Source: Streptomyces bikiniensis
GTDB lineage: Bacteria > Actinomycetota > Actinomycetes > Streptomycetales > Streptomycetaceae
Direction of reading: 5' to 3'
DNA: 64,000 nucleotides
Assembly: GCA_000716465.1 (NCBI GenBank)
Contig: JNWL01000007.1
Location: 88,579 to 152,578 of the forward strand
Shown here: piece by piece, positions 1 through 64,000 of the stretch
Numbering within the stretch: position 1 is the stretch's first letter
Layout: each line of letters starts with the position of its first letter
Notes under the pieces: model-generated
The model's database searches: none
Told to the model about the DNA's origin: nothing
The model's input: the letters and a program-made list of their open reading frames with translations, nothing else
Made by a program: the position numbers and the translations under genes

Positions 1-93
1 GAGCTCGTTCCACCGGTCCTTCGAGCTGTGGGTCACGCCCCGCATACTGCCCCGGCCCGGCAGGGGGCTTCGCGCCGCCTCGCCGGGAAAGCG

Positions 94-129
94 GGAATCC
101 CGCCCGATCTTCCGATCGGGCGGGATTCC
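94..129. terminator. Perfect 16-bp hairpin at left edge of cluster
   Basis: Positions 94-109 and 114-129 are perfect reverse complements separated by a TTCC loop. The hairpin lies 37 bp past the stop of the leftward regulator gene, so it most simply acts as its intrinsic terminator, although no long U-tract follows. Its sequence is almost the same as the hairpin at 28353-28386 (32 of 34 bases over the shared core, same orientation), which is why it is also discussed as a repeat. Positions 1-93 hold no gene I can support. Confidence 0.7.
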
Positions 130-166
130 GGTCGCCCGCGGGCCGGCATGATCGACAAGACGCGCC

Positions 167-1405
167 CTACGGCGTGCCGGACCCCACCGGGCTCACCACG
201 CACTCGGCCGCCGCCCGCCACACCTCGGCGGCGAGCTCGGGCATCCGGGTGTTCTGCACCTCGGCGGCCAGTTCCTTCAGCCGGGTCACCGCGCCCATGT
301 CGCCGGGGCGGACGGACAGCTTCTCCTGGAGGATCCGGAAGCGGACGCGGTCGCGGTACGTGAAGAGGTGGAGGCCCTGCTCGGCCTCCGCCACGAGTGC
401 GGCCGCGCGATCCGGGTCACCGAGCTGGAAGGCCAGCTGGGCCCGGAGGAAGAGGAACTCCTGACGGTGCCGAGGCGGTCCGGCGAAGTCCAGGACCGGC
501 TCGACGGCCGACAGCAGTCCCTGCGCCTCGTCCAGCCTCGGCGACAGGCCCTGGAGGCAGAGCGAGGCCGCGCCGAGCCGCAGGCGCATCCAGAGGGTGA
601 TGTCGTCCCGGCTGTCCAGACAGGCGATCGCCTTGTCCAGGTACTGCCGCGCACCCTCGTCGTTGCCCTGGCGGGTGCTCACCGTCGCCGCCGTCCAGTA
701 CGCCTCGGCGGCCAGCGCCCCGCGCTCGGACGGCAGCGCGGACAGGACGTCGAGGCTGATCCGCATCGCCTCGGCGACGTTGCCGACCTCGGCCTCCGCG
801 GAGACCAGGAGCAGCCGGCTGCGGAGCAGGTCGGCGGCGGGCAGCCGGACACGGTGGTGCTCGCCCAGCCGCAGGGCCTCGCGGACCGCACGGCGGGCCA
901 GCTCCATGTCGCCGCGGTTGCGGGCGCACCGGGCCACCCGCTGCTTCGTGTACACCTGGAGGGCGGGGCGATCCAACTCGTCACTGAGCGCGCTCAGTTC
1001 CCCGAGGACCTTGAACTCCTCGGGGAACTCACCCAGCAGGGCGTGCAGTTGGGCCAGCAGGGCCAGCGCCTGCCAGCGGGTCGAGGCGTCGGCGCCCTTG
1101 GCCCGGTCGAGCGTCTCGGCCAGGAGGTCGCGCATCTCCGCGTCCCGCTCGCTGTCCGGCCGGGACGCCAGGGTGGCGACGACGTCCGAGAGTTCGTCCT
1201 CCGTGCGCTCGGCGAAACTCTCCAGGGGAATGCCGAGGCGTTCGGCGAGGTAGTCGACGGCGCGCTGGGTGGGGAATCGGGCGCCCGACTCCAGCCGCGA
1301 GAGGTACGCGGCGGACATGCCGGGCCCGGTCAGCTCCGCCTGGGTCTTGCCCTGCTGCAGCCTCAGCTGGCGCAGGCGTCGTCCAAAGCCAGGTTGTTCC
1401 AGCAC
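167..1405 (-). CDS. XRE-family regulator with TPR-like sensor domain
   Basis: Predicted DNA-binding regulator of 412 residues. The N-terminus (about residues 5-65) is a Cro/C1-type helix-turn-helix (GFGRRLRQLRLQQGKTQAEL, then SAAYLSRLESGARFPT). The remaining roughly 330 residues are a run of helical repeats with alternating small and large residues (ALALLAQL, AYWTAATVSTRQGN, FLFLRAQLAFQLGD) that read as TPR-type repeats. This architecture is that of RRNPP-like peptide receptors, but TPR-XRE proteins are common in Streptomyces and most have no known ligand. I chose the GTG at 1405 because it sits directly before the HTH and has AAGG upstream; the open frame continues to 1654 without protein-like sequence. 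The next gene upstream on the same strand encodes a small secreted peptide, its plausible partner. Confidence 0.85.
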   Translation of the reverse strand: MLEQPGFGRRLRQLRLQQGKTQAELTGPGMSAAYLSRLESGARFPTQRAVDYLAERLGIPLESFAERTEDELSDVVATLASRPDSERDAEMRDLLAETLDRAKGADASTRWQALALLAQLHALLGEFPEEFKVLGELSALSDELDRPALQVYTKQRVARCARNRGDMELARRAVREALRLGEHHRVRLPAADLLRSRLLLVSAEAEVGNVAEAMRISLDVLSALPSERGALAAEAYWTAATVSTRQGNDEGARQYLDKAIACLDSRDDITLWMRLRLGAASLCLQGLSPRLDEAQGLLSAVEPVLDFAGPPRHRQEFLFLRAQLAFQLGDPDRAAALVAEAEQGLHLFTYRDRVRFRILQEKLSVRPGDMGAVTRLKELAAEVQNTRMPELAAEVWRAAAECVVSPVGSGTP

Positions 1406-1449
1406 GCGACCACCGCCTTCGAGAATTTCCTCCGATGCCCCGCACAAGC

Positions 1450-1480
1450 ATCGAGGGGGGCCATCATAGCCCCCCTCGAT
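1450..1480. promoter_or_regulatory. 12-bp perfect inverted repeat between peptide and regulator genes
   Basis: The arms 1450-1461 and 1469-1480 (ATCGAGGGGGGC and its complement) are perfect, with a 7-nt loop CATCATA. It lies in the gap between the small-peptide ORF (ends 1563) and the regulator (starts 1405), both read leftward. It could be an attenuating terminator that makes the peptide transcript more abundant than the regulator transcript, or an operator for regulator autoregulation. No U-tract follows, so I cannot decide between these. Confidence 0.55.
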
Positions 1481-1562
1481 ACATTGCGGCAAAGATTGAC
1501 CAGTACTGGCAACCAAGCGCCGAAAAAACGACTCCCGAAATGGCCGAAAGGCAAACCTGGAG

Positions 1563-1715
1563 TTACGGCCAGTCGATCGGGGGAACGGCGAGGGCGGTGA
1601 CGGTGCGTGCCTCCCCCGCGGAAGCACCCTCCCCCACGCCGGCTGAAACCGCACCCGCGAACAGGAGAGCGGAGAAAGCGACAGCGGCTATTCGGGCAAC
1701 TGCGGTCTTCTTCAT
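1563..1715 (-). CDS. Small secreted peptide, candidate signalling pre-peptide
   Basis: A 50-codon ORF starting ATG at 1715 with a good ribosome-binding site (AAAGGA, 5-nt spacing). The product begins MKKTAVAR, continues with a hydrophobic core (IAAVAFSALLFAGAVSAGV) and ends TVTALAVPPIDWP. The n-region lysines, hydrophobic h-region and AVSAG-like cleavage context are those of a Sec signal peptide, leaving a mature tail of roughly 20-25 residues with a Pro/Trp-rich C-terminus. It lies directly upstream of, and on the same strand as, the TPR-XRE regulator, and a promoter can be drawn before it. I infer a pheromone-type role from this pairing. Alternatives are an unrelated small exported peptide or a non-translated leader. 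It is too short for routine ORF calling. Confidence 0.65.
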   Translation of the reverse strand: MKKTAVARIAAVAFSALLFAGAVSAGVGEGASAGEARTVTALAVPPIDWP

Positions 1716-1763
1716 GGGAATCCTTTGCTGAACCTCAATGATCGCCTGCGGTGGGGCCGTGCC

Positions 1764-1792
1764 AATGTATCGGCCGCGCGATCACTTGGCAA
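1764..1792 (-). promoter_or_regulatory. Candidate promoter of the peptide-regulator unit
   Basis: On the minus strand TTGCCA (1792-1787), a 17-nt spacer and TACATT (1769-1764) fit a housekeeping-sigma promoter with a TAnnnT -10 box. It fires towards the small-peptide start at 1715. The shared operator-like sequence at 1785-1811 overlaps and extends just upstream of its -35 box. This is a pattern match only. Confidence 0.45.
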
Positions 1793-1811
1793 GCCTTGAC
1801 AAGAATGTCAA
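1785..1811. promoter_or_regulatory. Operator-like palindrome, also present at 13.2 kb
   Basis: Positions 1796-1811 form a perfect palindrome of TTGACA and TGTCAA arms around AGAA. Read on the minus strand, the segment contains TTGTCAAGG followed by CTTGCC, a combination that recurs at 13185-13204 (minus) and 13297-13310 (plus) in the divergent promoter region of the cluster. It abuts the -35 box of the peptide promoter, the usual place for an activator site. I infer that one regulator, most likely the adjacent XRE/TPR protein, binds all copies. Confidence 0.5.
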
Positions 1812-1900
1812 CTCCAGGGCCGGACGCATGCGCATCGCCGGTTTTCGATCGGTATGACACCCTGGCCCGGCACCCGCCCCGAGGGGCCGCACCCCGCCCC

Positions 1901-2530
1901 TCAGGGGGATTCCGGATAGAGGAACCGCTCGTACTCGGGGCCGTAACGACGCTCCAGCGACTCAAGGGACGCCTCGGTCCACTCGGTGGCACGGGCGATC
2001 CGCGCCCGGGAGGAGACCGCTTCCGGATTCCAGGATTCCGGGTCCCAGAGCTTCGCCCGCATGAACGACTTGGCGCAGTGGAAGTACGCCTCTTCGACGC
2101 TGACCAGGAGGGCGAGGTCGGGACGGTGGCCGCGGACCACCATCTCGTCGAAGAAGGGAGCCGAACGCACCAGTCGGGCCCGCCCGTTGACCCGGAGCGT
2201 GTCGCCCCGGCCCGGAATCACGAAGATCATTCCCACCCGAGGGTTCTGCAGAACATTGCGCCAGGTGTCCAGCCGGCGATTGCCCGGCCGGTCGGGCAGC
2301 GCGAGCGTCCGCTCGTCGAGAATGCGTACGAAACCCGGTGGATCTCCGCGCGGGGAGACATCGCAACTCCCGTCCGCAGCGGCGGTCGCGACCAGACAGA
2401 AAGGAGAATTCCGAATCCATTCGGTTTCATGGGCGCGCAGTACCGGGCTCGCCTTTCGGAACACCACGGAATTCGCCGGGCCGACCAGTTCCCGCAGTTC
2501 TTCCTCGGTGCTTATCTCCTCGTACTCCAT
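1901..2530 (-). CDS. PPOX-class FMN-binding flavoprotein
   Basis: A 209-residue protein of the pyridoxamine-5'-phosphate-oxidase-like split-barrel fold. Visible features are FCLVATAAADGSCDVSPRGD near residue 50, a RGDTLRVNGRARLV strand around residue 120, and the FHCAKSFMRA segment, all usual in the MSMEG_1061-like PPOX subfamily. Such proteins bind FMN or F420 and carry out small redox steps; the substrate cannot be told from sequence. The ATG at 2530 has GGAG 6 nt upstream; an upstream in-frame extension consists of tandem repeats and was not used. It is the last gene of the leftward arm, so it may do a late tailoring oxidation or reduction, or be unrelated. A weak hairpin (1881-1887 with 1896-1902) overlaps its stop. 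Confidence 0.75.
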   Translation of the reverse strand: MEYEEISTEEELRELVGPANSVVFRKASPVLRAHETEWIRNSPFCLVATAAADGSCDVSPRGDPPGFVRILDERTLALPDRPGNRRLDTWRNVLQNPRVGMIFVIPGRGDTLRVNGRARLVRSAPFFDEMVVRGHRPDLALLVSVEEAYFHCAKSFMRAKLWDPESWNPEAVSSRARIARATEWTEASLESLERRYGPEYERFLYPESP

Positions 2531-2617
2531 GCCTTTCTCCGTGCCGTCCCCCATGCCGTCCCCCATGCCGTCCTCCCTGTCGTGTTCCGGTCGTCCTCCG
2601 GGCCGTCACTCGGGCCG

Positions 2618-3865
2618 TCACTCGGCCGGATCGGCCGTCCCGGGCTCCGTGGTGACCCGGATCGTCGCGCAGGCCTTCTCGCAGAGCGCCACCGCCGCGT
2701 CGGCGTCCGGGGCCACCGCGATCACCTGGCCCAGGCGGTCCCAGCTCGACCGCAGCGGCCGGACCACGCTCCCCGGCTCCACCGGCAGGTCCACCTCCAC
2801 CACTCCGTCCAGGGCCCGGGCCGCCTCCAGCCCCTCGACCGCCGTCACCGTGCCCGGCTCGGCGCCCAGGAAGCGGGTCGCCGCCGACCGCAGCGGGGCC
2901 GGCCGCTCGTCCAGGGCCGGCAGCCCGCCGCCCGGCCAGGCCACCGTGTACCGCTCGATGTCGAAGCCGTACGCCTCCTCCACCAGGTCCCGGATCCGGT
3001 CGCCGCCCGGCCGGTTGTGCGACTCGATCACCCGCGGCCCGCGCTCCGACAGCCGCACCTCCGTGTGGCTGGGACCGCCCACCACCCCGACCGCGTCCAG
3101 GAACGTCGTCACGCACTCCACGACCGCCGCCTCGTCCGCCGCGGCGATCCGGGCCGGCACCACGTGCCCCAGCTCCACGAAGTTGTCGTACGTCAGCTTC
3201 TCCGTGACGGCCACCACCACGTGGCGGCCCGCGAAGGTGAACGCCTCCACGCTGAGCTCCGGCCCGGAGACGTACTCCTCCATGAGGAAGCGGTCCAGCG
3301 GGAAGAAGCGGGCGAACTGGTGGTCCGAGTGACGCAGCCGCGTGATCGTCTCCCACACCTCGTCCAGCCGGTCCGCCGACTCGACGAGCTGGAGTCCCAG
3401 GCTGCCGATGCCGTCGACCGGCTTGACGATGAACGGGTACCCGTGGCGCGAGCCGAAGGCCGTCAGGCTCTCCCGGTCGCCGACCTCCTCCGCCGCGACC
3501 GAGACCGACGGGGCCGTGGCGGCCAGGTGCCGGCGCATGCTCAGCTTGTCCCGCAGCAGGTGGGCCACCTCGTGGGAGACGCCCCCCAGGCCCAGCAGGT
3601 CGCTGATCCGGCCCGCCGGTTCCACGCCCGCCTCCGTCGTGGTCACCACGCTCGTGAAGCCGTACGCGCGGTGCGCGGCGGCCACCAGGGGCTCGGTCAC
3701 CGACCAGTCGGTGTAGTCCACCAGGAGGGCCGCGTCCACCAGGGAGGCGTGCTCGGGGGTGAACTGGCCGGGCTGCTGGAGGTAGACGACGCCGAGGCCC
3801 TGCTCCTTGGCCTTGCGGACGTTCTCGATCCGCCCGCCGACGACCAGCACGCGCTGTTCGGACAT
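2618..3865 (-). CDS. ATP-grasp ligase (first of three paralogues)
   Basis: A 415-residue ATP-grasp enzyme expected to join a carboxylate to an amine through an acyl-phosphate. The N-terminal Rossmann-like domain starts VLVVGGRIENVRKA. The ATP-grasp core shows the lysine and glycine loop (PFIVKPVDGIGSLGL, about residues 145-160), the EEYVSGPELSVEAF strand, and the metal/ATP acidic motif HTEVRLSERGPRVIESHNRP with its E and N. It belongs to the same subfamily as the proteins at 4000-5253 and 6797-8065. The ATG at 3865 has GGAG 5 nt upstream. In this cluster it probably forms an amide bond between amino-acid or phosphonate units; the substrate is unknown. Confidence 0.85.
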   Translation of the reverse strand: MSEQRVLVVGGRIENVRKAKEQGLGVVYLQQPGQFTPEHASLVDAALLVDYTDWSVTEPLVAAAHRAYGFTSVVTTTEAGVEPAGRISDLLGLGGVSHEVAHLLRDKLSMRRHLAATAPSVSVAAEEVGDRESLTAFGSRHGYPFIVKPVDGIGSLGLQLVESADRLDEVWETITRLRHSDHQFARFFPLDRFLMEEYVSGPELSVEAFTFAGRHVVVAVTEKLTYDNFVELGHVVPARIAAADEAAVVECVTTFLDAVGVVGGPSHTEVRLSERGPRVIESHNRPGGDRIRDLVEEAYGFDIERYTVAWPGGGLPALDERPAPLRSAATRFLGAEPGTVTAVEGLEAARALDGVVEVDLPVEPGSVVRPLRSSWDRLGQVIAVAPDADAAVALCEKACATIRVTTEPGTADPAE

Positions 3866-3999
3866 GTTGCTCCTTCACATGACGTTCGATGGTGGGCCCT
3901 TCGGGCCCGAATGACCGGGTCGCCGGACCGCTGGAATGCCGGACCGCCGGACCGCCGGGCCTCCGGCTCTCCGGCTCTCCGGCTCTCCGGACCGCCGCC

Positions 4000-5253
4000 T
4001 CAGGCGCCGGGGGCGGGCTCCGCGTCCCCGGTGAGCTCCACGACGGCCCCGGCGGCCAGCTCCCGGGCCAGCGCCCGCATCCGGTCCGGGGTGGCGCAGT
4101 CCAGGACCGCCCAGGCCAGCCGGTCCCCCGAGTCCTCGGCGGGACGCACCCGCGCGCCCGGCGCCAGCCTGGCGTCGTGCCGGGCCACCTCCGGCGACCG
4201 GGCCGCCCAGGCGGACAGGTCGAGGGCGGCGAGCGTCCCCGTACCGGGCGACGACAGGAAGAGGCTGCCCGCGGAGCGCACCGGGCCGTGGCCGTCCGGC
4301 ACCGCCGGCTCCTCGTCCAGGGCGAGGCGCAGGCAGGCCGCGAAGGCGTCGAACCCGTGGGCCCGGCCGACGAGTTCCATGATGTGGTCGCCCGGGGTGC
4401 GGACGGCCACCTCCATGATCACCGGCTGGTCGTCGGAGACCGCCCGGAACTCCAGGTGGGCGATGCCGGTCACCATGCCGAGCGCGGCGACCACGCCGCG
4501 GCACAGCTCGTCCGCCGCCTTCCGCAGCGCGGGCCGGTCCGCTCCGTGGCCCGCCTCGTGGAGCAGCTCCACGAAGTGCGGCGGGCCGGTGGTCTCCTTA
4601 CGGGTCAGATTGGTGAACAGGACCCGGCCGCGGTGGACCAGGGCCTCCACGCTGTACTCCTGGCCCTCGACGTACTGCTCGACCAGGAGCGGTCCCTCGG
4701 CGTCCCGGCGCGCGACCGCGTCCGCCCAGGCGTCGGGGGTGCCGATCCGCTCCACGCCCTGGCTGCCCTGCGAGGAGACCGGCTTGACCACGACGGGCAG
4801 CCGCGCCAGGGCCCAGTCGGTGGCCTCCGACAGCCGCCGGGTGTGGCGGTGGGCGGGCTGGGGCAGTCCGGTGCGGCCGAACTCGGCGCGCTGCAGGGCC
4901 TTGTTGCGGGAGACGGTCGCCGCGTCCAGGCCGGGCCCGGGCAGTCCCAGCCGGTGCTGGACCATCGCCGTGGCCAGCACGTGCGGCTCGGCGAAGCCCC
5001 AGACGGCGTCCGGGCCCAGCCGGGCCGCCAGGGTGGTCGCGGGCGCCAGCCAGCTCTCGTCCCGGCCCGCGGCGGCCTCGTCGACGGGTTCGAAGTCCAC
5101 GAGGCACGGGAAGCGGTCCACGAGCTTGGCGTGCCGGGCGGGGGTCTCCACGACGCCCACCCGCAGCCCCAGGTCCTGGGCCGCGTGCAGGTACCCCTCG
5201 GCCATCACACCGGCGCCGACGAGGAGGATCGTGCGCTGCGTATCGTCTGCCAT
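4000..5253 (-). CDS. ATP-grasp ligase (second of three paralogues)
   Basis: A 417-residue ATP-grasp carboxylate-amine ligase. It has an N-terminal nucleotide-type fold (ILLVGAGVMAEGYLHAA), the ATP-binding lysine with its flexible loop (PVVVKPVSSQGSQGVERIG), the VEQYVEGQEYSVEALVHRG strand, and the acidic metal motif near HLEFRAVSDDQPVIMEVAVR followed by TPGDHIMELV. The ATG at 5253 was chosen over the long upstream open frame because the domain begins there and GGGAG lies upstream. The 134-bp gap to the next gene (3866-3999) holds short tandem repeats. The presence of three ligases suggests at least two or three separate amide-forming or protecting steps. Confidence 0.85.
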   Translation of the reverse strand: MADDTQRTILLVGAGVMAEGYLHAAQDLGLRVGVVETPARHAKLVDRFPCLVDFEPVDEAAAGRDESWLAPATTLAARLGPDAVWGFAEPHVLATAMVQHRLGLPGPGLDAATVSRNKALQRAEFGRTGLPQPAHRHTRRLSEATDWALARLPVVVKPVSSQGSQGVERIGTPDAWADAVARRDAEGPLLVEQYVEGQEYSVEALVHRGRVLFTNLTRKETTGPPHFVELLHEAGHGADRPALRKAADELCRGVVAALGMVTGIAHLEFRAVSDDQPVIMEVAVRTPGDHIMELVGRAHGFDAFAACLRLALDEEPAVPDGHGPVRSAGSLFLSSPGTGTLAALDLSAWAARSPEVARHDARLAPGARVRPAEDSGDRLAWAVLDCATPDRMRALARELAAGAVVELTGDAEPAPGA

Positions 5254-5290
5254 GGTTGGTGCTCCCAGATCTGTCTCGTACGAGGGGTGT

Positions 5291-6793
5291 TCAGCCCGCC
5301 GGAAGGGCGCCCGGGTCCGGCAGCGCCGGGCAGTCCGCGTCGAGGGCGGCCGCGCGCAGCAGCCGTTCGAGGGCGGCCGTCCACCGCTCGGCCCACTCCG
5401 GGGGGTGGACGGCGGTGTCGACCTGCAGGAGCAGCCGGATGCCGTCGGCGTCCACGTCGGCACTGAGGTAGTGGCTCGCTCGCCACGGATCGGCGTCGGT
5501 CCACTCCGTCTCGGCCCGGTCCGCGGCGGCCGCGAGTTCCGCCGCGGTGGTCGGGCGGACGGGCAGGGCGGTGGAGCGCGGCCGGTAGTTGAGGGTCGGG
5601 GTGGCGTCGATCCGCACGCCCCGCTCCTCCGCCACGGTCCGGAGCAGCGCGGACAGCCGGTCGGGCGGGGCGCCGCCGGCCCGGAAGGCGCGCAGCGAGG
5701 CCGCGGCGGTGCGGCGCACCAGTTCGCGGAAGCCGGCGCCGGCCGTGTCCACGCAGCAGGGGACCGGCTGGGACAGCGGCAGGACGGCCGCGGCGGTCTC
5801 GGGCCGCAGCCGGTTCGCCGCGATCAGCTGGACCGCCCCGTACCGGACGGCGCCCGTGCCGTCGCCGGCGGGCACGGGACCGGTCCTGGCGGCGTCGAGG
5901 GCCACCAGTGCGGCCGCGAGGACGGCGGCCGGGGACTCCCCGGTGCCGGCGGCGACGGCGCCGACGGCGAGGTCCAGGGCGGGGGAGCGGTGCCGGAGGA
6001 ACCGGTACCGCTCCCCCGTCGGCGTACCGGCCGGGGAACCCTGCCACGGGCCCGTCACGGGTTCCGGGGCGGGGGGCATGTGCCGGTAGGCGTGTTCGGC
6101 CAGGCTCAGGGCGCGCCGGGCGGCTCGCTCGCCCGCCGGGGACGACTCGGCGGCCGCCTGCTCGCGGGGCCCGCGCGCGGGGCCGCCCCGGGCGGGCGCG
6201 GAGCGGGCCACCGGGTCGGCCTCGGCGATCCGTTCGACCAGGTGCGCGGAGACCGGGACGAGCGCGTACGCGTCGACGGCGACGTGGCTGAAGGCCAGGG
6301 CGAGGTACCGCGCGCGGTCCCCCTCGGTGACGAGCGCCGCGCGCACCGGCCAGCACTCCGTCACGTCCAGGGGCGGGGCGGCGAGCGCGTCGAGGACGGC
6401 GCGCGCACGCTCCCCCGCGGTGCCCGCGGGCGCCTCGTGGACGGCGAGGCGCAGGACGCCGTGCCGGTGCACCCGTTGACGCGCCCCGCCCGCCCCGTCC
6501 CGTACGACCCGGCTGCGCAGCACCTCGTACCGTTCGAGCAGTTCGCGCAGCGCGTCGGCGGTGCCCGCCTCGGTCGTCCCCGGACGCAGCCGGTACAGCC
6601 GGGGGACGTTGAGCCCCCGCCCGTGCTCCCGGGCCGCGTCGACCTCGGTGAGGTAGTACCGCTGGCTCCAGGTCAACGGCGCCTCGAAGGTGCCGGGGGC
6701 CGTCTCGCCGGTCGTGTCGCCCGCCGCGGGGTCCACCGCGGCCTGGAAGCGTACGGGGACGATGCGGCACGGGCCGGGGGCGGGGTGGGACAC
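5291..6793 (-). CDS. Free-standing NRPS condensation-domain protein
   Basis: A 500-residue single condensation domain. An LTWSQ motif lies at residues 40-44, then the pattern LRELLERYEVLRSRV. The active-site motif reads SHVAVDA (residues 169-175): it keeps the catalytic second His (H170) and the Asp (D174) of HHxxxDG but has Ser for the first His and Ala for the Gly. The C-terminal half contains LNYRPR and the DGIRLLLQVDT strand usual for C domains. It starts with GTG at 6793, 3 nt after the stop of the preceding gene. It would use the aminoacyl group on the separate carrier protein at 25667-25939 as donor or acceptor. Ester or amide formation are both possible. Confidence 0.82.
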   Translation of the reverse strand: MSHPAPGPCRIVPVRFQAAVDPAAGDTTGETAPGTFEAPLTWSQRYYLTEVDAAREHGRGLNVPRLYRLRPGTTEAGTADALRELLERYEVLRSRVVRDGAGGARQRVHRHGVLRLAVHEAPAGTAGERARAVLDALAAPPLDVTECWPVRAALVTEGDRARYLALAFSHVAVDAYALVPVSAHLVERIAEADPVARSAPARGGPARGPREQAAAESSPAGERAARRALSLAEHAYRHMPPAPEPVTGPWQGSPAGTPTGERYRFLRHRSPALDLAVGAVAAGTGESPAAVLAAALVALDAARTGPVPAGDGTGAVRYGAVQLIAANRLRPETAAAVLPLSQPVPCCVDTAGAGFRELVRRTAAASLRAFRAGGAPPDRLSALLRTVAEERGVRIDATPTLNYRPRSTALPVRPTTAAELAAAADRAETEWTDADPWRASHYLSADVDADGIRLLLQVDTAVHPPEWAERWTAALERLLRAAALDADCPALPDPGALPAG

Positions 6794-6796
6794 GGG

Positions 6797-8065
6797 CTAT
6801 GCCTCCGGGGCCGTCTCGTCCAGCGGCGACCAGGTGAAGCGGAGGGTGTCGCCGGCCGCGTGGGCGCGGGCCAGGGCCTGCTCGCGGTCGGCGCCCTCGG
6901 CGATGATCCAGGCGGCCCGGTCGCGGTTGGAGCCGTTGGCCCGGTAGTCGATGCCGGCCTGGACGCCGGGGCGCAGGTGCACCTCGTGGACGCCGTCGAG
7001 GGCGAGGGCCTCGTCCACTCCGTCGACGGCGTCGAGGTGGCCGCTGGAGCGGAGCATCAGGAAGTGGATCGCGGCGGTGCGGTCGGTGGTGAGCGTGAGG
7101 TCCGGGGTGCCGCCGAGGAGCGCGGTCATGTGGAGCCGGCACATGTCGACGCCGCTGGCGATGCGGACGGCCTCCGGGATGCGGTCCCCGGCGATGCGGC
7201 CGTTGACCTCGATGACCCGGGCGTCCTTGCCGTCGGCGGTGAGCTTGAGCTCGACGTGGGACGGGCCCCAGGTGATGCCGACGGCCTTGACGGCGAGTTC
7301 GGCCTTCTCGACGAGCAGCCGCTCCTGCTCCCCGGGCAGGGCGGCCGGGAAGACGTGGCCCATCTCCAGGAAGAGGGGCGGCTCGCTGCCGATCTTCTCG
7401 GTGAGGCCGAGGACCTTGCCGTGCATGATCTCCGCGGAGTACTCGGCGCCCGGGACGCACTCCTCGACGATCACCTTCGGGGTGACCGCGTGGCCGAGGT
7501 ACTCGCCGAGCCGCATGACCTCCGCGGTGATGGCGGTGACGTCCTCCGCGTTCTCGCAGCGGCGGACGAACAGGCTGCCGGTGAGGTCGAGCGGCTTGAC
7601 GACGACGGGGTAGCCGATCTCCTCGGCGGCGGCCGCCGCGTCCTCCGGCGACGCGGCCACCCGGAACAGCGGGTTGAGGCCGGGCACGCCCGCCATCGCC
7701 TCGCGCATCGCGGACTTGGAGCGGCAGACGGCGACGGCATCCGGGTCGGGACCCGCCAGGCCGAGCCGGGCGGCGACCCGGGCGCCCATGTCGCAGTAGT
7801 ACTCGTAGACGGAGGTGACGCCCACGAGTTCGCCCCGGGTGGCGAGCTCCTCGCAGAAGGCCACGATCGCGTCGGCGGAGTCGACGTCGCAGGCGCGGAT
7901 CTCCACGCCGAGTTCGGCGTAGTCGTGGAGCAGCGAGGGGTGCAGGTGCGCCGGGTCGGCGGCGAGGATGATCGGCGTGATGCCCTGCTCCAGCAGGAAG
8001 CGGGCGCAGTCCTGGCCGGCGCCGGTCCAGGGGGAGTCGATGAACACTGCATAGCGGGGGGACAC
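6797..8065 (-). CDS. ATP-grasp ligase (third of three paralogues)
   Basis: A 422-residue ATP-grasp ligase starting at GTG 8065, which has GGAG 5 nt upstream; the long upstream open frame is a shadow of the exporter gene. The N-terminal domain begins YAVFIDSPWTGAGQDCARFL. The core contains PVVVKPLDLTGSLFVRR, VEECVPGAEYSAEIMHG and HVELKLTADGKDARVIEVNG with IAGDRI, giving the complete ATP and magnesium set. The C-terminal part has the ALDGVHEVHLRPG motif seen in L-amino-acid-ligase-like ATP-grasps. It is closely similar in layout to the other two ligases, so the set probably arose by duplication. Confidence 0.85.
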   Translation of the reverse strand: MSPRYAVFIDSPWTGAGQDCARFLLEQGITPIILAADPAHLHPSLLHDYAELGVEIRACDVDSADAIVAFCEELATRGELVGVTSVYEYYCDMGARVAARLGLAGPDPDAVAVCRSKSAMREAMAGVPGLNPLFRVAASPEDAAAAAEEIGYPVVVKPLDLTGSLFVRRCENAEDVTAITAEVMRLGEYLGHAVTPKVIVEECVPGAEYSAEIMHGKVLGLTEKIGSEPPLFLEMGHVFPAALPGEQERLLVEKAELAVKAVGITWGPSHVELKLTADGKDARVIEVNGRIAGDRIPEAVRIASGVDMCRLHMTALLGGTPDLTLTTDRTAAIHFLMLRSSGHLDAVDGVDEALALDGVHEVHLRPGVQAGIDYRANGSNRDRAAWIIAEGADREQALARAHAAGDTLRFTWSPLDETAPEA

Positions 8066-8106
8066 GGTTACTCCATTTCGGTTGCTCTGGGAGGGCGGGT
8101 CACGTC

Positions 8107-9366
8107 TCAGGTGCGCAGCGGAGCGCCGTCCGCCGCCGGGGACTCCTCGGGTGCGGGGAGGTCGCGCAGGGTCCGCAGCCGGGAGAGCACCAGCCACAGG
8201 ACGCCCGCGCTCATGCCGGCGCCGCCGACGAGGAGGGCGCCGCGGACCCCGATCCACTCGCCGAGGGCTCCGCCGGTCAGCGAGCCGAGCGGCAGGATCC
8301 CCCAGACCACGAAGCGGACGCTGGCGTTCATCCGGCCGAGCAGTTCCGGCGGGCACAGTTGCTGCCGGATGCTGACCTGACCGACGTTGTAGACGACGAT
8401 GCCGAAGCTCATGGCGAACCAGGGCACCGCGAACAGCAGGCTCTGCCAGCCGCTCTCGGCGAACGGGATGAGCAGGGCGGTGGGCACGGTCAGCAGGTAC
8501 GAGGTCCACATCGCGCGCACCTGTCCGAACCGGCGGGCGAGGCGGCCGGCGAAGGCGGCGCCGAGCACCCCGCCGACGCCGCTGACCGCCATGAGGACGC
8601 CGACGGTGGTGCCGGAGAGCCCCATCTCGTCGACGAGCAGCAGCATCACCAGGGGCAGGGTCACCGCGTAGAAGAAGTTGTAGGTGGCGGCGGAGCCGGT
8701 GATGGCCCGGAAGACCGGCTCGCGCAGGACGTACCGGAGCCCCTCGCGGATCTCGGCGCCCATCCGGCGCCGCTCCGGGCGCTCCGGCACCGCCTCCGGG
8801 GTGCGGATGCGGGAGAGCAGGAGCGCGGAGACGACGTGGGTGGCGGCCTGTACGGAGACGGTGGCGACGGCGCCGGCGAGCTGGACGAGGCCGCCGCCGA
8901 GGGTGGGCCCGGCCAGCCGGGAGACCGCGTTGGTGCTCTCCAGCCGGGCGTTGCCCTCGACCAGGTGGTCCCGGCCGACGACGACGGGGATGTACGACTG
9001 GTAGGCGATCTCGAAGAACGCGGTGGCCAGGCCGACGAGGAGGGTCACCCCGAGCAGGACGGGGAAGGTGATCGCGTCGAGGAGGAAGCCGACGACGATC
9101 GCCGCCATCAGCAGGGCCCGCAGCAGGTCGCAGGTGATGAGGATCGGGCGGCGCCGGGACCGGTCGACGAGGACGCCCGCGGGCAGGCCCACGAGGAGGA
9201 ACGCCACCGTCTGCGCGGCCTGGAGCAGCCCCATCTGGAACGGGGTCGCGGACAGGGTGCTCGCGGCGAGCAGCGGGATGGCGATCCGGGTCATGTTGGT
9301 GCCGACCATGCTGACCGTCTGCGCGCCCCAGAACAGCCGGAACTCGGGGTTCTTCAGGAGGCTCAT
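8107..9366 (-). CDS. MFS exporter
   Basis: A 419-residue major-facilitator protein with about 12 hydrophobic segments. The N-terminus MSLLKNPEFRLFWGAQTVSM and the loop-2 motif GVLVDRSRRRPIL are typical of the MFS_3/EntS-like enterobactin-exporter branch. The start overlaps the stop of the TldE-like gene as ATGA (9363-9366), so the two are translationally coupled. Its place inside the operon suggests that it exports the product or an intermediate and contributes to self-protection. The substrate is not evident. Confidence 0.85.
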   Translation of the reverse strand: MSLLKNPEFRLFWGAQTVSMVGTNMTRIAIPLLAASTLSATPFQMGLLQAAQTVAFLLVGLPAGVLVDRSRRRPILITCDLLRALLMAAIVVGFLLDAITFPVLLGVTLLVGLATAFFEIAYQSYIPVVVGRDHLVEGNARLESTNAVSRLAGPTLGGGLVQLAGAVATVSVQAATHVVSALLLSRIRTPEAVPERPERRRMGAEIREGLRYVLREPVFRAITGSAATYNFFYAVTLPLVMLLLVDEMGLSGTTVGVLMAVSGVGGVLGAAFAGRLARRFGQVRAMWTSYLLTVPTALLIPFAESGWQSLLFAVPWFAMSFGIVVYNVGQVSIRQQLCPPELLGRMNASVRFVVWGILPLGSLTGGALGEWIGVRGALLVGGAGMSAGVLWLVLSRLRTLRDLPAPEESPAADGAPLRT

Positions 9367-10748
9367 GCGCCGTCCTGGTGGCCGACGGTGAGGCAGCGGG
9401 TCCAGAGGCCGGGGGCGGCGACGAAGGAGTTGTTGCTCCGGTTGACCCGGACGCGGCCGTCGTGCCCGTCGACGGAGCGGAGCAGGTCGAAGACGTTGCC
9501 GGCGAGGGTGATGTTGCCGGCGTTGCGGCGGGTGCCGTCGGGGCCGACGAGGACGGCGTTGGCGCCGATGGAGAAGTCCCCGGTGATGGGGTTGGAGGTG
9601 TGGGCGCCGTTGGCCTGCACCACGTGGAGCACGGTGCGGTCGGGGCGCACCTCGGTGCCGAGGTCGTCGGTGTGGCTCAGCAGCAGGTGGCCGGGGTGGA
9701 CGGTCGGCATCTCCCCGTGGGGGCCCCGGTGCGCGGAGCCGGTGGCGGGCGCGCCCGCCTCGGCGGCCGTGCGGCGGGAGGAGAGGAAGCCGCGCAGGAC
9801 GCCGTCCTCGACGAGCACGGTGGGGCCGGTGGGGGTCCCCTCGCCGTCCCAGGGGGTGGGGAGCGGGGAGCCGGCGGCCGTGGGGTCGTCGAGGAGGGTG
9901 ACGCCGGGGGAGGCGACGCGGGCGCCCACGCGGTCCTTCAGGGGTGAGCGGCCTTCGAGGACGGAGTCGAGGAGGAACGCGGGGGCGACGAGCGTGAGCA
10001 GCCGGGAGACCACCCGGCCGTCGACGAGCAGGTCGTCGTGGTCCGGGGCGGCGGCCGGGCGGGAGGCCAGGATCCGGGCGAGGGCGACGAGTTCGGGGAG
10101 GTCGGTGCGCTCGGCGCCGTCGAGGACCTCCTCCACGGTGCGGCCGAAGAGCTGGTGGCCGATGTAGCCGGTGCCCTCGCCGCGGGCGGTGATCCGGGCG
10201 AAGAGCTGCGCGACGCCGGTGTCGTACGAGGCGGGGGCGGAGCCCGCGCGGTGGAGCCGGACCCGGGTGCGGTCGGCGCGGGCGCGCAGCTCGATCTCCA
10301 GGTCCCCGGTCCCCTCGGCGAGCGCGCGCAGCCGCGCGGTGGCGTCGTCCCCGATCCGGGGCAGGGGGGCCGCGGCGGGGGTGTGGGGGGCGCGGTCCGC
10401 GTCGGGCGCGGGGGCCGGGGCGGCCGGGGGCGGGGTTCCGGTGGCGAGGACGCGTCCGACGGCGAGGGCGGTGGTGACGAGCTCGGGGTCGGCGGCCCCC
10501 GGGGCGTTGCGGACGGCGTAGCCCTCGGTGCCGTCGGCCCACACGGTCAGCGCGGTGGCCCCGGAGGAGACCTCGCTGCGGCGCTCGACCGCCCCGGCCC
10601 GGCAGACGAGTTCCTCGGTCTCGTGCCAGGCGGTCCAGACCTCGGCGTCGGCGCCGTGCCGCGCCGCCTCGGCGAGGAGGGCGTCGCTCGCGCCGGACCC
10701 GGTGTCGGCGCCGGTGAAGTCCTCGGGCGCGCGGGAGGTGGTGGTCAT
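9363..10748 (-). CDS. TldE/PmbA-like protease subunit
   Basis: A 461-residue protein of the TldD/TldE (PmbA) family. It lacks a HExxxH motif, as expected for the non-catalytic TldE partner. Family marks are the FLSSRRTAAEAG segment, HPGHLLLSHTDDL, NGAHTSNPITGDFSIGANAV and NAGNITLAGNVFDLLRSV near the C-terminus. TldE forms a heterodimer with TldD in Escherichia coli, where the pair completes microcin B17 and degrades unfolded peptides. The ATG at 10748 overlaps the end of the TldD-like gene at 10745, so the two are co-translated. In this cluster they probably trim a peptide or an added amino acid from an intermediate. Confidence 0.85.
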   Translation of the reverse strand: MTTTSRAPEDFTGADTGSGASDALLAEAARHGADAEVWTAWHETEELVCRAGAVERRSEVSSGATALTVWADGTEGYAVRNAPGAADPELVTTALAVGRVLATGTPPPAAPAPAPDADRAPHTPAAAPLPRIGDDATARLRALAEGTGDLEIELRARADRTRVRLHRAGSAPASYDTGVAQLFARITARGEGTGYIGHQLFGRTVEEVLDGAERTDLPELVALARILASRPAAAPDHDDLLVDGRVVSRLLTLVAPAFLLDSVLEGRSPLKDRVGARVASPGVTLLDDPTAAGSPLPTPWDGEGTPTGPTVLVEDGVLRGFLSSRRTAAEAGAPATGSAHRGPHGEMPTVHPGHLLLSHTDDLGTEVRPDRTVLHVVQANGAHTSNPITGDFSIGANAVLVGPDGTRRNAGNITLAGNVFDLLRSVDGHDGRVRVNRSNNSFVAAPGLWTRCLTVGHQDGA

Positions 10749-12094
10749 CGGCCCGTACCCCCCACGAGCAGGGAACCGACCCGGAGGGTCGGGCCGACGA
10801 CGCCGACCGTCACCCACTGGCCGAACTTGCCGCACTTGGCCGCGCCCACCGTGCTGTCGTCGGCGACGGCGTCGATGTCCCTCAGCACCTGTGTTCCCGT
10901 TCCCGTGATGGTCGTCTCCTCGATGGGGTCGGTGACCCGCCCGTCCACGATCAGGTGGCCGTTGGTCACTCGGAAGGTGAACTCGCCGGTGGACTCGATG
11001 ACTTCGCCGCCGCCGACGTGTTCGGCGTAGATGCCGTACTCGGTGGAGGCGATGATCTCGTCGACGGTGGAGGTGCCGGCGGCGAGGCGGGTGTTGGTCA
11101 TGCGCGGCTGGGGCGGCTGGAGGGCCGTGGTGCAGCGGCCGTTGCCGCTGCTCTCCAGACCGAGCCGGGCCGCGGACTCCTGGTCGGTGAGCCAGCCGGT
11201 GAGGACGCCGTTCTCGATCAGGGTGGTGGGGGTGGCGCGCACCCCCTCGTCGTCGTAGCCGTACGAGCCGACGGCGCCCGGGACGGTGGGATCGTCCGTC
11301 AGGGTCACCAGCGGGGAGGCGATCGTCCGGCCGAGCTGCCCGGCGTAGACGGAGCCGCGCAGCACCTCGTCGCCCTCCAGCGGATGGCAACAGGCCTCGT
11401 GGAGCAGGACCATGCCGCGGCCGCCCGCGACGACCACGGGCAGCCGGCCGACGGGGGCGGGCCGGGCCGCCAGGCCCGTGACGGCGCGGCGGGCGACCTC
11501 GGCCCCGGCGGCGCGCATGTCGATGCCGGAGAGCGGGCCGCTGACGCCGGGGGTGTAGAACCCGGTGGCGACCCGGCCGCCCCTGCGGGCTATGACGCGG
11601 ACGGTGAGGTAGCTGAGCAGCCGGGTCTCGTCGTGCACGAGGCCCTGCGCGTCGACCAGGCAGTGGTCCTGTTCGGCGAGTTCGAAGTCGATGACGACCT
11701 GGGCGACCGCGGGGTCGAAGTCGCGGGCGGCCTGTTCGAGTTCGCGCAGGGCGGTGAGCGCCGCGCCGGGTTCGGTCCAGGCGGGGCGGTGCCCGGCCTG
11801 TCCGTCTCCGTGCGCACCGGCCCCGCCGCCGCCGCCGGCGGCGAGCCGTGCGACGGTCGGGTCGAGGCCCGGGACGGAGCGGTGCAGGAAGGTGTCGCGC
11901 GTGACGTACCGCGCCGCCGTGGCCCGGCCCCACTGCACGCTGATGTCGCTGACGCGGCCCTCGGCGAGCCGGCCGCTGGTGCGGTGCCAGGTCTGTACCT
12001 GGCCGGACGCGGCGAGGTGGCCGCGGGGGCGGTTCCGCTCCAGTTCGGCGGCCAGGTCGTGGCCCACCGCCCTGAGGGAATCACGCGGGTGCAT
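10745..12094 (-). CDS. TldD-like metalloprotease subunit
   Basis: A 449-residue catalytic partner of the adjacent TldE-like protein. The zinc motif HEACCHPLEGD lies at residues 232-242 (H232, E233, H237), matching the HExxxH of TldD, and a late Cys in the AAKCGKFGQ segment corresponds to the conserved metal-site Cys. It also has the NGVLTGWLTD and GNGRCTTALQPPQPRMTN family segments. All catalytic residues therefore appear intact. The ATG at 12094 has GGAG 8 nt upstream. A Gly-rich insert (residues 87-94) lies in the N-terminal half. No RiPP precursor gene is visible nearby, so the substrate may be a small peptide made by the ATP-grasp ligases. Confidence 0.88.
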   Translation of the reverse strand: MHPRDSLRAVGHDLAAELERNRPRGHLAASGQVQTWHRTSGRLAEGRVSDISVQWGRATAARYVTRDTFLHRSVPGLDPTVARLAAGGGGGAGAHGDGQAGHRPAWTEPGAALTALRELEQAARDFDPAVAQVVIDFELAEQDHCLVDAQGLVHDETRLLSYLTVRVIARRGGRVATGFYTPGVSGPLSGIDMRAAGAEVARRAVTGLAARPAPVGRLPVVVAGGRGMVLLHEACCHPLEGDEVLRGSVYAGQLGRTIASPLVTLTDDPTVPGAVGSYGYDDEGVRATPTTLIENGVLTGWLTDQESAARLGLESSGNGRCTTALQPPQPRMTNTRLAAGTSTVDEIIASTEYGIYAEHVGGGEVIESTGEFTFRVTNGHLIVDGRVTDPIEETTITGTGTQVLRDIDAVADDSTVGAAKCGKFGQWVTVGVVGPTLRVGSLLVGGTGR

Positions 12095-12151
12095 CGATGG
12101 TCTCCTTGGCGTGTCGGAGCGTTCGGCGTTCGGGTGCGGCGCGGGGGGCCG

Positions 12152-13123
12152 TCAGGCCTTGGTGGACCACATCCGGAACATGTAGCGGTTGACTCCGTCC
12201 GTCCGGTCCTCGCTCATGTCGATCTCGCGGGGCCGGAAGCGGTCGTAGAACGCCGTACGGGTGTGCAGGAAGCGGTCGTCGGCGGAGACCAGGGTCTGCC
12301 CGCGCTCCAGCCGGACGCGGTACTGCACCGAGGACTGGTCGAGGACGGCGTCGAAGAAGTCGAGCGCGGCGCGCTGTTCGTCGGTGATGGGCTCGCCGAC
12401 CTTGTCGTGGGCGACCTCGATATAGGTGCGGAAGTAGCGGACCAGCGGTTCGCCGTCGGCGGTGTAGCGGATGATCGGCGAGCGGAAGAAGCCGGTCTCG
12501 CCCGACAGCGACATGCCGCGCTTCTCGAACCAGAAGTCCTGCGTGAGGACGGCGAGGACGTCCGGGTGGCGCTCCAGGACCTCGTGGACGGGCTTGGCGT
12601 CGACGAGGATGGACTCGCCGCCGATGTAGGCGGACTGGCCGCAGGAGAGCAGCAGGTAGTCGATGGGGTCGACGTCGTTGACGGCGTCGTTGTGCATGTA
12701 CGAGCCCTGCTTGGTCTGGTGGTAGCGGGCGCCGTCCTCGATGGTCTTGCGGACGCCGCGGTCGTAGACCTCGATCAACCGCCAGCCGTCGGTGTTCTGG
12801 ACCATGGGCCGGCCGAGGGCGGTGCCGAGGACCCAGGCGTACAGCGCCTGCCCGCGGAGGCTGTCCACGCCGGCGACGCGGTCGTACACGATGAAGTGCG
12901 CCGTGTCGTCGATGACGTGGCGGGTCGCGTCGACCTCCGCCGCGAAGAGCGGGACGGCGGCGAGGTCGACCTCGACGGCGTCGACCCGGCCCGTGGGGAA
13001 GCGCCGGTCGAGCTCGGCGACGTACGCGGCCACCTCGCGCTGCGCGGGCTCCGAGAAGGCGTGGAACGTCTCTGCCGGAACCTCCAGGGTGCGGGGGTGA
13101 GTGGGCGCGAGCGTGGTGCTCAT
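12152..13123 (-). CDS. TauD-type Fe(II)/2-oxoglutarate oxygenase
   Basis: A 323-residue member of the TauD/TfdA/clavaminate-synthase family. The iron-binding facial triad is visible as H144-N-D146 (SYMHNDAVND) and a distal His in RFLHTRTAF (H287), with Arg residues after it for 2-oxoglutarate. Members act in phosphonate pathways, for example hydroxylating carbon 1 of aminoethylphosphonate, and also hydroxylate amino acids, so both AEP and Dap are possible substrates. The start is ATG 13123; upstream AGAGGA is 10 nt away. It is the first gene of the leftward arm, behind the divergent promoter region at 13.12-13.39 kb. Confidence 0.87.
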   Translation of the reverse strand: MSTTLAPTHPRTLEVPAETFHAFSEPAQREVAAYVAELDRRFPTGRVDAVEVDLAAVPLFAAEVDATRHVIDDTAHFIVYDRVAGVDSLRGQALYAWVLGTALGRPMVQNTDGWRLIEVYDRGVRKTIEDGARYHQTKQGSYMHNDAVNDVDPIDYLLLSCGQSAYIGGESILVDAKPVHEVLERHPDVLAVLTQDFWFEKRGMSLSGETGFFRSPIIRYTADGEPLVRYFRTYIEVAHDKVGEPITDEQRAALDFFDAVLDQSSVQYRVRLERGQTLVSADDRFLHTRTAFYDRFRPREIDMSEDRTDGVNRYMFRMWSTKA

Positions 13124-13184
13124 TCTCTGCTGTTCCTCTCTGGATTCCCGATGACCCGCGGCGGGTCCGGCAAGCATTGCACCA

Positions 13185-13215
13185 TGTAGGCAAGTCATTG
13201 ACAAGATTGTTGACA
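13185..13215. promoter_or_regulatory. Operator-like site in divergent cluster promoter region
   Basis: Read on the minus strand, 13204-13185 contains TTGTCAATGA followed by CTTGCCTACA, matching the site upstream of the small-peptide promoter (1785-1802) apart from a one-base shift between the two half-motifs. On the plus strand TTGACA occurs twice, at 13198-13203 and 13210-13215, and the second is the candidate -35 box for the rightward operon. The site therefore lies where a regulator could act on both divergent operons. Confidence 0.5.
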
Positions 13216-13239
13216 TCCTCGCCGTCACCGCCCTAACTT
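13210..13239 (+). promoter_or_regulatory. Candidate promoter of the rightward phosphonate operon
   Basis: TTGACA at 13210-13215 and TAACTT at 13234-13239 are separated by 18 nt, a good match to a housekeeping Streptomyces promoter. Transcription would begin near 13246, giving a 5' leader of about 140 nt before the PEP mutase start at 13389. The leader carries two more TTGCCTA-type sequences (13306-13312 and 13328-13336) and a TTCGAT/ATCGAA inverted repeat. Confidence 0.5.
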
Positions 13240-13294
13240 CAACTCGTGTCGCCCGGCCAACACCCCGGCGACCAGAGAGAACACAGGCAGAGAC

Positions 13295-13336
13295 GAGTCA
13301 AGGCGTTGCCTAGACATCGCTCCGGCATTGCCTACA
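13295..13336 (+). promoter_or_regulatory. Two further TTGCCTA sites in the 5' leader
   Basis: GTCAAGGCGTTGCCTAGACA (13297-13316) repeats the bipartite motif of the other two operator-like sites, now on the plus strand. ATTGCCTACA (13327-13336) repeats its second half. Both lie downstream of the predicted transcription start, so they could be repressor sites or could serve the leftward promoter. Confidence 0.4.
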
Positions 13337-13388
13337 ACGGCGTAGAGCGATTCGATCCACCACATCGAACGATTCAGGAGTCTCAGGC

Positions 13389-14249
13389 GTGCAGCGGTCC
13401 ATCTATCCTTCATTTCGCTCTGTGCTGGCCGACAACGAAATTGTTCGTGTGGCGGGCGCCAACCACGCCCTCGGCGGGCTGCTCGCAGAAGAGGCCGGGT
13501 TCCAGGCCGTCTGGTCGTCCAGCCTTGAGGTGTCGGCGTCGCGCGCCCTGCCCGACGCGAGCATCCTGAGCATGACCGAGTACCTCGAAGCGGCCGCCAA
13601 CATCCAGAAGGCGCTGCGGATCCCGGTCGTCGCCGACTGCGACACCGGCTACGGCGGCAACCTCAACGTGGCCCACATGGTCCACGAGTTCGAGGCGGCC
13701 GGCATCACCGCGATCTGCATCGAGGACAAGCTGTTCCCGAAGATGAACAGCTTCGTCGCGGGCGGCCAGACCCTGCTCGGCACCAAGGAGTTCGCCGACA
13801 AGATCCGCATCGCCAAGGCGGCCCAGGCCACCAAGGAGATGTTCGTCATCGCCCGCACCGAGGCCCTCATCAGCGGGCTCGACGTCGACGCGGCCCTCGA
13901 ACGCTGCCGCGCCTACGCCGACGCCGGCGCGGACGCCGTCCTCGTCCACTCCAAGGTGAAGACCCGCGACCAGGTCGTCGGGTTCCTGGAGGGCTGGGAC
14001 TTCCGCTGCCCGGTGGTCATCGTGCCGACGACCTATCCGGACTGGCACATCGACGAGATCAAGCAGGCCGGCGTCTCCGTCGTCATCTACGCCAACCAGG
14101 GGCTGCGCGCCACCGTCAGCGCGCTGCGCGAGACCTACCGCTCCGTCTACGAGAACGGCGACTCCACGGCGGTCGAGGACTCCATCGCCTCCGTCCAGGA
14201 CGTCTTCGCCCTGCAGCGCCTGGAGGCCTGGCAGAAGCTCGACGTCTGA
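13389..14249 (+). CDS. pepM: Phosphoenolpyruvate phosphomutase
   Basis: A 286-residue PEP mutase, which rearranges PEP to phosphonopyruvate and so makes the carbon-phosphorus bond. The diagnostic EDK-x5-NS motif is present exactly (EDKLFPKMNS, residues 112-121) and separates true mutases from isocitrate lyases. The active-site segments VWSSSLEVSAS (41-51) and DCDTGYGG (83-90) are also present. It starts with GTG 13389, with AGGAG 8 nt upstream, and is the first gene of the rightward arm. Mutase equilibrium strongly favours PEP, so a following irreversible step is needed; the decarboxylase genes at 24514-25631 supply it. This gene marks the region as a phosphonate pathway. Confidence 0.96.
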   Translation: MQRSIYPSFRSVLADNEIVRVAGANHALGGLLAEEAGFQAVWSSSLEVSASRALPDASILSMTEYLEAAANIQKALRIPVVADCDTGYGGNLNVAHMVHEFEAAGITAICIEDKLFPKMNSFVAGGQTLLGTKEFADKIRIAKAAQATKEMFVIARTEALISGLDVDAALERCRAYADAGADAVLVHSKVKTRDQVVGFLEGWDFRCPVVIVPTTYPDWHIDEIKQAGVSVVIYANQGLRATVSALRETYRSVYENGDSTAVEDSIASVQDVFALQRLEAWQKLDV

Positions 14250-14298
14250 TCGCCGGGACGGACCGTAGGGGGCGGGACAGAAGAAGCGGAAACGACTC

Positions 14299-15276
14299 TT
14301 GGCCATCATCTCCACAGCGGACGAACTGTTCGACAGCGACGTCTACGTCGACCTCGGACAGACCCTTCGCCTCCCGCTGCACCTCAAGTGCGAAGGCTTC
14401 AACTTCGCCGGCTCCGTCAAGCTCAGGGCCGCCACCTCCATGATCGCGTCGGCCGAACGGCTCGGCCTGATCGACGAGCACGCCACCATCGTCGAGTCGT
14501 CCTCCGGAAACCTCGGAGTGGCGCTCAGCGTGGTGGCGGCCGCCCGCTCCCTGCGGTTCGTCTGTGTCACCGATCCCAAGTGCAACCCCTCGACCGTCAA
14601 GCTCATGCGGGCCCTCGGCAGCGAGGTCGTGGTCGCCGACCGGCCCGACGCGGACGGCAGTTACCTGTCCGCCCGCAAGGCGCTCGTCCGCGAGCTGTGC
14701 GCCCGCAACTCCGGTTACGTGTGGCTCAACCAGTACGAGAACCCCGCCAACTGGCTGGCCCACTACGAGAACACCGCGCCCCTGATCGCCAAGCAGTTCC
14801 CCGGCCTCGACGTGCTGTTCATCGGCACCGGCACCGGGGGCACCCTCACCGGCTGTGCCCGCTGGTTCCGGGACAACCGCCCCGGCGTGCGGATCATCGC
14901 GGTGGACACCGTGGGGTCCGTCAACTTCGGCATGGCCCCCGGCCCCCGGCACCTGCCGGGGCTCGGCGCCAGCGAGCCGATGCCGCTGGTGGCCGAGGCC
15001 CGGCCGGACGAGATCGTCCGGGTGCACGAGCGCGACACCGTGCGGATGTGCCGTCGCCTCGCCCGCCACGGATTCCTCATGGGCGGCTCCACCGGGACCG
15101 TCGTCAGCGGTGCCGCCCGCTGGCTGGAGCAGCACGCCACCGGCTCGCCCGCCCTCACCTCGGTGGCCATCTCCGCCGACATGGGCGACCGCTACATCGA
15201 AACGGTCTACGACGACGCCTGGGTGCGGAGCACCTACGGCGACCTCGACAAGGAACAGGAAGAGAGCAATGGCTGA
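14299..15276 (+). CDS. SbnA-like PLP synthase for Dap biosynthesis
   Basis: A 325-residue fold-type-II PLP enzyme of the cysteine-synthase family. Lys41 (FAGSVKLRAA) is the expected Schiff-base lysine, SSSGN (67-71) holds the cofactor ring and GTGTGGTLTG (176-185) the phosphate. Directly followed by an ornithine-cyclodeaminase-family dehydrogenase, it forms the pair that in staphyloferrin B biosynthesis (SbnA/SbnB) makes 2,3-diaminopropionate: SbnA joins O-phosphoserine and glutamate into N-(2-amino-2-carboxyethyl)-glutamate. The start is TTG 14299. The stop overlaps the next start by 8 nt. A plain cysteine synthase is the alternative, but the pairing argues against it. Confidence 0.85.
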   Translation: MAIISTADELFDSDVYVDLGQTLRLPLHLKCEGFNFAGSVKLRAATSMIASAERLGLIDEHATIVESSSGNLGVALSVVAAARSLRFVCVTDPKCNPSTVKLMRALGSEVVVADRPDADGSYLSARKALVRELCARNSGYVWLNQYENPANWLAHYENTAPLIAKQFPGLDVLFIGTGTGGTLTGCARWFRDNRPGVRIIAVDTVGSVNFGMAPGPRHLPGLGASEPMPLVAEARPDEIVRVHERDTVRMCRRLARHGFLMGGSTGTVVSGAARWLEQHATGSPALTSVAISADMGDRYIETVYDDAWVRSTYGDLDKEQEESNG

Positions 15277-16384
15277 GCAGCAGGGCGGCCCCCCGCAGTT
15301 CTCCGTCGTCCCCGGCGCGGCGGTGCACCGCGGCCTCGAAGGGCGCAGGGCGGAGATCATCGACCTGGTGGAGGCCGCCTACCGCCGCCACGGCGAAGGC
15401 GGGACCGTCAACCCGCCCTCGTACTTCCTGCGCTTCCCCGACCGGCCCACCGCCCGGATCATCGCCCTGCCGGCCTCGGTCGGCGGCACGGGCGGCGCGG
15501 ACGGCACGGGCGACGCCGACCGCACGGGCGACGCGGACGGCACGGCCCTGACGGCCGGTGTGGACGGGATCAAGTGGATCTCCAGCTTCCCCACCAACCT
15601 GGAGCGGGGCATCCCGCGCGCCTCCGCCGTCCTGCTGCTCAACGACCCGGCCACCGGCTACCCCTACGCCTGCCTGGAGGGGTCCATCATCAGCGCCGTG
15701 CGCACCGCCGCGTCGGCCGCCGCCGCGGCCCGGCGGATCGCCGCCCAGCGCGGCTCCACGCCCCGCCGCGTCGGCTTCTTCGGCACCGGTCTCATCGCCC
15801 GGTTCGTCCAGGACTACCTGGCCGAACTCGACTGGGACGTCGACGAGTACCACGTCTTCGACCTGAGCGACGACTACGCCGCCTCGTTCGCCCGGCAGGT
15901 CCTGGAGCCCACCGGCCGGCCGGTCCGCGTCCACTCCTCCGCCGAGGACCTCGTCCGCGCCTGCGACCTGATCGTCTTCGCCACCACCGCGGCCACCCCG
16001 CACGTGAACGACCCGGACTGGTTCTCCCACAACCCGCTGGTCCTGCACGTCTCGCTGCGCGACCTGGGCACCGACGTGATCCTGGACAGCGTCAACATCG
16101 TCGACGACGTCGAGCACGTGCTGAAGGCCGACACCTCGGTGCACCTGGCCGAACAGCGCACGGGCGGGCGGGACTTCCTGGACGGCACGCTGTACGACGT
16201 GCTCACCGGCAAGGTCACCGTCCCCGCCGACCGGCCCGTGGTGTTCTCCCCCTTCGGGCTCGGCATCCTCGACCTGGCCGTCGGCGCCCACGTCCACCGC
16301 ACGGCCGTCGCGGCCGGAGAGGCCGTCCCCATCGGCGGCTTCTTCCACGAGCTGGACCGCCACCAGAGCGCGGGGGCGTCATGA
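15269..16384 (+). CDS. SbnB-like dehydrogenase releasing Dap
   Basis: A 371-residue member of the ornithine cyclodeaminase/mu-crystallin family. The substrate-binding half contains GIKWISSFPTNLERGIPRAS and the NAD-binding Rossmann motif is RVGFFGTGLIARF near residue 170. SbnB oxidatively hydrolyses N-(2-amino-2-carboxyethyl)-glutamate to Dap and 2-oxoglutarate, using NAD. The ATG at 15269 lies inside the end of the SbnA-like gene. Oddity: residues about 73-94 are a low-complexity insert built of Gly, Thr, Asp and Ala, encoded by near-perfect 18-bp tandem repeats (15488-15547); it lies in the N-terminal domain and is probably a surface loop. Confidence 0.85.
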   Translation: MAEQQGGPPQFSVVPGAAVHRGLEGRRAEIIDLVEAAYRRHGEGGTVNPPSYFLRFPDRPTARIIALPASVGGTGGADGTGDADRTGDADGTALTAGVDGIKWISSFPTNLERGIPRASAVLLLNDPATGYPYACLEGSIISAVRTAASAAAAARRIAAQRGSTPRRVGFFGTGLIARFVQDYLAELDWDVDEYHVFDLSDDYAASFARQVLEPTGRPVRVHSSAEDLVRACDLIVFATTAATPHVNDPDWFSHNPLVLHVSLRDLGTDVILDSVNIVDDVEHVLKADTSVHLAEQRTGGRDFLDGTLYDVLTGKVTVPADRPVVFSPFGLGILDLAVGAHVHRTAVAAGEAVPIGGFFHELDRHQSAGAS

Positions 16385-18096
16385 CCCTCCGAACCGCCCC
16401 GGCCCCGGCCCCCGCCGCGCCGGTCCTCACCCCGCTGCCGCTCGCAGAGGGCGCCGCGGCCCGCGCGGGCGCGCTCTCCCTCGGCCGGTCCGCGGAGTTC
16501 GACACCGCGCCCGGCGTGCTCCACCACGTCGCGCGCTTCGCCGCCGCCACCCCGGACGCGCCCGCCGTCGTCGACGGCGACACCACCCTCACCTACCCCG
16601 GACTGCTGGCCCGCGCCGCCCGCTTCCGCGCCGCCCTCGTCGCGGCCGGCTGCGGCGCGGGAAGCGTCGTGGCCGCCGTCGGCGAACGCTCCGCGGACAC
16701 GATCGCCGCGTTCCTCGCCCTCGAAGGGCTCGGGGCCGTCTACCTGCCCGTCGCCACCGACTGGCCGGCCCAGCGGGTCACCGAGGTCCTCGAACGCGCC
16801 GCGGCCGGGTTCCTGCTCGACTACTCCGGCGGTCCGGGCGGCGGCGGGGCCGCCGGGGAGACCTCGGTCGCGGCGGCCGCCGGGCTCGGCGTCACCGTCG
16901 TCGCGGCCCCCGGCCCGGACGCCACCGCCGAAGCGGACGCCACCGGAGCCCCGTACGCCCCCGACGGCCGCGACCAGTCGCTGGAGCCCCGGTACTGCAT
17001 CTTCACGTCCGGCACCACCGGCCGGCCCAAGGGCGCGGCCGTCGAGCACCGCGGCATGGTCAACCACCTGTGGGCCAAGGTCGCCGACCTGGACCTCACC
17101 GCCGGGGACCGGCTCGCGTTCACCGCGCCCCTGGTCTTCGACATCTCCGTCTGGCAGATGCTCGCCCCCCTCCTCGTCGGCGGCGCCGTCGTCGTCGTAC
17201 GGCAGCCCGACCTCGACTTCCCGCGCCGGGTCCGCACCGTCCTGGAGCGCACCGGCGTCACCGTCGTCGAGCTCGTGCCCACCGTGGTCGGCTGGCTCGT
17301 CGGCGAGGCCGAGCGGCGCGGCCCGGTGCTGCCGGACCTGCGCTGGCTGATCTCCACCGGTGAGGAGCTCCGCCCCGAACTCGCCGCCCGCACGCTCGCG
17401 GCCCTCCCCCACGTGCGCCTGCTGAACGCCTACGGCCCCACCGAGTGCTCCGACGACGTCACCCACCACGAGGTGACCGCCGCCGACACCGGCCTGCCCC
17501 GGCTGCCCGTCGGCCGGCCCATCGACAACGCCCGGCTCTACCTGCTCGTGCACGAGGAGGACGAGGGCGTGTGGCGGTCCGCCGAGCCCGGCGAGGCCGG
17601 GGAGCTCTTCGTCGGCGGTGTCGTCGTCGGACTCGGCTACGTCAACGACCCGGACAACAACGCCCGCGCGTTCTTCGCCGACCCGCTGGACCCCGGGTCG
17701 CCCACCGGCCGGCTCTACCGCACCGGCGACCTGGCCCGCTTCGAGGAGGGCGTGGTGCTCTACCTCGGCCGGGTCGACCGCCAGGTCAAGGTCGCCGGCG
17801 TCCGCATGGAACTCGACGAGATCGAGGCCGTCCTGCTGCGCCACCCGGCCGTGGACCGCGCCGCCGTCACCGTCCCCGTCGTCGACGGGAACCCCGTGCT
17901 CGCCGCCCACTACACGGCCCGCGGGCCCGTGACGCCCGGGGAACTCCGCGCCCACCTGGCCGGCTCCCTCCCCGAGGCGATGGTGCCGCGCCGGCTCACC
18001 GAGCTGGACGCGCTCCCCCTGACCCCCAACGGCAAGACCGACCACCGTGCGCTGCGCCGGCTCGCGCAGGACGGCACGTCCCCCGCAGAGGTGTGA
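16381..18096 (+). CDS. Free-standing NRPS adenylation domain
   Basis: A 571-residue amino-acid-activating enzyme. Core motifs are complete: A3 FTSGTTGRPKG (208-218), A4 FDISVWQ (253-259), A5 NAYGPTE (349-355), A7 YRTGDLA, A8 GRVDRQVKVAG and A10 PLTPNGKTD with the catalytic Lys. By hand alignment with GrsA the pocket residues are D254, I255, W258, E297, I324, T326, A350, D358 and D359. The three acidic residues would suit a side-chain amine such as that of Dap, but this is inference. The start overlaps the SbnB-like stop as ATGA. It has no attached carrier domain, so it must load the separate carrier protein at 25667. Confidence 0.9.
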   Translation: MTLRTAPAPAPAAPVLTPLPLAEGAAARAGALSLGRSAEFDTAPGVLHHVARFAAATPDAPAVVDGDTTLTYPGLLARAARFRAALVAAGCGAGSVVAAVGERSADTIAAFLALEGLGAVYLPVATDWPAQRVTEVLERAAAGFLLDYSGGPGGGGAAGETSVAAAAGLGVTVVAAPGPDATAEADATGAPYAPDGRDQSLEPRYCIFTSGTTGRPKGAAVEHRGMVNHLWAKVADLDLTAGDRLAFTAPLVFDISVWQMLAPLLVGGAVVVVRQPDLDFPRRVRTVLERTGVTVVELVPTVVGWLVGEAERRGPVLPDLRWLISTGEELRPELAARTLAALPHVRLLNAYGPTECSDDVTHHEVTAADTGLPRLPVGRPIDNARLYLLVHEEDEGVWRSAEPGEAGELFVGGVVVGLGYVNDPDNNARAFFADPLDPGSPTGRLYRTGDLARFEEGVVLYLGRVDRQVKVAGVRMELDEIEAVLLRHPAVDRAAVTVPVVDGNPVLAAHYTARGPVTPGELRAHLAGSLPEAMVPRRLTELDALPLTPNGKTDHRALRRLAQDGTSPAEV

Positions 18097-18097
18097 C

Positions 18098-19255
18098 ATG
18101 GCAGACCAGAACCCTTCCCGTGACCTGACCGCCGAGGACCTGCCCGTCCACTCCCGGCTGCTGCTGCGGATGGCCCGGCTCCGGCTCGGTGCCGACGACG
18201 TCGCCGCCGTCCGCGAGCTGGCGAGCCGCCCGGACCTCGACTGGGGCGCCTTCCTGGAGGCCGCCGCGTGGCACAAGCTGCTGCCGCTGATCGGCCGGCA
18301 CGTCGACCGCCACCGGCTGGACCGCAAGTCCGGCGAACAGCCGGGCTTCCCCTACCCCTGGGTGTTCACCGGCGCCTACCTCGCCAACCGGGCCCGCAAC
18401 CAGGGCCTGTCCGACGAGTTCGGCCGGGTCTTCGCCGAACTGACCGCCTCGGGGCTGCGGTTCGCGGTCCGCAAGGGCTTCTCCCTCGGCGAGGGCGAGT
18501 ACCGCGACCCGGCGCTGCGCCGCATCGCCGACCTCGACGTGCTGCTGGCCCGCGAGGACGCCCGCGCCGCCCACGAGGTCCTGCTGCGCCTCGGCTACGT
18601 CCAGGGCAAGGTCGCCGAGGACGGCGAGCGGATCGAGCCGTACAGCCGCGAGACGCAGGCGTTCTGGAAGATGAACCTGAGCAACCAGCTGCCGTACCGC
18701 AAGCCCGGCGGCCGCCCGGACATCACCGACTTCAACGTCGACATCTGCCACGACATCTTCCAGAAGAAGTCCGGGATCAGCGCGGGCGCCGCCGAGCTGC
18801 TCGACCGCGCCGTGCCCGCCGTGCTGTGCAGCGCCCCCGCCTGGGAGCCCGCTCCCGACGACCGGCTCCTGGACCTCTGCTCGCACCTGCACAAGGAGGC
18901 CACCAGCCTCCACTTCATCGAGGACCGCCAGGACCTCCAGCTGAGCAAGTTCCTCGACCTCGCCCTGGTCGCGGGGGCCTGCGGGGAGGACGCCTGGCAG
19001 CGGTTCCTCAAGCGGGTCGCGTCGGTCGGCGCCGAGGCCATCGTCTACTACGCGCTGCACTTCACCGCCGTGCTCTACCCGGAAGCCGTCCCGGCCCACG
19101 TCCTGGCCGCGCTGCGGCCCGAGGACACGGACTACCTCGAACTGTACGGGTCCCTCGACGGCCAGAGCGCCCGCTGGGAACAGCCCTTCCTGGAGCGCCT
19201 GTTCAACGCCCGCCGGCACACCGCCGGGACCCTCTCCAACGTCCCGCTCCAGTGA
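18098..19255 (+). CDS. NTP_transf_5-like nucleotidyltransferase family protein
   Basis: A 385-residue protein resembling the uncharacterised nucleotidyltransferase family PF14907. The characteristic stretch is VRKGFSLGEGEYRDPALRRI followed by ADLDVLLAREDA: a KG pair (126-127), then a D-x-D metal motif (D145, D147), then ARAAHEVLLRLGY. Family members often sit in lasso-peptide and other peptide clusters beside HprK-like kinases, and one such kinase is encoded here at 25936-26979. A role in transferring a nucleotide to a hydroxyl or phosphonate group is possible but unproven. It begins 1 nt after the adenylation-domain stop and ends in a GTGA overlap with the next gene. Confidence 0.7.
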   Translation: MADQNPSRDLTAEDLPVHSRLLLRMARLRLGADDVAAVRELASRPDLDWGAFLEAAAWHKLLPLIGRHVDRHRLDRKSGEQPGFPYPWVFTGAYLANRARNQGLSDEFGRVFAELTASGLRFAVRKGFSLGEGEYRDPALRRIADLDVLLAREDARAAHEVLLRLGYVQGKVAEDGERIEPYSRETQAFWKMNLSNQLPYRKPGGRPDITDFNVDICHDIFQKKSGISAGAAELLDRAVPAVLCSAPAWEPAPDDRLLDLCSHLHKEATSLHFIEDRQDLQLSKFLDLALVAGACGEDAWQRFLKRVASVGAEAIVYYALHFTAVLYPEAVPAHVLAALRPEDTDYLELYGSLDGQSARWEQPFLERLFNARRHTAGTLSNVPLQ

Positions 19256-20187
19256 GCGCCACCGCCGTGTCCCCGGCTTCCGCGACAGCGCCGGGCGCCA
19301 CGGAGCAGGAGCCGGGACTGCTCGTCCTCAAGATCGGCGGCAGCCTGCTCTCCGACAAGCGGCACAGCGGGGAGACCGACCACGCGGCCATCGACGCGTA
19401 CGCGCGCCTGGTCGCCGAACTGGTCGCCGCACGCCCCGGCCGGGTCGTCCTGGTCACCGGCGGCGGTGCCCTCTGCCACCCGGTCGGCCTGCGGATCAAG
19501 GCCGCGAAGGACGACCCGTACGCGGCCGTCGCCCTGACCGAACCGGCCTTCCGCATGCGCTGGGCGTGGACCACCGCGCTCCGCGCCCACGGGGTGCGGG
19601 CCGTGCCGCTCCAGACCACCTCGATGCTCAACGAACTGCCCGACGGCACCACCGTCACCGAGACCGGGGTGGTGTCCCGGCTCCTCGCGGAGGGCGCGCT
19701 GCCGGTGCTGTCCAGCGACTGCGTGGTCACCGCGGCCGGCACCCTGCGCATCCTCAGCAGCGACGACGTCCCCGGGGTGGTGCTCGACGCCGCCGTGGCC
19801 GCCGGCCCCGTCCGGGTCGTCGCCCTCACCGACGTGGCCGGCATCCACCTCGCGCGGGACCCGGACAGCCCGGTCCTGCCGTACCTCGACCCCGACGACC
19901 TGACCGCCGCGCGGCGGCTGTTCTGGGACGACGCGTGGGACGCCACCGGAGCCATGGAGGGCAAGGTCGAGGCGCTCGCCGCGCACGCCCGCCGCGGCGC
20001 CGAGTGCGTCATCACCCGCGGCGACCGCGGCCCGGGGGGCCTGCGGCACCTCTTCGCCCCCCTCGGCGCCTGGCCGGGCGACGTCCCCCGCACCCTGATC
20101 CGGCGCCGCACCCCCGCCCCCGCCGCCCGGCCGACCGACCGGGCCGCCGACCGGCCCACCGAACCGTCCCAGGAGGACCCCACATGA
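19252..20187 (+). CDS. FomA/isopentenyl-phosphate-kinase-like kinase
   Basis: A 311-residue amino-acid-kinase-fold protein. KIGGSLLSDK (residues 27-36) gives the ATP-site lysine, and GGGALCHPVG (70-79) retains the Gly-rich loop plus the His (H76) that is characteristic of archaeal isopentenyl phosphate kinase and of FomA, the fosfomycin kinase. Both phosphorylate a phosphate or phosphonate group to form a phosphoanhydride. In a phosphonate cluster the best guess is reversible masking of the product for self-resistance, or an activation step. The C-terminal tail (Pro/Arg/Ala-rich, about 30 residues) is probably disordered. The start is GTG in a GTGA overlap; the end is an ATGA overlap with the transaminase gene. 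Confidence 0.8.
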   Translation: MSATAVSPASATAPGATEQEPGLLVLKIGGSLLSDKRHSGETDHAAIDAYARLVAELVAARPGRVVLVTGGGALCHPVGLRIKAAKDDPYAAVALTEPAFRMRWAWTTALRAHGVRAVPLQTTSMLNELPDGTTVTETGVVSRLLAEGALPVLSSDCVVTAAGTLRILSSDDVPGVVLDAAVAAGPVRVVALTDVAGIHLARDPDSPVLPYLDPDDLTAARRLFWDDAWDATGAMEGKVEALAAHARRGAECVITRGDRGPGGLRHLFAPLGAWPGDVPRTLIRRRTPAPAARPTDRAADRPTEPSQEDPT

Positions 20188-21308
20188 CCGGCACGCCCGG
20201 ACGGCCCGACCGCGTCGTCCTGCTGAACCCGGGGCCCGTCAATGTGCACGACCGGGTCCGGGCCGCCCTGGCGGGCCCCGACGAGTGCCACCGGGAGCCC
20301 GAGACCCAGGCGCTCCTGGGCACCGTCGCGGGCAAGATCACCGAGGTCTGCGGGGCCGACCGGGACAGCCACGCCGCGGTCCTGCTCACCGGCTCCGGCA
20401 CGGCGGCCCTGGAGGCCGTCGTCAGTTCGGTCGTCCCCGCCGGGGGCCGCCTGCTGGTCCTGGACAACGGCCACTACGGCGAGCGGCTGCTCCGCATCGC
20501 GGACGTCCACGGCATCGACAGCGTCCGGCTGGAGTTCGGCTGGGCCGTCCCGCTCGACCTCGACGCGGTCGACCGCGCGCTCGCCGCCGACCCGGGCGTC
20601 ACCCACGTCGCGGTCGTCCACCACGAGACCAGCACCGGCATGCTCAACCCGCTGCGCGAGCTGGGCGCGCTGGTCGACCGCCACGGGCGGTCCCTGATCG
20701 TCGACGCGATCAGCAGCCTCGGCGCCGAGGACCTGGACGTCGTCCGGGACCACGTCGACTGGTGCGTCGGCACCGCCAACAAGTGCCTGGAGGGCATGCC
20801 GGGCATCAGCTTCGTCTGCGCTCCCCGGGAGCGCCTCGACGCCCTCGCGGACGTGCCCGCCCGCACCTTCTACTTCGACCTGTCGGCGAACTACCGCGCC
20901 CAGGTCCTCAAGGGCAGCCCGCAGTTCACGCCGGCCGTCCAGGTGCTGCGCGCCCTCGACGCGGCCCTCGACCTCACCCTCGCCGAGGGCGTCCCGGCGC
21001 GGACCGCGCGCTACGCGGCCCGTGCCGCCGAGATCCGCGCCGGTCTGGAGGAGCGCGGCATCGACCTGCTCCTGCCCGCGGACCAGAGGGCCGGCTCGAT
21101 CACCAACGCGCACCTGGCCAACGGCATGACGTACGACGAACTGCACGACGGTCTCAAGGAGCACGGCTACGTGATCTACGCGACCCAGGAGAAGTCCGCG
21201 GGCGTGTTCCGCCTCGCCAACATGGGCCAGTTGACCGCCACCGACATCGCGGGCTTCTTCCGCGCCTTCGACGAGGTCGTGGCCCGGTGCGCGCCCTCGC
21301 CTTCCTGA
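20184..21308 (+). CDS. 2-aminoethylphosphonate transaminase (PhnW-like)
   Basis: A 374-residue class-V aminotransferase. LLNPGPVNVHDRVR near the N-terminus, the LLTGSGTAALEA phosphate loop, and TANKCLEGMPG with the Schiff-base lysine K200 are the marks of the AEP-pyruvate transaminase family. In a biosynthetic setting it converts phosphonoacetaldehyde to 2-aminoethylphosphonate using an amino donor. AGGAGG lies 6 nt before the ATG, which overlaps the kinase stop as ATGA. With the PEP mutase and decarboxylase encoded in the same arm it completes the standard route to AEP. Confidence 0.88.
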   Translation: MTGTPGRPDRVVLLNPGPVNVHDRVRAALAGPDECHREPETQALLGTVAGKITEVCGADRDSHAAVLLTGSGTAALEAVVSSVVPAGGRLLVLDNGHYGERLLRIADVHGIDSVRLEFGWAVPLDLDAVDRALAADPGVTHVAVVHHETSTGMLNPLRELGALVDRHGRSLIVDAISSLGAEDLDVVRDHVDWCVGTANKCLEGMPGISFVCAPRERLDALADVPARTFYFDLSANYRAQVLKGSPQFTPAVQVLRALDAALDLTLAEGVPARTARYAARAAEIRAGLEERGIDLLLPADQRAGSITNAHLANGMTYDELHDGLKEHGYVIYATQEKSAGVFRLANMGQLTATDIAGFFRAFDEVVARCAPSPS

Positions 21309-21395
21309 CCCCCAGCCGAAACCCCCTACCCGGGCCCACCGCCGGAACGCCGAGCCGGGGCCCCGGGCCGAGAAGAGAAATGGAGCGGTGAGCCG

Positions 21396-23669
21396 GTGAC
21401 AACCGACCATTCCGTGAACGCTGCGCCGATTCACCTGGCGATCGTGGGCGGCGGCCCGACCTGCACGTACGTCCTGGAACGCCTCGCCGCGCTGGTGCGC
21501 GACCGGCGGGACGCGGTCGCCCTGGAGATCGTGATCTACGACCTCTCGGGCGAGTTCGGGCCCGGCCAGGTCCACAGCCCTGACCAGACGAGGACCAGCT
21601 ACCTCAACCGCGTCGTCGGCCAGGTGGCCTTCGCCGCGGACGAGAGCGTCGTCGACGCCGGCCCGCTGCTGTCCGCGTCCGAGCGGCCCACGCTGCTCGA
21701 CTGGTGCCGCAGGAAGTTCGAGGAGACCGGCGACCCGGTCTACGACATGGTCGCCGAGGACTGGCCCAAGCGGTTCGTGCACGGCGAGGCCCTGCGCGAC
21801 CAGTTCCGCGGGTACGTCGAGATCCTGCGCGCCGCCGAGGGCGTCGAGGTGACCCTGCGGCAGGCCGAGGTCGTCGACCTGGAGGAGCGCGGCGACCGGT
21901 TCGCCGTCCTCACCGCCGACGGCGCCCCCGCCTACGAGGCCGACTACGTCCTCATGCTCACCGGCCACTCGTCCAACCGGCCGGAACTGGACCCGCGCCA
22001 GGCCCACCTGGCCCGGTTCGCCGACGCGCACCCGGGGGCGCACCTCATCCCCTCCGCGTACCCGCTGGAGCGGTCCCTGGACCCGGCGCACACCGGCCCG
22101 GGCACCACCGTCGCCTGTCTGGGCATGGGGCTCACCGGCATCGACGTGCTGCTCTACCTCACCGAGGGCCGCGGCGGCAGCTTCGAGCGGGACGCCGACG
22201 GCGAGCTCGTCTACCGCCCGTGCGGCGCCGAACCCGACTCCATCGTCGCGTTCAGCCGCTCCGGCCTGTTCACCTTCGCCCGGCCGTACAACGAGAAGGA
22301 ACGCGACATCGCGGCCCTGGAGTACAAGGGCCCCTTCCTCACCACGGCGGCCGTGGCCGGGCTGCGGGCGACCGTCGGCGTGCCGAACGTCATCGGCGGC
22401 GCCCCCAAGCGCCAGCTCGACTTCGAGCGGCACGTCTTCCCGCTGATCCTCCTCGAAATGGCGCTCATCCAGTACGGGGTGCTGTACGGGACGGAGTTCC
22501 GCCGGGCGGCGATCCGGGCCGCGCAGCCGGCGTACGAGAAGTTCCTGGCCGACGCGGACGCCTTCGCCGACCACCACGAGGCCGGCGCGTTCCTCGTCGC
22601 GCCCGTCGAGGACCTGGCGCGGGACCTCGCGGACCGGGTCGACGACGTCCTGGCCGGCCGTACCGCCCTCGCGGTGTACGGCGACGGCGGGTCCGCCGGC
22701 GTCCTGCCGCCGGTCGACCGGGCGGTGCGCTCCTTCCTCACCGTCGTGTACGGCGCCGAACGGGCCGGGGCGCTGCTCGCGGAGGCCGGCGACCCGCACG
22801 CCTTCGCGGCCGCGGTCGCGGCGGCCGAGTCCCCGTGGCGGCACGCCACGCGGGCGGCCGACCACCGGTTCTCCTGGGAGCGGACCATCAACCCGGTGCC
22901 GGTGCCCGAGGGCGGTTACGCGAGCCCCGAGGAGTACGTCGAGACGTTCCTCGACTTCCTGGACCGGGACATCCGCTGGGCCGCCCAGGGCAATCTGAGC
23001 AACCCGGCGAAGGCGGCGGCCGACGCCGCCTGGCGCGACATGCGGGGCGTCGTGATCGAGGCGGTCGACTTCGGCGGGCTGCTCGCCTCCTCGCACCGCA
23101 CCTTCCTCAACGTGTACACGCCGCACCACAACCGGCTGTGCCAGGGCGCCTCGGTGGAGGCGATGGAGAAGGTCACCGCGCTGATCAAGAGCGGCCGGGT
23201 CGACATCTCGGTCGGTCCCGGCGCCCGGGTGGAGTGCGACGAGGAGCGCGGCCTGTTCCGCGTCAGCGGCCCGGCCACCGGTGCCGAGCGGTACGCGGAC
23301 GCCCTCGTCGACGCGCGGGTCCACGGCTTCGACGCCGAGCGCGACGTCATGCCGGTCTACCCGAACCTGCTGCGCCGCGGCATCGTCCGCAAGTGGGCCA
23401 ACCCCGGTATCGGCGAAGCCGACTTCGTCCCCGGCGGCCTGGACCTCACCCCCGAGTTCCACCCGGTCCGCGCCGATGGCAGGGTCGAGTCCCGGATCAC
23501 CTTCCTGGGCCCGCCCAGCGAGGGTGTGATGTACCACCAGATCGGCGCCCTCCGACCGAACAAGGACCACCACGTCATCCGGGACATCCTCTGCTGGATC
23601 CACGCGTTCATGCCGCAGGAGTCCCCGGCCGGGGGGAAGACGAAGGAACTCGAAAGGAACCCGTCATGA
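21396..23669 (+). CDS. FAD/NAD(P)-binding oxidoreductase
   Basis: A 757-residue protein of the FAD-NAD(P)-binding (PF13454) type. The N-terminal dinucleotide motif is LAIVGGGPTCTYVLERL (GGG at 18-20) and a second Rossmann motif, VACLGMGLTGIDVLLYL, lies about residue 235. The family is distantly related to flavin N-monooxygenases, so oxidation of an amine, for instance of Dap or AEP, is one reading; the true reaction is unknown. The start is GTG 21396 after an 87-bp gap from the transaminase, and the stop overlaps the next start as ATGA. About 330 residues beyond the second nucleotide-binding site have no motif that I recognise. Confidence 0.75.
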   Translation: MTTDHSVNAAPIHLAIVGGGPTCTYVLERLAALVRDRRDAVALEIVIYDLSGEFGPGQVHSPDQTRTSYLNRVVGQVAFAADESVVDAGPLLSASERPTLLDWCRRKFEETGDPVYDMVAEDWPKRFVHGEALRDQFRGYVEILRAAEGVEVTLRQAEVVDLEERGDRFAVLTADGAPAYEADYVLMLTGHSSNRPELDPRQAHLARFADAHPGAHLIPSAYPLERSLDPAHTGPGTTVACLGMGLTGIDVLLYLTEGRGGSFERDADGELVYRPCGAEPDSIVAFSRSGLFTFARPYNEKERDIAALEYKGPFLTTAAVAGLRATVGVPNVIGGAPKRQLDFERHVFPLILLEMALIQYGVLYGTEFRRAAIRAAQPAYEKFLADADAFADHHEAGAFLVAPVEDLARDLADRVDDVLAGRTALAVYGDGGSAGVLPPVDRAVRSFLTVVYGAERAGALLAEAGDPHAFAAAVAAAESPWRHATRAADHRFSWERTINPVPVPEGGYASPEEYVETFLDFLDRDIRWAAQGNLSNPAKAAADAAWRDMRGVVIEAVDFGGLLASSHRTFLNVYTPHHNRLCQGASVEAMEKVTALIKSGRVDISVGPGARVECDEERGLFRVSGPATGAERYADALVDARVHGFDAERDVMPVYPNLLRRGIVRKWANPGIGEADFVPGGLDLTPEFHPVRADGRVESRITFLGPPSEGVMYHQIGALRPNKDHHVIRDILCWIHAFMPQESPAGGKTKELERNPS

Positions 23670-24409
23670 GCACCTCCATCGACTACACCGCACCCGAGTA
23701 CGGCGGCGTCGACGTCCCCGAGCGGCTCAAGGAGATCCGCGCCGCGCACGACAGGCTCCGGGCCGCCGCCGCGGAGATCACGGAGGAGGGCGCCCGTGAG
23801 GCCGTCCACCTCCCGGGCTGGACGCGCGGCCACGTCCTGATCCACCTCGCCGACCTGTCGCGGGCGTTCGCCCGCCAGGCCCGGTACGCCGCCGAGGGCA
23901 AGTCCGTCGAGGTGTACGACGGCGGGCGGCCCACCCGCGACCGGCGCATCGAGGAGCTGCACGGCGAGCCGGTCGCGTGGCTGCGGGAGCAGCTGGAGGA
24001 GGGCCTGACCGCCCTGGAGGAGGCCTGGGACGCGCTCGGCCCCGACGGCTGGGAGCTGCCCTGCTCGTACCGGAACTCGCCGCTGTTCGCGACCCAGCTC
24101 GCGTGGTGGAGGGAGACCGAGCTGCACACCGTCGACCTCACCGTCGGCTACGGCTCCGCGGAGTGGAGCACCGCGCTCTCCTCGCACGTGGTCTCCTTCC
24201 TGAAGGGCCGGCTGCCGCAGGGCGTCGCCCTGCACGCCGAGGACACCGGCCAGGAGTGGTCCACCGCGGCCGAGGGCGCGACCCCGGTGGTGGTCCGCGG
24301 CTCGCTGCGCGCGCTGGCCGCCTGGATCTCCGGCCGTCCGCACCCGGTCCTGCCGGTCGCGGACGGCGACCCGGCCGCGGCGCTGCCCGAGCTGACCGCC
24401 TGGCCGTAG
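23666..24409 (+). CDS. DinB/maleylpyruvate isomerase-like protein
   Basis: A 247-residue protein with the DinB-2/maleylpyruvate isomerase N-terminal fold. LPGWTRGHVLIHLADL (near residue 55) and WWRETELHTVDL (near residue 150) carry the His, Glu and His residues that bind a divalent metal in this family, and a C-terminal domain ends ALAAWISGR. Relatives use mycothiol as cofactor or transfer it (maleylpyruvate isomerase, LmbV of the lincomycin pathway). A mycothiol-dependent isomerisation, conjugation or detoxification step in the pathway is possible. It is coupled to the flavoprotein gene by an ATGA overlap. Confidence 0.78.
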   Translation: MSTSIDYTAPEYGGVDVPERLKEIRAAHDRLRAAAAEITEEGAREAVHLPGWTRGHVLIHLADLSRAFARQARYAAEGKSVEVYDGGRPTRDRRIEELHGEPVAWLREQLEEGLTALEEAWDALGPDGWELPCSYRNSPLFATQLAWWRETELHTVDLTVGYGSAEWSTALSSHVVSFLKGRLPQGVALHAEDTGQEWSTAAEGATPVVVRGSLRALAAWISGRPHPVLPVADGDPAAALPELTAWP

Positions 24410-24418
24410 GACACCGGT

Positions 24419-24449
24419 GGGGCGGGCCCGCACCCCGCGGGCCCGCCCC
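24419..24449. terminator. GC-rich hairpin inside the rightward arm
   Basis: Arms 24419-24431 and 24437-24449 are perfect 13-bp complements with a 5-nt loop. It lies 10 bp after the DinB-like stop in the 104-bp gap before the decarboxylase genes. No U-tract follows. It could reduce read-through and separate the arm into two transcripts, or act as an RNA-processing or stability element. Confidence 0.5.
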
Positions 24450-24513
24450 GCCCCACCCCGCACACGCCGGCCGTGTGACACCCGTACGTACTCCGGAAGA
24501 GAGTTCCCTCCCC

Positions 24514-25080
24514 ATGACAGACGCCCAGACCCTGACCGCACGGCCGCCGGCCGCCACGGGGCGCGAGAACGCGCAGCACGCGCAGAGCGCCGCCGAGGCG
24601 CTCGTCCAGGCCTTCGTGGACCGCGGGTTCACCCACTTCACCGGTGTCCCCTGCTCGCTCCTCAAGGGCGTCTTCCGGGTGCTGGAGAGCGGGGAGGGCC
24701 CCGCCGGGACCGTCTCCTACCTGCCCGCGCCCCGCGAGGACTCCGCGCTCGGCGTCGCCTCGGGCCTGTCGGCGGCCGGCGCGAAGCCCGTCGTCCTCAT
24801 GCAGAACTCGGGCCTGGGCTACTCCCTGAACGTGCTGACCTCGCTCAACCTCATCTACGACCTGCACGTGCCGCTGATCGTCAGCTGGCGCGGCCACGAC
24901 GGGAACGACGCGGTCGAGCACGACATCATCGGCCGCGAACTGCTCAACCTCCTCGACGTGTTCGGCCTGCGCCACACCGTCTTCGACCCGAGCGACCCCC
25001 ACGGCTCCGTCGAGCGCTGCCTCGCGGCCGCCGAGGACGGACGCACCACTCCCGTCCTCATCGTCAAGGAAGGCATCTGA
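24514..25080 (+). CDS. Phosphonopyruvate decarboxylase, N-terminal (alpha) subunit
   Basis: A 188-residue TPP-enzyme Pyr domain. GVPCSLLKG, APREDSALGVASGL (catalytic Glu75 in RED), VVLMQNSGLGYSLN and SWRGHDGND are hallmark segments of phosphonopyruvate and sulfopyruvate decarboxylases. It pairs with the following gene, which supplies the TPP-binding half; together they decarboxylate phosphonopyruvate to phosphonoacetaldehyde, the irreversible step that pulls the mutase reaction. Most phosphonate pathways encode this as one chain of about 380 residues; the split form resembles the ComD/ComE layout. The first about 25 residues are an extra, poorly conserved leader. The ATG at 24514 follows a Streptomyces-like purine-rich region. 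Confidence 0.9.
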   Translation: MTDAQTLTARPPAATGRENAQHAQSAAEALVQAFVDRGFTHFTGVPCSLLKGVFRVLESGEGPAGTVSYLPAPREDSALGVASGLSAAGAKPVVLMQNSGLGYSLNVLTSLNLIYDLHVPLIVSWRGHDGNDAVEHDIIGRELLNLLDVFGLRHTVFDPSDPHGSVERCLAAAEDGRTTPVLIVKEGI

Positions 25081-25082
25081 GC

Positions 25083-25631
25083 ATGTTCGGCATCCAGGAC
25101 GCGATCCGCGCGGTCACCGAGAAGTTCCCCACGTCCCTGTACGTGTCCACCTGCGGGTTCATCACCCGCGACCTCTACAACACCGCCGACCGGCCCGAGA
25201 ACTTCTACCTGGTCGGGTCCATGGGCATGGCCGCCCCCGTCGGCCTGGGCGTGGCGCTGGCCCGGCCGGGCCGCCACGTGGTCGTCCTCGACGGCGACGG
25301 TTCGTTCGCGATGAACCCCGGCGCGCTGCCGATGATCGCCGAGCACGCCCCGGACCTGGTGCACGTCGTCCTCGACAACGGCGTGCACGAGAGCACCGGT
25401 GGTCAGCGCCCGGTGCGCATCGCCGACCCGGTGGGCATGGCGCTCGCCGCCGGCTACTCCGCCGCGCACAGCGTCTCCTCGCCCGAGGAGCTGGCCGCCG
25501 TACGGCCCGAGCCGGGCGTCACCACCCTGCTGCACGTCGCCTGCGCCCCGCGCGGCGCGCACGCCGGCAAGCGGGTGGAGTGGACCCCGCAGCAGCTCGT
25601 CGAGCGGTTCCGCGCCGCCGCGGCCGCCTGA
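25083..25631 (+). CDS. Phosphonopyruvate decarboxylase, C-terminal (beta) subunit
   Basis: A 182-residue TPP-binding (PP) domain. The cofactor motif is complete: GDG at 71-73 (VVLDGDGSFAMNPGAL) and the Asn at 99 in VVLDNGVHESTGGQ. SMGMAAPVGLGVAL is the usual preceding helix. It starts 2 nt after the alpha-subunit stop, consistent with equal expression of the two halves. Phosphonopyruvate rather than sulfopyruvate is inferred from the PEP mutase and AEP transaminase in the same arm. Confidence 0.92.
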   Translation: MFGIQDAIRAVTEKFPTSLYVSTCGFITRDLYNTADRPENFYLVGSMGMAAPVGLGVALARPGRHVVVLDGDGSFAMNPGALPMIAEHAPDLVHVVLDNGVHESTGGQRPVRIADPVGMALAAGYSAAHSVSSPEELAAVRPEPGVTTLLHVACAPRGAHAGKRVEWTPQQLVERFRAAAAA

Positions 25632-25666
25632 CACCCCCCACGGACACGGATAGGAGCACGCGCACC

Positions 25667-25939
25667 ATGGAAGACACCGCCGCGACCACGTCCGGGCAGG
25701 CGGAGCGGGTCCACAAGGTCCTGCTCGCGGTCCTGGGCGGCTCCGTCGACGTCTCCTCCCTCGGCCCCGGCGCCGACCTGTGGGAGGCGGGCATGGACTC
25801 GCTGCTGAGCGTGAGTCTGCTGGTCGCCCTGGAGGACGAGTTCGACGTCGAGTTCCCCGACGAGCTGCTGACCCGCGAGACGTTCGCCTCGGAGGCCGGC
25901 ATCACCGCCGCCGTCACGACCCTGGCGGCGGCCGCGTGA
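25667..25939 (+). CDS. Free-standing peptidyl/acyl carrier protein
   Basis: A 90-residue carrier protein. GMDSLLSV (residues 42-49) supplies the phosphopantetheine-attachment serine S45 in the DSL context, followed by LEDEFDVEFPDELL, the acidic helix II to III region. It is the only carrier domain seen in the window, so it is the likely partner of the separate adenylation protein (16381-18096) and condensation protein (5291-6793). The ATG at 25667 has TAGGAG upstream. Its stop overlaps the HprK-like start as GTGA, hinting that the two proteins act together. Confidence 0.9.
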   Translation: MEDTAATTSGQAERVHKVLLAVLGGSVDVSSLGPGADLWEAGMDSLLSVSLLVALEDEFDVEFPDELLTRETFASEAGITAAVTTLAAAA

Positions 25940-26979
25940 CGGCCGCCCCGACCCCCGCCGGGACGGGCACGACCGCCGGCCCGGCCGGACTGGGCGCGCT
26001 CCCGGTCCGCTCCACCCGGCTGGTGGACCTCAACCTCCTCTCGGTACGGATCTCCAGCAACCTCGAGGCCTTCGACGCCTACGCGTACTTCTCCCGCGAG
26101 GCGCCCGCCGGAACCGAGCCGGACCACGAGATCGTCTGCGTGGACCTGGACCGGGACCCGTACGACCCGGAGGTGCTGCGGGGGCTCTGCGACCGCACGC
26201 TGCGGGCCAAGCGCTTCCGCTCGGGCTACTACCTCAACCACATCTTCGGCGACCCCGCGTACCTCGTCACCGAGGGCAGGCGCTCGTACGTCTTCGGCCG
26301 CCGCCTGGAGCGCACGGTCTGGCCGTACTTCGTCAAGCGGATCCTCACCGACTTCGCGGTCGACCACGGCTACCTGCACCTGAAGGCGGGCGGTTTCACC
26401 TTCGACGACGGCGCGGCCACGCTGCTCGTCGGGCCCAACGCCGGCGGCAAGACGGTGTTCCTCACCCAGGCCTGCCTGGACGGGGCGCGGTTCCTCACCA
26501 ACACCCATGCGCTGGTGCGCGACGGGGAGGCGCACGCCGTGCCCTCGGCGGTACGGGTCCGGCGGGCCCCGCAGTTCGAGCGGCTGATCGAGGAGCACGG
26601 GCTGACCCCGCACCTGGAGAGCGGGGACTTCGTGGCCGCGCCGGAGCTGCTGTTCGCGGGCGCGCCCAGCGACAGCGGGCGGGTCCGCAACATCGTGATC
26701 ACCGACTTCTCCCCCGGGCGTCCGGGGGGCTTCGCGCGGATCACCGCGGAGCAGGCGGGCCTGTTCCTCGGCCTGTTCTCGGACGGGGTGGTCAACTACG
26801 GCCTGAAGGACGACCTGCTGGACCATCACGGCGGCGACCTCGACGCGTTCACGGCCACCCTGGCCGGACTGCGCGCACAGCTCACCACCCTGGTCGAGGG
26901 CGCCCGCTGCTACCGGGCGAACGTCGACATGCTCGATCCGCTCGTCCGCAAGACGGTGCTGGCGGAGCTGAGGGCGTGA
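25936..26979 (+). CDS. HprK-like P-loop kinase
   Basis: A 347-residue protein with a Walker A motif GPNAGGKT (166-173) inside TLLVGPNAGGKTVFLTQACL, followed by ARFLTNTHALVRDG, a layout like the C-terminal domain of HPr kinase/phosphorylase. HprK-like kinases in lasso-peptide clusters phosphorylate a serine on the product, and they often neighbour NTP_transf_5 proteins, as in this cluster. Canonical HprK for carbon control is not expected in Streptomyces and none of its N-terminal domain is seen. Coupling to the carrier-protein gene (GTGA) suggests that the substrate is a carrier-bound amino acid or a later peptide. Its exact role is unknown. Confidence 0.65.
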   Translation: MTAAPTPAGTGTTAGPAGLGALPVRSTRLVDLNLLSVRISSNLEAFDAYAYFSREAPAGTEPDHEIVCVDLDRDPYDPEVLRGLCDRTLRAKRFRSGYYLNHIFGDPAYLVTEGRRSYVFGRRLERTVWPYFVKRILTDFAVDHGYLHLKAGGFTFDDGAATLLVGPNAGGKTVFLTQACLDGARFLTNTHALVRDGEAHAVPSAVRVRRAPQFERLIEEHGLTPHLESGDFVAAPELLFAGAPSDSGRVRNIVITDFSPGRPGGFARITAEQAGLFLGLFSDGVVNYGLKDDLLDHHGGDLDAFTATLAGLRAQLTTLVEGARCYRANVDMLDPLVRKTVLAELRA

Positions 26980-27827
26980 CGCCGCTCGTCGTCGGAGTGG
27001 TGCTGTTCGCCGCGGTAACCCACGCGAGCTGGAACGCGATCACCCACCGCATCAAGGACGAACTGGCCTGCCTGAGCCTGGTCGGCGCCGGACGCACCCT
27101 GTCCGGCGCCGTCCTGGCGTGTCTGGCGCCGCTCCCGTCGCCGGCCGCCTGGCCGTACCTGATCGCCTCGGTCCTCCTGCACATCGGTTACCAGGTGGCG
27201 CTGATGCGCTCGTTCCGGCTGGGTGACTTCGGGCAGGTGTACCCGATCGCCCGGGGCGTGGCGCCGCTGCTGGTCACCCTGTTCGCCGTCTTCGCGCTGG
27301 GCGAGCACCTGGTGGGGGCCGGCGCGGCCGGGATCGCGGTCGCGACGACCGGGATCGTCGGCCTGGCGCTGTGGGGGGTCAGGGACCGGACCGGCCGGCC
27401 CAGCGGTCCGGCCGTGGCGATGGCCGCGACCACGGGCCTGATGATCGCCGTGTACACGGTGGTGGACGGCGTCGGTGTCCGCGAGGCCGGCGCGGCCCTC
27501 GGCTACATCGCCTGGCTGATGCTCCTCGACGGTCTGGCGATCCCCGCGTACGCGGCGGTCACGCTCCGCGGCGCCCTGCTCCCGAGGCTGCGCCCCGTCC
27601 TGCTGCCGGGCCTCGTCGGGGGCGTGCTGTCGGTCGTCTCGTACGGTCTGGTGCTGTGGGCGCAGACCAGGGCGCCGCTCGCGCCGGTGGCCGTGCTCCG
27701 CGAGTTCAGCGTGATCGCCGGCGCCGCGATCGCCGCGTTCTTCTTCAAGGAGCGCTTCGGCGGCCCGCGCATCGCCGCCGCCACCCTGATGGTCGCGGGC
27801 ATCGCGCTGATGCTCGGCACGTCATAG
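26976..27827 (+). CDS. EamA/DMT-family transporter
   Basis: A 283-residue membrane protein with about ten hydrophobic segments and internal duplication, as in drug/metabolite transporters. THASWNAITHRI near the N-terminus and FRLGDFGQVYPIARGVAPLL in the middle are typical of EamA proteins; the C-terminal repeat ends LREFSVIAGAAIAAFFFKERF. It starts with GTG in a GTGA overlap with the kinase gene and so belongs to the same operon. It is a second possible exporter for the product, beside the MFS protein in the other arm. Confidence 0.85.
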   Translation: MTPLVVGVVLFAAVTHASWNAITHRIKDELACLSLVGAGRTLSGAVLACLAPLPSPAAWPYLIASVLLHIGYQVALMRSFRLGDFGQVYPIARGVAPLLVTLFAVFALGEHLVGAGAAGIAVATTGIVGLALWGVRDRTGRPSGPAVAMAATTGLMIAVYTVVDGVGVREAGAALGYIAWLMLLDGLAIPAYAAVTLRGALLPRLRPVLLPGLVGGVLSVVSYGLVLWAQTRAPLAPVAVLREFSVIAGAAIAAFFFKERFGGPRIAAATLMVAGIALMLGTS

Positions 27828-27857
27828 GAAGCACGACACAGGAAGGAAGTGTCCGGT

Positions 27858-28313
27858 TTGCCCACGGAGACAGAACGCAAGTACCTCGTCGTCGCGGACG
27901 ACCCGCGCTGGCGCGCCCTGATCCGCGCCACGCACACCCTGCGCCAGGGCTACCTCACCACGGACCGCTCCCCCGAGGTCCGGATCCGGGTCGTCGACGA
28001 CAACGCGGCCTTCCTCACCGTCAAGGGCCCCCGCTCCGGTCCGACCCGGGCCGAGTACGAGTACCCCGTCCCCGTTCCGGACGCCCTGGAACTCCTCGCC
28101 CTCTGCACCGGACGCGTCCTGGAGAAACGGCGCCACTCGCTCCCGGACGACTGGATCGTCGACGAGTACACCGGTGTCCACGCGGGCCTCACGGTGGCCG
28201 AGATCGAGTGGCGGGGCGACCCGGCCGTCCCGCCGCCCGCCCCTCCCTGGGCCGTCAGGGACATCACCGGCGACCCCGCCTACTCCAACGCGACCCTGGC
28301 GCTCCGCCCGTAA
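27858..28313 (+). CDS. CYTH-domain (triphosphate tunnel) protein
   Basis: A 151-residue protein with the ETERKYLV motif (ExExK) at its N-terminus, followed by VRIRVVDDNAAFLTVKGP and RAEYEYPVP, the alternating charged strands of a triphosphate tunnel fold. Family members hydrolyse inorganic triphosphate or thiamine triphosphate, or cyclise ATP. The start is uncertain: GTG 27849 overlaps the AAGGAAG ribosome-binding site, so I prefer TTG 27858, 8 nt after it. It lies 30 bp after the EamA gene and before a terminator and tRNA, so it may be the last cluster gene or a resident chromosomal gene. Confidence 0.78.
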   Translation: MPTETERKYLVVADDPRWRALIRATHTLRQGYLTTDRSPEVRIRVVDDNAAFLTVKGPRSGPTRAEYEYPVPVPDALELLALCTGRVLEKRRHSLPDDWIVDEYTGVHAGLTVAEIEWRGDPAVPPPAPPWAVRDITGDPAYSNATLALRP

Positions 28314-28352
28314 GTCCCGTCCTTCTCCTCCGCCCGGCGCCCGGACGACGAA

Positions 28353-28386
28353 AATCCCGCCCGATCTTGCGATCGGACGGGATTCC
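28353..28386. terminator. Hairpin terminator shared by the cluster end and tRNA-Ala
   Basis: Arms 28353-28366 and 28371-28384 pair with one mismatch around a TTGC loop. Read on the minus strand, the hairpin is followed by TTTTCG, so it is an intrinsic terminator for the leftward tRNA gene, whose 3' end is 10 bp away. It can also stop rightward transcription from the cluster. The 34-bp sequence matches positions 96-129 at 32 of 34 bases in the same orientation. Confidence 0.75.
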
Positions 28387-28395
28387 CGTTGTCTG

Positions 28396-28469
28396 TGGAC
28401 CTGTGGGGATTTGAACCCCAGACCCCCTCGATGCGAACGAGGTGCGCTACCAGACTGCGCCACAGGCCC
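28396..28469 (-). tRNA. tRNA-Ala (anticodon CGC)
   Basis: A 74-nt cloverleaf on the minus strand: acceptor stem GGGCCTG with CAGGTCC, D-arm GCGC stems, anticodon stem CCTCG/CGAGG around loop TTCGCAT, and T-arm TGGGG-TTCAAAT-CCCCA. The anticodon CGC reads the alanine codon GCG, and the stem has the G3:U70 pair that marks tRNA-Ala. The discriminator is A and CCA is not encoded. Loci like this are common integration targets, and it borders the specialised cluster. Confidence 0.95.
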
Positions 28470-28530
28470 TTGCGACGTGTGAAACATTAGCACCCCGACC
28501 GGCGAGAACAAAAATCGCTTCCGCCGCAGG

Positions 28531-29022
28531 TCAGCCGAGGGCGTCGGGGAGGGCTCCCCCGATCGGCTCGTGCCGGTACCGCCACCGGATCTCGGTCAGG
28601 GCGTCCTCCGCCTCCCGGCGGATCTCGGGGTGGGGGTGGTCGAGGAACCGCTCGGCGAGCGGTGTCGCCGCCTTGTCGTACGTGGAGCCGAGGGCCGACA
28701 GGACGTAGGCCAGGAGCGGGGGGTCGAAGCGGTCCGCCGCGTCGGCGAGCGGTTTCACGAGCGGGAGGGGGAGCGTGTAGCGCGTGCCCGCCGTGCAAAC
28801 GGCGTACAGGGCGGATTCCAGGACTGCCCTGTCCTCGTCGCCGGACAGGGCAACCCCGACCATGCGTCCGACGGCCCGCTCGGCGTCCTCCTGCGTCAGC
28901 AGACCCGCCTCCAGGACGTCGCTGATCTCGTCCAGGCGGAAGTCCCGGTGCGGCGTGGCCGGGTCGTCGAATTTCTCCCAGGCCTTCTCGATCCGGGCCG
29001 TGAGGCGCGCGTAGCCGTCCAT
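28531..29022 (-). CDS. Conserved helical protein of unknown function
   Basis: A 163-residue protein that I do not recognise. It is helix-rich, with repeated Leu/Ala heptad-like segments (AERAVGRMVGVAL, LESALYAVCTAG, LAYVLSALGSTYDKAATPLA) and ends near EIRREAEDALTEI, which resembles HEAT-type repeats. No catalytic motif or membrane segment is visible. ATG 29022 is preferred; GTG 29028 is an alternative 2 codons upstream, and neither has a strong ribosome-binding site. HEAT-like proteins of this size occur as immunity or scaffold proteins in Streptomyces, but nothing nearby supports either. Confidence 0.7.
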   Translation of the reverse strand: MDGYARLTARIEKAWEKFDDPATPHRDFRLDEISDVLEAGLLTQEDAERAVGRMVGVALSGDEDRAVLESALYAVCTAGTRYTLPLPLVKPLADAADRFDPPLLAYVLSALGSTYDKAATPLAERFLDHPHPEIRREAEDALTEIRWRYRHEPIGGALPDALG

Positions 29023-29058
29023 GTCCACGGGCGGGAGCCTAGGGCCTGTCCGGCGGGG

Positions 29059-30087
29059 TCACTCGTTGGCGGCCCGGGGGCGGTCGTCGTCCGCGTACTG
29101 GTCGAAGAGCGGGGTGCGGCCGTGGTCGCGGTCGCGGCGCGGGGCGGCCGGGCGCTTGCGGGGGGCCGGGGCGGGGGCCGGGTCGGCCGCCGTGGAGGAG
29201 CGGGCCGCGCTCCAGGTCTCCGGGTCCGTGATGTCGACGCCGCTCGACGCGCGCGGGGCGACCGGGGCGGTGACGTACGTGGGCAGCGGGACCGGGACCG
29301 GGTCCCAGCTGTCGCCGCGGGCCGGGCCGCGGTCGCGCTGCTGGTCCACCCACTCGGCGTGGTCGGTCTGTTCGACCAGGGCGCGCCGGTCCGCCTCCTG
29401 CGGGGAGACCGCCGGGGCCGTCGCGGGCGCCTGGTCGGCCTCCGGTTCGGGCGTCGGGGCGGGGCGGCGGCTCTCGCGCAGCCGGGCGGCCGCCGCCTCG
29501 GCGCGGCGCCGGTCCATCACGTACACGAAGCGGCGCCGCTCCTGGATCCGCAGGTGGACGATGTACGCGCTGAGGAGCAGGGCGGGGACGGCCGGCGCCC
29601 ACAGGAAGGGGAGGCCGCCGACGGCCGCGACGACCGCGCCGAGGGTGAAGGCGAGGAAGAGGACGATCGTGGTGCGGCGGCGACGGGCGAGGACCTTGCC
29701 GCGGCGGGCGCGCTCGGCGGCGCCCCGTCCCGCCCCGGGCGCGGGCTCGGGGTCGCGGTCCGGCGCGCGGTCCGGGAGCTCCAGGCGCGCCTCCGTCCTG
29801 GCCGCGGGCGCGGAGAAGGCCCGGACGTCGACCGAGCTGAGGTGCTCGGTCGCCGCGTCCGGGTCCACGTCGGGCGTCGGGCCCTGCGCCGTACGGTCCC
29901 GCTCCTTGAGCTCCTTGGCGTAACGGCGTTCCATGCCCGCCCGTCCGGAAAGCAGCCGGATGGCGGTGCTGAAGCGTTCCGTTGGACGGGCTTCGTTCAG
30001 CTCGTCCTGCCTGCGGAGCCACATCGGTACCAAGTAGGCGGCCCAGGCCCCGACGATGACTGCGTAGATGAGGCCGCTGCTGCTCAC
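29059..30087 (-). CDS. sepX: Membrane protein SepX/GlpR-like
   Basis: A 342-residue membrane protein. An N-terminal hydrophobic helix (LIYAVIVGAWAAYLVPMWL) is followed by a charged linker, a pair of helices near residues 135-180 (TIVLFLAFTLGAVVAAVGGL and FLWAPAVPALLLSAYIVHL) and a long Pro/Ala/Arg-rich cytoplasmic tail. The layout and the neighbourhood (rimJ, mog, moaC, moeA, galU upstream) match the actinobacterial protein called SepX in Streptomyces, a divisome membrane protein, and GlpR in corynebacteria, the receptor of the gephyrin-like protein Glp. The start is GTG 30087. The assignment relies partly on gene order. Confidence 0.7.
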   Translation of the reverse strand: MSSSGLIYAVIVGAWAAYLVPMWLRRQDELNEARPTERFSTAIRLLSGRAGMERRYAKELKERDRTAQGPTPDVDPDAATEHLSSVDVRAFSAPAARTEARLELPDRAPDRDPEPAPGAGRGAAERARRGKVLARRRRTTIVLFLAFTLGAVVAAVGGLPFLWAPAVPALLLSAYIVHLRIQERRRFVYVMDRRRAEAAAARLRESRRPAPTPEPEADQAPATAPAVSPQEADRRALVEQTDHAEWVDQQRDRGPARGDSWDPVPVPLPTYVTAPVAPRASSGVDITDPETWSAARSSTAADPAPAPAPRKRPAAPRRDRDHGRTPLFDQYADDDRPRAANE

Positions 30088-30224
30088 GCTTCACACGGTA
30101 GAGGGGTTCGCACGGGGGCATAGGCCAATTGGCCCGGTGTGTCGCACGATCTGGCTGATATCACTGAACTTTTTTGTGATTGTTCAGATCGATTGACTGC
30201 CAACTCCCGATTGAATTCGAACAC

Positions 30225-30836
30225 TTATTTCATTCTCGCCTGGCGCCAACGCCTCAGCAGTCCTTCCGGCACCTCTTCCGCCGTGAGCGCGAAGACCAGG
30301 TGGTCCCGCCACGCCCCGTCGATGTGGAGGTAGCGCGGCCGCAGCCCCTCCTCGCGGAAGCCCAGCTTCTCCACGACCCGGCGCGAGGGCCCGTTCTCCG
30401 GGCGGATGCACACCTCGACGCGGTGCAGGCCGACCGTGCGGAAGCAGTGGTCCACGGCGAGCGCGACCGCCGTCGGCATCACCCCGCGCCCGGCCACCGC
30501 GCTGTCCACCCAGTACCCCACGTGCCCCGAGCACATCGAGCCCCAGGTGATCCCGGCCACCGTCAACTGGCCGACCAGCCGCCCCTGGTACTCGATCACG
30601 AACGGCAGCATCCGGCCCGCGTTCGCCTCCGACCGCAGGTGGCGCACCATCTGACGGTAGGTCGGGCGCCGGGCGGCCGGGCCGCCCGGGGACGGCGGCG
30701 GGACCGTCGCCTCCCACGGGCGCAGCCACTCGCGGTTGCGCCGGTTCACCTCGCGCCAGGCCGCGTGGTCCCGCATCCTTATCGGCCGCAGGACCACCTC
30801 GCCGTCGACCAGGACCGCCGGCCAGGACGGGATCAC
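30225..30836 (-). CDS. RimJ/RimL-type GNAT acetyltransferase
   Basis: A 203-residue GNAT protein. VVLRPIRMRDHAAW at the N-terminus, the strand VGQLTVAGITWG, the acetyl-CoA loop VDSAVAGRGVMPTAVALAVD and the closing RPENGPSRRVVEKLGFREEG are textbook RimJ/RimL features. The probable substrate is a protein N-terminus. The start is GTG 30836, overlapping the Mog-like stop. It belongs to the conserved galU-moeA-rimJ-sepX run. The gap to sepX (30088-30224) is AT-rich for this genome and probably contains the sepX promoter. Confidence 0.88.
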   Translation of the reverse strand: MIPSWPAVLVDGEVVLRPIRMRDHAAWREVNRRNREWLRPWEATVPPPSPGGPAARRPTYRQMVRHLRSEANAGRMLPFVIEYQGRLVGQLTVAGITWGSMCSGHVGYWVDSAVAGRGVMPTAVALAVDHCFRTVGLHRVEVCIRPENGPSRRVVEKLGFREEGLRPRYLHIDGAWRDHLVFALTAEEVPEGLLRRWRQARMK

Positions 30837-31399
30837 GACGGTCTCGGATGGTCGCCGCCGCGGATCTGGTCGACGGCGTGCCTCAGGAGCGGCTCCAGGA
30901 CGGCCAGGCCGTCCCGCACGCCGCCCGTCGAGCCCGGCAGGTTCACGATCAGGGTGCGGCCCGCGACCCCGGCGAGGCCCCGGGAGAGGGCCGAGGTCGG
31001 CACCTTCTCCCGGCCGTACGCGCGGATGGCCTCGGGGATGCCCGGGATCTCCCGCTCCAGGACGCGGCGGGTCATCTCGGGGGTCAGGTCGGTGGGCGAG
31101 ATGCCCGTGCCCCCGGTGGTGACCACCAGGTCGTACCCGGCGTCCACGGCCGCCCGCAGCGCCGCCTCGACGGGCTCGCCGTCCGGGACGACCTGCGGGC
31201 CCTCGACCGCGAACCGCAGCGCGGTCAGGGCCTCGGCGATCAGCGGGCCGCCCTTGTCCTCGTACACCCCGGCCGCCGCCCGGTTGGAGGCGGTGACGAC
31301 CAGGGCCGCGTAGGCGTCCGCCGGGGTCTCCCCCGGCACGGCGGGCGCGGTCGGCTCCGGGTGCCCGTGGGTGCCCGCCACCCGTCCGGCGCGGGTCAC
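30833..31399 (-). CDS. MogA/MoaB-like molybdopterin adenylyltransferase
   Basis: A 188-residue protein of the MoCF-binding family. [23 protein letters not shown] near residue 30 and [19 protein letters not shown] near residue 95 are the family signatures; [13 protein letters not shown] is the C-terminal metal-insertion loop. It adenylates molybdopterin before molybdenum insertion by MoeA. The start is GTG in a GTGA overlap with moaC, and its stop overlaps the acetyltransferase start. Together with moaC and moeA it could supply the cofactor of the molybdoenzyme at 45155-47491. Confidence 0.88.
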
Positions 31400-31881
31400 G
31401 ACTCGCCCCGCGCCCAGCGGCCCGACTTGCCGCCCGTCTTCTCCTCCACCCGCACGTCGGAGATGACCGCGCCCTTGTCGACCGCCTTCACCATGTCCAC
31501 GACCGTCAGGGCCGCGACCGAGACCGCCGTCAGGGCCTCCATCTCCACGCCCGTGCGGTCCGTGGTCTTCACGGTCGCCAGGATCTCGACCGCGTCGTCC
31601 GCGACCGACAGGTCGAGCGTGACGCCCGAGACCGCGAGCGGGTGGCAGAGCGGGATGAGGTCCGGGGTCCTCTTCGCGCCCATGATCCCGGCGATCCGGG
31701 CGGTCGCGAGCGCGTCGCCCTTCGGGACGCCCTCGCCGCGCAGCAGCTCGATCACGCGCGGCGAGACGAGGACCCGTCCGCTGGCGCGTGCCGTGCGGGC
31801 CGTGACGTCCTTCGCGGAGACGTCGACCATGCGGGCCGCCCCCGCCTCGTCGATGTGGGTGAGACCTTGCTGCGTGCTCAT
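31396..31881 (-). CDS. moaC: Cyclic pyranopterin monophosphate synthase MoaC
   Basis: A 161-residue Moa[21 protein letters not shown] at the N-terminus, the [15 protein letters not shown] active-site segment and [20 protein letters not shown] are characteristic, as is the C-terminal KTGGKSGRW. It converts the cyclic 3',8-GTP intermediate to cyclic pyranopterin monophosphate, the first molybdopterin-specific product. The ATG at 31881 is supported by homology; it follows the moeA-like gene by 59 bp. Confidence 0.95.
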
Positions 31882-31940
31882 GGCCGTGACACTCCCGGTC
31901 GCTGTGTGGGACGAGACACCGTACCCCCACCCTGGCCCCC

Positions 31941-33305
31941 TCAGCCGAGGAGGACCACTTCCAGCTCGGCGCCCGGAGCCACGGCCTCCGTCTCCTCCGG
32001 GACCACGATCAGGCAGTCCGCGTGCGCGAGGGCCGCGATCAGGTGGGAGCCGGCACCGCCCACGGGAGTGACGGCGCCGGTCTCCCGGTCGTACACCCCG
32101 CGCAGGAACTGGCGGCGGCCCGCCGGGGACCGCAGGGGGCCGTCCGCGTCCAGGACCGCGCGCGCCCGGGGCCGGTGCAGGTCCTCCACGCCCATCAGGG
32201 CGCGGATCGCGGGCCGGACGAACAGCTCGAAGGAGACGTACGAGGAGACCGGGTTGCCCGGCAGGGCGAGCAGCGGGATCCGCTCGGCGCCGATCGCGCC
32301 GAAGCCCTGCGGCTTGCCCGGCTGCATGGCCAGCCTGCGGAAGTCGACCTCTCCGTCCGCGGTCAGCGCCTCCTTGACCACGTCGTACGCGCCGACGCTC
32401 ACCCCGCCCGTGGTCACGAGCAGGTCCGCCCGGATGAGCTGGTCCTCGATGGCGGAGCGCAGCGACTCCGCGTCGTCGGCGACGGCCCCCACCCGGTAGG
32501 CCAGGGCTCCGGCGTCCCGGGCGGCGGCGGCGAGGGCGAAGCTGTTGGAGTCGTGGATCTGCCCCGGTCCCAGCGGCTCGCCCGGCTGGACCAGCTCGCT
32601 GCCGGTGGAGATGACGACGACCCGGGGGCGGGGCCGCACCCGCACCGTGCCGCGCCCGATCGCGGCGAGCAGGCCGATCTGCGGCGGCCCGAGGACCGTG
32701 CCGGCCGCGAGGGCCGGCTCGCCGGCGCGGACGTCGCTGCCCCGCGCGCGCACGTGGGCGCGTGCCTCGGCGGCGCGGTGCACCCGGACCTCGCCGGCCG
32801 CGCCCCCGGGGGAGGTGCTGGCGGCGCTCATGCCGGTGGCCGCGCCCCCGCCCGTACCGCCGTCGGTCCACTCGACGGGGACGACGGCCTCGGCGCCGGG
32901 CGGCAGCGGGGCGCCGGTCATGATCCGGGCGGCCTGGCCGGGACCGACCTCGGGCAGGCCGTCCGCGCCGGCCGCGACGTCGCCGATCACCGTGAGGACG
33001 GCGGGGAACTCCTCGGTGGCCCCGGCGACGTCGGCGACCCGGACCGCGTAGCCGTCCATGGAGCTGTTGTCGAAGGGGGGCAGCGCGACCGGCACCGTCA
33101 CGTCCTCGACGAGGACGCAGCCCTGGGCGTCGAGGAGTTGCAGCTCGATGGGTTCGAGCGGGGTCACGGAGGCGAGGACGTCGGCCAGGTGCTCGTCGAC
33201 CGTCCACAGGTCGCGGGCCGGGCCCGCGCAGGGGTCGTGCGCGCCCTTCTCCCGGTCCTCGTCGTGGTCGTCGTGGGACGGCGACGGTGCCGTGCTGCTG
33301 CTCAA
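31941..33305 (-). CDS. MoeA/gephyrin-like protein (Glp)
   Basis: A 454-residue MoeA-family protein. [14 protein letters not shown], the PVEWTD strand and [28 protein letters not shown] and [10 protein letters not shown] are the conserved molybdopterin-binding segments. The family inserts molybdenum into molybdopterin; in corynebacteria the syntenic copy, Glp, also binds FtsZ and the membrane receptor GlpR. A Gly/Ala/Thr-rich insert near residue 150 is unusual. The start is TTG 33305 with GAGGAG 9 nt upstream, 3 nt after galU. With sepX five genes away, both a cofactor and a cell-division role are plausible. Confidence 0.9.
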
Positions 33306-33308
33306 GGC

Positions 33309-34220
33309 CTACATCTCCTCGCTGACGTATCTCCGGAGCCAGGCCCGGAAGTCCGGTCCCAGATCTTCACGTTCGCACGCGAGTCTGACAATGGCACGCA
33401 GATAGTCGCCGCGGTCGCCGGTGTCATAGCGGCGCCCCTTGAAGACGACCCCGTGCACCGGGCCGCCGATCTTCTCGTCCGAGGCGAGCTTCTGCAGGGC
33501 GTCGGTCAGCTGGATCTCCCCGCCGCGGCCCGGCTCGGTCTCCCGCAGGGTCCCGAAGACGGCCGGGTCCAGGACGTAGCGGCCGATGATCGCGTAGTTG
33601 CTGGGCGCCTCGCCCGGTCCGGGCTTCTCGACCAGGTCCGTCACCTTCACGACGTCCCCGTCGCCGGTGGCCTCGACGGCCGCGCAGCCGTACAGGTGGA
33701 TCTGCGAGGGCTCGACCTCCATCAGGGCGATCACGCTGCCGCCCTCCCGCTCCTGGACCTCCACCATCCGCGCGAGCAGCGGGTCGCGCGGGTCGATCAG
33801 GTCGTCGCCGAGGAGGACCGCGAAGGGCTGGTCGCCGACGTGCGGGGCGGCGCACAGGACGGCGTGGCCGAGGCCGCGCGGGGCGCCCTGGCGGACGTAG
33901 TGCATGGTGGCGAGGTCGCTGGGCTCCTGGACCTTGGAGAGGCGCTCGGCGTCGCCCTTGCGGCTCAGGGCCTCCTCCAGCTCGTAGTTCCGGTCGAAGT
34001 GGTCCTCCAGGGGGCGCTTGTTCCGGCCGGTGATCATCAGCACGTCGGAGAGGCCGGCCGCGACGGCCTCCTCCACGACGTACTGGATGGCCGGCTTGTC
34101 GACGACCGGCAGCATCTCCTTCGGCGTCGCCTTGGTCGCCGGGAGGAAGCGGGTGCCGAGGCCGGCGGCCGGGATGACAGCCTTGCTGATCCGGCCGAGC
34201 CTGGGGAGCGACTGATTCAT
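33309..34220 (-). CDS. galU: UTP-glucose-1-phosphate uridylyltransferase
   Basis: A 303-residue Gal[21 protein letters not shown] with the nucleotide-binding GLGTR loop, [32 protein letters not shown] and the LQLTDAL-type C-terminal segment ([13 protein letters not shown]) are all present. It makes UDP-glucose from UTP and glucose-1-phosphate. The ATG at 34220 is preferred to the upstream in-frame ATG at 34313, which lies in non-coding-looking sequence. It is divergent from the folate enzyme gene across a 104-bp gap. Confidence 0.95.
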
Positions 34221-34324
34221 GCGGTGCACCCTAACGGTTCGGAATGAGAGAAAGATGTGGCTCCGATTAACTTCCTCCGCATAAAGGCAGTTACAGGAGC
34301 TTCGCGTATTCACGGAGGACCGTC

Positions 34325-34936
34325 ATGACACCGGAGATGTCCGAAAAGACCTTGCTGCGCAGCCGACTTCTGGGGGCCCGCGCCGCGCTGACCCCCGAGT
34401 TCCTCGCGGAGTCGGCCGGGTCCTTCGCCCGGCAGGGGGCGGAACTGCCCGAGCTCGCCGGGGCGTCGACCGTCGCCGCGTACGTCTCCGTGGGCCGCGA
34501 GCCGGGCACGCGCGCGCTGCTCGACGCGCTCCACGCGCGCGGGGTGCGGGTCCTGCTGCCGGTGCTGCTCCCCGACAACGACCTGGACTGGGCCGCGTAC
34601 GAGGGTCCGGACCGGCTCGCGCGGGCGGGCCGGGGGCTCCTCGAACCGGTCGGGCCCCGGCTCGGCCCGGAGGCGGTGTGCGAGGCGGACGCGGTGCTGC
34701 TGCCGGGGCTCGCGGTGGACGCGCGCGGGATGCGGCTGGGGCGGGGCGGCGGCTCGTACGACCGGGTCCTCGCCCGGCTCGCACGGGCCGGCGGGGACCC
34801 GGCCCTGGTGGTCCTCCTCTACGCGGACGAGGTGGTCGGGCGGGTTCCGGAGGAACCGCACGACCACCCCGTGCACGCGGTGGTGACCCCGGAGGCGGTG
34901 ATCCGTTTCCGGGCCGCCCCCGCGCCTAAGGCCTGA
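34325..34936 (+). CDS. 5-formyltetrahydrofolate cyclo-ligase
   Basis: A 203-residue protein of the 5-FTHF cyclo-ligase family. KTLLRSRLLGARAAL at the N-terminus and LPGLAVDARGMRLGRGGGSYDR near residue 130, with the ATP-binding GRGGGSYDR signature, are diagnostic. It converts 5-formyl-THF to methenyl-THF using ATP. The same neighbour of galU occurs in mycobacteria. ATG 34325 follows GGAGG. Confidence 0.93.
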   Translation: MTPEMSEKTLLRSRLLGARAALTPEFLAESAGSFARQGAELPELAGASTVAAYVSVGREPGTRALLDALHARGVRVLLPVLLPDNDLDWAAYEGPDRLARAGRGLLEPVGPRLGPEAVCEADAVLLPGLAVDARGMRLGRGGGSYDRVLARLARAGGDPALVVLLYADEVVGRVPEEPHDHPVHAVVTPEAVIRFRAAPAPKA

Positions 34937-34968
34937 GGACCGGCGCGTCCTCCGCCACGGCCCGACCG

Positions 34969-37827
34969 CTACGGCTTGAGGACCAGTGTGTCCTTCGTCG
35001 CCGCGTCGACCGCCGCCTTGCCGTGGGCCCAGTCGTACAGGTCGCCCTTCGCCCACGCGTCCGTCTGGTCGGTGTAGTGCGTGTGGAAGGCGTGGCCGGA
35101 GGCGCCGGTGAGGTTGATCCACCGGGACTTGTCCCAGTCGCCGACGTTGACGACCATCCGCATCGACGGCACCCAGATGACCTCGTAGCCGCCGGCCGCG
35201 TTCCAGCCGGTGGCGTCGACGGCCGCCTCGCCGCCGCCCAGGTTCCACGGGCCGCGGTTGAGGAGCCGCTGCACGACGCCGGGGCCGGCGGTGCCGAGGG
35301 TCTGGTTCTTCAGGGTCAGCTGGTGCAGCCGGCCCCAGCTCCAGGTGGAGACGTCCTTGCCGAGCTTGGCGGTCAGCTCCCAGCGCGCGTCCTTCATGGC
35401 GCGGGCGAGCAGCTGGTCACGGGTCTCGGTGGCCTGGTCGGTGCGGTTGCCCGGGGTGGTCCACCACTCGCTCTTCTCCTGCTTGAGGAGCGGGCGGACG
35501 ACCTCGTACCAGCGGTCGCCGCCGTCCGGCTGCGCCGAGTCGGGGTCGCGCTGGCCGCACTCGCGGACGAGCTTGTTCTGCTCGTCGACCGGGCCGGTGG
35601 CGTCGGCCGGGCGCACGTTGATGCAGTCGCCCTCGGCGCGCACCTCCTTGGGCAGCTTGTTGCCGAAGGCGAGCTTGAGGACGTTGCGCCAGACCGCGTT
35701 GAAGTAGGCGGCGGCGGCCGAGTCGGGCTCCTGGGTGTAGTCCCAGCCCTCCAGGAGCTTCTGCGCCTCGCGGACGTGCGGGTCGGCGATGTCGATCTTG
35801 AGCAGGAGCGGGTTGAGCAGGGTCGCGATCTCGCTGCGGTTGTCGGTCTGCATGGTCCGCATGTCGTCCGGCGAGATCTTGCCGCCGTCCTTGATCTTCG
35901 ACTCGATCAGGTCGTTGATCCGCTGGCTGCGCGAGCCGTAGCCCCAGTCCTTGGTGAGCAGGGCGGAGTAGTTCTTCGGGTCGATCACGGCCTGGTTGGC
36001 GGTGACGATGTAGCCGCGGTCCGGGTTGTACTCATAGGGCAGCTTCTCGAAGGGGATGTACTGCTTCTTCCACCCGTACGAGGAGTCCCAGCCGGGCGCG
36101 GGCAGGGTGCCGTCGCCCTTGGTGCGCTGCGGGATCCTGCCCGGCGACTGGTAGCCGATGTTGCCCTCGGTGTCGGCGTAGATCAGGTTCTGGGACGGGA
36201 CCTCGAAGTTCTCGGCGGCGGCCCGGAAGGAGGCGAAGTCCTTGGCGCGGTCGATGGCGAAGATCGCGTCCATCGACTTGCCCGGCTGGAGGGCGGTCCA
36301 CTGGAGGGAGACGCCGTAGCCGGTGCCGCGGTCGGGGGCGGCGTTGCCGACGGGGGCCTTCTGGCCGACCGCCTCCAGCTCGGAGGAGCGGTCGGAGACG
36401 AGCGGGCCGCGCTCGGTGGACCGCACGGTGATCCTGCGGTCGGCGCCGCCGGCGACCTTGATGGTCTCCTCGCGGGTGACGAAGGGCTTGACCTTGCCGT
36501 CGACGAGGTAGCCGTCGGGGCCGATCTTCTCCAGGTAGAGGTCGGTGACGTCGGCGCCGAGGTTGGTGAGGCCCCAGGCGATCTTGTCGTTGTGTCCGAT
36601 GATCACACCGGGCATGCCGGAGAAGGTGTAGCCCGAGACGTCGTAGCGGCAGGTGGCCGAGACCGAGCGGCAGTGCAGGCCCATCTGGTACCAGAGGGAC
36701 GGCAGCTGCGGCGCGAGGTGCGGGTCGTTGGCGAGCAGCGGCTTGCCGGAGGTCGTGTAGCGGCCGGCGACGACCCAGGAGTTCGAGCCGATGCCGTTGC
36801 CGTTGGGGCCGAGCAGGTCCGGGACGCCGTCGAGGACCTCGGAGAGGGCGGCGAGCTGGGACGTCATGCCGTCCGAGGCGCCGGAGCCGTTGTCCGAGCC
36901 GCCGGAACCCGTGGAGCCGTTGTCCGAGCCGCCGGAGCCCGTGGAGCCGTCGGCCGAACCGTCCGAGCCGCCGGTCGAACCGTCCGAGCCCTCCGAGCCG
37001 GCCGGGTTGGTGCCCGGGGTCTCGCCCGTCCCCAGCTCCTCGTCGTCGCCGCCCTTGCCCGCGGGGTCGAACTTCCCGGTGGAGTCGTCCACCGCGCCCC
37101 CGTCCACGATCGGCTGGTGGAGCGCGTACGGGTACTCCGGGTAGAGCTGCTCGATCTGCGCCGGGGTCAGCCGGCTGGTGAGCAGCGAGCGGTCGATCTC
37201 GTCCTGCATGTTGCCGCGCAGGTCCCAGGCCATCGCCTTCAGCCAGGCCACCGAGTCGACCGGGGTCCACGGCTCGATCGTGTAGTCGTTGGTGAGGGCC
37301 AGGGCCGCGTACTCGACGGAGACGTCGCCCGGCTTCCGGTCCTTCAGGTAGGCGTTCACGCCCTCCGCGTACGCCTGGAGGTACTTCTTGGTCTCCGGCG
37401 ACAGGACCTTGTCGTACTCCTCCTGCGCGACCCGGCGCCAGCCGAGGGTGCGCAGGAAGGAGTCCGTCTCGACCTGGCCCTCGCCGAACATCTCGGAGAG
37501 GCGGCCCGCGGTCACGTGCCGGCGGACGTCCATCTCGTAGAACCGGTCCTGCGCCTGGACGTAGCCCTGCGCGCGGAAGAGGTCCTGCTCGTTGTCGGCG
37601 TAGATCTGCGGGACTCCGAGGGCGTCCCGCTTCACCTCCACCTGGCCCGAGAGCCCGTCGAGGCGGATCTCGCCGGTGGTCTGCGGGAACGAGCCCCGGA
37701 CGGTGCTGACACCCCAGTAACCGCCGGCCCCGACGCCCGCGACCAGCACGAGGACCAGGAGGACGAGGAGCAGGCGGGCACGCCGCCCTTTCTTCTTGGC
37801 GGGGGGCGCGGACGTGTTGGAGGGCAT
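34969..37827 (-). CDS. Penicillin acylase family Ntn-hydrolase
   Basis: A 952-residue member of the penicillin amidase family. After a Lys/Arg-rich start, a single hydrophobic segment (residues 17-38) acts as signal anchor, so the enzyme is extracytoplasmic. The alpha part contains VPQIYADNEQDLFRAQGYVQ. The nucleophile serine is in NGIGSNSWVVAG, near residue 348, where autocatalytic cleavage would free the beta chain; LLANDPHL follows. Oddity: just before this, about 40 residues are a Gly/Ser/Asp repeat in the expected spacer peptide. Streptomyces relatives deacylate penicillins, lipopeptides or homoserine lactones; the substrate here is unknown. The ATG at 37827 was chosen because the anchor follows it. 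Confidence 0.88.
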   Translation of the reverse strand: MPSNTSAPPAKKKGRRARLLLVLLVLVLVAGVGAGGYWGVSTVRGSFPQTTGEIRLDGLSGQVEVKRDALGVPQIYADNEQDLFRAQGYVQAQDRFYEMDVRRHVTAGRLSEMFGEGQVETDSFLRTLGWRRVAQEEYDKVLSPETKKYLQAYAEGVNAYLKDRKPGDVSVEYAALALTNDYTIEPWTPVDSVAWLKAMAWDLRGNMQDEIDRSLLTSRLTPAQIEQLYPEYPYALHQPIVDGGAVDDSTGKFDPAGKGGDDEELGTGETPGTNPAGSEGSDGSTGGSDGSADGSTGSGGSDNGSTGSGGSDNGSGASDGMTSQLAALSEVLDGVPDLLGPNGNGIGSNSWVVAGRYTTSGKPLLANDPHLAPQLPSLWYQMGLHCRSVSATCRYDVSGYTFSGMPGVIIGHNDKIAWGLTNLGADVTDLYLEKIGPDGYLVDGKVKPFVTREETIKVAGGADRRITVRSTERGPLVSDRSSELEAVGQKAPVGNAAPDRGTGYGVSLQWTALQPGKSMDAIFAIDRAKDFASFRAAAENFEVPSQNLIYADTEGNIGYQSPGRIPQRTKGDGTLPAPGWDSSYGWKKQYIPFEKLPYEYNPDRGYIVTANQAVIDPKNYSALLTKDWGYGSRSQRINDLIESKIKDGGKISPDDMRTMQTDNRSEIATLLNPLLLKIDIADPHVREAQKLLEGWDYTQEPDSAAAAYFNAVWRNVLKLAFGNKLPKEVRAEGDCINVRPADATGPVDEQNKLVRECGQRDPDSAQPDGGDRWYEVVRPLLKQEKSEWWTTPGNRTDQATETRDQLLARAMKDARWELTAKLGKDVSTWSWGRLHQLTLKNQTLGTAGPGVVQRLLNRGPWNLGGGEAAVDATGWNAAGGYEVIWVPSMRMVVNVGDWDKSRWINLTGASGHAFHTHYTDQTDAWAKGDLYDWAHGKAAVDAATKDTLVLKP

Positions 37828-38042
37828 CGCTGTCCTTCGAGGGGCAGGGTGGTCCTGGAGTACGGGAGCCACCTTAGGCGCAGCGTCCGGACGGCTCGGA
37901 CTCGGTGTCAGGAAGAGAACCGTACTGGTGAGCGGGTGAGCCACCGGGAAGCCGTCAAGAAAACGTTAAAGATTAGGTAAGGTAACGAAGTGTCGTCCGC
38001 TGGAGGAACGATCCAGCCGCATATGAGGGGAAGGACCGGGCA

Positions 38043-39614
38043 CTGACTGTCCACCAGCTCAACGAACTCCTGCTCGTCAGCTCGCTCGTGCTGCTGATCG
38101 CCGTCGCGGCCGTGCGGATCTCCTCCCGGAGCGGCCTCCCCAGCCTCCTGCTGTACCTGGGGATCGGCGTCGCCATCGGGCAGGACGGCATCGGCAACAT
38201 CGCCTTCGACAACGCCGGGCTGACGCAGGTCATCGGCTACGCGGCCCTCGTCGTGATCCTCGCCGAGGGCGGCCTCGGCACGAAGTGGAAGGAGGTCAGG
38301 CCGGCCCTTCCGGCCGCGGCCGTCCTGTCCACCGTCGGCGTCGCGGTCAGCGTCGGCGTCACCGCCGCCGGCGCCCACTACCTCGTCGGCCTGGAGTGGC
38401 GGCAGGCCCTGATCATCGGCGCCGTCGTCTCCTCCACCGACGCCGCCGCGGTCTTCTCCGTGCTGCGCAAGGTGCCCCTGCCCTCGCGGGTCACCGGCAC
38501 CCTGGAGGCCGAGTCCGGCTTCAACGACGCCCCCGTCGTCATCCTCGTCGTCGCCTTCTCCACCGCCGGACCGATCGACCACTGGTACGTGCTCCTCGGC
38601 GAGATCGCCCTGGAACTCGCCATCGGCGCGGCCGTCGGCATCGCGGTCGGCTTCCTCGGCGCCTACGGGCTGCGGCACGTCGCCCTGCCCGCCTCCGGCC
38701 TCTACCCGATCGCCGTCATGGCCATCGCCGTCGTCGCGTACGCCGCCGGCGCCCTGGCCCACGGCTCCGGGTTCCTCGCGGTCTACCTGGCCTCGATGAT
38801 CCTCGGCAACGCCAAGCTGCCGCACGCGCCCGCGAACCGCGGCTTCGCCGAGGGGCTCGGCTGGATCGCGCAGATCGGCATGTTCGTCCTGCTCGGCCTG
38901 CTGGTCACCCCGCACGAACTGGTGAACGACTTCTGGCCCGCCGTCGTCATCGGCCTGGTCCTGACGATGGTCGCGCGGCCCCTGGAGGTCCTGGTCAGCC
39001 TGCTGCCGTTCCGCATCCCCTGGCAGGAGCAGGCCCTCATGTCCTGGGCCGGCCTGCGCGGAGCCGTCCCCATCATCCTCGCCACCATCCCGATGGTGGC
39101 GCAGGTCGAGGGCAGCGAGCGGATCTTCAACATCGTCTTCGTCCTGGTCGTCGTCTACACCCTCGTCCAGGGTCCGACGCTGCCCTGGCTGGCGAAGGCG
39201 CTCAGGCTCGGTGCCTCCTCGGACGCCTCCGACCTCGGCGTGGAGTCCGCGCCCCTGGAGCGGCTGCGCGGCCACCTGCTCTCCGTCGCCATCCCGGAGG
39301 GCTCCCGGATGCACGGCGTGGAGGTCGCCGAACTGCGCCTCCCGGCCGGAGCGGCGGTCACCCTCGTCGTACGGGAGGAGAAGAGCTTCGTACCGGGGCC
39401 CGCGACCGTCCTGCGGCACGGCGACGAGCTCCTGGTCGTCGCCACCGACCCGGTGCGGGACGCCACGGAGCGGCGGCTGCGGGCGGTCGGGCAGGGCGGC
39501 AAGCTGGCCGGCTGGCTCGGCACGGGCGGCGGCTCGACGGCGCTCGGCCCGCCACCGGGGACGGAGACGCGGTTCCACCGGGCGGGGCGCCGGCAGAAGA
39601 ACCCTGCCGACTGA
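38043..39614 (+). CDS. Cation/proton antiporter with TrkA-C domain
   Basis: A 523-residue CPA1/NhaP2-type antiporter with about 12 membrane segments and a C-terminal regulatory TrkA_C domain (about residues 425-505, HGVEVAELRLPAGAAVTLV and DELLVVATDPV). The transport core carries SSTDAAAVFSVLRK and ESGFNDAPVV, the conserved ion-binding region. It probably exchanges potassium or sodium for protons. The likely start is CTG 38043 (LTVHQLNELLLVSSLVLL), because the conserved N-terminus extends upstream of the first GTG (38088) and AAGGA lies suitably before it. Confidence 0.85.
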   Translation: MTVHQLNELLLVSSLVLLIAVAAVRISSRSGLPSLLLYLGIGVAIGQDGIGNIAFDNAGLTQVIGYAALVVILAEGGLGTKWKEVRPALPAAAVLSTVGVAVSVGVTAAGAHYLVGLEWRQALIIGAVVSSTDAAAVFSVLRKVPLPSRVTGTLEAESGFNDAPVVILVVAFSTAGPIDHWYVLLGEIALELAIGAAVGIAVGFLGAYGLRHVALPASGLYPIAVMAIAVVAYAAGALAHGSGFLAVYLASMILGNAKLPHAPANRGFAEGLGWIAQIGMFVLLGLLVTPHELVNDFWPAVVIGLVLTMVARPLEVLVSLLPFRIPWQEQALMSWAGLRGAVPIILATIPMVAQVEGSERIFNIVFVLVVVYTLVQGPTLPWLAKALRLGASSDASDLGVESAPLERLRGHLLSVAIPEGSRMHGVEVAELRLPAGAAVTLVVREEKSFVPGPATVLRHGDELLVVATDPVRDATERRLRAVGQGGKLAGWLGTGGGSTALGPPPGTETRFHRAGRRQKNPAD

Positions 39615-39892
39615 GACCTGGCCCACACCGATCCCCGTGATCGCAGGAATCGATTCGAAGGGGGGAGCGTTTCCCAGGCGGGAGGACGCTCCTTCCCTGT
39701 ACCATGAAGGCACACCTGATCGAACCAACTCTGCCTGACGCAGAGCTGGCGCGACCGTATGGCGGCCGTGGCGCCCCTCCGCAGTGGGGCCGGCCCGGTA
39801 TCTACCGCAGTTCCGCGCATGAGGACAGCTCTCGGCGACACCCGCACCACCGTGCACGGGAAGCGCTACCAGGCGGCGGAAAGGCAAGGACC

Positions 39893-41197
39893 GTGGCGTC
39901 CACGGTCAACACGGGCACGGTCGACACCGACAAGCGGCCCGACACGGGCAAGCGGCCCGGTTACGGACAGCTGCTGCGCACCCCCGGCGCACTGTCCTTC
40001 CTGCTCCCCGGGTTCGCCGCCCGGCAGCCCTTCGCGATGCTGACCATCGGCATCGTCCTGCTCGTCCAGCACACCACCGGCTCCTTCGGCAGCGCCGGCG
40101 CGGTCGCCGCCGTCACCGGCGTCTCCATGGCGCTCTTCGCGCCGCAGAGCGGCAAGCTCGCCGACCGGTTCGGCCAGCGCGCCGTCCTGGTCCCCGGCGT
40201 CCTCGTCCACACCGCGTCCGTCGCGCTGCTCGTGGTCCTCGCCCTGGCCGGCGCCCCGCTCTGGGCGCTGTTCCTGGCCGCCGTGCCCGCCGGCGCCTCC
40301 GTGCCGCAGGTCGGACCGATGGTCCGGGCCCGCTGGGCGGCCAAGCTCGACGGCACCCCGCTGATGCCGACGGCCGCGGCCTTCGAGTCCGTCACGGACG
40401 AGTTCACCTTCGTCGTCGGCCCCGTCCTGGCCACCGCCCTGTGCACCGGCGTCCACCCGGCCGCCGGTCTGATCGCCGAGGCCGGCCTCACCCTCGTCGG
40501 CGGCCTGTTCTTCGCCGCGCAGCGCGCCACCCAGCCCGCGTACGGCCCGGCCGCGTCCCACGCCTCCGAGCCGCACCGCTCGGCGCTCTCCGTGCCCGGC
40601 GTCCGCGTCCTGATCGTCGCCTTCCTCGGCATCGGCTCCGTCTTCGGCGGCATGCAGGTCTCCCTGACCGCCTTCAGCGAGGAGATCGGCAACCCCGGCG
40701 TCAACGGCCTGCTGTACGGGGTCTTCGCCGCCGGCAACATGCTCGCGGGCATCGCCATGGGCGCCGTCGCCTGGAAGACCGGCCCCCTGCGCCGCCTGAT
40801 CCTGGGCTACGCGGGCCTCACCGTCGCCGCGTCCCTGCTGTGGTCCGTGCACTCGGTGCTGCTCCTCGGCGCCCTGGGCCTGGTCGTGGGCCTGTGCATC
40901 GCCCCCGCCCTGATCACCGGCTACACCATCGTGGAGACCCTGATCCCGGCGTCCGCCCGCACGGAGGCCTTCACCTGGCTCACCGGCGCGGTCGCGCTCG
41001 GGCAGGCGGCGGCCGTCACGGTCGCCGGCCGCCTCGCCGACGCCCACGGCGCGAGCACCGGATTCCTGGTGCCGCTGGCGGGCACGGCACTGGCCCTGAC
41101 CACGCTGGTCCTGCTGCGGTCGCGGCTCAGGCCGCGCGAGGCGAGCCGGGTCGCGGCGCGTGGTGTCGGTCACCGCGTGCCGGTGGCGGTGGACTGA
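39893..41197 (+). CDS. MFS transporter
   Basis: A 434-residue major-facilitator protein with about 12 hydrophobic segments. YGQLLRTPGALSFLLPGFAA opens the first helix and the loop-2 motif is SGKLADRFGQRAVL; no antibiotic-specific motif C was seen. The substrate is unknown. The GTG at 39893 has GGAAAGG upstream; the frame is open to 39704 but that stretch does not look like a membrane protein. The 278-bp gap before it (39615-39892) has no feature that I can support. Confidence 0.85.
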   Translation: MASTVNTGTVDTDKRPDTGKRPGYGQLLRTPGALSFLLPGFAARQPFAMLTIGIVLLVQHTTGSFGSAGAVAAVTGVSMALFAPQSGKLADRFGQRAVLVPGVLVHTASVALLVVLALAGAPLWALFLAAVPAGASVPQVGPMVRARWAAKLDGTPLMPTAAAFESVTDEFTFVVGPVLATALCTGVHPAAGLIAEAGLTLVGGLFFAAQRATQPAYGPAASHASEPHRSALSVPGVRVLIVAFLGIGSVFGGMQVSLTAFSEEIGNPGVNGLLYGVFAAGNMLAGIAMGAVAWKTGPLRRLILGYAGLTVAASLLWSVHSVLLLGALGLVVGLCIAPALITGYTIVETLIPASARTEAFTWLTGAVALGQAAAVTVAGRLADAHGASTGFLVPLAGTALALTTLVLLRSRLRPREASRVAARGVGHRVPVAVD

Positions 41198-41227
41198 GGC
41201 CACGGAATACGTCAGTATGGATCGTCG

Positions 41228-41254
41228 TTAGCACTCGATGAGTGTGAGTGCCAG
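41228..41254 (+). promoter_or_regulatory. CIRCE-like HrcA operator
   Basis: TTAGCACTC (41228-41236), exactly 9 nt, then GAGTGCCAG (41246-41254). The left arm matches the CIRCE consensus perfectly, and the right arm matches in the first six bases. CIRCE is the binding site of the heat-shock repressor HrcA. It ends 11 bp before the FmdB-like start, so it would overlap the transcript start or the leader and make this gene heat-inducible. Confidence 0.6.
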
Positions 41255-41265
41255 GAGGAAGTCAC

Positions 41266-41604
41266 GTGCCGACCTACCAGTACCAGTGCACCGAGTGCGG
41301 CGAAGGCCTCGAGGCGGTGCAGAAGTTCACCGATGACGCGCTGACCGAGTGCCCCAGCTGCAAGGGCCGCCTGAAGAAGGTGTTCTCGGCCGTCGGCATC
41401 GTCTTCAAGGGATCCGGTTTCTACCGGAACGACAGCCGCGGTTCGTCGTCCAGCAGCTCGCCCGCGTCGTCCGCGGCGAAGTCCTCGACGTCGGCCCCGG
41501 CCCCGTCGGGCTCGTCGTCGGACGCGAAGCCCGCCGCTTCGGCCGCGTCGTCGTCCTCTTCCTCCTCGGCGTCCGCGTCGAGCACCGGAAGCTCGGCCGC
41601 CTGA
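41266..41604 (+). CDS. FmdB-family zinc-ribbon protein
   Basis: A 112-residue protein. The first 55 residues are the FmdB domain: YQCTECGEGLEAVQKF and LTECPSCKGRLKKVFSAVGI, with two CxxC pairs for zinc. The rest is a Ser/Ala-rich low-complexity tail usual in actinobacterial members. FmdB proteins are putative regulators with unclear function. GTG 41266 has AGGAGG 8 nt upstream. A CIRCE-like element precedes it. A perfect 17-bp hairpin (41616-41651) follows its stop as a terminator. Confidence 0.9.
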   Translation: MPTYQYQCTECGEGLEAVQKFTDDALTECPSCKGRLKKVFSAVGIVFKGSGFYRNDSRGSSSSSSPASSAAKSSTSAPAPSGSSSDAKPAASAASSSSSSSASASSTGSSAA

Positions 41605-41615
41605 TCTCGTTCCTC

Positions 41616-41651
41616 CCCGAGGGCCCCGTCGCGTGCGACGGGGCCCTCGGG
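41616..41651 (+). terminator. 17-bp hairpin terminator after the FmdB-like gene
   Basis: Arms 41616-41632 and 41635-41651 are perfect complements with a 2-nt loop, 12 bp past the stop at 41604. There is no U-tract, as is common in Streptomyces terminators. Confidence 0.8.
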
Positions 41652-41875
41652 CGTGTCCGGGGCCGGTGCGAAGGGGGCGGGTCCCCGAGGAGGGGGCGGG
41701 TCACTCGGGAGGGCGCGGGTCACTCGGGAGGATGAGGGGGTTTTCCACAGGCGCCGGGTGATCCCCAGGGCGGAGCGGGACGGCGGCGGGGCGGGGAGAG
41801 TGGGAGTCGCTTTCCCGCTCCTTCCCTCCCTTCCCACTCCTTCCCTTCCTTCCCTCTCCGGACAGGCGGTGCCCC

Positions 41876-42409
41876 GTGACGACCACGCACAACTCCCCCT
41901 CCCCCGTCTCCGTGCCGGCACCGTGTGCGGTGCCGGTTTTCGAGCCCGTACGGGTACGGGGTGCCCGACCGCGGTTGCACAGGGCGCTGCGCCGGGGACG
42001 GCGGGCGCCGGTGGTGCTCCTGGCGCTGATGGCGGCGGCGCTGGCCGTGGCGGGGGCCGTGAGCGGCAGGCCGTCTCCGGGGAGCACGAAGGCCACCGCC
42101 GTCTCCCCCGTGCGCCCCGCGCCGGCCGTCCCCCTGGTGTCCGCGCCGGTGCGGATCGCCGACGCCGCGACCGTGCGGCTGCTGCGGCCCGGGGACCGGG
42201 TCGACGTGGTCGCCGCGCCCCACGCGCCGCCGGGCGGGGAGGCCGAGGCCCGGGTGGTGGCGTCGGGCGCCCGGGTCGCCGAGGTCCCCCGGGCGGACGG
42301 GGACGGCCCGGACGCGGGGGCGCTCGTCGTGCTCTCCGTGCCCCGGGCGACGGCCGCGACGCTGGCGGGCGCCGGTGCCACGTCCCGGCTCGCGGTGATC
42401 GTGTGTTGA
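41876..42409 (+). CDS. SAF/CpaB-like membrane-anchored protein
   Basis: A 177-residue protein. A basic N-terminal stretch leads into one membrane helix (VVLLALMAAALAVAGAVSG), followed by a domain with VSAPVRIADAATVRLLRPGDRVDVV and RVVASGARVAEV, typical of the RcpC/CpaB (SAF-like) domain of Flp pilus assembly proteins. No pilus genes are visible nearby, so the name gives only the fold. GTG 41876 is the start. The preceding 220 bp hold short GGGCGGGTC-type direct repeats. Confidence 0.75.
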   Translation: MTTTHNSPSPVSVPAPCAVPVFEPVRVRGARPRLHRALRRGRRAPVVLLALMAAALAVAGAVSGRPSPGSTKATAVSPVRPAPAVPLVSAPVRIADAATVRLLRPGDRVDVVAAPHAPPGGEAEARVVASGARVAEVPRADGDGPDAGALVVLSVPRATAATLAGAGATSRLAVIVC

Positions 42410-42526
42410 TTCGCACGCACACACCGTCGCGTAACCGTCCCGTGTGTACGGATTGGACGCCCTCGCTCCGGGCGCGGCGTAATGGCACGGCACGCAGCAC
42501 GAGTGACGGAGACGAAAGGCACCTCG

Positions 42527-43072
42527 GTGGCGAAGAAGGAAACCGTGCTGGGAGGCTTCAAGGCCTTCCTGATGCGCGGCAATGTGATCGACCTGGCGGT
42601 GGCGGTCGTCATCGGCGCCGCGTTCACGAACATCGTGAACTCGGTGGTCAAGGGCATCATCAACCCGGTCGTGGGCGCCTTCGGCACGAAGGACCTGGAG
42701 AGCTACTCGTCCTGCATCAAGGACCCCTGCCGGATGGTCGACGGCGAGATGCAGGGCATCCAGCTCCAGTGGGGCCTGGTCCTCAGCGCGGTGCTGAGCT
42801 TCCTGATCACCGCGGCCGTCGTCTACTTCCTGATGGTCCTGCCGATGGCGAAGATCCTCGCGAAGCGCGCCGCGCACGACAAGGCGAAGGAGGGCGTCCA
42901 GGAGACGATGGAGGTCAGCGAGCTGGAGGTGCTCAAGGAGATCCGCGACCACCTGGTCGCCCAGCGCGGCCCGGCGGCGGGCACGGGGACGACTCCCGGT
43001 GCGGGTCCCGGCTCCGCTCCCGGTTCGGGCTCGGGTTCCGGTGGCGGCACGGGGGCACACCCCACCTCCTGA
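42527..43072 (+). CDS. mscL: Large-conductance mechanosensitive channel
   Basis: A 181-residue MscL. GGFKAFLMRGNVIDLAVAVV is the conserved amphipathic and first transmembrane region, IGAAFTNIVNSVVKGIINPV the pore-lining helix, and AVVYFLMVLPMAKIL the second helix. It opens under membrane tension to release solutes. The C-terminal tail is longer than usual and ends in about 25 Gly/Pro/Ser residues. GTG 42527 has GAAAGG upstream. Confidence 0.95.
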   Translation: MAKKETVLGGFKAFLMRGNVIDLAVAVVIGAAFTNIVNSVVKGIINPVVGAFGTKDLESYSSCIKDPCRMVDGEMQGIQLQWGLVLSAVLSFLITAAVVYFLMVLPMAKILAKRAAHDKAKEGVQETMEVSELEVLKEIRDHLVAQRGPAAGTGTTPGAGPGSAPGSGSGSGGGTGAHPTS

Positions 43073-43091
43073 CCGGCGCCGTGCGCCGGGT

Positions 43092-43313
43092 TCAGAGGTG
43101 GTGCGGCGGCTTCTCGTCGAGGAAGCGCGCGAGGTCGGCGGCGCTGTCACCGCCGGTAGGAGGCCGCTCGCCCCACCCGCGGTCCGTGTCGTCCGCGGAC
43201 TGGCGGTCCAGCGGATCGTCGAAGACGATGGCCGGCCTGGGCCTGCCCTCGGGACGGGCGGGCGCGCCGGGTCGCTCCGTGTCTCGCGGGCCGTGGGCGG
43301 GGGCGGTGCTCAT
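43092..43313 (-). CDS. Small conserved protein of unknown function
   Basis: A 73-residue protein, Pro/Arg/Asp-rich and probably disordered except for a C-terminal amphipathic stretch (SAADLARFLDEKPPHHL). I recognise no domain. Codon pattern and a clean ATG at 43313 support it as real. It lies between mscL and the Rieske-operon genes. Confidence 0.6.
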   Translation of the reverse strand: MSTAPAHGPRDTERPGAPARPEGRPRPAIVFDDPLDRQSADDTDRGWGERPPTGGDSAADLARFLDEKPPHHL

Positions 43314-43385
43314 CCCTTCAGGGTACGCCCGCCACCCCGTTCCGCGCCCGTCCGATCCGCGGCCCCCTCCGCCCGGGGCCCGGGG

Positions 43386-43811
43386 TCAGCGGTCCTTCGG
43401 GTCGAGCAGCCAGAGGCCGAGCACCACGAGGAACGACAGGACGAGGAAGCCCGCGCCCCACCAGGCGGTGCCGGTGTCGCCCGACATCCACTCGTTCACC
43501 ACGATCGTCAGGCCCCAGAGCTGGCCGACGACGACCGAGAGCGCCAGGGCGAGGCGGGCGGTCAGCTTCGCGGAGCGCTCGGGCTCCTGTTCCACGCCGG
43601 CTCCCGGGCCCGGCCCGGTGTGCCGGATCCGGGGATCGCCGTAGCCGCTGGTGGGCCGGATCTGCGGGTAGCGCTCGTGCAGCGGGCGGTTCAGGCGCGG
43701 CTGGACACTGCCCGGGGTGTACGCGGGGGGCCGGGGCGGCTCGGCCGGGTCCGGGGCCGGGGCCTCCGGGGCCGGGGCCTCCGGGTCGCGGGGGAAGGGG
43801 CTCTCGCTCAT
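43386..43811 (-). CDS. Two-helix membrane protein
   Basis: A 141-residue protein. The first 75 residues are Pro-rich and the C-terminal half has two membrane helices (LALALSVVVGQLWGLTIVV and GAGFLVLSFLVVLGLWLL). Its ATG overlaps the stop of the Rieske-protein gene as ATGA, placing it at the end of the molybdo-oxidoreductase operon. Its function is unknown; it might be a small anchor or assembly protein for that complex. Confidence 0.75.
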   Translation of the reverse strand: MSESPFPRDPEAPAPEAPAPDPAEPPRPPAYTPGSVQPRLNRPLHERYPQIRPTSGYGDPRIRHTGPGPGAGVEQEPERSAKLTARLALALSVVVGQLWGLTIVVNEWMSGDTGTAWWGAGFLVLSFLVVLGLWLLDPKDR

Positions 43812-44551
43812 GCCCGCTCACTCCTCTCCGGCATCCGCGCACCCGTGCCCGCCCTCGTATCCGCTCCCCCGCCCGTACCCGCCTCCGCCCCCGTACCCGC
43901 TCCCCCGCCCGTACCCGTTCCCGCTCCCCCGGCGGCGCCCGGGCAGCCCAGGCGGGCGGCGAGGTCCGGGCGGTCCGGGCCGAGTTCGCGGCACAGGCCC
44001 TCGCGGGCGGTCTCGCCCGAGCGGGCGGTGCCGACCGCCCAGACGCTGCCGTCGGCCTCCTCCACGAGGAGCACCTTCGGGAGGCCCCGGGGCGGCGGGC
44101 CGGCCGTGACCCCTCCTGTGCGCGCGTCGAAGACGCCCTCATGGCAGGGGCAGTACAGCTCGCCCTCGCTCCCCCGGTCCTTGCGCCACAGGACGGCGCA
44201 GGCGAGGTGGGTGCAGACGGCGGAGTAGCCGGCGAGGGTGCCGTCCTCCAGGCGGACGGCGACCGCGCGGTCGTCGGCGCCGGGGTAGCGGAAGGCGAGG
44301 GAGTCGCCGGGCAGGATGCGGTCGGCGATCCGCTTCGGTTCGGGGGCGCCCTCGCTGTCGCCGTGCCGGTGCAGGATGCCGGCGGCGACGCCGACGCCAC
44401 CGGCGGCGAGGCCGCCGGACACGGTGGCGACGATCCGCAGGTAGTCGCGGCGGGTGGTGAGGGAGTCGGCGGCGATCCGGTCGTGGAGCGCGTCCTGGGC
44501 GGCGTCGGTGCCCGGGTCCGGGGCGGGCGGCTGGGGGTCGGTGACGCTCAA
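43808..44551 (-). CDS. Rieske [2Fe-2S] protein with twin-arginine signal
   Basis: A 247-residue protein. TTRRDYLRIVATVSGGLAAG is a twin-arginine-like signal/anchor, and the Rieske cluster ligands are CTHLAC and YCPCHEG near residues 115 and 140. An unusual C-terminal tail of about 60 Gly/Thr/Ala residues follows. The start is TTG 44551, overlapping the ferredoxin-gene stop. Position in the operon suggests that it passes electrons between a quinone or the molybdoenzyme and the iron-sulfur subunit. Confidence 0.85.
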   Translation of the reverse strand: MSVTDPQPPAPDPGTDAAQDALHDRIAADSLTTRRDYLRIVATVSGGLAAGGVGVAAGILHRHGDSEGAPEPKRIADRILPGDSLAFRYPGADDRAVAVRLEDGTLAGYSAVCTHLACAVLWRKDRGSEGELYCPCHEGVFDARTGGVTAGPPPRGLPKVLLVEEADGSVWAVGTARSGETAREGLCRELGPDRPDLAARLGCPGAAGGAGTGTGGGAGTGAEAGTGGGADTRAGTGARMPERSERA

Positions 44552-45147
44552 CGGACGTCCTTCCCGTTGATCTCCACGACGGGCAGCCCGCCCGGCACCG
44601 GCCACTGGACCTTGTCGGCGGGGACGACCATCGCGACCCCGGTGGAGACGGTGGTGGTGCCGAAGGTGAAGGAGTCGGCGACCTGGACGCCGGGGCGTTC
44701 GGCCCGCAGCTCCTCGACGGTGCCGTAGAAGAGGGCGCCGGTGGGGCAGACGGTGGCGCACATGGGGGCGAGGCCGTAGGCGGTGCGGTCGTAGCAGAGG
44801 TTGCACTTCATCTGGAGCTTGGCCTGGAGGTCGATCTTGGGCACGCCGAAGGGGCAGGCGTTGACGCAGTTGGCGCAGCCGATGCAGCGGGTGGTGTCGG
44901 CCTGCTGCACGACGCCGTCGGGGGTGACGAGGATCGCGTCGGCGGGGCAGACCTCGGCGCAGGGGGCGACGGGGTCCTCGCAGTGCATGCAGACGGTGGG
45001 GAGGGAGGCGACGGAACGGCCCTCGTCGGGGTAGTCGAGGTGGATCATCGACTTGCCGCGGTGGGAGTCGCATTCGCGGCAGGCGGAGACGCAGGCCTGG
45101 CAGCCGATGCAGCGGCCGGGGTCGATGAAGATCGTGCGGCCCATCAT
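44548..45147 (-). CDS. Four-cluster [4Fe-4S] ferredoxin subunit
   Basis: A 199-residue DmsB/HybA-type electron-transfer subunit. Cys motifs are CIGCQACVSACREC, CMHCEDPVAPCAEVCP, CIGCANCVNACPFG and CNLCYDRTAYGLAPMC followed by CP, enough for four [4Fe-4S] clusters. It would relay electrons from the molybdopterin subunit encoded immediately upstream in the operon to the membrane subunit. The start is ATG 45147 or the following ATG. Confidence 0.92.
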   Translation of the reverse strand: MMGRTIFIDPGRCIGCQACVSACRECDSHRGKSMIHLDYPDEGRSVASLPTVCMHCEDPVAPCAEVCPADAILVTPDGVVQQADTTRCIGCANCVNACPFGVPKIDLQAKLQMKCNLCYDRTAYGLAPMCATVCPTGALFYGTVEELRAERPGVQVADSFTFGTTTVSTGVAMVVPADKVQWPVPGGLPVVEINGKDVR

Positions 45148-45154
45148 GTGCGGG

Positions 45155-47491
45155 TCAGCTCCTCTCGGCGGTGCCGCGGCCCTGGGGGGAGGTGGGGGGC
45201 AGCGGGTCGGTGCGGGAGACCTGGGCCTCCGGGTAGGCCGGCTGTCCCGGGGACGTGGGCGGGGCGGGGACCTCGTCGATGCGTTCGGCGGCCTCGACGC
45301 GGGCGGCGCACACCTTGTACTCGGGGATCTTGGAGCGCGGGTCGAGGGCGTCGATCGTGAGGGCGTTGGCCGCGGTGGGGACGGGCCAGTGGTAGGGCAC
45401 GAAGACGGTGTCGGGGCGGATGGCGTCGGTGACGAGGGCGGGGAAGACCTCGCTGCCGCGGCGGGTGACGACGCGGACGGGGTCGCCGTTGCGGAAGCCG
45501 TGGGAGGGGTGGACCTCGACCCAGGGCCGGGGGGTCTGCTCCACGAGTCCGGCGAGGCGGCGGGTCTGGTTGCCGGAGAGGAAGTGGGCGACGGTGCGGC
45601 CGGTGGTGAGCGAGAGGGGGAACTCCTCGCTGTACGGGTCCATGGGCGGGTGCCACTCGACGGTCTGGAGGTGGATCTTGCCGTCGGGGTGGTAGGAGCG
45701 CCCGTCCTCGAAGAGGCGGGGGGTGCCGGGGTGGTCGGTGGTGGGGCAGGGCCAGGCGATGCCGCCGGTCTGCTCCAGGCGCTCGTAGGTGATGCCGTAG
45801 TAGTCGTTCACGGTCCCGGCGGAGGCGACGCGCAGCTCCTCGAAGACGGAGCGGGAGTCGGGGAAGGCGAACTTGTCGCCGGCGCCGAGGCGGCGGGCGA
45901 GCTCGCACAGGACCCAGGTGTCGGTGCGGACGCCGGCGGGGGGCTCCTGGGCCTTGTTGTGCTTGACGACGCGGGCCTCGGCGTTGGCCATGACGCCCTC
46001 GTCCTCGGCCCAGACGGTGACGGGGAAGACGACGTGGGCGTTGGCGGCGGTCTCGGAGAGGAAGAAGTCGAACTGGGCGTGGAACTGGAGGGTGTCGTAG
46101 CCGTTCTTGACGGTGGCGTAGTTCGGGAGGGAGACGAAGGGGTTGTTGCAGATGCCGATGAGGCCGCGGATCTCCTGGCGCTGCATCTGCCAGACCATCT
46201 CCATCATGGAGGTTCCGGCGGCGGGGAGTTCGGTCTCGTCGATGCCCCAGATCTCGCAGATCTGACGGCGGTGCTCGGGGTTGGTGATGGAGCGGCCGCC
46301 GGGGAGGAGGTCGGACTTCTGGCCGTGTTCGCGGCCGCCCTGGCCGTTGCCCTGGCCGGTGATGGTGCCGTAGCCGGCGCCGGGCTTGCCGATGTTGCCG
46401 GTGGCGACGCAGAGGTTGATGACGGTGAGGCAGTTCTCGACGCCCTGGGAGTGGTGCTCGATGCCCCGGGCGTGCCAGGCCATGGCCCGGTCGGCGCCGG
46501 CGAACATGCGGGCCACCTGGACGATCTGCTCCTCGGGGACGCCGCAGATCCGTGCCGCGCGGGACGGCGGGTACTCGGCGACGGTCCGCTTCACCTCGTC
46601 CCAGCCGGTGGTGCGGGCGGCGAGGTGGGCCTCGTCGGTGAGGCCCTCGGCGACGACGACGTTGAGGACGGCGTTGAAGAAGGCGGAGTCGGTGCCGGGC
46701 TTGAGGGCGACGTGGACGTCGGCGGTGCGGGCGATGGCGGTCTCGCGGGGGTCGACCACGATCAGGGTGGCGCCCCGGTCGCGGGCTCCCCACACGTACT
46801 GGGTCATGACGGGGAAGCACTCGCCGACGTTGGAGCCGGCGATGAGGAGGCAGTCGGTGAGGAGGATGTCGGAGAAGGGGTTGCCGGCGCGGTCGATGCC
46901 GAAGGCGAGCTTGTTGGCGCCGGCGGCGGAGACCATGCACAGGCGCCCGTTGTAGTCGACGTGCCTGGTCTTCAGGGCGACCCGGGCGAACTTGCCGACG
47001 AGGTAGGTCTTCTCGGAGAAGAGGCTGGCGCCGCCGAGGAGGCCGAAGGCGTCGTCGCCGTACTCGGTCCGGATGCGGTGGATCTCGGCGACGGTGCGGT
47101 CCAGGGCCTCGTCCCAGCTCACCTCGCGGAACTCCTGGTCGCGGTTGTCGCGCATGAGGGGGGCGGTGAGCCGGTCGGGGTGGTTGACCTGCTGGTAGGC
47201 GTTGATGCCCTTGGGGCAGAGCCGCATCCGGTTGATGTCGTGGTTGCGGGGTTCGACGCCGAAGACCTTGCCGTGGCGGTCGACGCGCAGGTACATGCCG
47301 CACTGGACGCCGCAGAAGCAGCAGTGGGTGGGGACGAGGGTCTCCTGGTTCTGGTCGGCGTGCCAGCGGTCGGCGGGGATGCCCCCGGCGTCGCGGAAGT
47401 CGCGGGAGCCGGGCGGGGCGAGGGAGGGGTCGAGCGACAGGGGCCGTCCCGGGACGGTCCCGGGGACGGCCGCGGGGTCGGTGGCGCTCAC
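45155..47491 (-). CDS. Molybdopterin oxidoreductase, catalytic subunit
   Basis: A 778-residue member of the formate dehydrogenase/nitrate reductase family. The N-terminal [4Fe-4S] site is CCFCGVQCGMYLRV with a later RLCPKG; cofactor-binding segments include GRLCMVSAAGANKLAFG, LIAGSNVGECFPV and GQGNGQGGREHGQKSDLLPG. The metal-ligand residue appears to be the Cys in NGRLCM. The C-terminal moco-binding domain has SLTTGRTVAHFLSGNQTR. The electron donor is not clear: formate dehydrogenase-like and assimilatory-nitrate-reductase-like roles both fit. GTG start in a GTGA overlap with the membrane subunit gene. Confidence 0.88.
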   Translation of the reverse strand: MSATDPAAVPGTVPGRPLSLDPSLAPPGSRDFRDAGGIPADRWHADQNQETLVPTHCCFCGVQCGMYLRVDRHGKVFGVEPRNHDINRMRLCPKGINAYQQVNHPDRLTAPLMRDNRDQEFREVSWDEALDRTVAEIHRIRTEYGDDAFGLLGGASLFSEKTYLVGKFARVALKTRHVDYNGRLCMVSAAGANKLAFGIDRAGNPFSDILLTDCLLIAGSNVGECFPVMTQYVWGARDRGATLIVVDPRETAIARTADVHVALKPGTDSAFFNAVLNVVVAEGLTDEAHLAARTTGWDEVKRTVAEYPPSRAARICGVPEEQIVQVARMFAGADRAMAWHARGIEHHSQGVENCLTVINLCVATGNIGKPGAGYGTITGQGNGQGGREHGQKSDLLPGGRSITNPEHRRQICEIWGIDETELPAAGTSMMEMVWQMQRQEIRGLIGICNNPFVSLPNYATVKNGYDTLQFHAQFDFFLSETAANAHVVFPVTVWAEDEGVMANAEARVVKHNKAQEPPAGVRTDTWVLCELARRLGAGDKFAFPDSRSVFEELRVASAGTVNDYYGITYERLEQTGGIAWPCPTTDHPGTPRLFEDGRSYHPDGKIHLQTVEWHPPMDPYSEEFPLSLTTGRTVAHFLSGNQTRRLAGLVEQTPRPWVEVHPSHGFRNGDPVRVVTRRGSEVFPALVTDAIRPDTVFVPYHWPVPTAANALTIDALDPRSKIPEYKVCAARVEAAERIDEVPAPPTSPGQPAYPEAQVSRTDPLPPTSPQGRGTAERS

Positions 47492-48627
47492 TTGAAGCCC
47501 TTCTTCACGTGGTCGAGGTAGGCGGTGCCGCGCAGGACGCGCTTGCAGCGGGGGCAGTACTCGGCCCAGTCCGCGAAGCCGAGGTCGAGGTCCCGCATGG
47601 TGCCCTGGAGGTTCTCCACGTACGGGGCGGTGTCGACGGGCTGTCCGCAGCGGCGGCAGGCGAAGACCTCGCCGCCCTCGTCCTTGCGGCGGGAGGTGTA
47701 CTTGAAGAGCTGCATGCCGACGGCGGCGGGCCGCTGCACGATGTGGAAGAACTTCCCGAAGGGGATGTAGATCAGGGTGAAGACGACGGACACCATGTGC
47801 AGGACGGCGAGGAACTCGTAGCCGCCGCCGTGCAGGAAGATCGACGAGAAGGTCAGCAGCAGCCCTGTCACGGAGATGACGATCAGGGCGAGCAGGGGCA
47901 CCAGGTCGTAGGCGAAGCGCTGGCCGGTGATGGCGCCCCGGTCCTTCATGCGGCGCCAGAGGAAGTAGCCGGCGCCGGGGATGACGAGGACGGCCGCGAT
48001 GTCGAGGCCGTGGAACATGAGCCAGCCGACGATGTTCAGGGAGTCGAAGCCGAGGACCTTGAAGCCCCAGATCCGCATCTCGTAGCCGGGGCCCGAGCCG
48101 GTGGAGGAGGTGAAGGTGAACCAGCCCCAGGTGAGCGGGAAGGTGATCGCGGCGGCGAGCAGGCAGCCCCAGAAGACGAGCTGGTGGGCGGCCCAGCGGG
48201 CGTGGGAGCGGGCGCCGAGGAACTTCTGGAAGCCGAGGTAGGTGGCGATCATCCTCGGCAGGGCGGTGGGCGCGCTGCGGAAGTTCGCGACGGAGAAGAA
48301 GGAGCCCCAGCCCTTGCGGAAGAGGCGGCGGGCGCCGGGGGCGGAGATCCAGACGGTGTAGCGGTAGGCGACGCCGAAGGCGAGGAAGACGGTGGCGACG
48401 GCGTAGGGCAGGAGGGCCGAGTCGAAGTCACGGAGCAGCCGGCTGCCGAGGACGATCGCGACGACCAGCAGGGCGGAGACGACCGCGCCGACCAGGGAGG
48501 CGCGGCGGCGCACGGCGCCGGGGCTCTGCGGCGGCGGGTCGGCCGCGGCCGGGTCGGTGGCGCCGGAGGCGGGGGCGGGCCCGCCCGGCGGAGGGGTCGG
48601 CTCGGCGGTCTGCGGTGGCTCGGTCAC
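47488..48627 (-). CDS. Membrane subunit of the molybdo-oxidoreductase complex
   Basis: A 379-residue membrane protein with about six hydrophobic helices, resembling NarI/HdrE-type cytochrome b subunits; candidate haem-ligand histidines lie in HQLVFWG, FHGLDIAAV and LHMVSVVF. A cytoplasmic C-terminal domain has two CxxC pairs (CRRCGQP, CPRCKR), a zinc-ribbon or small iron-sulfur site. First gene of the operon membrane subunit, molybdoenzyme, ferredoxin, Rieske protein, two-helix protein. It would link the complex to the quinone pool. Confidence 0.8.
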   Translation of the reverse strand: MTEPPQTAEPTPPPGGPAPASGATDPAAADPPPQSPGAVRRRASLVGAVVSALLVVAIVLGSRLLRDFDSALLPYAVATVFLAFGVAYRYTVWISAPGARRLFRKGWGSFFSVANFRSAPTALPRMIATYLGFQKFLGARSHARWAAHQLVFWGCLLAAAITFPLTWGWFTFTSSTGSGPGYEMRIWGFKVLGFDSLNIVGWLMFHGLDIAAVLVIPGAGYFLWRRMKDRGAITGQRFAYDLVPLLALIVISVTGLLLTFSSIFLHGGGYEFLAVLHMVSVVFTLIYIPFGKFFHIVQRPAAVGMQLFKYTSRRKDEGGEVFACRRCGQPVDTAPYVENLQGTMRDLDLGFADWAEYCPRCKRVLRGTAYLDHVKKGFK

Positions 48628-49167
48628 GCGGCCACGGTAAGGCCGAATAGCCCCTTTCGCGCCTTTTGCGGGGGTGGCGTGGTGTGGACGTCGCTCGGAC
48701 GGCGTTCAGGCCGCGGGCCCGGAGGCCCGGGCGGCCTCGGACGACCTGACCGGAGGCCGGAAACGGCCCGACCGGGAAGGCCGGGACGGCCCGACCGGAG
48801 GCCGGACGGCCCGACCCTGGGCCGAGGGCGGTCCGACCCGGGGTCGGGGGGCGGTGCGACCTGGGGTCGGGGGGCGGCCCGACCCGGGGTCGGGGGGCGG
48901 CGCGGCGGCCCGGGGTCGGGGGGCGGTGCGGCGGCCCGGGGTCGGGAGGCGGTGCGGCGGCCCGGGGTTGAGGACGGCCCCACCCGGGCTCGGGAACGGC
49001 CCGGCCCGGGGTCGAGGACAGCCCGGCCCGGGGTCGAGGACAGCCCGGCCCGGGGCTGAGGACGGCGCGACCCGGGGCCGGGAGCGGTGCGGCGGGTCGA
49101 TGTCGCCTCCGGCGATGGCGCGCGTGGCACATGGCCGGAAAGGACCGGTCCCTGGTGTGCTGGGCAC
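48628..49167. repeat. 540-bp intergenic stretch of G-rich tandem repeats
   Basis: No gene is supported here. From about 48770 to 49083 the sequence is a degenerate array of units built around CCCGGGGTCGGGGGGCGG with spacers such as TGCGGCGG, at least ten copies. The plus strand carries many runs of three or more G, so it could form quadruplexes. Apparent ORFs on both strands across this stretch are translations of the repeat. Confidence 0.8.
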
Positions 49168-50343
49168 ATGACCAGACCTCTCCTTCCGCTCACGGCCCGC
49201 TCCCGCGAGGAGGCCCACCGGGCCGCCACTCCGCTGGAGCTCTTCTTCGACCTGTGCTTCGTCGTCGCCGTCGCCCAGGCGGGCGCCGAGCTGGTGCACG
49301 CGGTCGCCGAGGGGCACGGGGGCACGGGCATCGCGAACTACGCGATGGTCTTCTTCGCGATCTGGTGGGCCTGGATGAACTTCTCCTGGTTCGCCTCCGC
49401 GTACGACAACGACGACGTCCTCTACCGGGTCGTCACCCTCGTGCAGATCGCGGGCGTGCTGATCCTGGCCGCCGGTGTCTCACGGGCCTTCGAGGAGCAC
49501 GACTTCCTCGTCGTCTACCTCGGCTACCTCGTGATGCGGCTCGCCCTCGTCTTCCAGTGGACGCGCGCCGCGCACCACGCGACCGATCCGGCCGAACGGA
49601 CGATGTGCCACCGGTACGCGGGCGGGGTGCTGCTCTGCCAGGTCGGCTGGCTGGGGCTGCTCCTCGCGCCCGGGGCCGCCCGCCCGTGGGTCTTCCTCGT
49701 CATGGCGCTGGCCGAGCTGTCCGTGCCCCTGTACGCGGAGCGGGTCGCCCCCAGCGCCTGGCACGCGCACCACATCGCCGAGCGGTACGGCCTGTTCACG
49801 ATCATCGTGCTCGGCGAGACCGTCGCCGCCGCGACCGTCGCCGTGAAGTCCGGCATCGTGGAGAACGACGCCCTGGACGAGCTGCTGCCGATCGCCGCGG
49901 GCGGTCTGCTGCTCGTCTTCGCCGCCTGGTGGATCTACTTCGTGGTGCCCGCCCACGACCGGTTGACCTCCAGCCGCCAGGCCTTCCTGTGGGGGTACGG
50001 GCACTACCTGATCCTCATGTCGGCCGCCGCCATCGGGGCGGGCCTGGAGATCGCCGTCGAGCAGGCCGTGGGCGAGGCGCACGTCTCCACGCTCTCCGCC
50101 TCGGCCGCCGTGACGATCCCGTCGGCCCTCTTCCTGCTCCTGGTGTGGCTGCTGCACGCCCGCTACTTCAAGGTGGGCACCGCCCAGCAGCTCGTCCTGC
50201 CGGTCGCGGCGCTCGCGATCCTGATGTGCTCCTTCGCGGGCCGCTGGGCCGTCCTCGCGGCCGGTCTCGTCGCGGCGGCGGCCGTCGCGACCGGGGTGAC
50301 CCTGACCGCCCGGAACCCGGCGACGCGGGGCGCCGGGGCCTGA
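49168..50343 (+). CDS. Low temperature requirement protein A (LtrA)-like
   Basis: A 391-residue membrane protein with about ten helices. ATPLELFFDLCFVVAVAQ near residue 20, NYAMVFFAIWWAWMNFSWFA and ERYGLFTIIVLGETVAA are the conserved LtrA segments. The family is widespread in Actinobacteria and has no firm biochemical role. The ATG at 49168 starts the conserved region; the frame extends upstream only through repeat-like sequence. Confidence 0.9.
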   Translation: MTRPLLPLTARSREEAHRAATPLELFFDLCFVVAVAQAGAELVHAVAEGHGGTGIANYAMVFFAIWWAWMNFSWFASAYDNDDVLYRVVTLVQIAGVLILAAGVSRAFEEHDFLVVYLGYLVMRLALVFQWTRAAHHATDPAERTMCHRYAGGVLLCQVGWLGLLLAPGAARPWVFLVMALAELSVPLYAERVAPSAWHAHHIAERYGLFTIIVLGETVAAATVAVKSGIVENDALDELLPIAAGGLLLVFAAWWIYFVVPAHDRLTSSRQAFLWGYGHYLILMSAAAIGAGLEIAVEQAVGEAHVSTLSASAAVTIPSALFLLLVWLLHARYFKVGTAQQLVLPVAALAILMCSFAGRWAVLAAGLVAAAAVATGVTLTARNPATRGAGA

Positions 50344-50376
50344 GCACCGGGCGGGGGCCCGTGGTAGGCAGGGCGC

Positions 50377-51456
50377 ATGACGGAGCCCGGGAAGACGACG
50401 GACGGCCAGGACGGGATCACCGATGTGGACGGGCTGCGCGTGGGGCACGCGCGCGTGGCCGGGTCCGGGGCGCTGAGCGGCACCACGGTGGTGCTCGCCC
50501 CGGAGGGCGGCGCGACCGCCGCCGTGGACGTGCGGGGCGGGGGGCCGGGCACGCGGGAGACGGACGCCCTGGACCCGAGGAACGTGGTGCGGCGGATCGA
50601 CGCGGTCGTCCTGACCGGCGGCAGCGCGTACGGCCTCGACTCCGCCTCCGGGGTGGTGGCCTGGCTGGCGGAGCGGCACCGGGGCGTCCGGGTCGGTCCC
50701 GACCCGTCCCACGTGGTGCCGGTGGTGCCCGCCGCCTGCGTCTTCGACCTGGGCCGGGGCGGCGACTTCACCGCCCGGCCGGACGCGGCGACGGGCCGGG
50801 CGGCGGCGGAGGCGGCCCACGCGGGCGGCGACCGCGCGCGCGTGGCGACGGGCGCGGTCGGCGCGGGCACCGGGGCCGTGGTCGGCGGCCTGCGGGGCGG
50901 CGTCGGGACGGCGAGCGCGGTCCTGGCGTCGGGGATCACGGTCGGGGCGCTGGTGGTGGTGAACGCGGTGGGTTCGGCCGTGGACCCGACGACGGGCGTG
51001 CCGTACGGGAGTTACTTCGAGGACGGCAGGCCCGCCTTCCCCGATCCCGAGGTGCACGGGGCGGCGCTGCGGCGGCTCGCGGAGGCGCGGGAGGCGGCCG
51101 TCCCGCCCCCGCTGAACACCACGCTCGCCGTGGTCGCGACGGACGCGGCGCTGACCCGCGCGCAGGCGCGGAAGGTGGCGGGCACGGCGCACGACGGCAT
51201 CGCGCGCGCCGTGCGGCCGGTGCACCTGATGAACGACGGGGACACGGTCTTCGCCCTGGCCACCGGGGCCCGGGAGCTGCCGGAGGGGCCGGGGCCGCTC
51301 GCCCTGAACGAGATCCTGGCGGCGGGCGCGGACCTGGTGACCCGGGCGATCGTCCGGGCGCTGCTCGCGGCCCCCGGCGGCTTGCGCGGCCCGGGCGGGG
51401 ACTTCCCCTCGTACCGCGAGCTGTACGGGCCGCAGGCGGACCCGTACTCCCGGTAA
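50377..51456 (+). CDS. P1/DmpA-type (S58) aminopeptidase-like hydrolase
   Basis: A 359-residue Ntn-type hydrolase of the DmpA/NylC family. GLRVGHARVAGSGALSGTTVV at the N-terminus and VLTGGSAYGLDSASGVVAWL are signatures. The predicted nucleophile is the first Thr of PLNTTLAVVATDAAL, after which chains would be separated by self-cleavage. Family members are aminopeptidases, beta-peptidases or nylon-oligomer hydrolases. ATG 50377 follows LtrA closely and may share its transcript. Confidence 0.88.
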   Translation: MTEPGKTTDGQDGITDVDGLRVGHARVAGSGALSGTTVVLAPEGGATAAVDVRGGGPGTRETDALDPRNVVRRIDAVVLTGGSAYGLDSASGVVAWLAERHRGVRVGPDPSHVVPVVPAACVFDLGRGGDFTARPDAATGRAAAEAAHAGGDRARVATGAVGAGTGAVVGGLRGGVGTASAVLASGITVGALVVVNAVGSAVDPTTGVPYGSYFEDGRPAFPDPEVHGAALRRLAEAREAAVPPPLNTTLAVVATDAALTRAQARKVAGTAHDGIARAVRPVHLMNDGDTVFALATGARELPEGPGPLALNEILAAGADLVTRAIVRALLAAPGGLRGPGGDFPSYRELYGPQADPYSR

Positions 51457-51529
51457 GGGAAGGCGAGTTGGGGGAAGAGAGCGGGAACTTCCGTCGCGGA
51501 CGGCTCGTTTTGCCGGAACACCGGACACG

Positions 51530-52372
51530 ATGTCAGACCCAGGGACTACGTTAAGCAAGCACCAAGTGACATGCGGCGACGGCCTGGAGATCCCCTTGAA
51601 CGATCCGCAGGATCACCCCGATCCGTACGAGACGACCGAGGCGCACGTCGAGCGGCTCCTCGGCCGGGCGCTCAACTCCTTCGACCTGCCCGACCCGACC
51701 GTCGAGCGCCTCGCCACGGCGCTCGCGCACTCCAGCGCGCTGCACTCCTCGCACCACAGCGCGTCGCTGCACCGCACGACCCACCGCCACACCTATCTGC
51801 TCGCCGACGGCAGCACGCTCAGCCTGTGGGAGCTGGTGCACAACGCCGGCCGGGACGGCACCGAGCAGCACGAGCTGTACGCGGAGGAGGCGGACGCCCG
51901 GCTCGCCGCCTCCCGGCTGCCCTCCGGACCGCCGACCCGCTGGTCGGCCGAGTACGCCGACGGGCGCGTCCTCGACGAGGACGACGACTTCGAGCTGCTG
52001 AGCGCCCTGCTCGCCCGCCCGATACCCGCCCAGCCCCGGATGTACGTGCCGGACAACTCCGCCGACCACGCGCGCCGCGTCCTGCGCCGCGCGGAGAACG
52101 CGGACCGGCCGGGCGAGGAGACCGCCCGCCGCCTCCGGCTCGCCTTCGCGCACCACATCACGCAGGCCTTCGGGCGCCACTGCCCCGTGGCGGGCGGCCG
52201 GGACGCCGGCTTCACCCTCTACGAGCACCAGTTCCTGCTGCTCGACGGCAGCGAGGTCAGCCTCTGGGAGGTCGAGCACACGGCGACCCCCGACGGACGC
52301 CACATGTGCGAGGTGTACGAGGACGAGGACACGGCCCGCGGGGCGATGGAGTCCCGCGCCCGGGTGCGCTGA
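51530..52372 (+). CDS. Conserved protein with internal duplication (DUF6227-like)
   Basis: A 280-residue protein. Two related halves can be seen: HTYLLADGSTLSLWELVHNA near residue 88 and HQFLLLDGSEVSLWEVEHTA near residue 235, each followed by an acidic LY or VY segment. No catalytic motif or membrane helix is present. It resembles a Streptomyces family that I recall as DUF6227; its function is unknown. ATG 51530 was chosen; weak purine-rich sequence precedes it. Short GTGCGCCCGTAAGCCC-type repeats start just after its stop. Confidence 0.7.
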   Translation: MSDPGTTLSKHQVTCGDGLEIPLNDPQDHPDPYETTEAHVERLLGRALNSFDLPDPTVERLATALAHSSALHSSHHSASLHRTTHRHTYLLADGSTLSLWELVHNAGRDGTEQHELYAEEADARLAASRLPSGPPTRWSAEYADGRVLDEDDDFELLSALLARPIPAQPRMYVPDNSADHARRVLRRAENADRPGEETARRLRLAFAHHITQAFGRHCPVAGGRDAGFTLYEHQFLLLDGSEVSLWEVEHTATPDGRHMCEVYEDEDTARGAMESRARVR

Positions 52373-52440
52373 GCCCCGCCCGTGCGCCCGTAAGCCCGTG
52401 CGCCCCGTAAGCCCGTGTGCCCGTGCGCCCGTGCGTGCGG

Positions 52441-52483
52441 AAGGGCCCTCGCCCCGGGACGGTCTCCCGGGGCGAGGGCCCTT
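52441..52483. terminator. 19-bp hairpin between convergent genes
   Basis: Arms 52441-52459 and 52465-52483 are perfect complements with a 5-nt loop. It lies between two convergent genes ending at 52372 and 52516 and so probably terminates both. Confidence 0.85.
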
Positions 52484-52515
52484 CTCGGCGGGCCGCGCTC
52501 CGTGGGCGGCCGCGC

Positions 52516-54102
52516 TCAGTGCGCGAGCGCCGGCTCCTTCTCGACGCCCGGCTCCGGGGCGGGCTCGTCGCCGCCGCCCTCCAGGTGCTGCTTCGGCTTC
52601 GCGGGCAGCGCGAACATCACCAGGAAGATCACGGCGAGGACGCCCGCCACCCAGCCCAGGGAGTTCTGGAAGGCGTCCGTGAACGCCGCGCCCGTCTCCG
52701 CCGGGGCCCTCCCCGGGCGCTCGTCGTCGATCACGCCGAAGAAGACGACCGACACCAGGCCGAGGCCGAGCGCGTTGCCCATCTGCGTGGTCGTGTTGAT
52801 CAGGCCCGAGGCCGATCCGGCGTGCTCGCGCGGCACCTCCGAGAGGACCGCGTCCGTCAGCGGCGCCACGATCAGGCCCATGCCGAGGCCCATGACGACC
52901 AGCGGCGGGACCATCTGCCAGGAGGCGATCCCCGTCCCGTACCGGCCCGCCTCGAAGAGGTAGAGCAGGACGCCCGCCGTCATCGTCAGGGCGCCCGCCT
53001 GGAGCACCTTGCGGCCGAAGCGCGGCACCAGCTTCTGCACCGACAGGCCGGCGGCCACCGAGACGGCGATCGAGAACGGCACCCCGGTGAGGCCCGCCCG
53101 CAGCGGGGTCCAGCCGAGCCCGATCTGCATGTAGAGCGTCCAGACCAGGAAGAAGACGCCCATCACGATGCCGAAGGTGAGCTGGACCGCGATGCCGGCC
53201 GCGAAGCTCTTCACCCTGAACAGCGACAGCTCCACGAGCGGCGAACCGTCCTTGCGCGTCTTGTACTTCTCGTACGCGACGAGGATGCCGAAGACGGGCA
53301 GGCTGCCGGCCATCATCAGATGGCCCCACAGCGGCCAGTCCAGCTCGCGGCCGCGCGTCAGCGGGTAGATCAGCATGAGCAGCGCGGCCGTCACCAGGAG
53401 CACGCCGACCAGGTCGAGGCGGAGCGCCTTCGGCGCCCTGGACTCGGTGATGAACTTCCGGCCCAGGAGCAGGCCCGCGATGCCGACCGGCAGGTTGATG
53501 AGGAAGATCGGGCGCCACTCCAGGCCCGCGATGTTCCACTGGGTGAGCAGCGCGCCGAGCAGCGGTCCGGAGACCGCGCCCAGGCCGACGATCGCGCCGA
53601 AGAGCCCGAAGACCTTGCCGCGCTCGTGGGCCGGGAAGGTGACGTGGACGATCGACAGGACCTGGGGCACCATCATCGCGGCCGCCGCGCCCTGGAGGAG
53701 GCGGGAGGCGACCAGCATCTCCGGGCCGGCCGCGAAGCCGCAGAGCGCCGAGGCGAGCGTGAAGCCGGCGGTGCCGAGGAGGAAGAGGCGCTTGCGGCCG
53801 TAGATGTCGCCGAGCCGCCCGCCGGTGATCAGTCCGGCGGCGAAGGCGAGCGCGTACCCGGCGGTGATCCACTGGATGGACCCGAAGGAGGCGTTCAGGT
53901 CCCGCTCGATGCTGGGGATCGCGATGTTGACGATCGTGGCGTCGACCAGGTCCATGAAGGCGGCGGTCATGACGATGGCGAGGGCGATCCAGCGCCGTTT
54001 GTCGCCGGAGTCGGTGGCGGTGCCCGTGGCGGAGACCGTGTCGGAACCGGTGCCGGACCCGGCCGGGTTCGCCGCGTCCGTGACGGCGTCGTGTGAACTC
54101 AT
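52516..54102 (-). CDS. DHA2-family MFS multidrug exporter
   Basis: A 528-residue 14-helix exporter. DLVDATIVNIAIPSIERDL with the DxTIVNxAxP motif of DHA2 (EmrB/QacA) proteins, GGRLGDIYGRKRLFL in loop 2, and GLGAVSGPLLGALL (motif C) are present. It is divergent from a WYL-type regulator across a region with an inverted repeat, so that regulator probably controls it. The substrate is unknown. Confidence 0.93.
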   Translation of the reverse strand: MSSHDAVTDAANPAGSGTGSDTVSATGTATDSGDKRRWIALAIVMTAAFMDLVDATIVNIAIPSIERDLNASFGSIQWITAGYALAFAAGLITGGRLGDIYGRKRLFLLGTAGFTLASALCGFAAGPEMLVASRLLQGAAAAMMVPQVLSIVHVTFPAHERGKVFGLFGAIVGLGAVSGPLLGALLTQWNIAGLEWRPIFLINLPVGIAGLLLGRKFITESRAPKALRLDLVGVLLVTAALLMLIYPLTRGRELDWPLWGHLMMAGSLPVFGILVAYEKYKTRKDGSPLVELSLFRVKSFAAGIAVQLTFGIVMGVFFLVWTLYMQIGLGWTPLRAGLTGVPFSIAVSVAAGLSVQKLVPRFGRKVLQAGALTMTAGVLLYLFEAGRYGTGIASWQMVPPLVVMGLGMGLIVAPLTDAVLSEVPREHAGSASGLINTTTQMGNALGLGLVSVVFFGVIDDERPGRAPAETGAAFTDAFQNSLGWVAGVLAVIFLVMFALPAKPKQHLEGGGDEPAPEPGVEKEPALAH

Positions 54103-54119
54103 ACGAAGAAAGATAGGAG

Positions 54120-54148
54120 TCATATAGGTCAAGTCATGTCCTAGATGA
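54120..54148. promoter_or_regulatory. Inverted repeat in the exporter-regulator divergent region
   Basis: TCATATAGG (54120-54128) and CCTAGATGA (54140-54148) pair at 8 of 9 positions around an 11-nt centre. It lies between the divergent MFS and WYL-regulator genes and covers the ATG at 54145, which is one reason to place the regulator start at 54166. It is a likely operator for the regulator. Confidence 0.5.
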
Positions 54149-54165
54149 GTCGCATCCTGGACGGC

Positions 54166-55131
54166 ATGACGGACACTCCGGCACGACTCCTGCATCTGCT
54201 CTCGCTCCTCCAGACCCCGCGCGAGTGGCCCGGAAGCGAGCTCGCCGAGCGCCTCTCGGTCTCTCCGCGCACCATCCGCCGGGACATCGACCGGCTCCGC
54301 GACCTCGGCTATCCGGTCGAGGCGACCCTGGGCGCGGTCGGCGGCTACCGGCTCGTCGCCGGTACGGCCATGCCGCCGCTGCTCCTCGACGACGAGGAGG
54401 CCGTCGCCATCGCGGTCGGCCTGCGCGCCGGGGCCGGGCACGCCATCGAGGGCGTCGAGGAGGCGTCCGTACGGGCCCTGGCGAAGCTGGAGCAGGTGCT
54501 GCCCGCCCGGCTCCGGCACCGGGTCTCCACCCTCCAGAACGCGACGATCCCGCTGACCCGGGGCGACGGCGCCACGGTCGCGCCCGCCACCCTGACCGCG
54601 CTCGCGGGCGCGGTCACCGGGCGGGAGAAGCTGCGCTTCGGCTACCGGGCGGGCGACGGCGCCGAGACGAAACGCCTGGTCGAGCCCTACCGGCTGGTCT
54701 CCACCGGGCACCGCTGGTACCTCGTGGCGTACGACCTGGGGCGCGCGGACTGGCGCACCTTCCGGGTCGACCGGGTCAGCGACCCGCTGGCCACCGGGGC
54801 CCGCTTCGCCCCGCGCGAGCTGCCGGCGGGCGACGCGGCGCAGATGCTCACCCGCTCGATGGCCCGGTCGCAGCCGGAGCTGGACCTGGACGTCTCCTTC
54901 GAGGCCCCGGCGGACTTCGTGACGGCCCGGCTCCCGGCCCACCTGGCCCCGGCGCCGACGGGCCCCGCCGCCTGCCGGCTGCGCGCCCGCGCCGTCGACT
55001 CGGTCGAGTGGCTGGCGCTCCGCCTGGCCCTGGTCGACGCCCCCTTCACCGTCCACGGCCCGGAGGCGCTGCGGGCGCACGTGGAGGACCTGGCGGGGCG
55101 GCTCGCGGCGGCGGTGTCGGCGCGGGGGTAG
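54166..55131 (+). CDS. WYL-domain transcriptional regulator
   Basis: A 321-residue HTH-WYL regulator. The N-terminal winged helix (LLHLLSLLQTPREWPGSELA, then VSPRTIRRDIDRLRDLGYP) is of the DeoR/HTH_11 type, and the WYL domain contains PYRLVSTGHRWYLVAYDL near residue 180. WYL domains sense small ligands. It probably regulates the adjacent divergent exporter. The ATG at 54166 is preferred over 54145 because the family N-terminus begins MTDTPARLL. Confidence 0.9.
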   Translation: MTDTPARLLHLLSLLQTPREWPGSELAERLSVSPRTIRRDIDRLRDLGYPVEATLGAVGGYRLVAGTAMPPLLLDDEEAVAIAVGLRAGAGHAIEGVEEASVRALAKLEQVLPARLRHRVSTLQNATIPLTRGDGATVAPATLTALAGAVTGREKLRFGYRAGDGAETKRLVEPYRLVSTGHRWYLVAYDLGRADWRTFRVDRVSDPLATGARFAPRELPAGDAAQMLTRSMARSQPELDLDVSFEAPADFVTARLPAHLAPAPTGPAACRLRARAVDSVEWLALRLALVDAPFTVHGPEALRAHVEDLAGRLAAAVSARG

Positions 55132-55194
55132 ACACGGCGGCCGGGGCCCGGGGACGACGCTCGTCCCCGGGCCCCGGCCGGTCGCGGAAAGGCC

Positions 55195-56196
55195 TCAGGC
55201 CACCGCGTCGAAGCCCGTGTCGCGGGCCATCTTCTTGAGTTCCAGGAGCGCGTGCTTCTCGATCTGGCGGATCCGCTCGCGGGTCAGGCCGTGCTCCTTG
55301 CCGACCTCGGTCAGCGTCCGCTCGCGCCCGTCCTCGATGCCGTACCGCATGCGGATGATCGAGGCCGTCCGGTGGTCCAGCTTGTCGATGAGGTCGTCCA
55401 GTTCCTCGCTGCGCAGCAGCGTGAGCACCGACTGCTCCGGCGAGACCGCCGAGGTGTCCTCGAGCAGGTCGCCGAACTGGGTCTCGCCCTCGTCGTCCAC
55501 CGACATGTTCAGCGAGACGGGGTCGCGCGCCCAGTCCATGACGTCGACGATCCGCTCCGGCGTGGAGCCCAGCTCGGCCGCGATCTCGGCGGGCTCGGGC
55601 TCGCGCCCGTGCTCCCGGTTGAACTCGCGCTGCACGCGCCGGATCCGGCCGAGCTCCTCCACGAGGTGGACGGGGAGCCGGATGGTGCGGGACTGGTCGG
55701 CGATGGAGCGGGTGATGGCCTGCCGGATCCACCACGTGGCGTACGTGGAGAACTTGAAGCCCTTGGCGTAGTCGAACTTCTCGACCGCGCGCACCAGGCC
55801 GGCGTTCCCCTCCTGGATCAGGTCGAGCAGGGGGAGCCCGCTGCGCGGGTAGCGCCGGGCGACGGCCACCACGAGCCGCAGGTTGGACTTGATGAAGAGG
55901 TCCTTGGCGCGCTCGCCCTCGGCGACCAGCGCCTCCAGCTCCTCGCGGGACGCGCCGCCCGCCTCGCTGTCCACCTCTCCGTCCAGGATCTGCCGGGCGT
56001 ACACCCCGGCCTCGATCGTCTGGGAGAGCTCGACCTCCTTGGCGGCGTCGAGCAGGGGCGTGCGCGCGATCTCGTCGAGGTACATGCCGACCAGGTCGCG
56101 GTCGGCGATCTCCCCGCCCACGGCGCGAACGCTGCTCGCCCGCTCCGCCCCGCTCTTCGCGGAGGTCTGACGGCGGGCGACGGCACGGGTTGCCAT
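55195..56196 (-). CDS. hrdD: Principal-type sigma factor HrdD-like
   Basis: A 333-residue sigma-70 group factor. Region 1.2 is DRDLVGMYLDEIARTPLL, region 2 is SNLRLVVAVARRYPRSGLPLLDL and KFDYAKGFKFSTYATWWIRQ, and region 4 ends LTEVGKEHGLTRERIRQIEKHAL. The short length, without the long HrdB N-terminal extension, and the start MATRAVARRQ point to HrdD, an alternative group-2 factor in Streptomyces. ATG 56196; the 267-bp gap upstream (56197-56463) probably holds its promoter, though I can name none. Confidence 0.9.
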   Translation of the reverse strand: MATRAVARRQTSAKSGAERASSVRAVGGEIADRDLVGMYLDEIARTPLLDAAKEVELSQTIEAGVYARQILDGEVDSEAGGASREELEALVAEGERAKDLFIKSNLRLVVAVARRYPRSGLPLLDLIQEGNAGLVRAVEKFDYAKGFKFSTYATWWIRQAITRSIADQSRTIRLPVHLVEELGRIRRVQREFNREHGREPEPAEIAAELGSTPERIVDVMDWARDPVSLNMSVDDEGETQFGDLLEDTSAVSPEQSVLTLLRSEELDDLIDKLDHRTASIIRMRYGIEDGRERTLTEVGKEHGLTRERIRQIEKHALLELKKMARDTGFDAVA

Positions 56197-56463
56197 GCGT
56201 GCTCCCTTGCTGAGTAGGTCGCGACACCCTTTCGGGTGCCCTGCATCCGACGGAAACAACGACTGGAATCAGGACAGAATTCCCACCCGGCACATGGATT
56301 TTCCCGATCATGCAGTATCCTGCGTGGCTTCCACCCCTGCGGGCATGCCGCCGGGACCGGCGGAGGCGCAGGTCAGACCGGGCACGGAGGGTGCTGCGGC
56401 GCCTCGCGCGGGACCCTCGACCACACTGTCGGTGAGACCGCGCTCACATCCGGCGCCACCCCT

Positions 56464-57294
56464 TCAGACGCGGGGCGGGGACGGGCGGTTGCCTTCCGGG
56501 GACGGCCGGCCGAACTGCACGGACCGCTTGGCCAGGCCCATCCAGAAGCCGTCGATCACCGACCGCCCCGTGTCGAGGTCCCCGGCCGCGTCCGCCGCGC
56601 CCAGGGTGACGAAGAGGGGGGCGAAGTGCTCGGTACGGGGGTGGGCGAGGCGTCCGGCGGGCGCCTTGTGCGCGAAGTCGAGGAGCGCGTCGACGTCCCG
56701 CGCGGCGAGGGCCTCGCGCCCCCAGGCGTCGAACTCGGCGGACCAGCCGGGCACGCCGCCGCCGGGGTGCCGGAGCGCGGCCAGGTTGTGGGTGAAGAAG
56801 CCGCTGCCCACGATCAGGGCGCCCTCGTCGCGCAGCGGGGCGAGCCGGCGCCCGACGTCCAGGAGGCGGCGCGGATCGAGGGTGGGCAGGGAGATCTGGA
56901 GCACGGGGACGTCGGCGTCCGGGAACATCTCGACGAGCGGCACGTACGCGCCGTGGTCGAGCCCCCGGTCGGGGACGTCCTGCACGGGCGTGCCGGGCGC
57001 GCGGAGCAGCTTGCGGACGCTCTCGGCGAGCGCGGGCGCGCCGGGGGCCGCGTACGCGACCCGGTAGTAGTGCTCGGGGAAGCCCCAGAAGTCGTACACC
57101 AGGGGCACGGTCTCGGTGGCGCCGAGGGCGAGCGGGGCCTCCTCCCAGTGGGCGGAGACGACGAGGATCGCCTTCGGGCGCGGCAGGCCCGCGGACCAGG
57201 CGGCCAGCTCACCGGGCCAGACGGGGTCGTCGGCGAGCGGCGGGGCGCCGTGGGACAGGTAGAGGGCGGGCATCCGTTCCGGTGTGACCTGCAT
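56464..57294 (-). CDS. Class III extradiol dioxygenase (DODA-like)
   Basis: A 276-residue member of the LigB/4,5-DOPA dioxygenase family. ALYLSHGAPP near the N-terminus supplies one metal His, SAHWEEAP another, and DHGAYVPLVEMFP and GSGFFTHNL complete the active site. The family opens catechol-type rings, and close bacterial relatives also act on quinone-type compounds. It is divergent from a MarR regulator; operators lie between them. ATG 57294 was preferred over the upstream frame. Confidence 0.88.
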   Translation of the reverse strand: MQVTPERMPALYLSHGAPPLADDPVWPGELAAWSAGLPRPKAILVVSAHWEEAPLALGATETVPLVYDFWGFPEHYYRVAYAAPGAPALAESVRKLLRAPGTPVQDVPDRGLDHGAYVPLVEMFPDADVPVLQISLPTLDPRRLLDVGRRLAPLRDEGALIVGSGFFTHNLAALRHPGGGVPGWSAEFDAWGREALAARDVDALLDFAHKAPAGRLAHPRTEHFAPLFVTLGAADAAGDLDTGRSVIDGFWMGLAKRSVQFGRPSPEGNRPSPPRV

Positions 57295-57317
57295 GGCGAC
57301 CACCTCGACCTTCCATG

Positions 57318-57379
57318 ATTCTTGAAACTTCAAGCTTATGGACGGCACCCTAGCCCCATTTAGTTCAACTTTCAAGAAT
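57318..57379. promoter_or_regulatory. Paired inverted repeats, probable MarR operators
   Basis: ATTCTTGAAA (57318-57327) and TTTCAAGAAT (57370-57379) are exact inverted copies. CTTGAA-AC-TTCAAG (57321-57334) is itself a perfect palindrome. The region lies between the divergent DODA-like and MarR genes, the standard arrangement in which a MarR protein represses its neighbour and itself until a phenolic ligand appears. Confidence 0.6.
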
Positions 57380-57398
57380 GAGTCGTACGATGGGCCCC

Positions 57399-57896
57399 AT
57401 GGGAGACATGACCGAACCCCGCTGGCTCACCGACGAGGAGCACCACGTCTGGCGCGCCTACCTCCACGCCACCACGCTCCTGGAGGACCACCTCGACCGC
57501 CAGTTGCAGCGCGACGCCGGAATGCCGCACGTCTACTACGGCCTGCTCGTCCAGCTCTCCCAGGCGCCCCGCCGCCGCATGCGGATGACCGAGCTGGCCA
57601 AGGACGCCAAGATCACCCGCTCCCGGCTCTCCCACGCCGTGGCCCGCCTGGAGAAGAACGGCTGGGTGCGGCGCGAGAACTGCCCCTCCGACAAGCGCGG
57701 CCAGTTCGCCCGGCTCACGGACGAGGGCATGGAGGTCCTGCGGAGGAACGCGCCCGGCCACGTGGCCGCCGTGCGCCAGGCCCTGTTCGACCGGCTCTCC
57801 GCGGAGCAGGTGAAGCAGCTCGGCGAGATCATGCGGGTGATGGCGGAGGGCCTGGAACCGGCGGGCCCGGACGCGGACCTGCCCTGGCTCCGCTGA
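57399..57896 (+). CDS. MarR-family regulator
   Basis: A regulator of about 165 residues. The winged helix is MRMTELAKDAKITRSRLSHA followed by VARLEKNGWVRRENCPSDKR, with the DxR wing motif, and the C-terminal helix for dimerisation ends about residue 155. ATG 57399 or 57408 is likely; upstream ATG 57378 overlaps the operator. It probably controls the divergent extradiol dioxygenase gene. A GTACGCGCG hairpin (57897-57916) follows directly. Confidence 0.9.
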   Translation: MGDMTEPRWLTDEEHHVWRAYLHATTLLEDHLDRQLQRDAGMPHVYYGLLVQLSQAPRRRMRMTELAKDAKITRSRLSHAVARLEKNGWVRRENCPSDKRGQFARLTDEGMEVLRRNAPGHVAAVRQALFDRLSAEQVKQLGEIMRVMAEGLEPAGPDADLPWLR

Positions 57897-57946
57897 GTAC
57901 GCGCGTGCGCGCGTACGCGGGGCCAGGGCAGGGGCGGGGGGCTCCG

Positions 57947-58016
57947 GCGGTCAGTGGACGACCGGTCAGTGGACGGCCGGTCAGTGCGCGACGGCCGGTC
58001 AGTGCGCGACGACCGG
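57947..58016. repeat. Tandem repeat duplicating a stop-codon region
   Basis: The sequence CCGGTCAGTG(G/C)-ACG occurs four times with stop-codon triplets (TCA on plus) at 57951, 57966, 57981 and 57999; the last is the true stop of the leftward exporter gene. Unit lengths are 15, 15 and 18 bp. The repeated codons spell the exporter C-terminus and its stop. Confidence 0.7.
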
Positions 58017-59537
58017 GATCTTCACCTCGTCGTCCGCGCCCGTGCCGGATCCGGCGACCACGCCGCCCTCCGGCTTCCCGGTGTCGATGAGCACGAAGGC
58101 GATCGCGGCCGAGACGGCCAGGATGCCGACCGCCCACCAGATGGCCGCCGCGTACCCCTCGACCATGCCCTGGAGCTGGAGCAGCTTCCGGGCGGCCGGG
58201 GTGGTGGCGCCGGCCGCGCGGTCGGCCAGGTAGGCGGTGGTGGCCGAGGCGGCGATCGTGTTCAGGAGGGCGGTGCCGATGGCGCCGCCGACCTGCTGCG
58301 AGGTGTTGACCATCGCGGAGGCCACACCGGCGTCGCGCGGGTCCACGCCGTGCGTCGCGAGCGACATCGCCGGCATGAACGCCGTGCCCATGCCCAGGCC
58401 GAGCAGCAGCTGCGCGGGCAGGATCAGACCGGCGTACGAGGTGCCGATCTCCAGCTGGGTCAGGAGCAGCATGCCGACGGCGGCGGTCAGGAAGCCCGGG
58501 GCCATCAGCAGGCGCGGCGGGACGCGGGTCATCAGGCGCGTGCCGATCTGGGTGGAGCCCACGATCATGCCCGCGATCATCGGCAGGAACGCGAAGCCCG
58601 TCATGACGGGCGAGTACCCCTTCACGATCTGGAGGTAGTACGTCAGGAAGAGGAACAGGCCGAACATCGCGATGACGGCGAGGCCGAGCGACAGGTAGAC
58701 GCCGCCGCGGTTGCGGTCGGTCAGGACGCGCAGCGGGAGCAGCGGGGACTTCACGCGTGCCTCGGTGAGCACGAAGGCCGCGAGCAGCACGGCGGAGCCG
58801 ACGAAGAGGCCGACCGTGCCGGCGTCGCTCCAGCCCTCGGACTCGGCGCGGGTGAAGCCGTACACGAGGGCGACCAGGCCGAGCGTGGACAGGATGACGC
58901 CGGGGACGTCGAGCGGGGAGCGGTTGCGGCCGCCCGCCGGCTCGCGGACGACGAGGTACGCGCCGACGGCGGCGACCACGGCGAACGGGATGTTGACGAA
59001 GAAGGTCCAGCGCCAGTTCAGGTACTCGGTGAGGAAGCCGCCGAGGATCAGGCCCACGGCGCCGCCGCCACCGGCGATCGCGCCGTAGATGCCGAAGGCC
59101 TTGGCGCGCTCCTTGGCGTCGGTGAAGGTCACGGCGAGCAGCGAGAGCGCGGCGGGCGCGAGGAGCGCGCCGAAGGCGCCCTGGAGCGCGCGGGCGCCGA
59201 GCATCATGGCCTCGCCGTTCGCGGCCCCGCCGAGGGCGGAGGCGGCGGCGAAGCCGGCCAGACCGACGATGAAGGTGCGCTTGCGGCCCCACAGGTCGGC
59301 GATCCGGCCGCCGAAGAGGAGCAGTCCGCCGAAGGCGAGGGCGTAGGCGGTGATGACCCACTGCCGGTTGCCGTCCGAGATCCCGAGGTCCTGCTGGGCG
59401 GAGGGCAGGGCGATGTTCACGATCGTCGCGTCGAGGACGACCATCAGCTGGGCGAGGGCGATGAAGACGAGCGCCTTCCAGCGCCCGGGGTCGGGCACGG
59501 GCGCGGTGTGCGCGGGGCTGTCGGCGATTTTCGGCAT
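57999..59537 (-). CDS. DHA2-family MFS exporter
   Basis: A 512-residue 14-helix exporter. LMVVLDATIVNIALPSAQQDL carries the DHA2 motif and GGRIADLWGRKRTFI the loop-2 motif; GAVGLILGGFLTEYLNWRW matches motif C. The C-terminal residues are VVAH, and this end is tandemly duplicated downstream. ATG 59537 with AGAGGTGG upstream is preferred to GTG 59549. The TetR-type gene next upstream on the same strand is its likely regulator. Confidence 0.92.
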   Translation of the reverse strand: MPKIADSPAHTAPVPDPGRWKALVFIALAQLMVVLDATIVNIALPSAQQDLGISDGNRQWVITAYALAFGGLLLFGGRIADLWGRKRTFIVGLAGFAAASALGGAANGEAMMLGARALQGAFGALLAPAALSLLAVTFTDAKERAKAFGIYGAIAGGGGAVGLILGGFLTEYLNWRWTFFVNIPFAVVAAVGAYLVVREPAGGRNRSPLDVPGVILSTLGLVALVYGFTRAESEGWSDAGTVGLFVGSAVLLAAFVLTEARVKSPLLPLRVLTDRNRGGVYLSLGLAVIAMFGLFLFLTYYLQIVKGYSPVMTGFAFLPMIAGMIVGSTQIGTRLMTRVPPRLLMAPGFLTAAVGMLLLTQLEIGTSYAGLILPAQLLLGLGMGTAFMPAMSLATHGVDPRDAGVASAMVNTSQQVGGAIGTALLNTIAASATTAYLADRAAGATTPAARKLLQLQGMVEGYAAAIWWAVGILAVSAAIAFVLIDTGKPEGGVVAGSGTGADDEVKIPVVAH

Positions 59538-59636
59538 GGGTCGGGCCACCTCTTGGCGCGTAAGGGAGAAAAAGGGACGTAAGGCCGTGCGGGCGTTCAG
59601 GGCCGCCCCACGGGAAAAGGGGGGTCTACGGAAGGG

Positions 59637-60302
59637 TCACGACGGGCAGGAGTCGCGTCTCAGGTCCTCCAGGGTGGCGGCCGCCCCGGGCAGCTCGGAG
59701 CGCGCGGGCGCCTCCAGGCCGTCGAGGAACAGTTGCAGATGGCGGCGCACGAACGGGGTGAAGGCGGCACAGGCGGTGCCCGGCAGCGGGCGGGTGAGCT
59801 GGGAGACCGCCACCATCAGGTCGCCGACGCCGACGTCGGCGCGGAGCCGGCCGGCCCGCTGCGCCCGGTCGACGATCCCCTGGACGACCCCTTCGAGGCG
59901 GTCGCGTTCGGCCACCAGGTCGGGGTGGTCCTGGTCGAAGGCGCCGTCGAGCATCGGGCAGAGGGCGCCGACGCGCTCGTCGGCGGCGCCGAGGGTGAAG
60001 CGCCGCAGGGCCTCGAAGGTGTCGTCCTCCTCGGCGGCGGCCCGCTCGGCGAGCTCGGTGACGCGGGCCATGAGGGAGAGGACGACCTCGCGGACGAGGT
60101 CGGCGCGCTCGGGGAAGTTCCGGTAGAGCGTGGCGTTGCCGACGCCGGCGCGGCGCGCGATCTCGTCGTACGGCACCTGGGCGCCGAACTCCACGAACAT
60201 CTCACGGGCCGCCGTCACGATGCGCTCGCGGTTGCGCAGGGCGTCGGCCCGCGGCCGGGGCGCGCGGCGGGCGGGCGCGGCGGTGTCGGCGTTGCCGGTC
60301 AC
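59637..60302 (-). CDS. TetR-family regulator
   Basis: A 221-residue repressor. The N-terminal helix-turn-helix is RERIVTAAREMFVEFGAQVP followed by YDEIARRAGVGNATLYRNFP, textbook TetR. The C-terminal ligand domain is helical. GTG 60302 has GAGGAGG upstream. It precedes the DHA2 exporter on the same strand (99-bp gap) and probably represses it. It is also divergent from the M6 protease gene across 427 bp. Confidence 0.92.
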   Translation of the reverse strand: MTGNADTAAPARRAPRPRADALRNRERIVTAAREMFVEFGAQVPYDEIARRAGVGNATLYRNFPERADLVREVVLSLMARVTELAERAAAEEDDTFEALRRFTLGAADERVGALCPMLDGAFDQDHPDLVAERDRLEGVVQGIVDRAQRAGRLRADVGVGDLMVAVSQLTRPLPGTACAAFTPFVRRHLQLFLDGLEAPARSELPGAAATLEDLRRDSCPS

Positions 60303-60729
60303 GTCGGTCCTCCTCGGAATCACGGTCGTCGTCGTACGGGGTCGCCGGGCCGCCGGGTCGCAGCCGCTCCGGCGGGTCGAGCGCGTCCACGGGAGGCCGT
60401 GGCCGGGGGTCCGTACCCGGGAGTCCGTACCCGGGAGTCCGTACCCGGGGAGCCGTACCCGGTGGATCCGGTCCGGACCGGCGATCCGTATCCGGGGAAA
60501 GGTTCCCCACTTCGCTCGACACAGGCGTAAACGGGGAAGCGCTCCCCGGTTATTTCCGGCCACTCCTGTGACCCCAGTCACACAATCCTCGTTTCACGGA
60601 ATACCCACGATCGGGCCACCCGGCGCGCGCGCCCGAACCGCCCGTCACAGGCTGATCGGACAGCGCGGATCCCGCCCGCACGCGGAAACGGACCCGTCCG
60701 CCGACCTGCCCCCACCGGAGAGGCGACGC
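60303..60729. promoter_or_regulatory. 427-bp gap with repeats and paired inverted repeats
   Basis: No gene is supported. CCGTACCCGG repeats four times at exact 14-bp steps (60411, 60425, 60439, 60453). Two related inverted repeats follow: GGGGAA-AGG-TTCCCC (60494-60508) and CGGGGA-AGCGC-TCCCCG (60532-60548). They are candidates for TetR operators controlling the divergent TetR and M6-protease genes. Confidence 0.55.
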
Positions 60730-62001
60730 ATGCAGCACCCCCGCCGACGGATACGCAGACCCGTCGCCCTGGCGGCGACCACGACGCTCTCCCTCACCCT
60801 GCTCGCCTCCGCGAGCACCACCCTCCCGGAGCCCGTCCGGGCCTCGGCGGGACCCGTCGCCGCCGCGCCGACCAACGCCCAGCTGGCACCGTGCCGCATC
60901 GCCACGACGATGGGCGTGCAGATGTCGGAGGGGCTGCCCACCGCCCCCGGGTACGTGCACTCCACGGGCCTCGTCAGGGCCCTCAACCTGATGATCGACT
61001 TCCCGGACGCGGTCGGCGACGGCACGGCGACGGGCCGCTTCCGCGAGTTCTTCCCGCAGACCGCCGACTGGTTCCGCGTCAGCTCGTACGGCCGGCTGCA
61101 CTACCGGGCCGAGGCCCCGATACCCGACTGGCTGCGGATGCCCCGGGCGTTCTCCGCGTACGGGATCGAGCGCGGCTCCCCGTACGAGCCGGGCTACCGC
61201 TCCCTGGTCGAGGACATCGTGAAGGCGGCGGACGAGCGCGTGGACTTCAGCGCGTACGACCTGGTCAACGTCCTGGTGACGCCGAACGCCGGGCCCTCGG
61301 CCCTCGACACCGTCCTGTCCGTGACCTTCTCCGGCAACGACGACGCCCCGTACGCCGACGGCGTGCCGCTGGCCAACACGTCCTTCGTCTACAGCCGCCA
61401 GGACGACGGCTCCGGCAGCTTCGCGGAGACCGGCTACCGGGTCCTGCCGCACGAGAACGGGCACGTCTTCGGCCTGCCCGACCTCTACACCGCCGACGGC
61501 GGCGGCTCGGTGGGGCACTGGGACATCATGTCGGAGGACTGGGGGGCCAACAACGACCTGCTCGGCTGGCACAAGTGGAAGCTGGGCTGGCTCGACAACG
61601 AGCAGGTGCACTGCGCCTCGGCCGCCGGCACCACCGAGTACGACCTCACCCCGCTCGCGGAGCCCGGCGGCCCCAAGCTCGCGTTCGTGCCCCTCTCCGG
61701 CACCTCCGGATACGCGATCGAGGTCCGCGGCCCGGGCGGCAATGACGAGGCCGTGTGCGAGCAGGGCGTCCTCGTCTACCGCGTCGAGTCCGACGTCGAC
61801 ACCGGGCACGGCCCGGTGACCGTCGCCGACAGCGAGCGGGCGAGCGGCGGCTGCACGCGCCGCGCCAACGTCCACGCGGAGCTGTCGGACGCGCCGTACG
61901 GGCCGGGCGAGAGCTTCACGGACCGCGCGAACGGCATCCGGATCACGGTGCTGCACGAGGGCGCGGACGGCGCCTACCGGGTCCGCGTCACCCGGACCTG
62001 A
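60730..62001 (+). CDS. Secreted M6-family metalloprotease
   Basis: A 423-residue secreted protease. An Arg-rich n-region and hydrophobic core (LAATTTLSLTLLASAS) form a signal peptide. The zinc motif is LPHENGHVFGLPDLY, HExxHxxGxxD as in immune-inhibitor-A (M6) proteases, followed by HWDIMSED, a Met-turn. Members cleave host or environmental proteins outside the cell. ATG 60730 follows GGAGAGG. The last codons and stop form the first unit of a 17-bp tandem repeat. Confidence 0.9.
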   Translation: MQHPRRRIRRPVALAATTTLSLTLLASASTTLPEPVRASAGPVAAAPTNAQLAPCRIATTMGVQMSEGLPTAPGYVHSTGLVRALNLMIDFPDAVGDGTATGRFREFFPQTADWFRVSSYGRLHYRAEAPIPDWLRMPRAFSAYGIERGSPYEPGYRSLVEDIVKAADERVDFSAYDLVNVLVTPNAGPSALDTVLSVTFSGNDDAPYADGVPLANTSFVYSRQDDGSGSFAETGYRVLPHENGHVFGLPDLYTADGGGSVGHWDIMSEDWGANNDLLGWHKWKLGWLDNEQVHCASAAGTTEYDLTPLAEPGGPKLAFVPLSGTSGYAIEVRGPGGNDEAVCEQGVLVYRVESDVDTGHGPVTVADSERASGGCTRRANVHAELSDAPYGPGESFTDRANGIRITVLHEGADGAYRVRVTRT

Positions 62002-62204
62002 GCGTCATCCGGACCTGAGCGCCACCCGGAACTGAGCGTCATCCGGAACTGCGCGTCACTCGGACCTGAGCGCCACCCGGAACTGAGCGCCACTCGGACC
62101 TGAGCGCCACCCGGGCCTGAGCACCCCCGGAAACGGGCGCCGCCCGGGCCCGGGCGCCATCCGCACCCGAGCGCCATCCACCGCTGGGCGTCACCCGGAC
62201 CCGA
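61985..62204. repeat. 17-bp tandem array across convergent stop codons
   Basis: About 13 consecutive units of consensus GCGYCACCCGGACCTGA run from 61985 to 62204; one unit is 16 bp and the right-hand units are more degenerate. The first unit is the end of the M6 protease coding region including its TGA, and the array runs into the last codons of the convergent acyl-CoA ligase gene (stop at 62191). It is a minisatellite-like array. Confidence 0.85.
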
Positions 62205-63840
62205 GCGCTTCCCGGCCCGCCGGTCCCCCGTCTTCGAACAGCCCCCGCAGCTCCCGCTTGAGGACCTTCCCCGTCGGGTTCCGGGGCAGCTCCTCCTCCC
62301 GTACGAGGACGCGGGCGGGCACCTTGAAGGCGGCGAGGCGACCGGCGACGTGCGCCCGCAGGGCCTCCGGGTCCGGCACCGCCCCGGGCCGGTGCCGCAC
62401 GACGGCCGCGACCTCCTCCCCGAGGACCGGGTGGGGCACGCCGAGGACGGCGGCGTCGAGGACGTCCGGGTGCGCGTGCAGGGCGGCCTCGACCTCGACG
62501 CAGTACACGTTCTCGCCGCCCCGGACCACCATGTCGGTGAGCCGGTCGACGATCGAGACCCGCCCGTCCGCGTCCACGCGCGCGAGGTCCCCGGTCCGGA
62601 ACCAGCCGTCGTCGGTGAAGGCGGCGCGGGTGGCCTCCTCGTCCCCCCAGTACCCCCGGACCAGGGACTGCCCGCGCAGCCACAGCTCCCCCACGCCCTG
62701 CGCGTCGGGCCGGTCGATCCGCACCTCGGTGGCCGGCGAGGGCCGGCCGGCGCTGCCGGGGTGGGCGCGGTACTCGGCGCCGAAGTTCGCCAGGACCCCG
62801 CCGCAGGTCTCGGTGAGCCCGTAGCCGTTGCGGGGCTCGACGCGCTCCCCGTACGCCTCCGCCAGTCCGGCGACGATGCCGGGCGGGGCGGGGGCGCCGC
62901 CGGTGCTGAGCAGGGTCAGGCTCTCCAGCGGGTCGGCCTCGCTCCGGGCGCGTTCGAGGAGCTGGAGGGCGGTGGTGGGCACGCCCGCGTAGTGGGTGAC
63001 GCGGTGTTCCCGGATCAGCCGGAGTGCCTCCCCGGCGTCCCACTTCCGCATCGTCACGAGGGTCCCGCCGGCCGCGATCACGCCGTAGAAGGAGGTGAAG
63101 GCGGCGACGTGGAAGAAGGGGAAGGTGGTCAGGGAGACGGGCGCGGGCCCGGTCCCGGGGACGTCCCCGCGCGCGAGGGCCGCGGCGGCGGCGAAGTACC
63201 GGGGGTTCACGGCGGCCCCGGCCTGCGCGAGGTGGGTGGCGACGGCGCCCTTGGGGCGGCCGGTGGTGCCGGAGGTGTAGACGATCGTGGAGTCGTGCTC
63301 GGGGAGGACGTCGACGGGCGGCGGCCCGAGGTACGGGTCGCGGTCGGGCACGTACGCGTCGAACCCCTCCCCGGCCGGGCCGCGGAAGACGATCCCGGGC
63401 ACCTTCCGCTCCCGGGCCCACGCCCGCGTCCGCCCGGCCCGCTCCCCGTCCACGAGCAGCGCGCGGGGCGCGCAGTCGTCGAGCGCGTACGCGAACTCGC
63501 CCTCGGTCCACCAGGCGTTGAGGGGTACGGCGACGAGGCCGGCGAGCTGGGCGGCCCAGAAGGCGACCTGCCACTCGGGCAGGTTCCGCATGGCGACGGC
63601 GACCCGGTCCCCGGGCACGAGCCCGTACGCGCCGAGCAGCCGCCGGGCGAGTCCGCAGGCCTCGTCGAGGAACTCCCGGTAGGTCGTCCGGACGCCCTCG
63701 TGCACGAGGAACACCCGGTCCCCGTATCCCCAGGCGGCCTCCACGAACTCCCGCAGGGTCCGCGGCCCGTGCGCGTACGTCCCGCCCTCGACGGCGAAGG
63801 GCGCCCCGTCGGCCGTCAGCCTCCCGATCCCGCCGCCCAC
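62191..63840 (-). CDS. AMP-dependent acyl-CoA synthetase/ligase
   Basis: A 549-residue ANL-superfamily enzyme. TIVYTSGTTGRPKGAVATH is the P-loop motif, NGYGLTETCGG the A5 motif, GWFRTGDLARVDADG the A7/A8 region and LPRNPTGKVLKREL the final motif with catalytic Lys. It activates a carboxylic acid, most likely a fatty or aromatic acid, to its CoA thioester. The GTG start at 63840 precedes the conserved N-terminus. Its last codons lie in the 17-bp repeat array. Positions 63841-64000 are G-rich with no gene that I can support. Confidence 0.92.
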   Translation of the reverse strand: MGGGIGRLTADGAPFAVEGGTYAHGPRTLREFVEAAWGYGDRVFLVHEGVRTTYREFLDEACGLARRLLGAYGLVPGDRVAVAMRNLPEWQVAFWAAQLAGLVAVPLNAWWTEGEFAYALDDCAPRALLVDGERAGRTRAWARERKVPGIVFRGPAGEGFDAYVPDRDPYLGPPPVDVLPEHDSTIVYTSGTTGRPKGAVATHLAQAGAAVNPRYFAAAAALARGDVPGTGPAPVSLTTFPFFHVAAFTSFYGVIAAGGTLVTMRKWDAGEALRLIREHRVTHYAGVPTTALQLLERARSEADPLESLTLLSTGGAPAPPGIVAGLAEAYGERVEPRNGYGLTETCGGVLANFGAEYRAHPGSAGRPSPATEVRIDRPDAQGVGELWLRGQSLVRGYWGDEEATRAAFTDDGWFRTGDLARVDADGRVSIVDRLTDMVVRGGENVYCVEVEAALHAHPDVLDAAVLGVPHPVLGEEVAAVVRHRPGAVPDPEALRAHVAGRLAAFKVPARVLVREEELPRNPTGKVLKRELRGLFEDGGPAGREALGSG

Positions 63841-64000
63841 CGGCCACCTCCCGCACGTCCGCCCCGCACCCCGTCGGACCGCCGACGCTAGGCGGCTCCG
63901 GTTCGCGAGGTCAACCGGGGGCGGGCCGGGCCCGTGGACGGCGGTGGGGGGCGGTGGCGGGGCGGGCGGGTCGGGCCCGGCAGGTCGGGCGGGTCGGGCG

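Follow-up and report, generated by a model that had tools for sequence, protein, structure and literature searches.

Gene content and extent of the cluster

Gene calls together with Pfam and NCBIfam profile scans placed a cluster of 25 genes at positions 167-28313 of the window, that is, of the whole 64,000-nucleotide stretch of Streptomyces bikiniensis DNA that was analyzed. All of the parts named in a first-pass annotation of this DNA were found in the sequence, but the start that it gave, 1563, was too far in, as the cluster begins at 167 with an XRE/TPR regulator gene. The FomA-like kinase, flavin N-oxidase, mycothiol-family, TauD dioxygenase and CYTH genes had gone unmentioned. The genes are listed below with their coordinates, strand and supporting matches.

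167..1405, minus: XRE helix-turn-helix and TPR regulator (Pfam HTH_31, TPR)
1901..2566, minus: PPOX-type FMN flavoprotein, MSMEG_1061 family (TIGR04025 240.6 bits, cut-off 170)
2618..3865, minus: ATP-grasp ligase 1, LAL_C2 (Pfam)
4000..5253, minus: ATP-grasp ligase 2, LAL_C2 (Pfam)
5291..6793, minus: free-standing condensation protein, SHVAVDA (Pfam Condensation 38.6 bits; motif)
6797..8047, minus: ATP-grasp ligase 3, LAL_C2 (Pfam; top PDB match L-amino acid ligase 3vot)
8107..9366, minus: MFS exporter (Pfam)
9363..10748, minus: TldE-like subunit without HExxxH (Pfam PmbA_TldD_3rd; motif search)
10745..12094, minus: TldD-like metalloprotease, HEACCH (PDB TldD 5nj5 203 bits; motif)
12152..13123, minus: TauD-family 2-OG dioxygenase, FrbJ-like, proposed AEP 1-hydroxylase (Pfam; PDB FrbJ 5eqn 54.1 bits; HND motif)
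13389..14249, plus: PepM, PEP mutase (Pfam 185.7 bits; TIGR02320 281.8 bits, under cut-off; EDK-x5-NS)
14299..15276, plus: SbnA-type Dap synthase (TIGR03945 359.8 bits, cut-off 349.95)
15269..16384, plus: SbnB-type dehydrogenase (TIGR03944 383.4 bits, cut-off 326.9)
16381..18096, plus: free-standing adenylation protein, pocket DIWEITAD (TIGR01733 336.8 bits, over cut-off)
18098..19255, plus: NTP_transf_5 nucleotidyltransferase (Pfam 143.6 bits, cut-off 31.2)
19252..20187, plus: FomA-like phosphonate kinase (NF000338 164.4 bits, cut-off 550; PDB FomA 3d40 157 bits)
20184..21308, plus: PhnW-type AEP transaminase (TIGR03301 357.2 bits, cut-off 360.8)
21396..23669, plus: flavin N-oxidase, PcxL/HpxL/CreE class (PDB 8cp2 128 bits, residues 11-363 of 757)
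23666..24409, plus: mycothiol-dependent maleylpyruvate isomerase-family enzyme (TIGR03083 93.8 bits, cut-off 50; sole PDB match 2nsf)
24514..25080, plus: phosphonopyruvate decarboxylase N-terminal subunit, PpdN (TPP_enzyme_N 32.6 bits; Ppd model 90.7 bits, positions 1-153)
25083..25631, plus: phosphonopyruvate decarboxylase C-terminal subunit, PpdC (TPP_enzyme_C; Ppd model 132.4 bits, positions 174-358)
25667..25939, plus: free carrier protein, DSL serine (Pfam PP-binding; motif)
25936..26979, plus: FomB-family phosphonate monophosphate kinase (NF000361 572.3 bits, cut-off 400; P-loop)
26976..27827, plus: EamA-type membrane transporter (Pfam; TIGR03340 128.5 bits, under cut-off)
27849..28313, plus: CYTH triphosphate-tunnel protein, ETERK (Pfam; top PDB matches 3typ and 2fbl, the latter being NE1496; motif)

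Nine further Streptomyces clusters belong to this type; two of them are cut by contig ends, and the gene order of the window is kept where the contigs allow. Because of this recurrence, which is not chance, the pathway is real and conserved. The regulator gene was present in 12 of the 14 type I-III clusters with a readable arm and was not found in the parts of the K. setae and Streptosporangium loci that were read, while the PPOX gene was also present in all three core-only relatives. CYTH was not found in three of the ten window-type clusters, in K. setae, in Streptosporangium or in type III; TldD/E was missing from one of the ten window-type clusters (one of the nine others) and from each of the three core-only clusters. 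Since CYTH and TldD/E are patchy across clusters, neither is essential to the core. A tRNA-Ala gene lies ~80 bases beyond the last cluster gene, and tRNA-linked insertion was considered. Nine of the 11 scanned stretches of relatives contain no tRNA gene; locus L107 has a tRNA-Arg directly after CYTH, and L098 has an unusual tRNA-like prediction 1.6 kb beyond CYTH.

In these comparisons, the ligase arms of G003 and G006, which are cut by contig ends, were left out of the counts, and for SBT349 (L019) and S. acidiscabies (L026) only the 10 kb on each side of pepM was read. Locus L134, a contig different from SBT349, was left out, and the WC-3549 sequence contains runs of N. The PepM and N-oxidase trees hold 37 and 31 rows, respectively, for which the called product was long enough; the L080 N-oxidase, whose called product was too short, is missing from the N-oxidase tree and the identity table. 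For S. regensis, papers remark on one aberrant deposited genome.

Phosphonate synthesis and probable amine oxidation

Motif and profile scans bore out the earlier assignment of PEP mutase with EDK-x5-NS, a two-gene phosphonopyruvate decarboxylase and an AEP transaminase. PepM exceeded the Pfam cut-off (185.7 versus 31.5 bits) but fell 38 bits short of the NCBIfam PEP-mutase cut-off (281.8 versus 319.55), and its identity was therefore assigned from its context and its motif, EDKLFPKMNS, the EDK-x5-NS pattern of which occurs in all 18 clusters checked. The next step is encoded by PpdN and PpdC, and the PhnW-type transaminase missed its cut-off by 4 bits (357.2 versus 360.8). As had been proposed, this gene set would very probably make AEP or hydroxy-AEP. 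The TauD protein, which matched FrbJ (5eqn, 54.1 bits) and carries the HND motif, is a candidate for the AEP 1-hydroxylase of the hpx branch. In three relatives with the same back end, a 2-hydroxyacid dehydrogenase route replaces the decarboxylase, and a thymidylate-kinase-fold protein stands in the place of FomB.

The first half of the flavin N-oxidase (residues 11-363 of 757) matched the aspartate N-hydroxylase 8cp2, and one homologue, P0064, is named CreE-like by UniRef, an assignment that holds at the level of the class. Every one of the 18 FomA clusters compared has the N-oxidase, which is fused to PepM in nine of the best 120 of 241 homologues (7995 candidates scored). Because an N-oxidase of the PcxL/HpxL/CreE class and a mycothiol-family enzyme are both encoded, the AEP nitrogen is probably converted to an oxime, nitrile or thiohydroximate and not simply acylated. 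The ordinary AEP amide peptide that had been suggested is unsupported as written, given these two genes.

The first-pass annotation knew of no characterized phosphonate pathway like this one, which now appears doubtful. K. setae has a single strong PepM match, inside a core version of the cluster, and was linked in a 2025 survey to the hydroxynitrilaphos and phosphonocystoximate families, and a phosphonate was seen by 31P NMR in that strain, not in the window strain (PMC12723261). The family link, which is probable, comes solely through K. setae. HpxL and PcxL are 58% identical (PMC10404684), and the window N-oxidase is 56-58% identical to those of L018, L021, L022, L085 and L086, but similar pairs also occur within another clade, so that 58% identity does not single out one pair of clades and was dropped as a fingerprint of HpxL (WP_030990682.1) and PcxL. 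That other clade of clusters with PepM, Ppd, PhnW and N-oxidase could also hold the hpx and pcx clusters, and a TauD relative is found in two such loci, L080 and L092. The Streptomyces hpx and pcx pathways share with the window PepM, AEP or hydroxy-AEP and an N-oxidase of the same class, and the N-acetyl-Cys S-alkyl thiohydroximate adduct of phosphonocystoximate would fit its mycothiol-family enzyme (PMC13302981). However, Dap synthesis, the adenylation, carrier and condensation proteins, three ATP-grasp ligases, TldD/E, FomA/FomB and NTP_transf_5 are left unexplained by the published products. Our search of open-licence full-text literature found no description of such a phosphonate/Dap/FomB cluster; we do not claim that it is absent from print.

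The diaminopropionate module and the phosphonate kinases

Profile scans confirmed the SbnA/SbnB-like pair, the free adenylation, carrier and condensation proteins and the three ATP-grasp ligases reported earlier, and Pfam and motif searches likewise recovered TldD/E and NTP_transf_5 (143.6 bits, cut-off 31.2). Each of the 16 clusters in which the adenylation protein occurs also has SbnA and SbnB. These clusters span three architectures and two bacterial families, and in each of them (the window and 15 others) SbnA directly follows PepM; in S. californicus SbnA is in two pieces. This co-occurrence supports the conclusion that the Dap genes belong to the phosphonate pathway, as was originally suggested. 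Both enzymes exceed the curated cut-offs for the staphyloferrin B Dap module, but that module lies in a siderophore cluster, whereas the window pair is beside PepM.

The adenylation pocket, DIWEITAD, was placed by eye at what we take to be the GrsA positions; it has two acidic residues beyond the usual Asp and is identical in 12 of the 16 clusters, with one residue changed in the other four. The usual condensation motif is HHxxxDG, from which SHVAVDA departs at the first His and the Gly while keeping the second His and the Asp. A model of the condensation protein (pLDDT 72.7) matched condensation domains in Foldseek (E 1.5e-16), with low global TM scores of ~0.35-0.49. The TldD/TldE pair, an HExxxH subunit with a partner lacking HExxxH, has the composition of the microcin maturation proteases; in contrast to those systems, a ribosomal peptide precursor was not noticed in the window.

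The gene earlier called an HprK-like kinase does encode a kinase, but it is FomB (572.3 bits, cut-off 400), with no Pfam match, and a lasso-peptide-type HprK kinase was rejected on this score. Its partner scored far below the FomA cut-off (164.4 versus 550 bits) and is thus called FomA-like only, although FomA (3d40) is its top PDB match. Of the 18 clusters with FomA, 13 also have FomB and the other five have the thymidylate-kinase-fold protein; FomB and that protein were never found together in the stretches read of these clusters. The fusion of FomA to PhnW in three of the 18 suggests a role for FomA during synthesis. FomA and FomB make the mono- and diphosphate of fosfomycin (PMC4790336), and NE1496, a top match of the CYTH protein, is listed as a tripolyphosphatase (PMC13318637).

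Proposed pathway and alternative readings

On balance, we favor the reading that the window holds a phosphonate cluster of the hydroxynitrilaphos/phosphonocystoximate superfamily that joins an N-oxidized phosphonate with Dap. PEP would be converted to phosphonopyruvate by PepM, to phosphonoacetaldehyde by Ppd and to AEP by PhnW, followed by C1 hydroxylation by the TauD enzyme and oxidation of the amine to an oxime by the flavin N-oxidase. The mycothiol-family enzyme may add or handle a thiol at the oxidized carbon. L-Dap from SbnA and SbnB would be loaded onto the carrier by the adenylation protein, and Dap and further amino acids would be attached by the condensation protein and the three ATP-grasp ligases. 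Phosphorylated twice, by FomA and FomB, the phosphonate would stay inert within the cell. In clusters that have CYTH, this protein may take off the triphosphate-like mask so formed; trimming of the peptide may fall to TldD/E. The gene families, their conservation and their co-occurrence are observed, while each reaction in this strain, the succession of the steps, the site at which Dap is joined and the functions of NTP_transf_5, PPOX, CYTH and TldD/E are predicted from sequence. Against this proposal, an oxidized amine leaves no obvious nucleophile for the condensation protein, the model of which superposes poorly overall.

It is unlikely that the published hydroxynitrilaphos and hydroxyphosphonocystoximate are themselves the end products, with the Dap, carrier, ligase and protease genes serving, for example, resistance or transport. 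The survey result for K. setae (PMC12723261) speaks for such a reading, as does (S)-hydroxy-AEP, an intermediate of the published pathway that matches the TauD gene (PMC12366243). However, neither Dap nor a carrier is required for the published products, which also have no obvious use for the ATP-grasp or TldD/E genes, and SbnA, SbnB and the adenylation protein stay together in 16 of 16 clusters. We consider quite improbable the form first put forward, in which AEP or hydroxy-AEP, with its amine unchanged, enters an ordinary peptide with Dap through the three NRPS proteins and the ligases. Three LAL-type ATP-grasp ligases and free adenylation, carrier and condensation proteins would suit such a peptide, but the N-oxidase extends to every FomA cluster compared, including that of SBT349; the 20.9 kb read there yielded no gene for Dap synthesis, adenylation, a ligase or TldD/E, and TldD is absent genome-wide. 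Amine oxidation therefore looks like the more basic step.

Although the two gene sets draw on different precursors, the adjacency of SbnA and PepM across all Dap clusters led us to reject a separate Dap-derived compound made next to the phosphonate, which is very unlikely. Least probable of all is a fosfomycin-like epoxide pathway with FomA/FomB resistance: relatives of both self-resistance kinases are present, but the cluster lacks the fosfomycin biosynthetic genes and encodes an AEP transaminase instead, and Pfam scans of the 25 genes found neither a radical SAM methyltransferase nor an epoxidase family, so a plain fosfomycin pathway was rejected. Phosphonoalamide and valinophos pathways share ATP-grasp amino acid ligases with the window (PMC11867202), and the 2-hydroxyacid dehydrogenase entry of the type III relatives is tied in print to valinophos (PMC12871164); the cluster differs in lacking the phosphonoalanine step and in having N-oxidation, Dap and carrier proteins.

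More tentatively, we propose that hydroxynitrilaphos and (hydroxy)phosphonocystoximate might be shunt or mercapturate-like excretion forms, and that the real end products of the superfamily might be conjugates of Dap, formed when one of its nitrogens or its carrier-bound acyl group captures the oxidized carbon (amidoxime, amidine or imidazoline), while FomA together with either FomB or a thymidylate-kinase-like enzyme keeps the phosphonate masked as its diphosphate. Two front ends would then feed one back end with warheads that differ in length by one carbon: Ppd and TauD would give H2N-CH2-CH(OH)-PO3H2, and the route through phosphonolactate would lead to H2N-CH2-CH(OH)-CH2-PO3H2, the hydroxyl of which would come from the reductase, leaving TauD unneeded.

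The favored reading can be tested in carriers with public strain numbers, such as S. flaveolus NRRL B-1589, Streptomyces sp. NRRL S-455 and K. setae. If it is right, this cluster family has an unreported end product and a new joining of an N-oxidized phosphonate to an amino acid; double phosphorylation would protect during synthesis and not only after it, and two unrelated second kinases would do the same job.

Gene content, edges and relatives of the cluster

Genes of the window, whose host genome measures 7.39 Mb, were called by a codon-usage script and then scanned against Pfam and NCBIfam. The gene calls and scans showed one unit of 25 genes (167-28313) built of two divergent runs, and they confirmed the gene content described in the first-pass annotation:

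Minus-strand run (within 167-28313), in listed order: regulator, PPOX flavoprotein, ATP-grasp 1, ATP-grasp 2, condensation protein, ATP-grasp 3, MFS, TldE, TldD, TauD
Plus-strand run (within 167-28313), in listed order: PepM, SbnA, SbnB, adenylation protein, NTP_transf_5, FomA-like kinase, PhnW, flavin N-oxidase, MDMPI, PpdN, PpdC, carrier, FomB, EamA, CYTH

When proteins from both flanks were compared with 20 stretches of relatives, they matched only the outermost cluster genes, encoding the regulator and CYTH, and one other gene at 31%, which makes the cluster edges look sharp. A tRNA-Ala (CGC) gene lies at window positions 28395-28469, ~80 bases beyond CYTH, the final gene of the cluster; at locus L107 of S. 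hokutonensis, CYTH is likewise followed by a tRNA gene, there a tRNA-Arg.

A PepM scan of one genome per species yielded 23 loci, and gene content was compared in 24 clusters, the window counted among them. Ten clusters are of the window type (type I): the window, S. californicus NRRL B-2098, SCUT-3, genome G632, S. lonarensis, S. flaveolus NRRL B-1589, S. griseus NRRL WC-3645, NRRL WC-3549, S3(2020) and S. hokutonensis. Contig ends truncate the ligase side of the S3(2020) and S. hokutonensis clusters, 3/10 type I clusters gave no CYTH match, and no TldD match was found anywhere in the S. lonarensis genome. On both the PepM and the N-oxidase tree, the type I clusters group together (96/94 and 100/99). 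A relic of such a cluster lies at L129:9412-10664 (genome G310, 8.05 Mb contig), with a mycothiol-family gene at 89% and the N-oxidase reduced to a C-terminal piece at ~90%.

Three clusters (genome G493, K. setae and Streptosporangium carneum) contain the core only (type II); the stretches read lack TldD/E and orthologues of the window's three ligases and MFS. They do have condensation proteins, which Pfam recognises in G493 and K. setae and which were not recognisable by BLAST as orthologues of the window's. G493 also encodes an 823-residue ATP-grasp protein and its own MFS, and the K. setae cluster a second adenylation protein. Type III comprises NRRL S-455, I6 and S. anulatus NRRL B-2873, and the SBT349 cluster looks like a reduced form of it.

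Association of the Dap genes with the phosphonate pathway

The first-pass annotation had joined the Dap and phosphonate genes in one pathway, and this was borne out by the presence of both SbnA and SbnB in 16/16 clusters whose adenylation protein is orthologous to the window's (59% or more). Within 10 kb either side of pepM in SBT349 and S. acidiscabies (L026), neither SbnA nor SbnB nor such an adenylation protein was found; FomA, PhnW and the N-oxidase were present. Judged from these gene contents, the Dap genes belong to the phosphonate pathway. On trees, the Dap label required 3 changes for PepM and 2 for the N-oxidase, versus shuffled means of 12.2 and 10.6, which supports the tie only modestly because near copies make such clustering easy.

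S. caelestis (L016) is an exception to the pairing, with SbnA but no SbnB. This locus, from strain NRRL B-24567, has a row of PepM, SbnA, NTP_transf_5, fused Ppd, a B12 radical SAM protein and an NTP_transf_3 protein, with condensation protein, NRPS and ABC genes opposite it. SbnA gave one full-length match in 14/15 relatives, the exception being S. californicus NRRL B-2098 (L007:10910-11788), where it lies in two pieces with the middle missing; assembly error and decay are both possible. The adenylation pocket reads DIWEITAD in 12/16 clusters and differs by one residue in the other 4, and its extra acidic residues would be compatible with a basic side chain.

Probable oxidation of the phosphonate amine, and published products

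Residues 11-363 of the 757-residue flavoprotein align with 8cp2, the structure of an aspartate N-hydroxylase, at 128 bits. Passages of PMC10404684 class the 8cp2 enzyme with PcxL, FzmM and CreE, and describe conversion of AEP to 2-hydroxyiminoethylphosphonic acid by PcxL; a passage of PMC12366243 gives S-hydroxy-AEP as an intermediate towards hydroxyphosphonocystoximic acid in S. regensis. An independent tie of the N-oxidase to phosphonates comes from its fusion to a PepM domain in 9 of the best 120 of 241 homologues, with EDK-x5-NS present in 7/9. These fusion proteins (P0069, P0076, P0080, P0082, P0084, P0090, P0091, P0100 and P0104) have 982-1118 residues, and two are named as from Solirubrobacterales MAGs. 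The gene following the N-oxidase belongs to the mycothiol-dependent isomerase family, its sole PDB match being 2nsf, the mycothiol-dependent maleylpyruvate isomerase. The proposal of a Dap peptide containing AEP or hydroxy-AEP is supported in part: the Dap genes go with the phosphonate genes, and the phosphonate amine is probably oxidised.

With a cut-off of E 1e-60, 17/392 sampled genomes of the genus and 18/297 of the family, two samples that overlap, carried the N-oxidase. Five of the 17, window included, match at no less than 81% over full length, and one of the 17 is a relic. FomB at E 1e-20 was found in 11/392 genus genomes, among them those same five.

The K. setae genome compared here is that of KM-6054, the same strain as DSM 43861. 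It has a single strong PepM match, inside the cluster (286 bits; next best 30.5), and by gene content this cluster can be read as the core of the window's. In PMC12723261, GCF01-GCF03 take in K. setae DSM 43861 together with K. atroaurantiaca; the likely products given are hydroxynitrilaphos or phosphonocystoximate, and phosphonate signals are reported from both. K. setae is the sole bridge from the window cluster to these families, and another clade of PepM+Ppd+PhnW+N-oxidase clusters could also be the home of the published clusters, hpx of S. regensis NRRL WC-3744 and pcx of NRRL S-481. Scanned clusters of this second clade carry fatty-acid-hydroxylase-like, MFS and acyltransferase genes, and a TauD relative occurs in two loci of this kind. 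Its loci are L077, L081, L082 and L087-L092; fatty-acid-hydroxylase-like, MFS, ketosynthase or acyltransferase genes adjoin the cluster in L091 and L092, and a P450 gene occurs in L087.

Proposed masking by phosphorylation, and the two front ends

Fosfomycin mono- and diphosphate are given as products of FomA and FomB in a passage of PMC4790336. A FomA-like kinase occurs in 18 clusters, accompanied by FomB in 13/18 and by a 215-residue P-loop protein in 5/18, the latter with a thymidylate-kinase fold (TM 0.75 to dTMP kinase; predicted structure, pLDDT 80). Within the stretches read, the two were found together in 0/18 clusters. FomB was missing from 5/5 whole genomes carrying clusters with the 215-residue protein, and that protein from 12/13 whole genomes of FomB clusters; in the thirteenth, S. 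carneum, a partial match lies on a different contig from the cluster. At loci L085 and L086, an N-oxidase gene lies near the thymidylate-kinase-like one, and the 20 kb read gave no match to pepM.

Fusions of FomA to PhnW, seen in 3/18 clusters (K. setae, S. carneum and SBT349), suggest that phosphorylation happens during synthesis. The ExExK motif is present in 8/8 CYTH orthologues read, and NE1496, for which tripolyphosphatase is a listed activity in part of PMC13318637, is among the best PDB matches of CYTH. From the likeness of a phosphonate diphosphate to a triphosphate, our guess is that CYTH would unmask the phosphonate diphosphate.

Ppd and TauD are present in 13/13 FomB clusters versus 0/5 of the others, whereas relatives of a 2-hydroxyacid dehydrogenase and an ArgC-like dehydrogenase are present in 5/5 non-FomB clusters versus 0/13 FomB clusters, discounting one 30% match in genome G001. 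Searches of whole genomes turned up no PpdC relative for 4/5 non-FomB clusters; in the remaining genome, that of S. acidiscabies, a PpdC relative lies on the chromosome piece bearing its other cluster. In a passage of PMC12871164 that cites work on valinophos, a 2-hydroxyacid dehydrogenase yields phosphonolactate. Both front ends, which share one back end, would yield phosphonates with CH(OH)-CH2-NH2, differing by one carbon.
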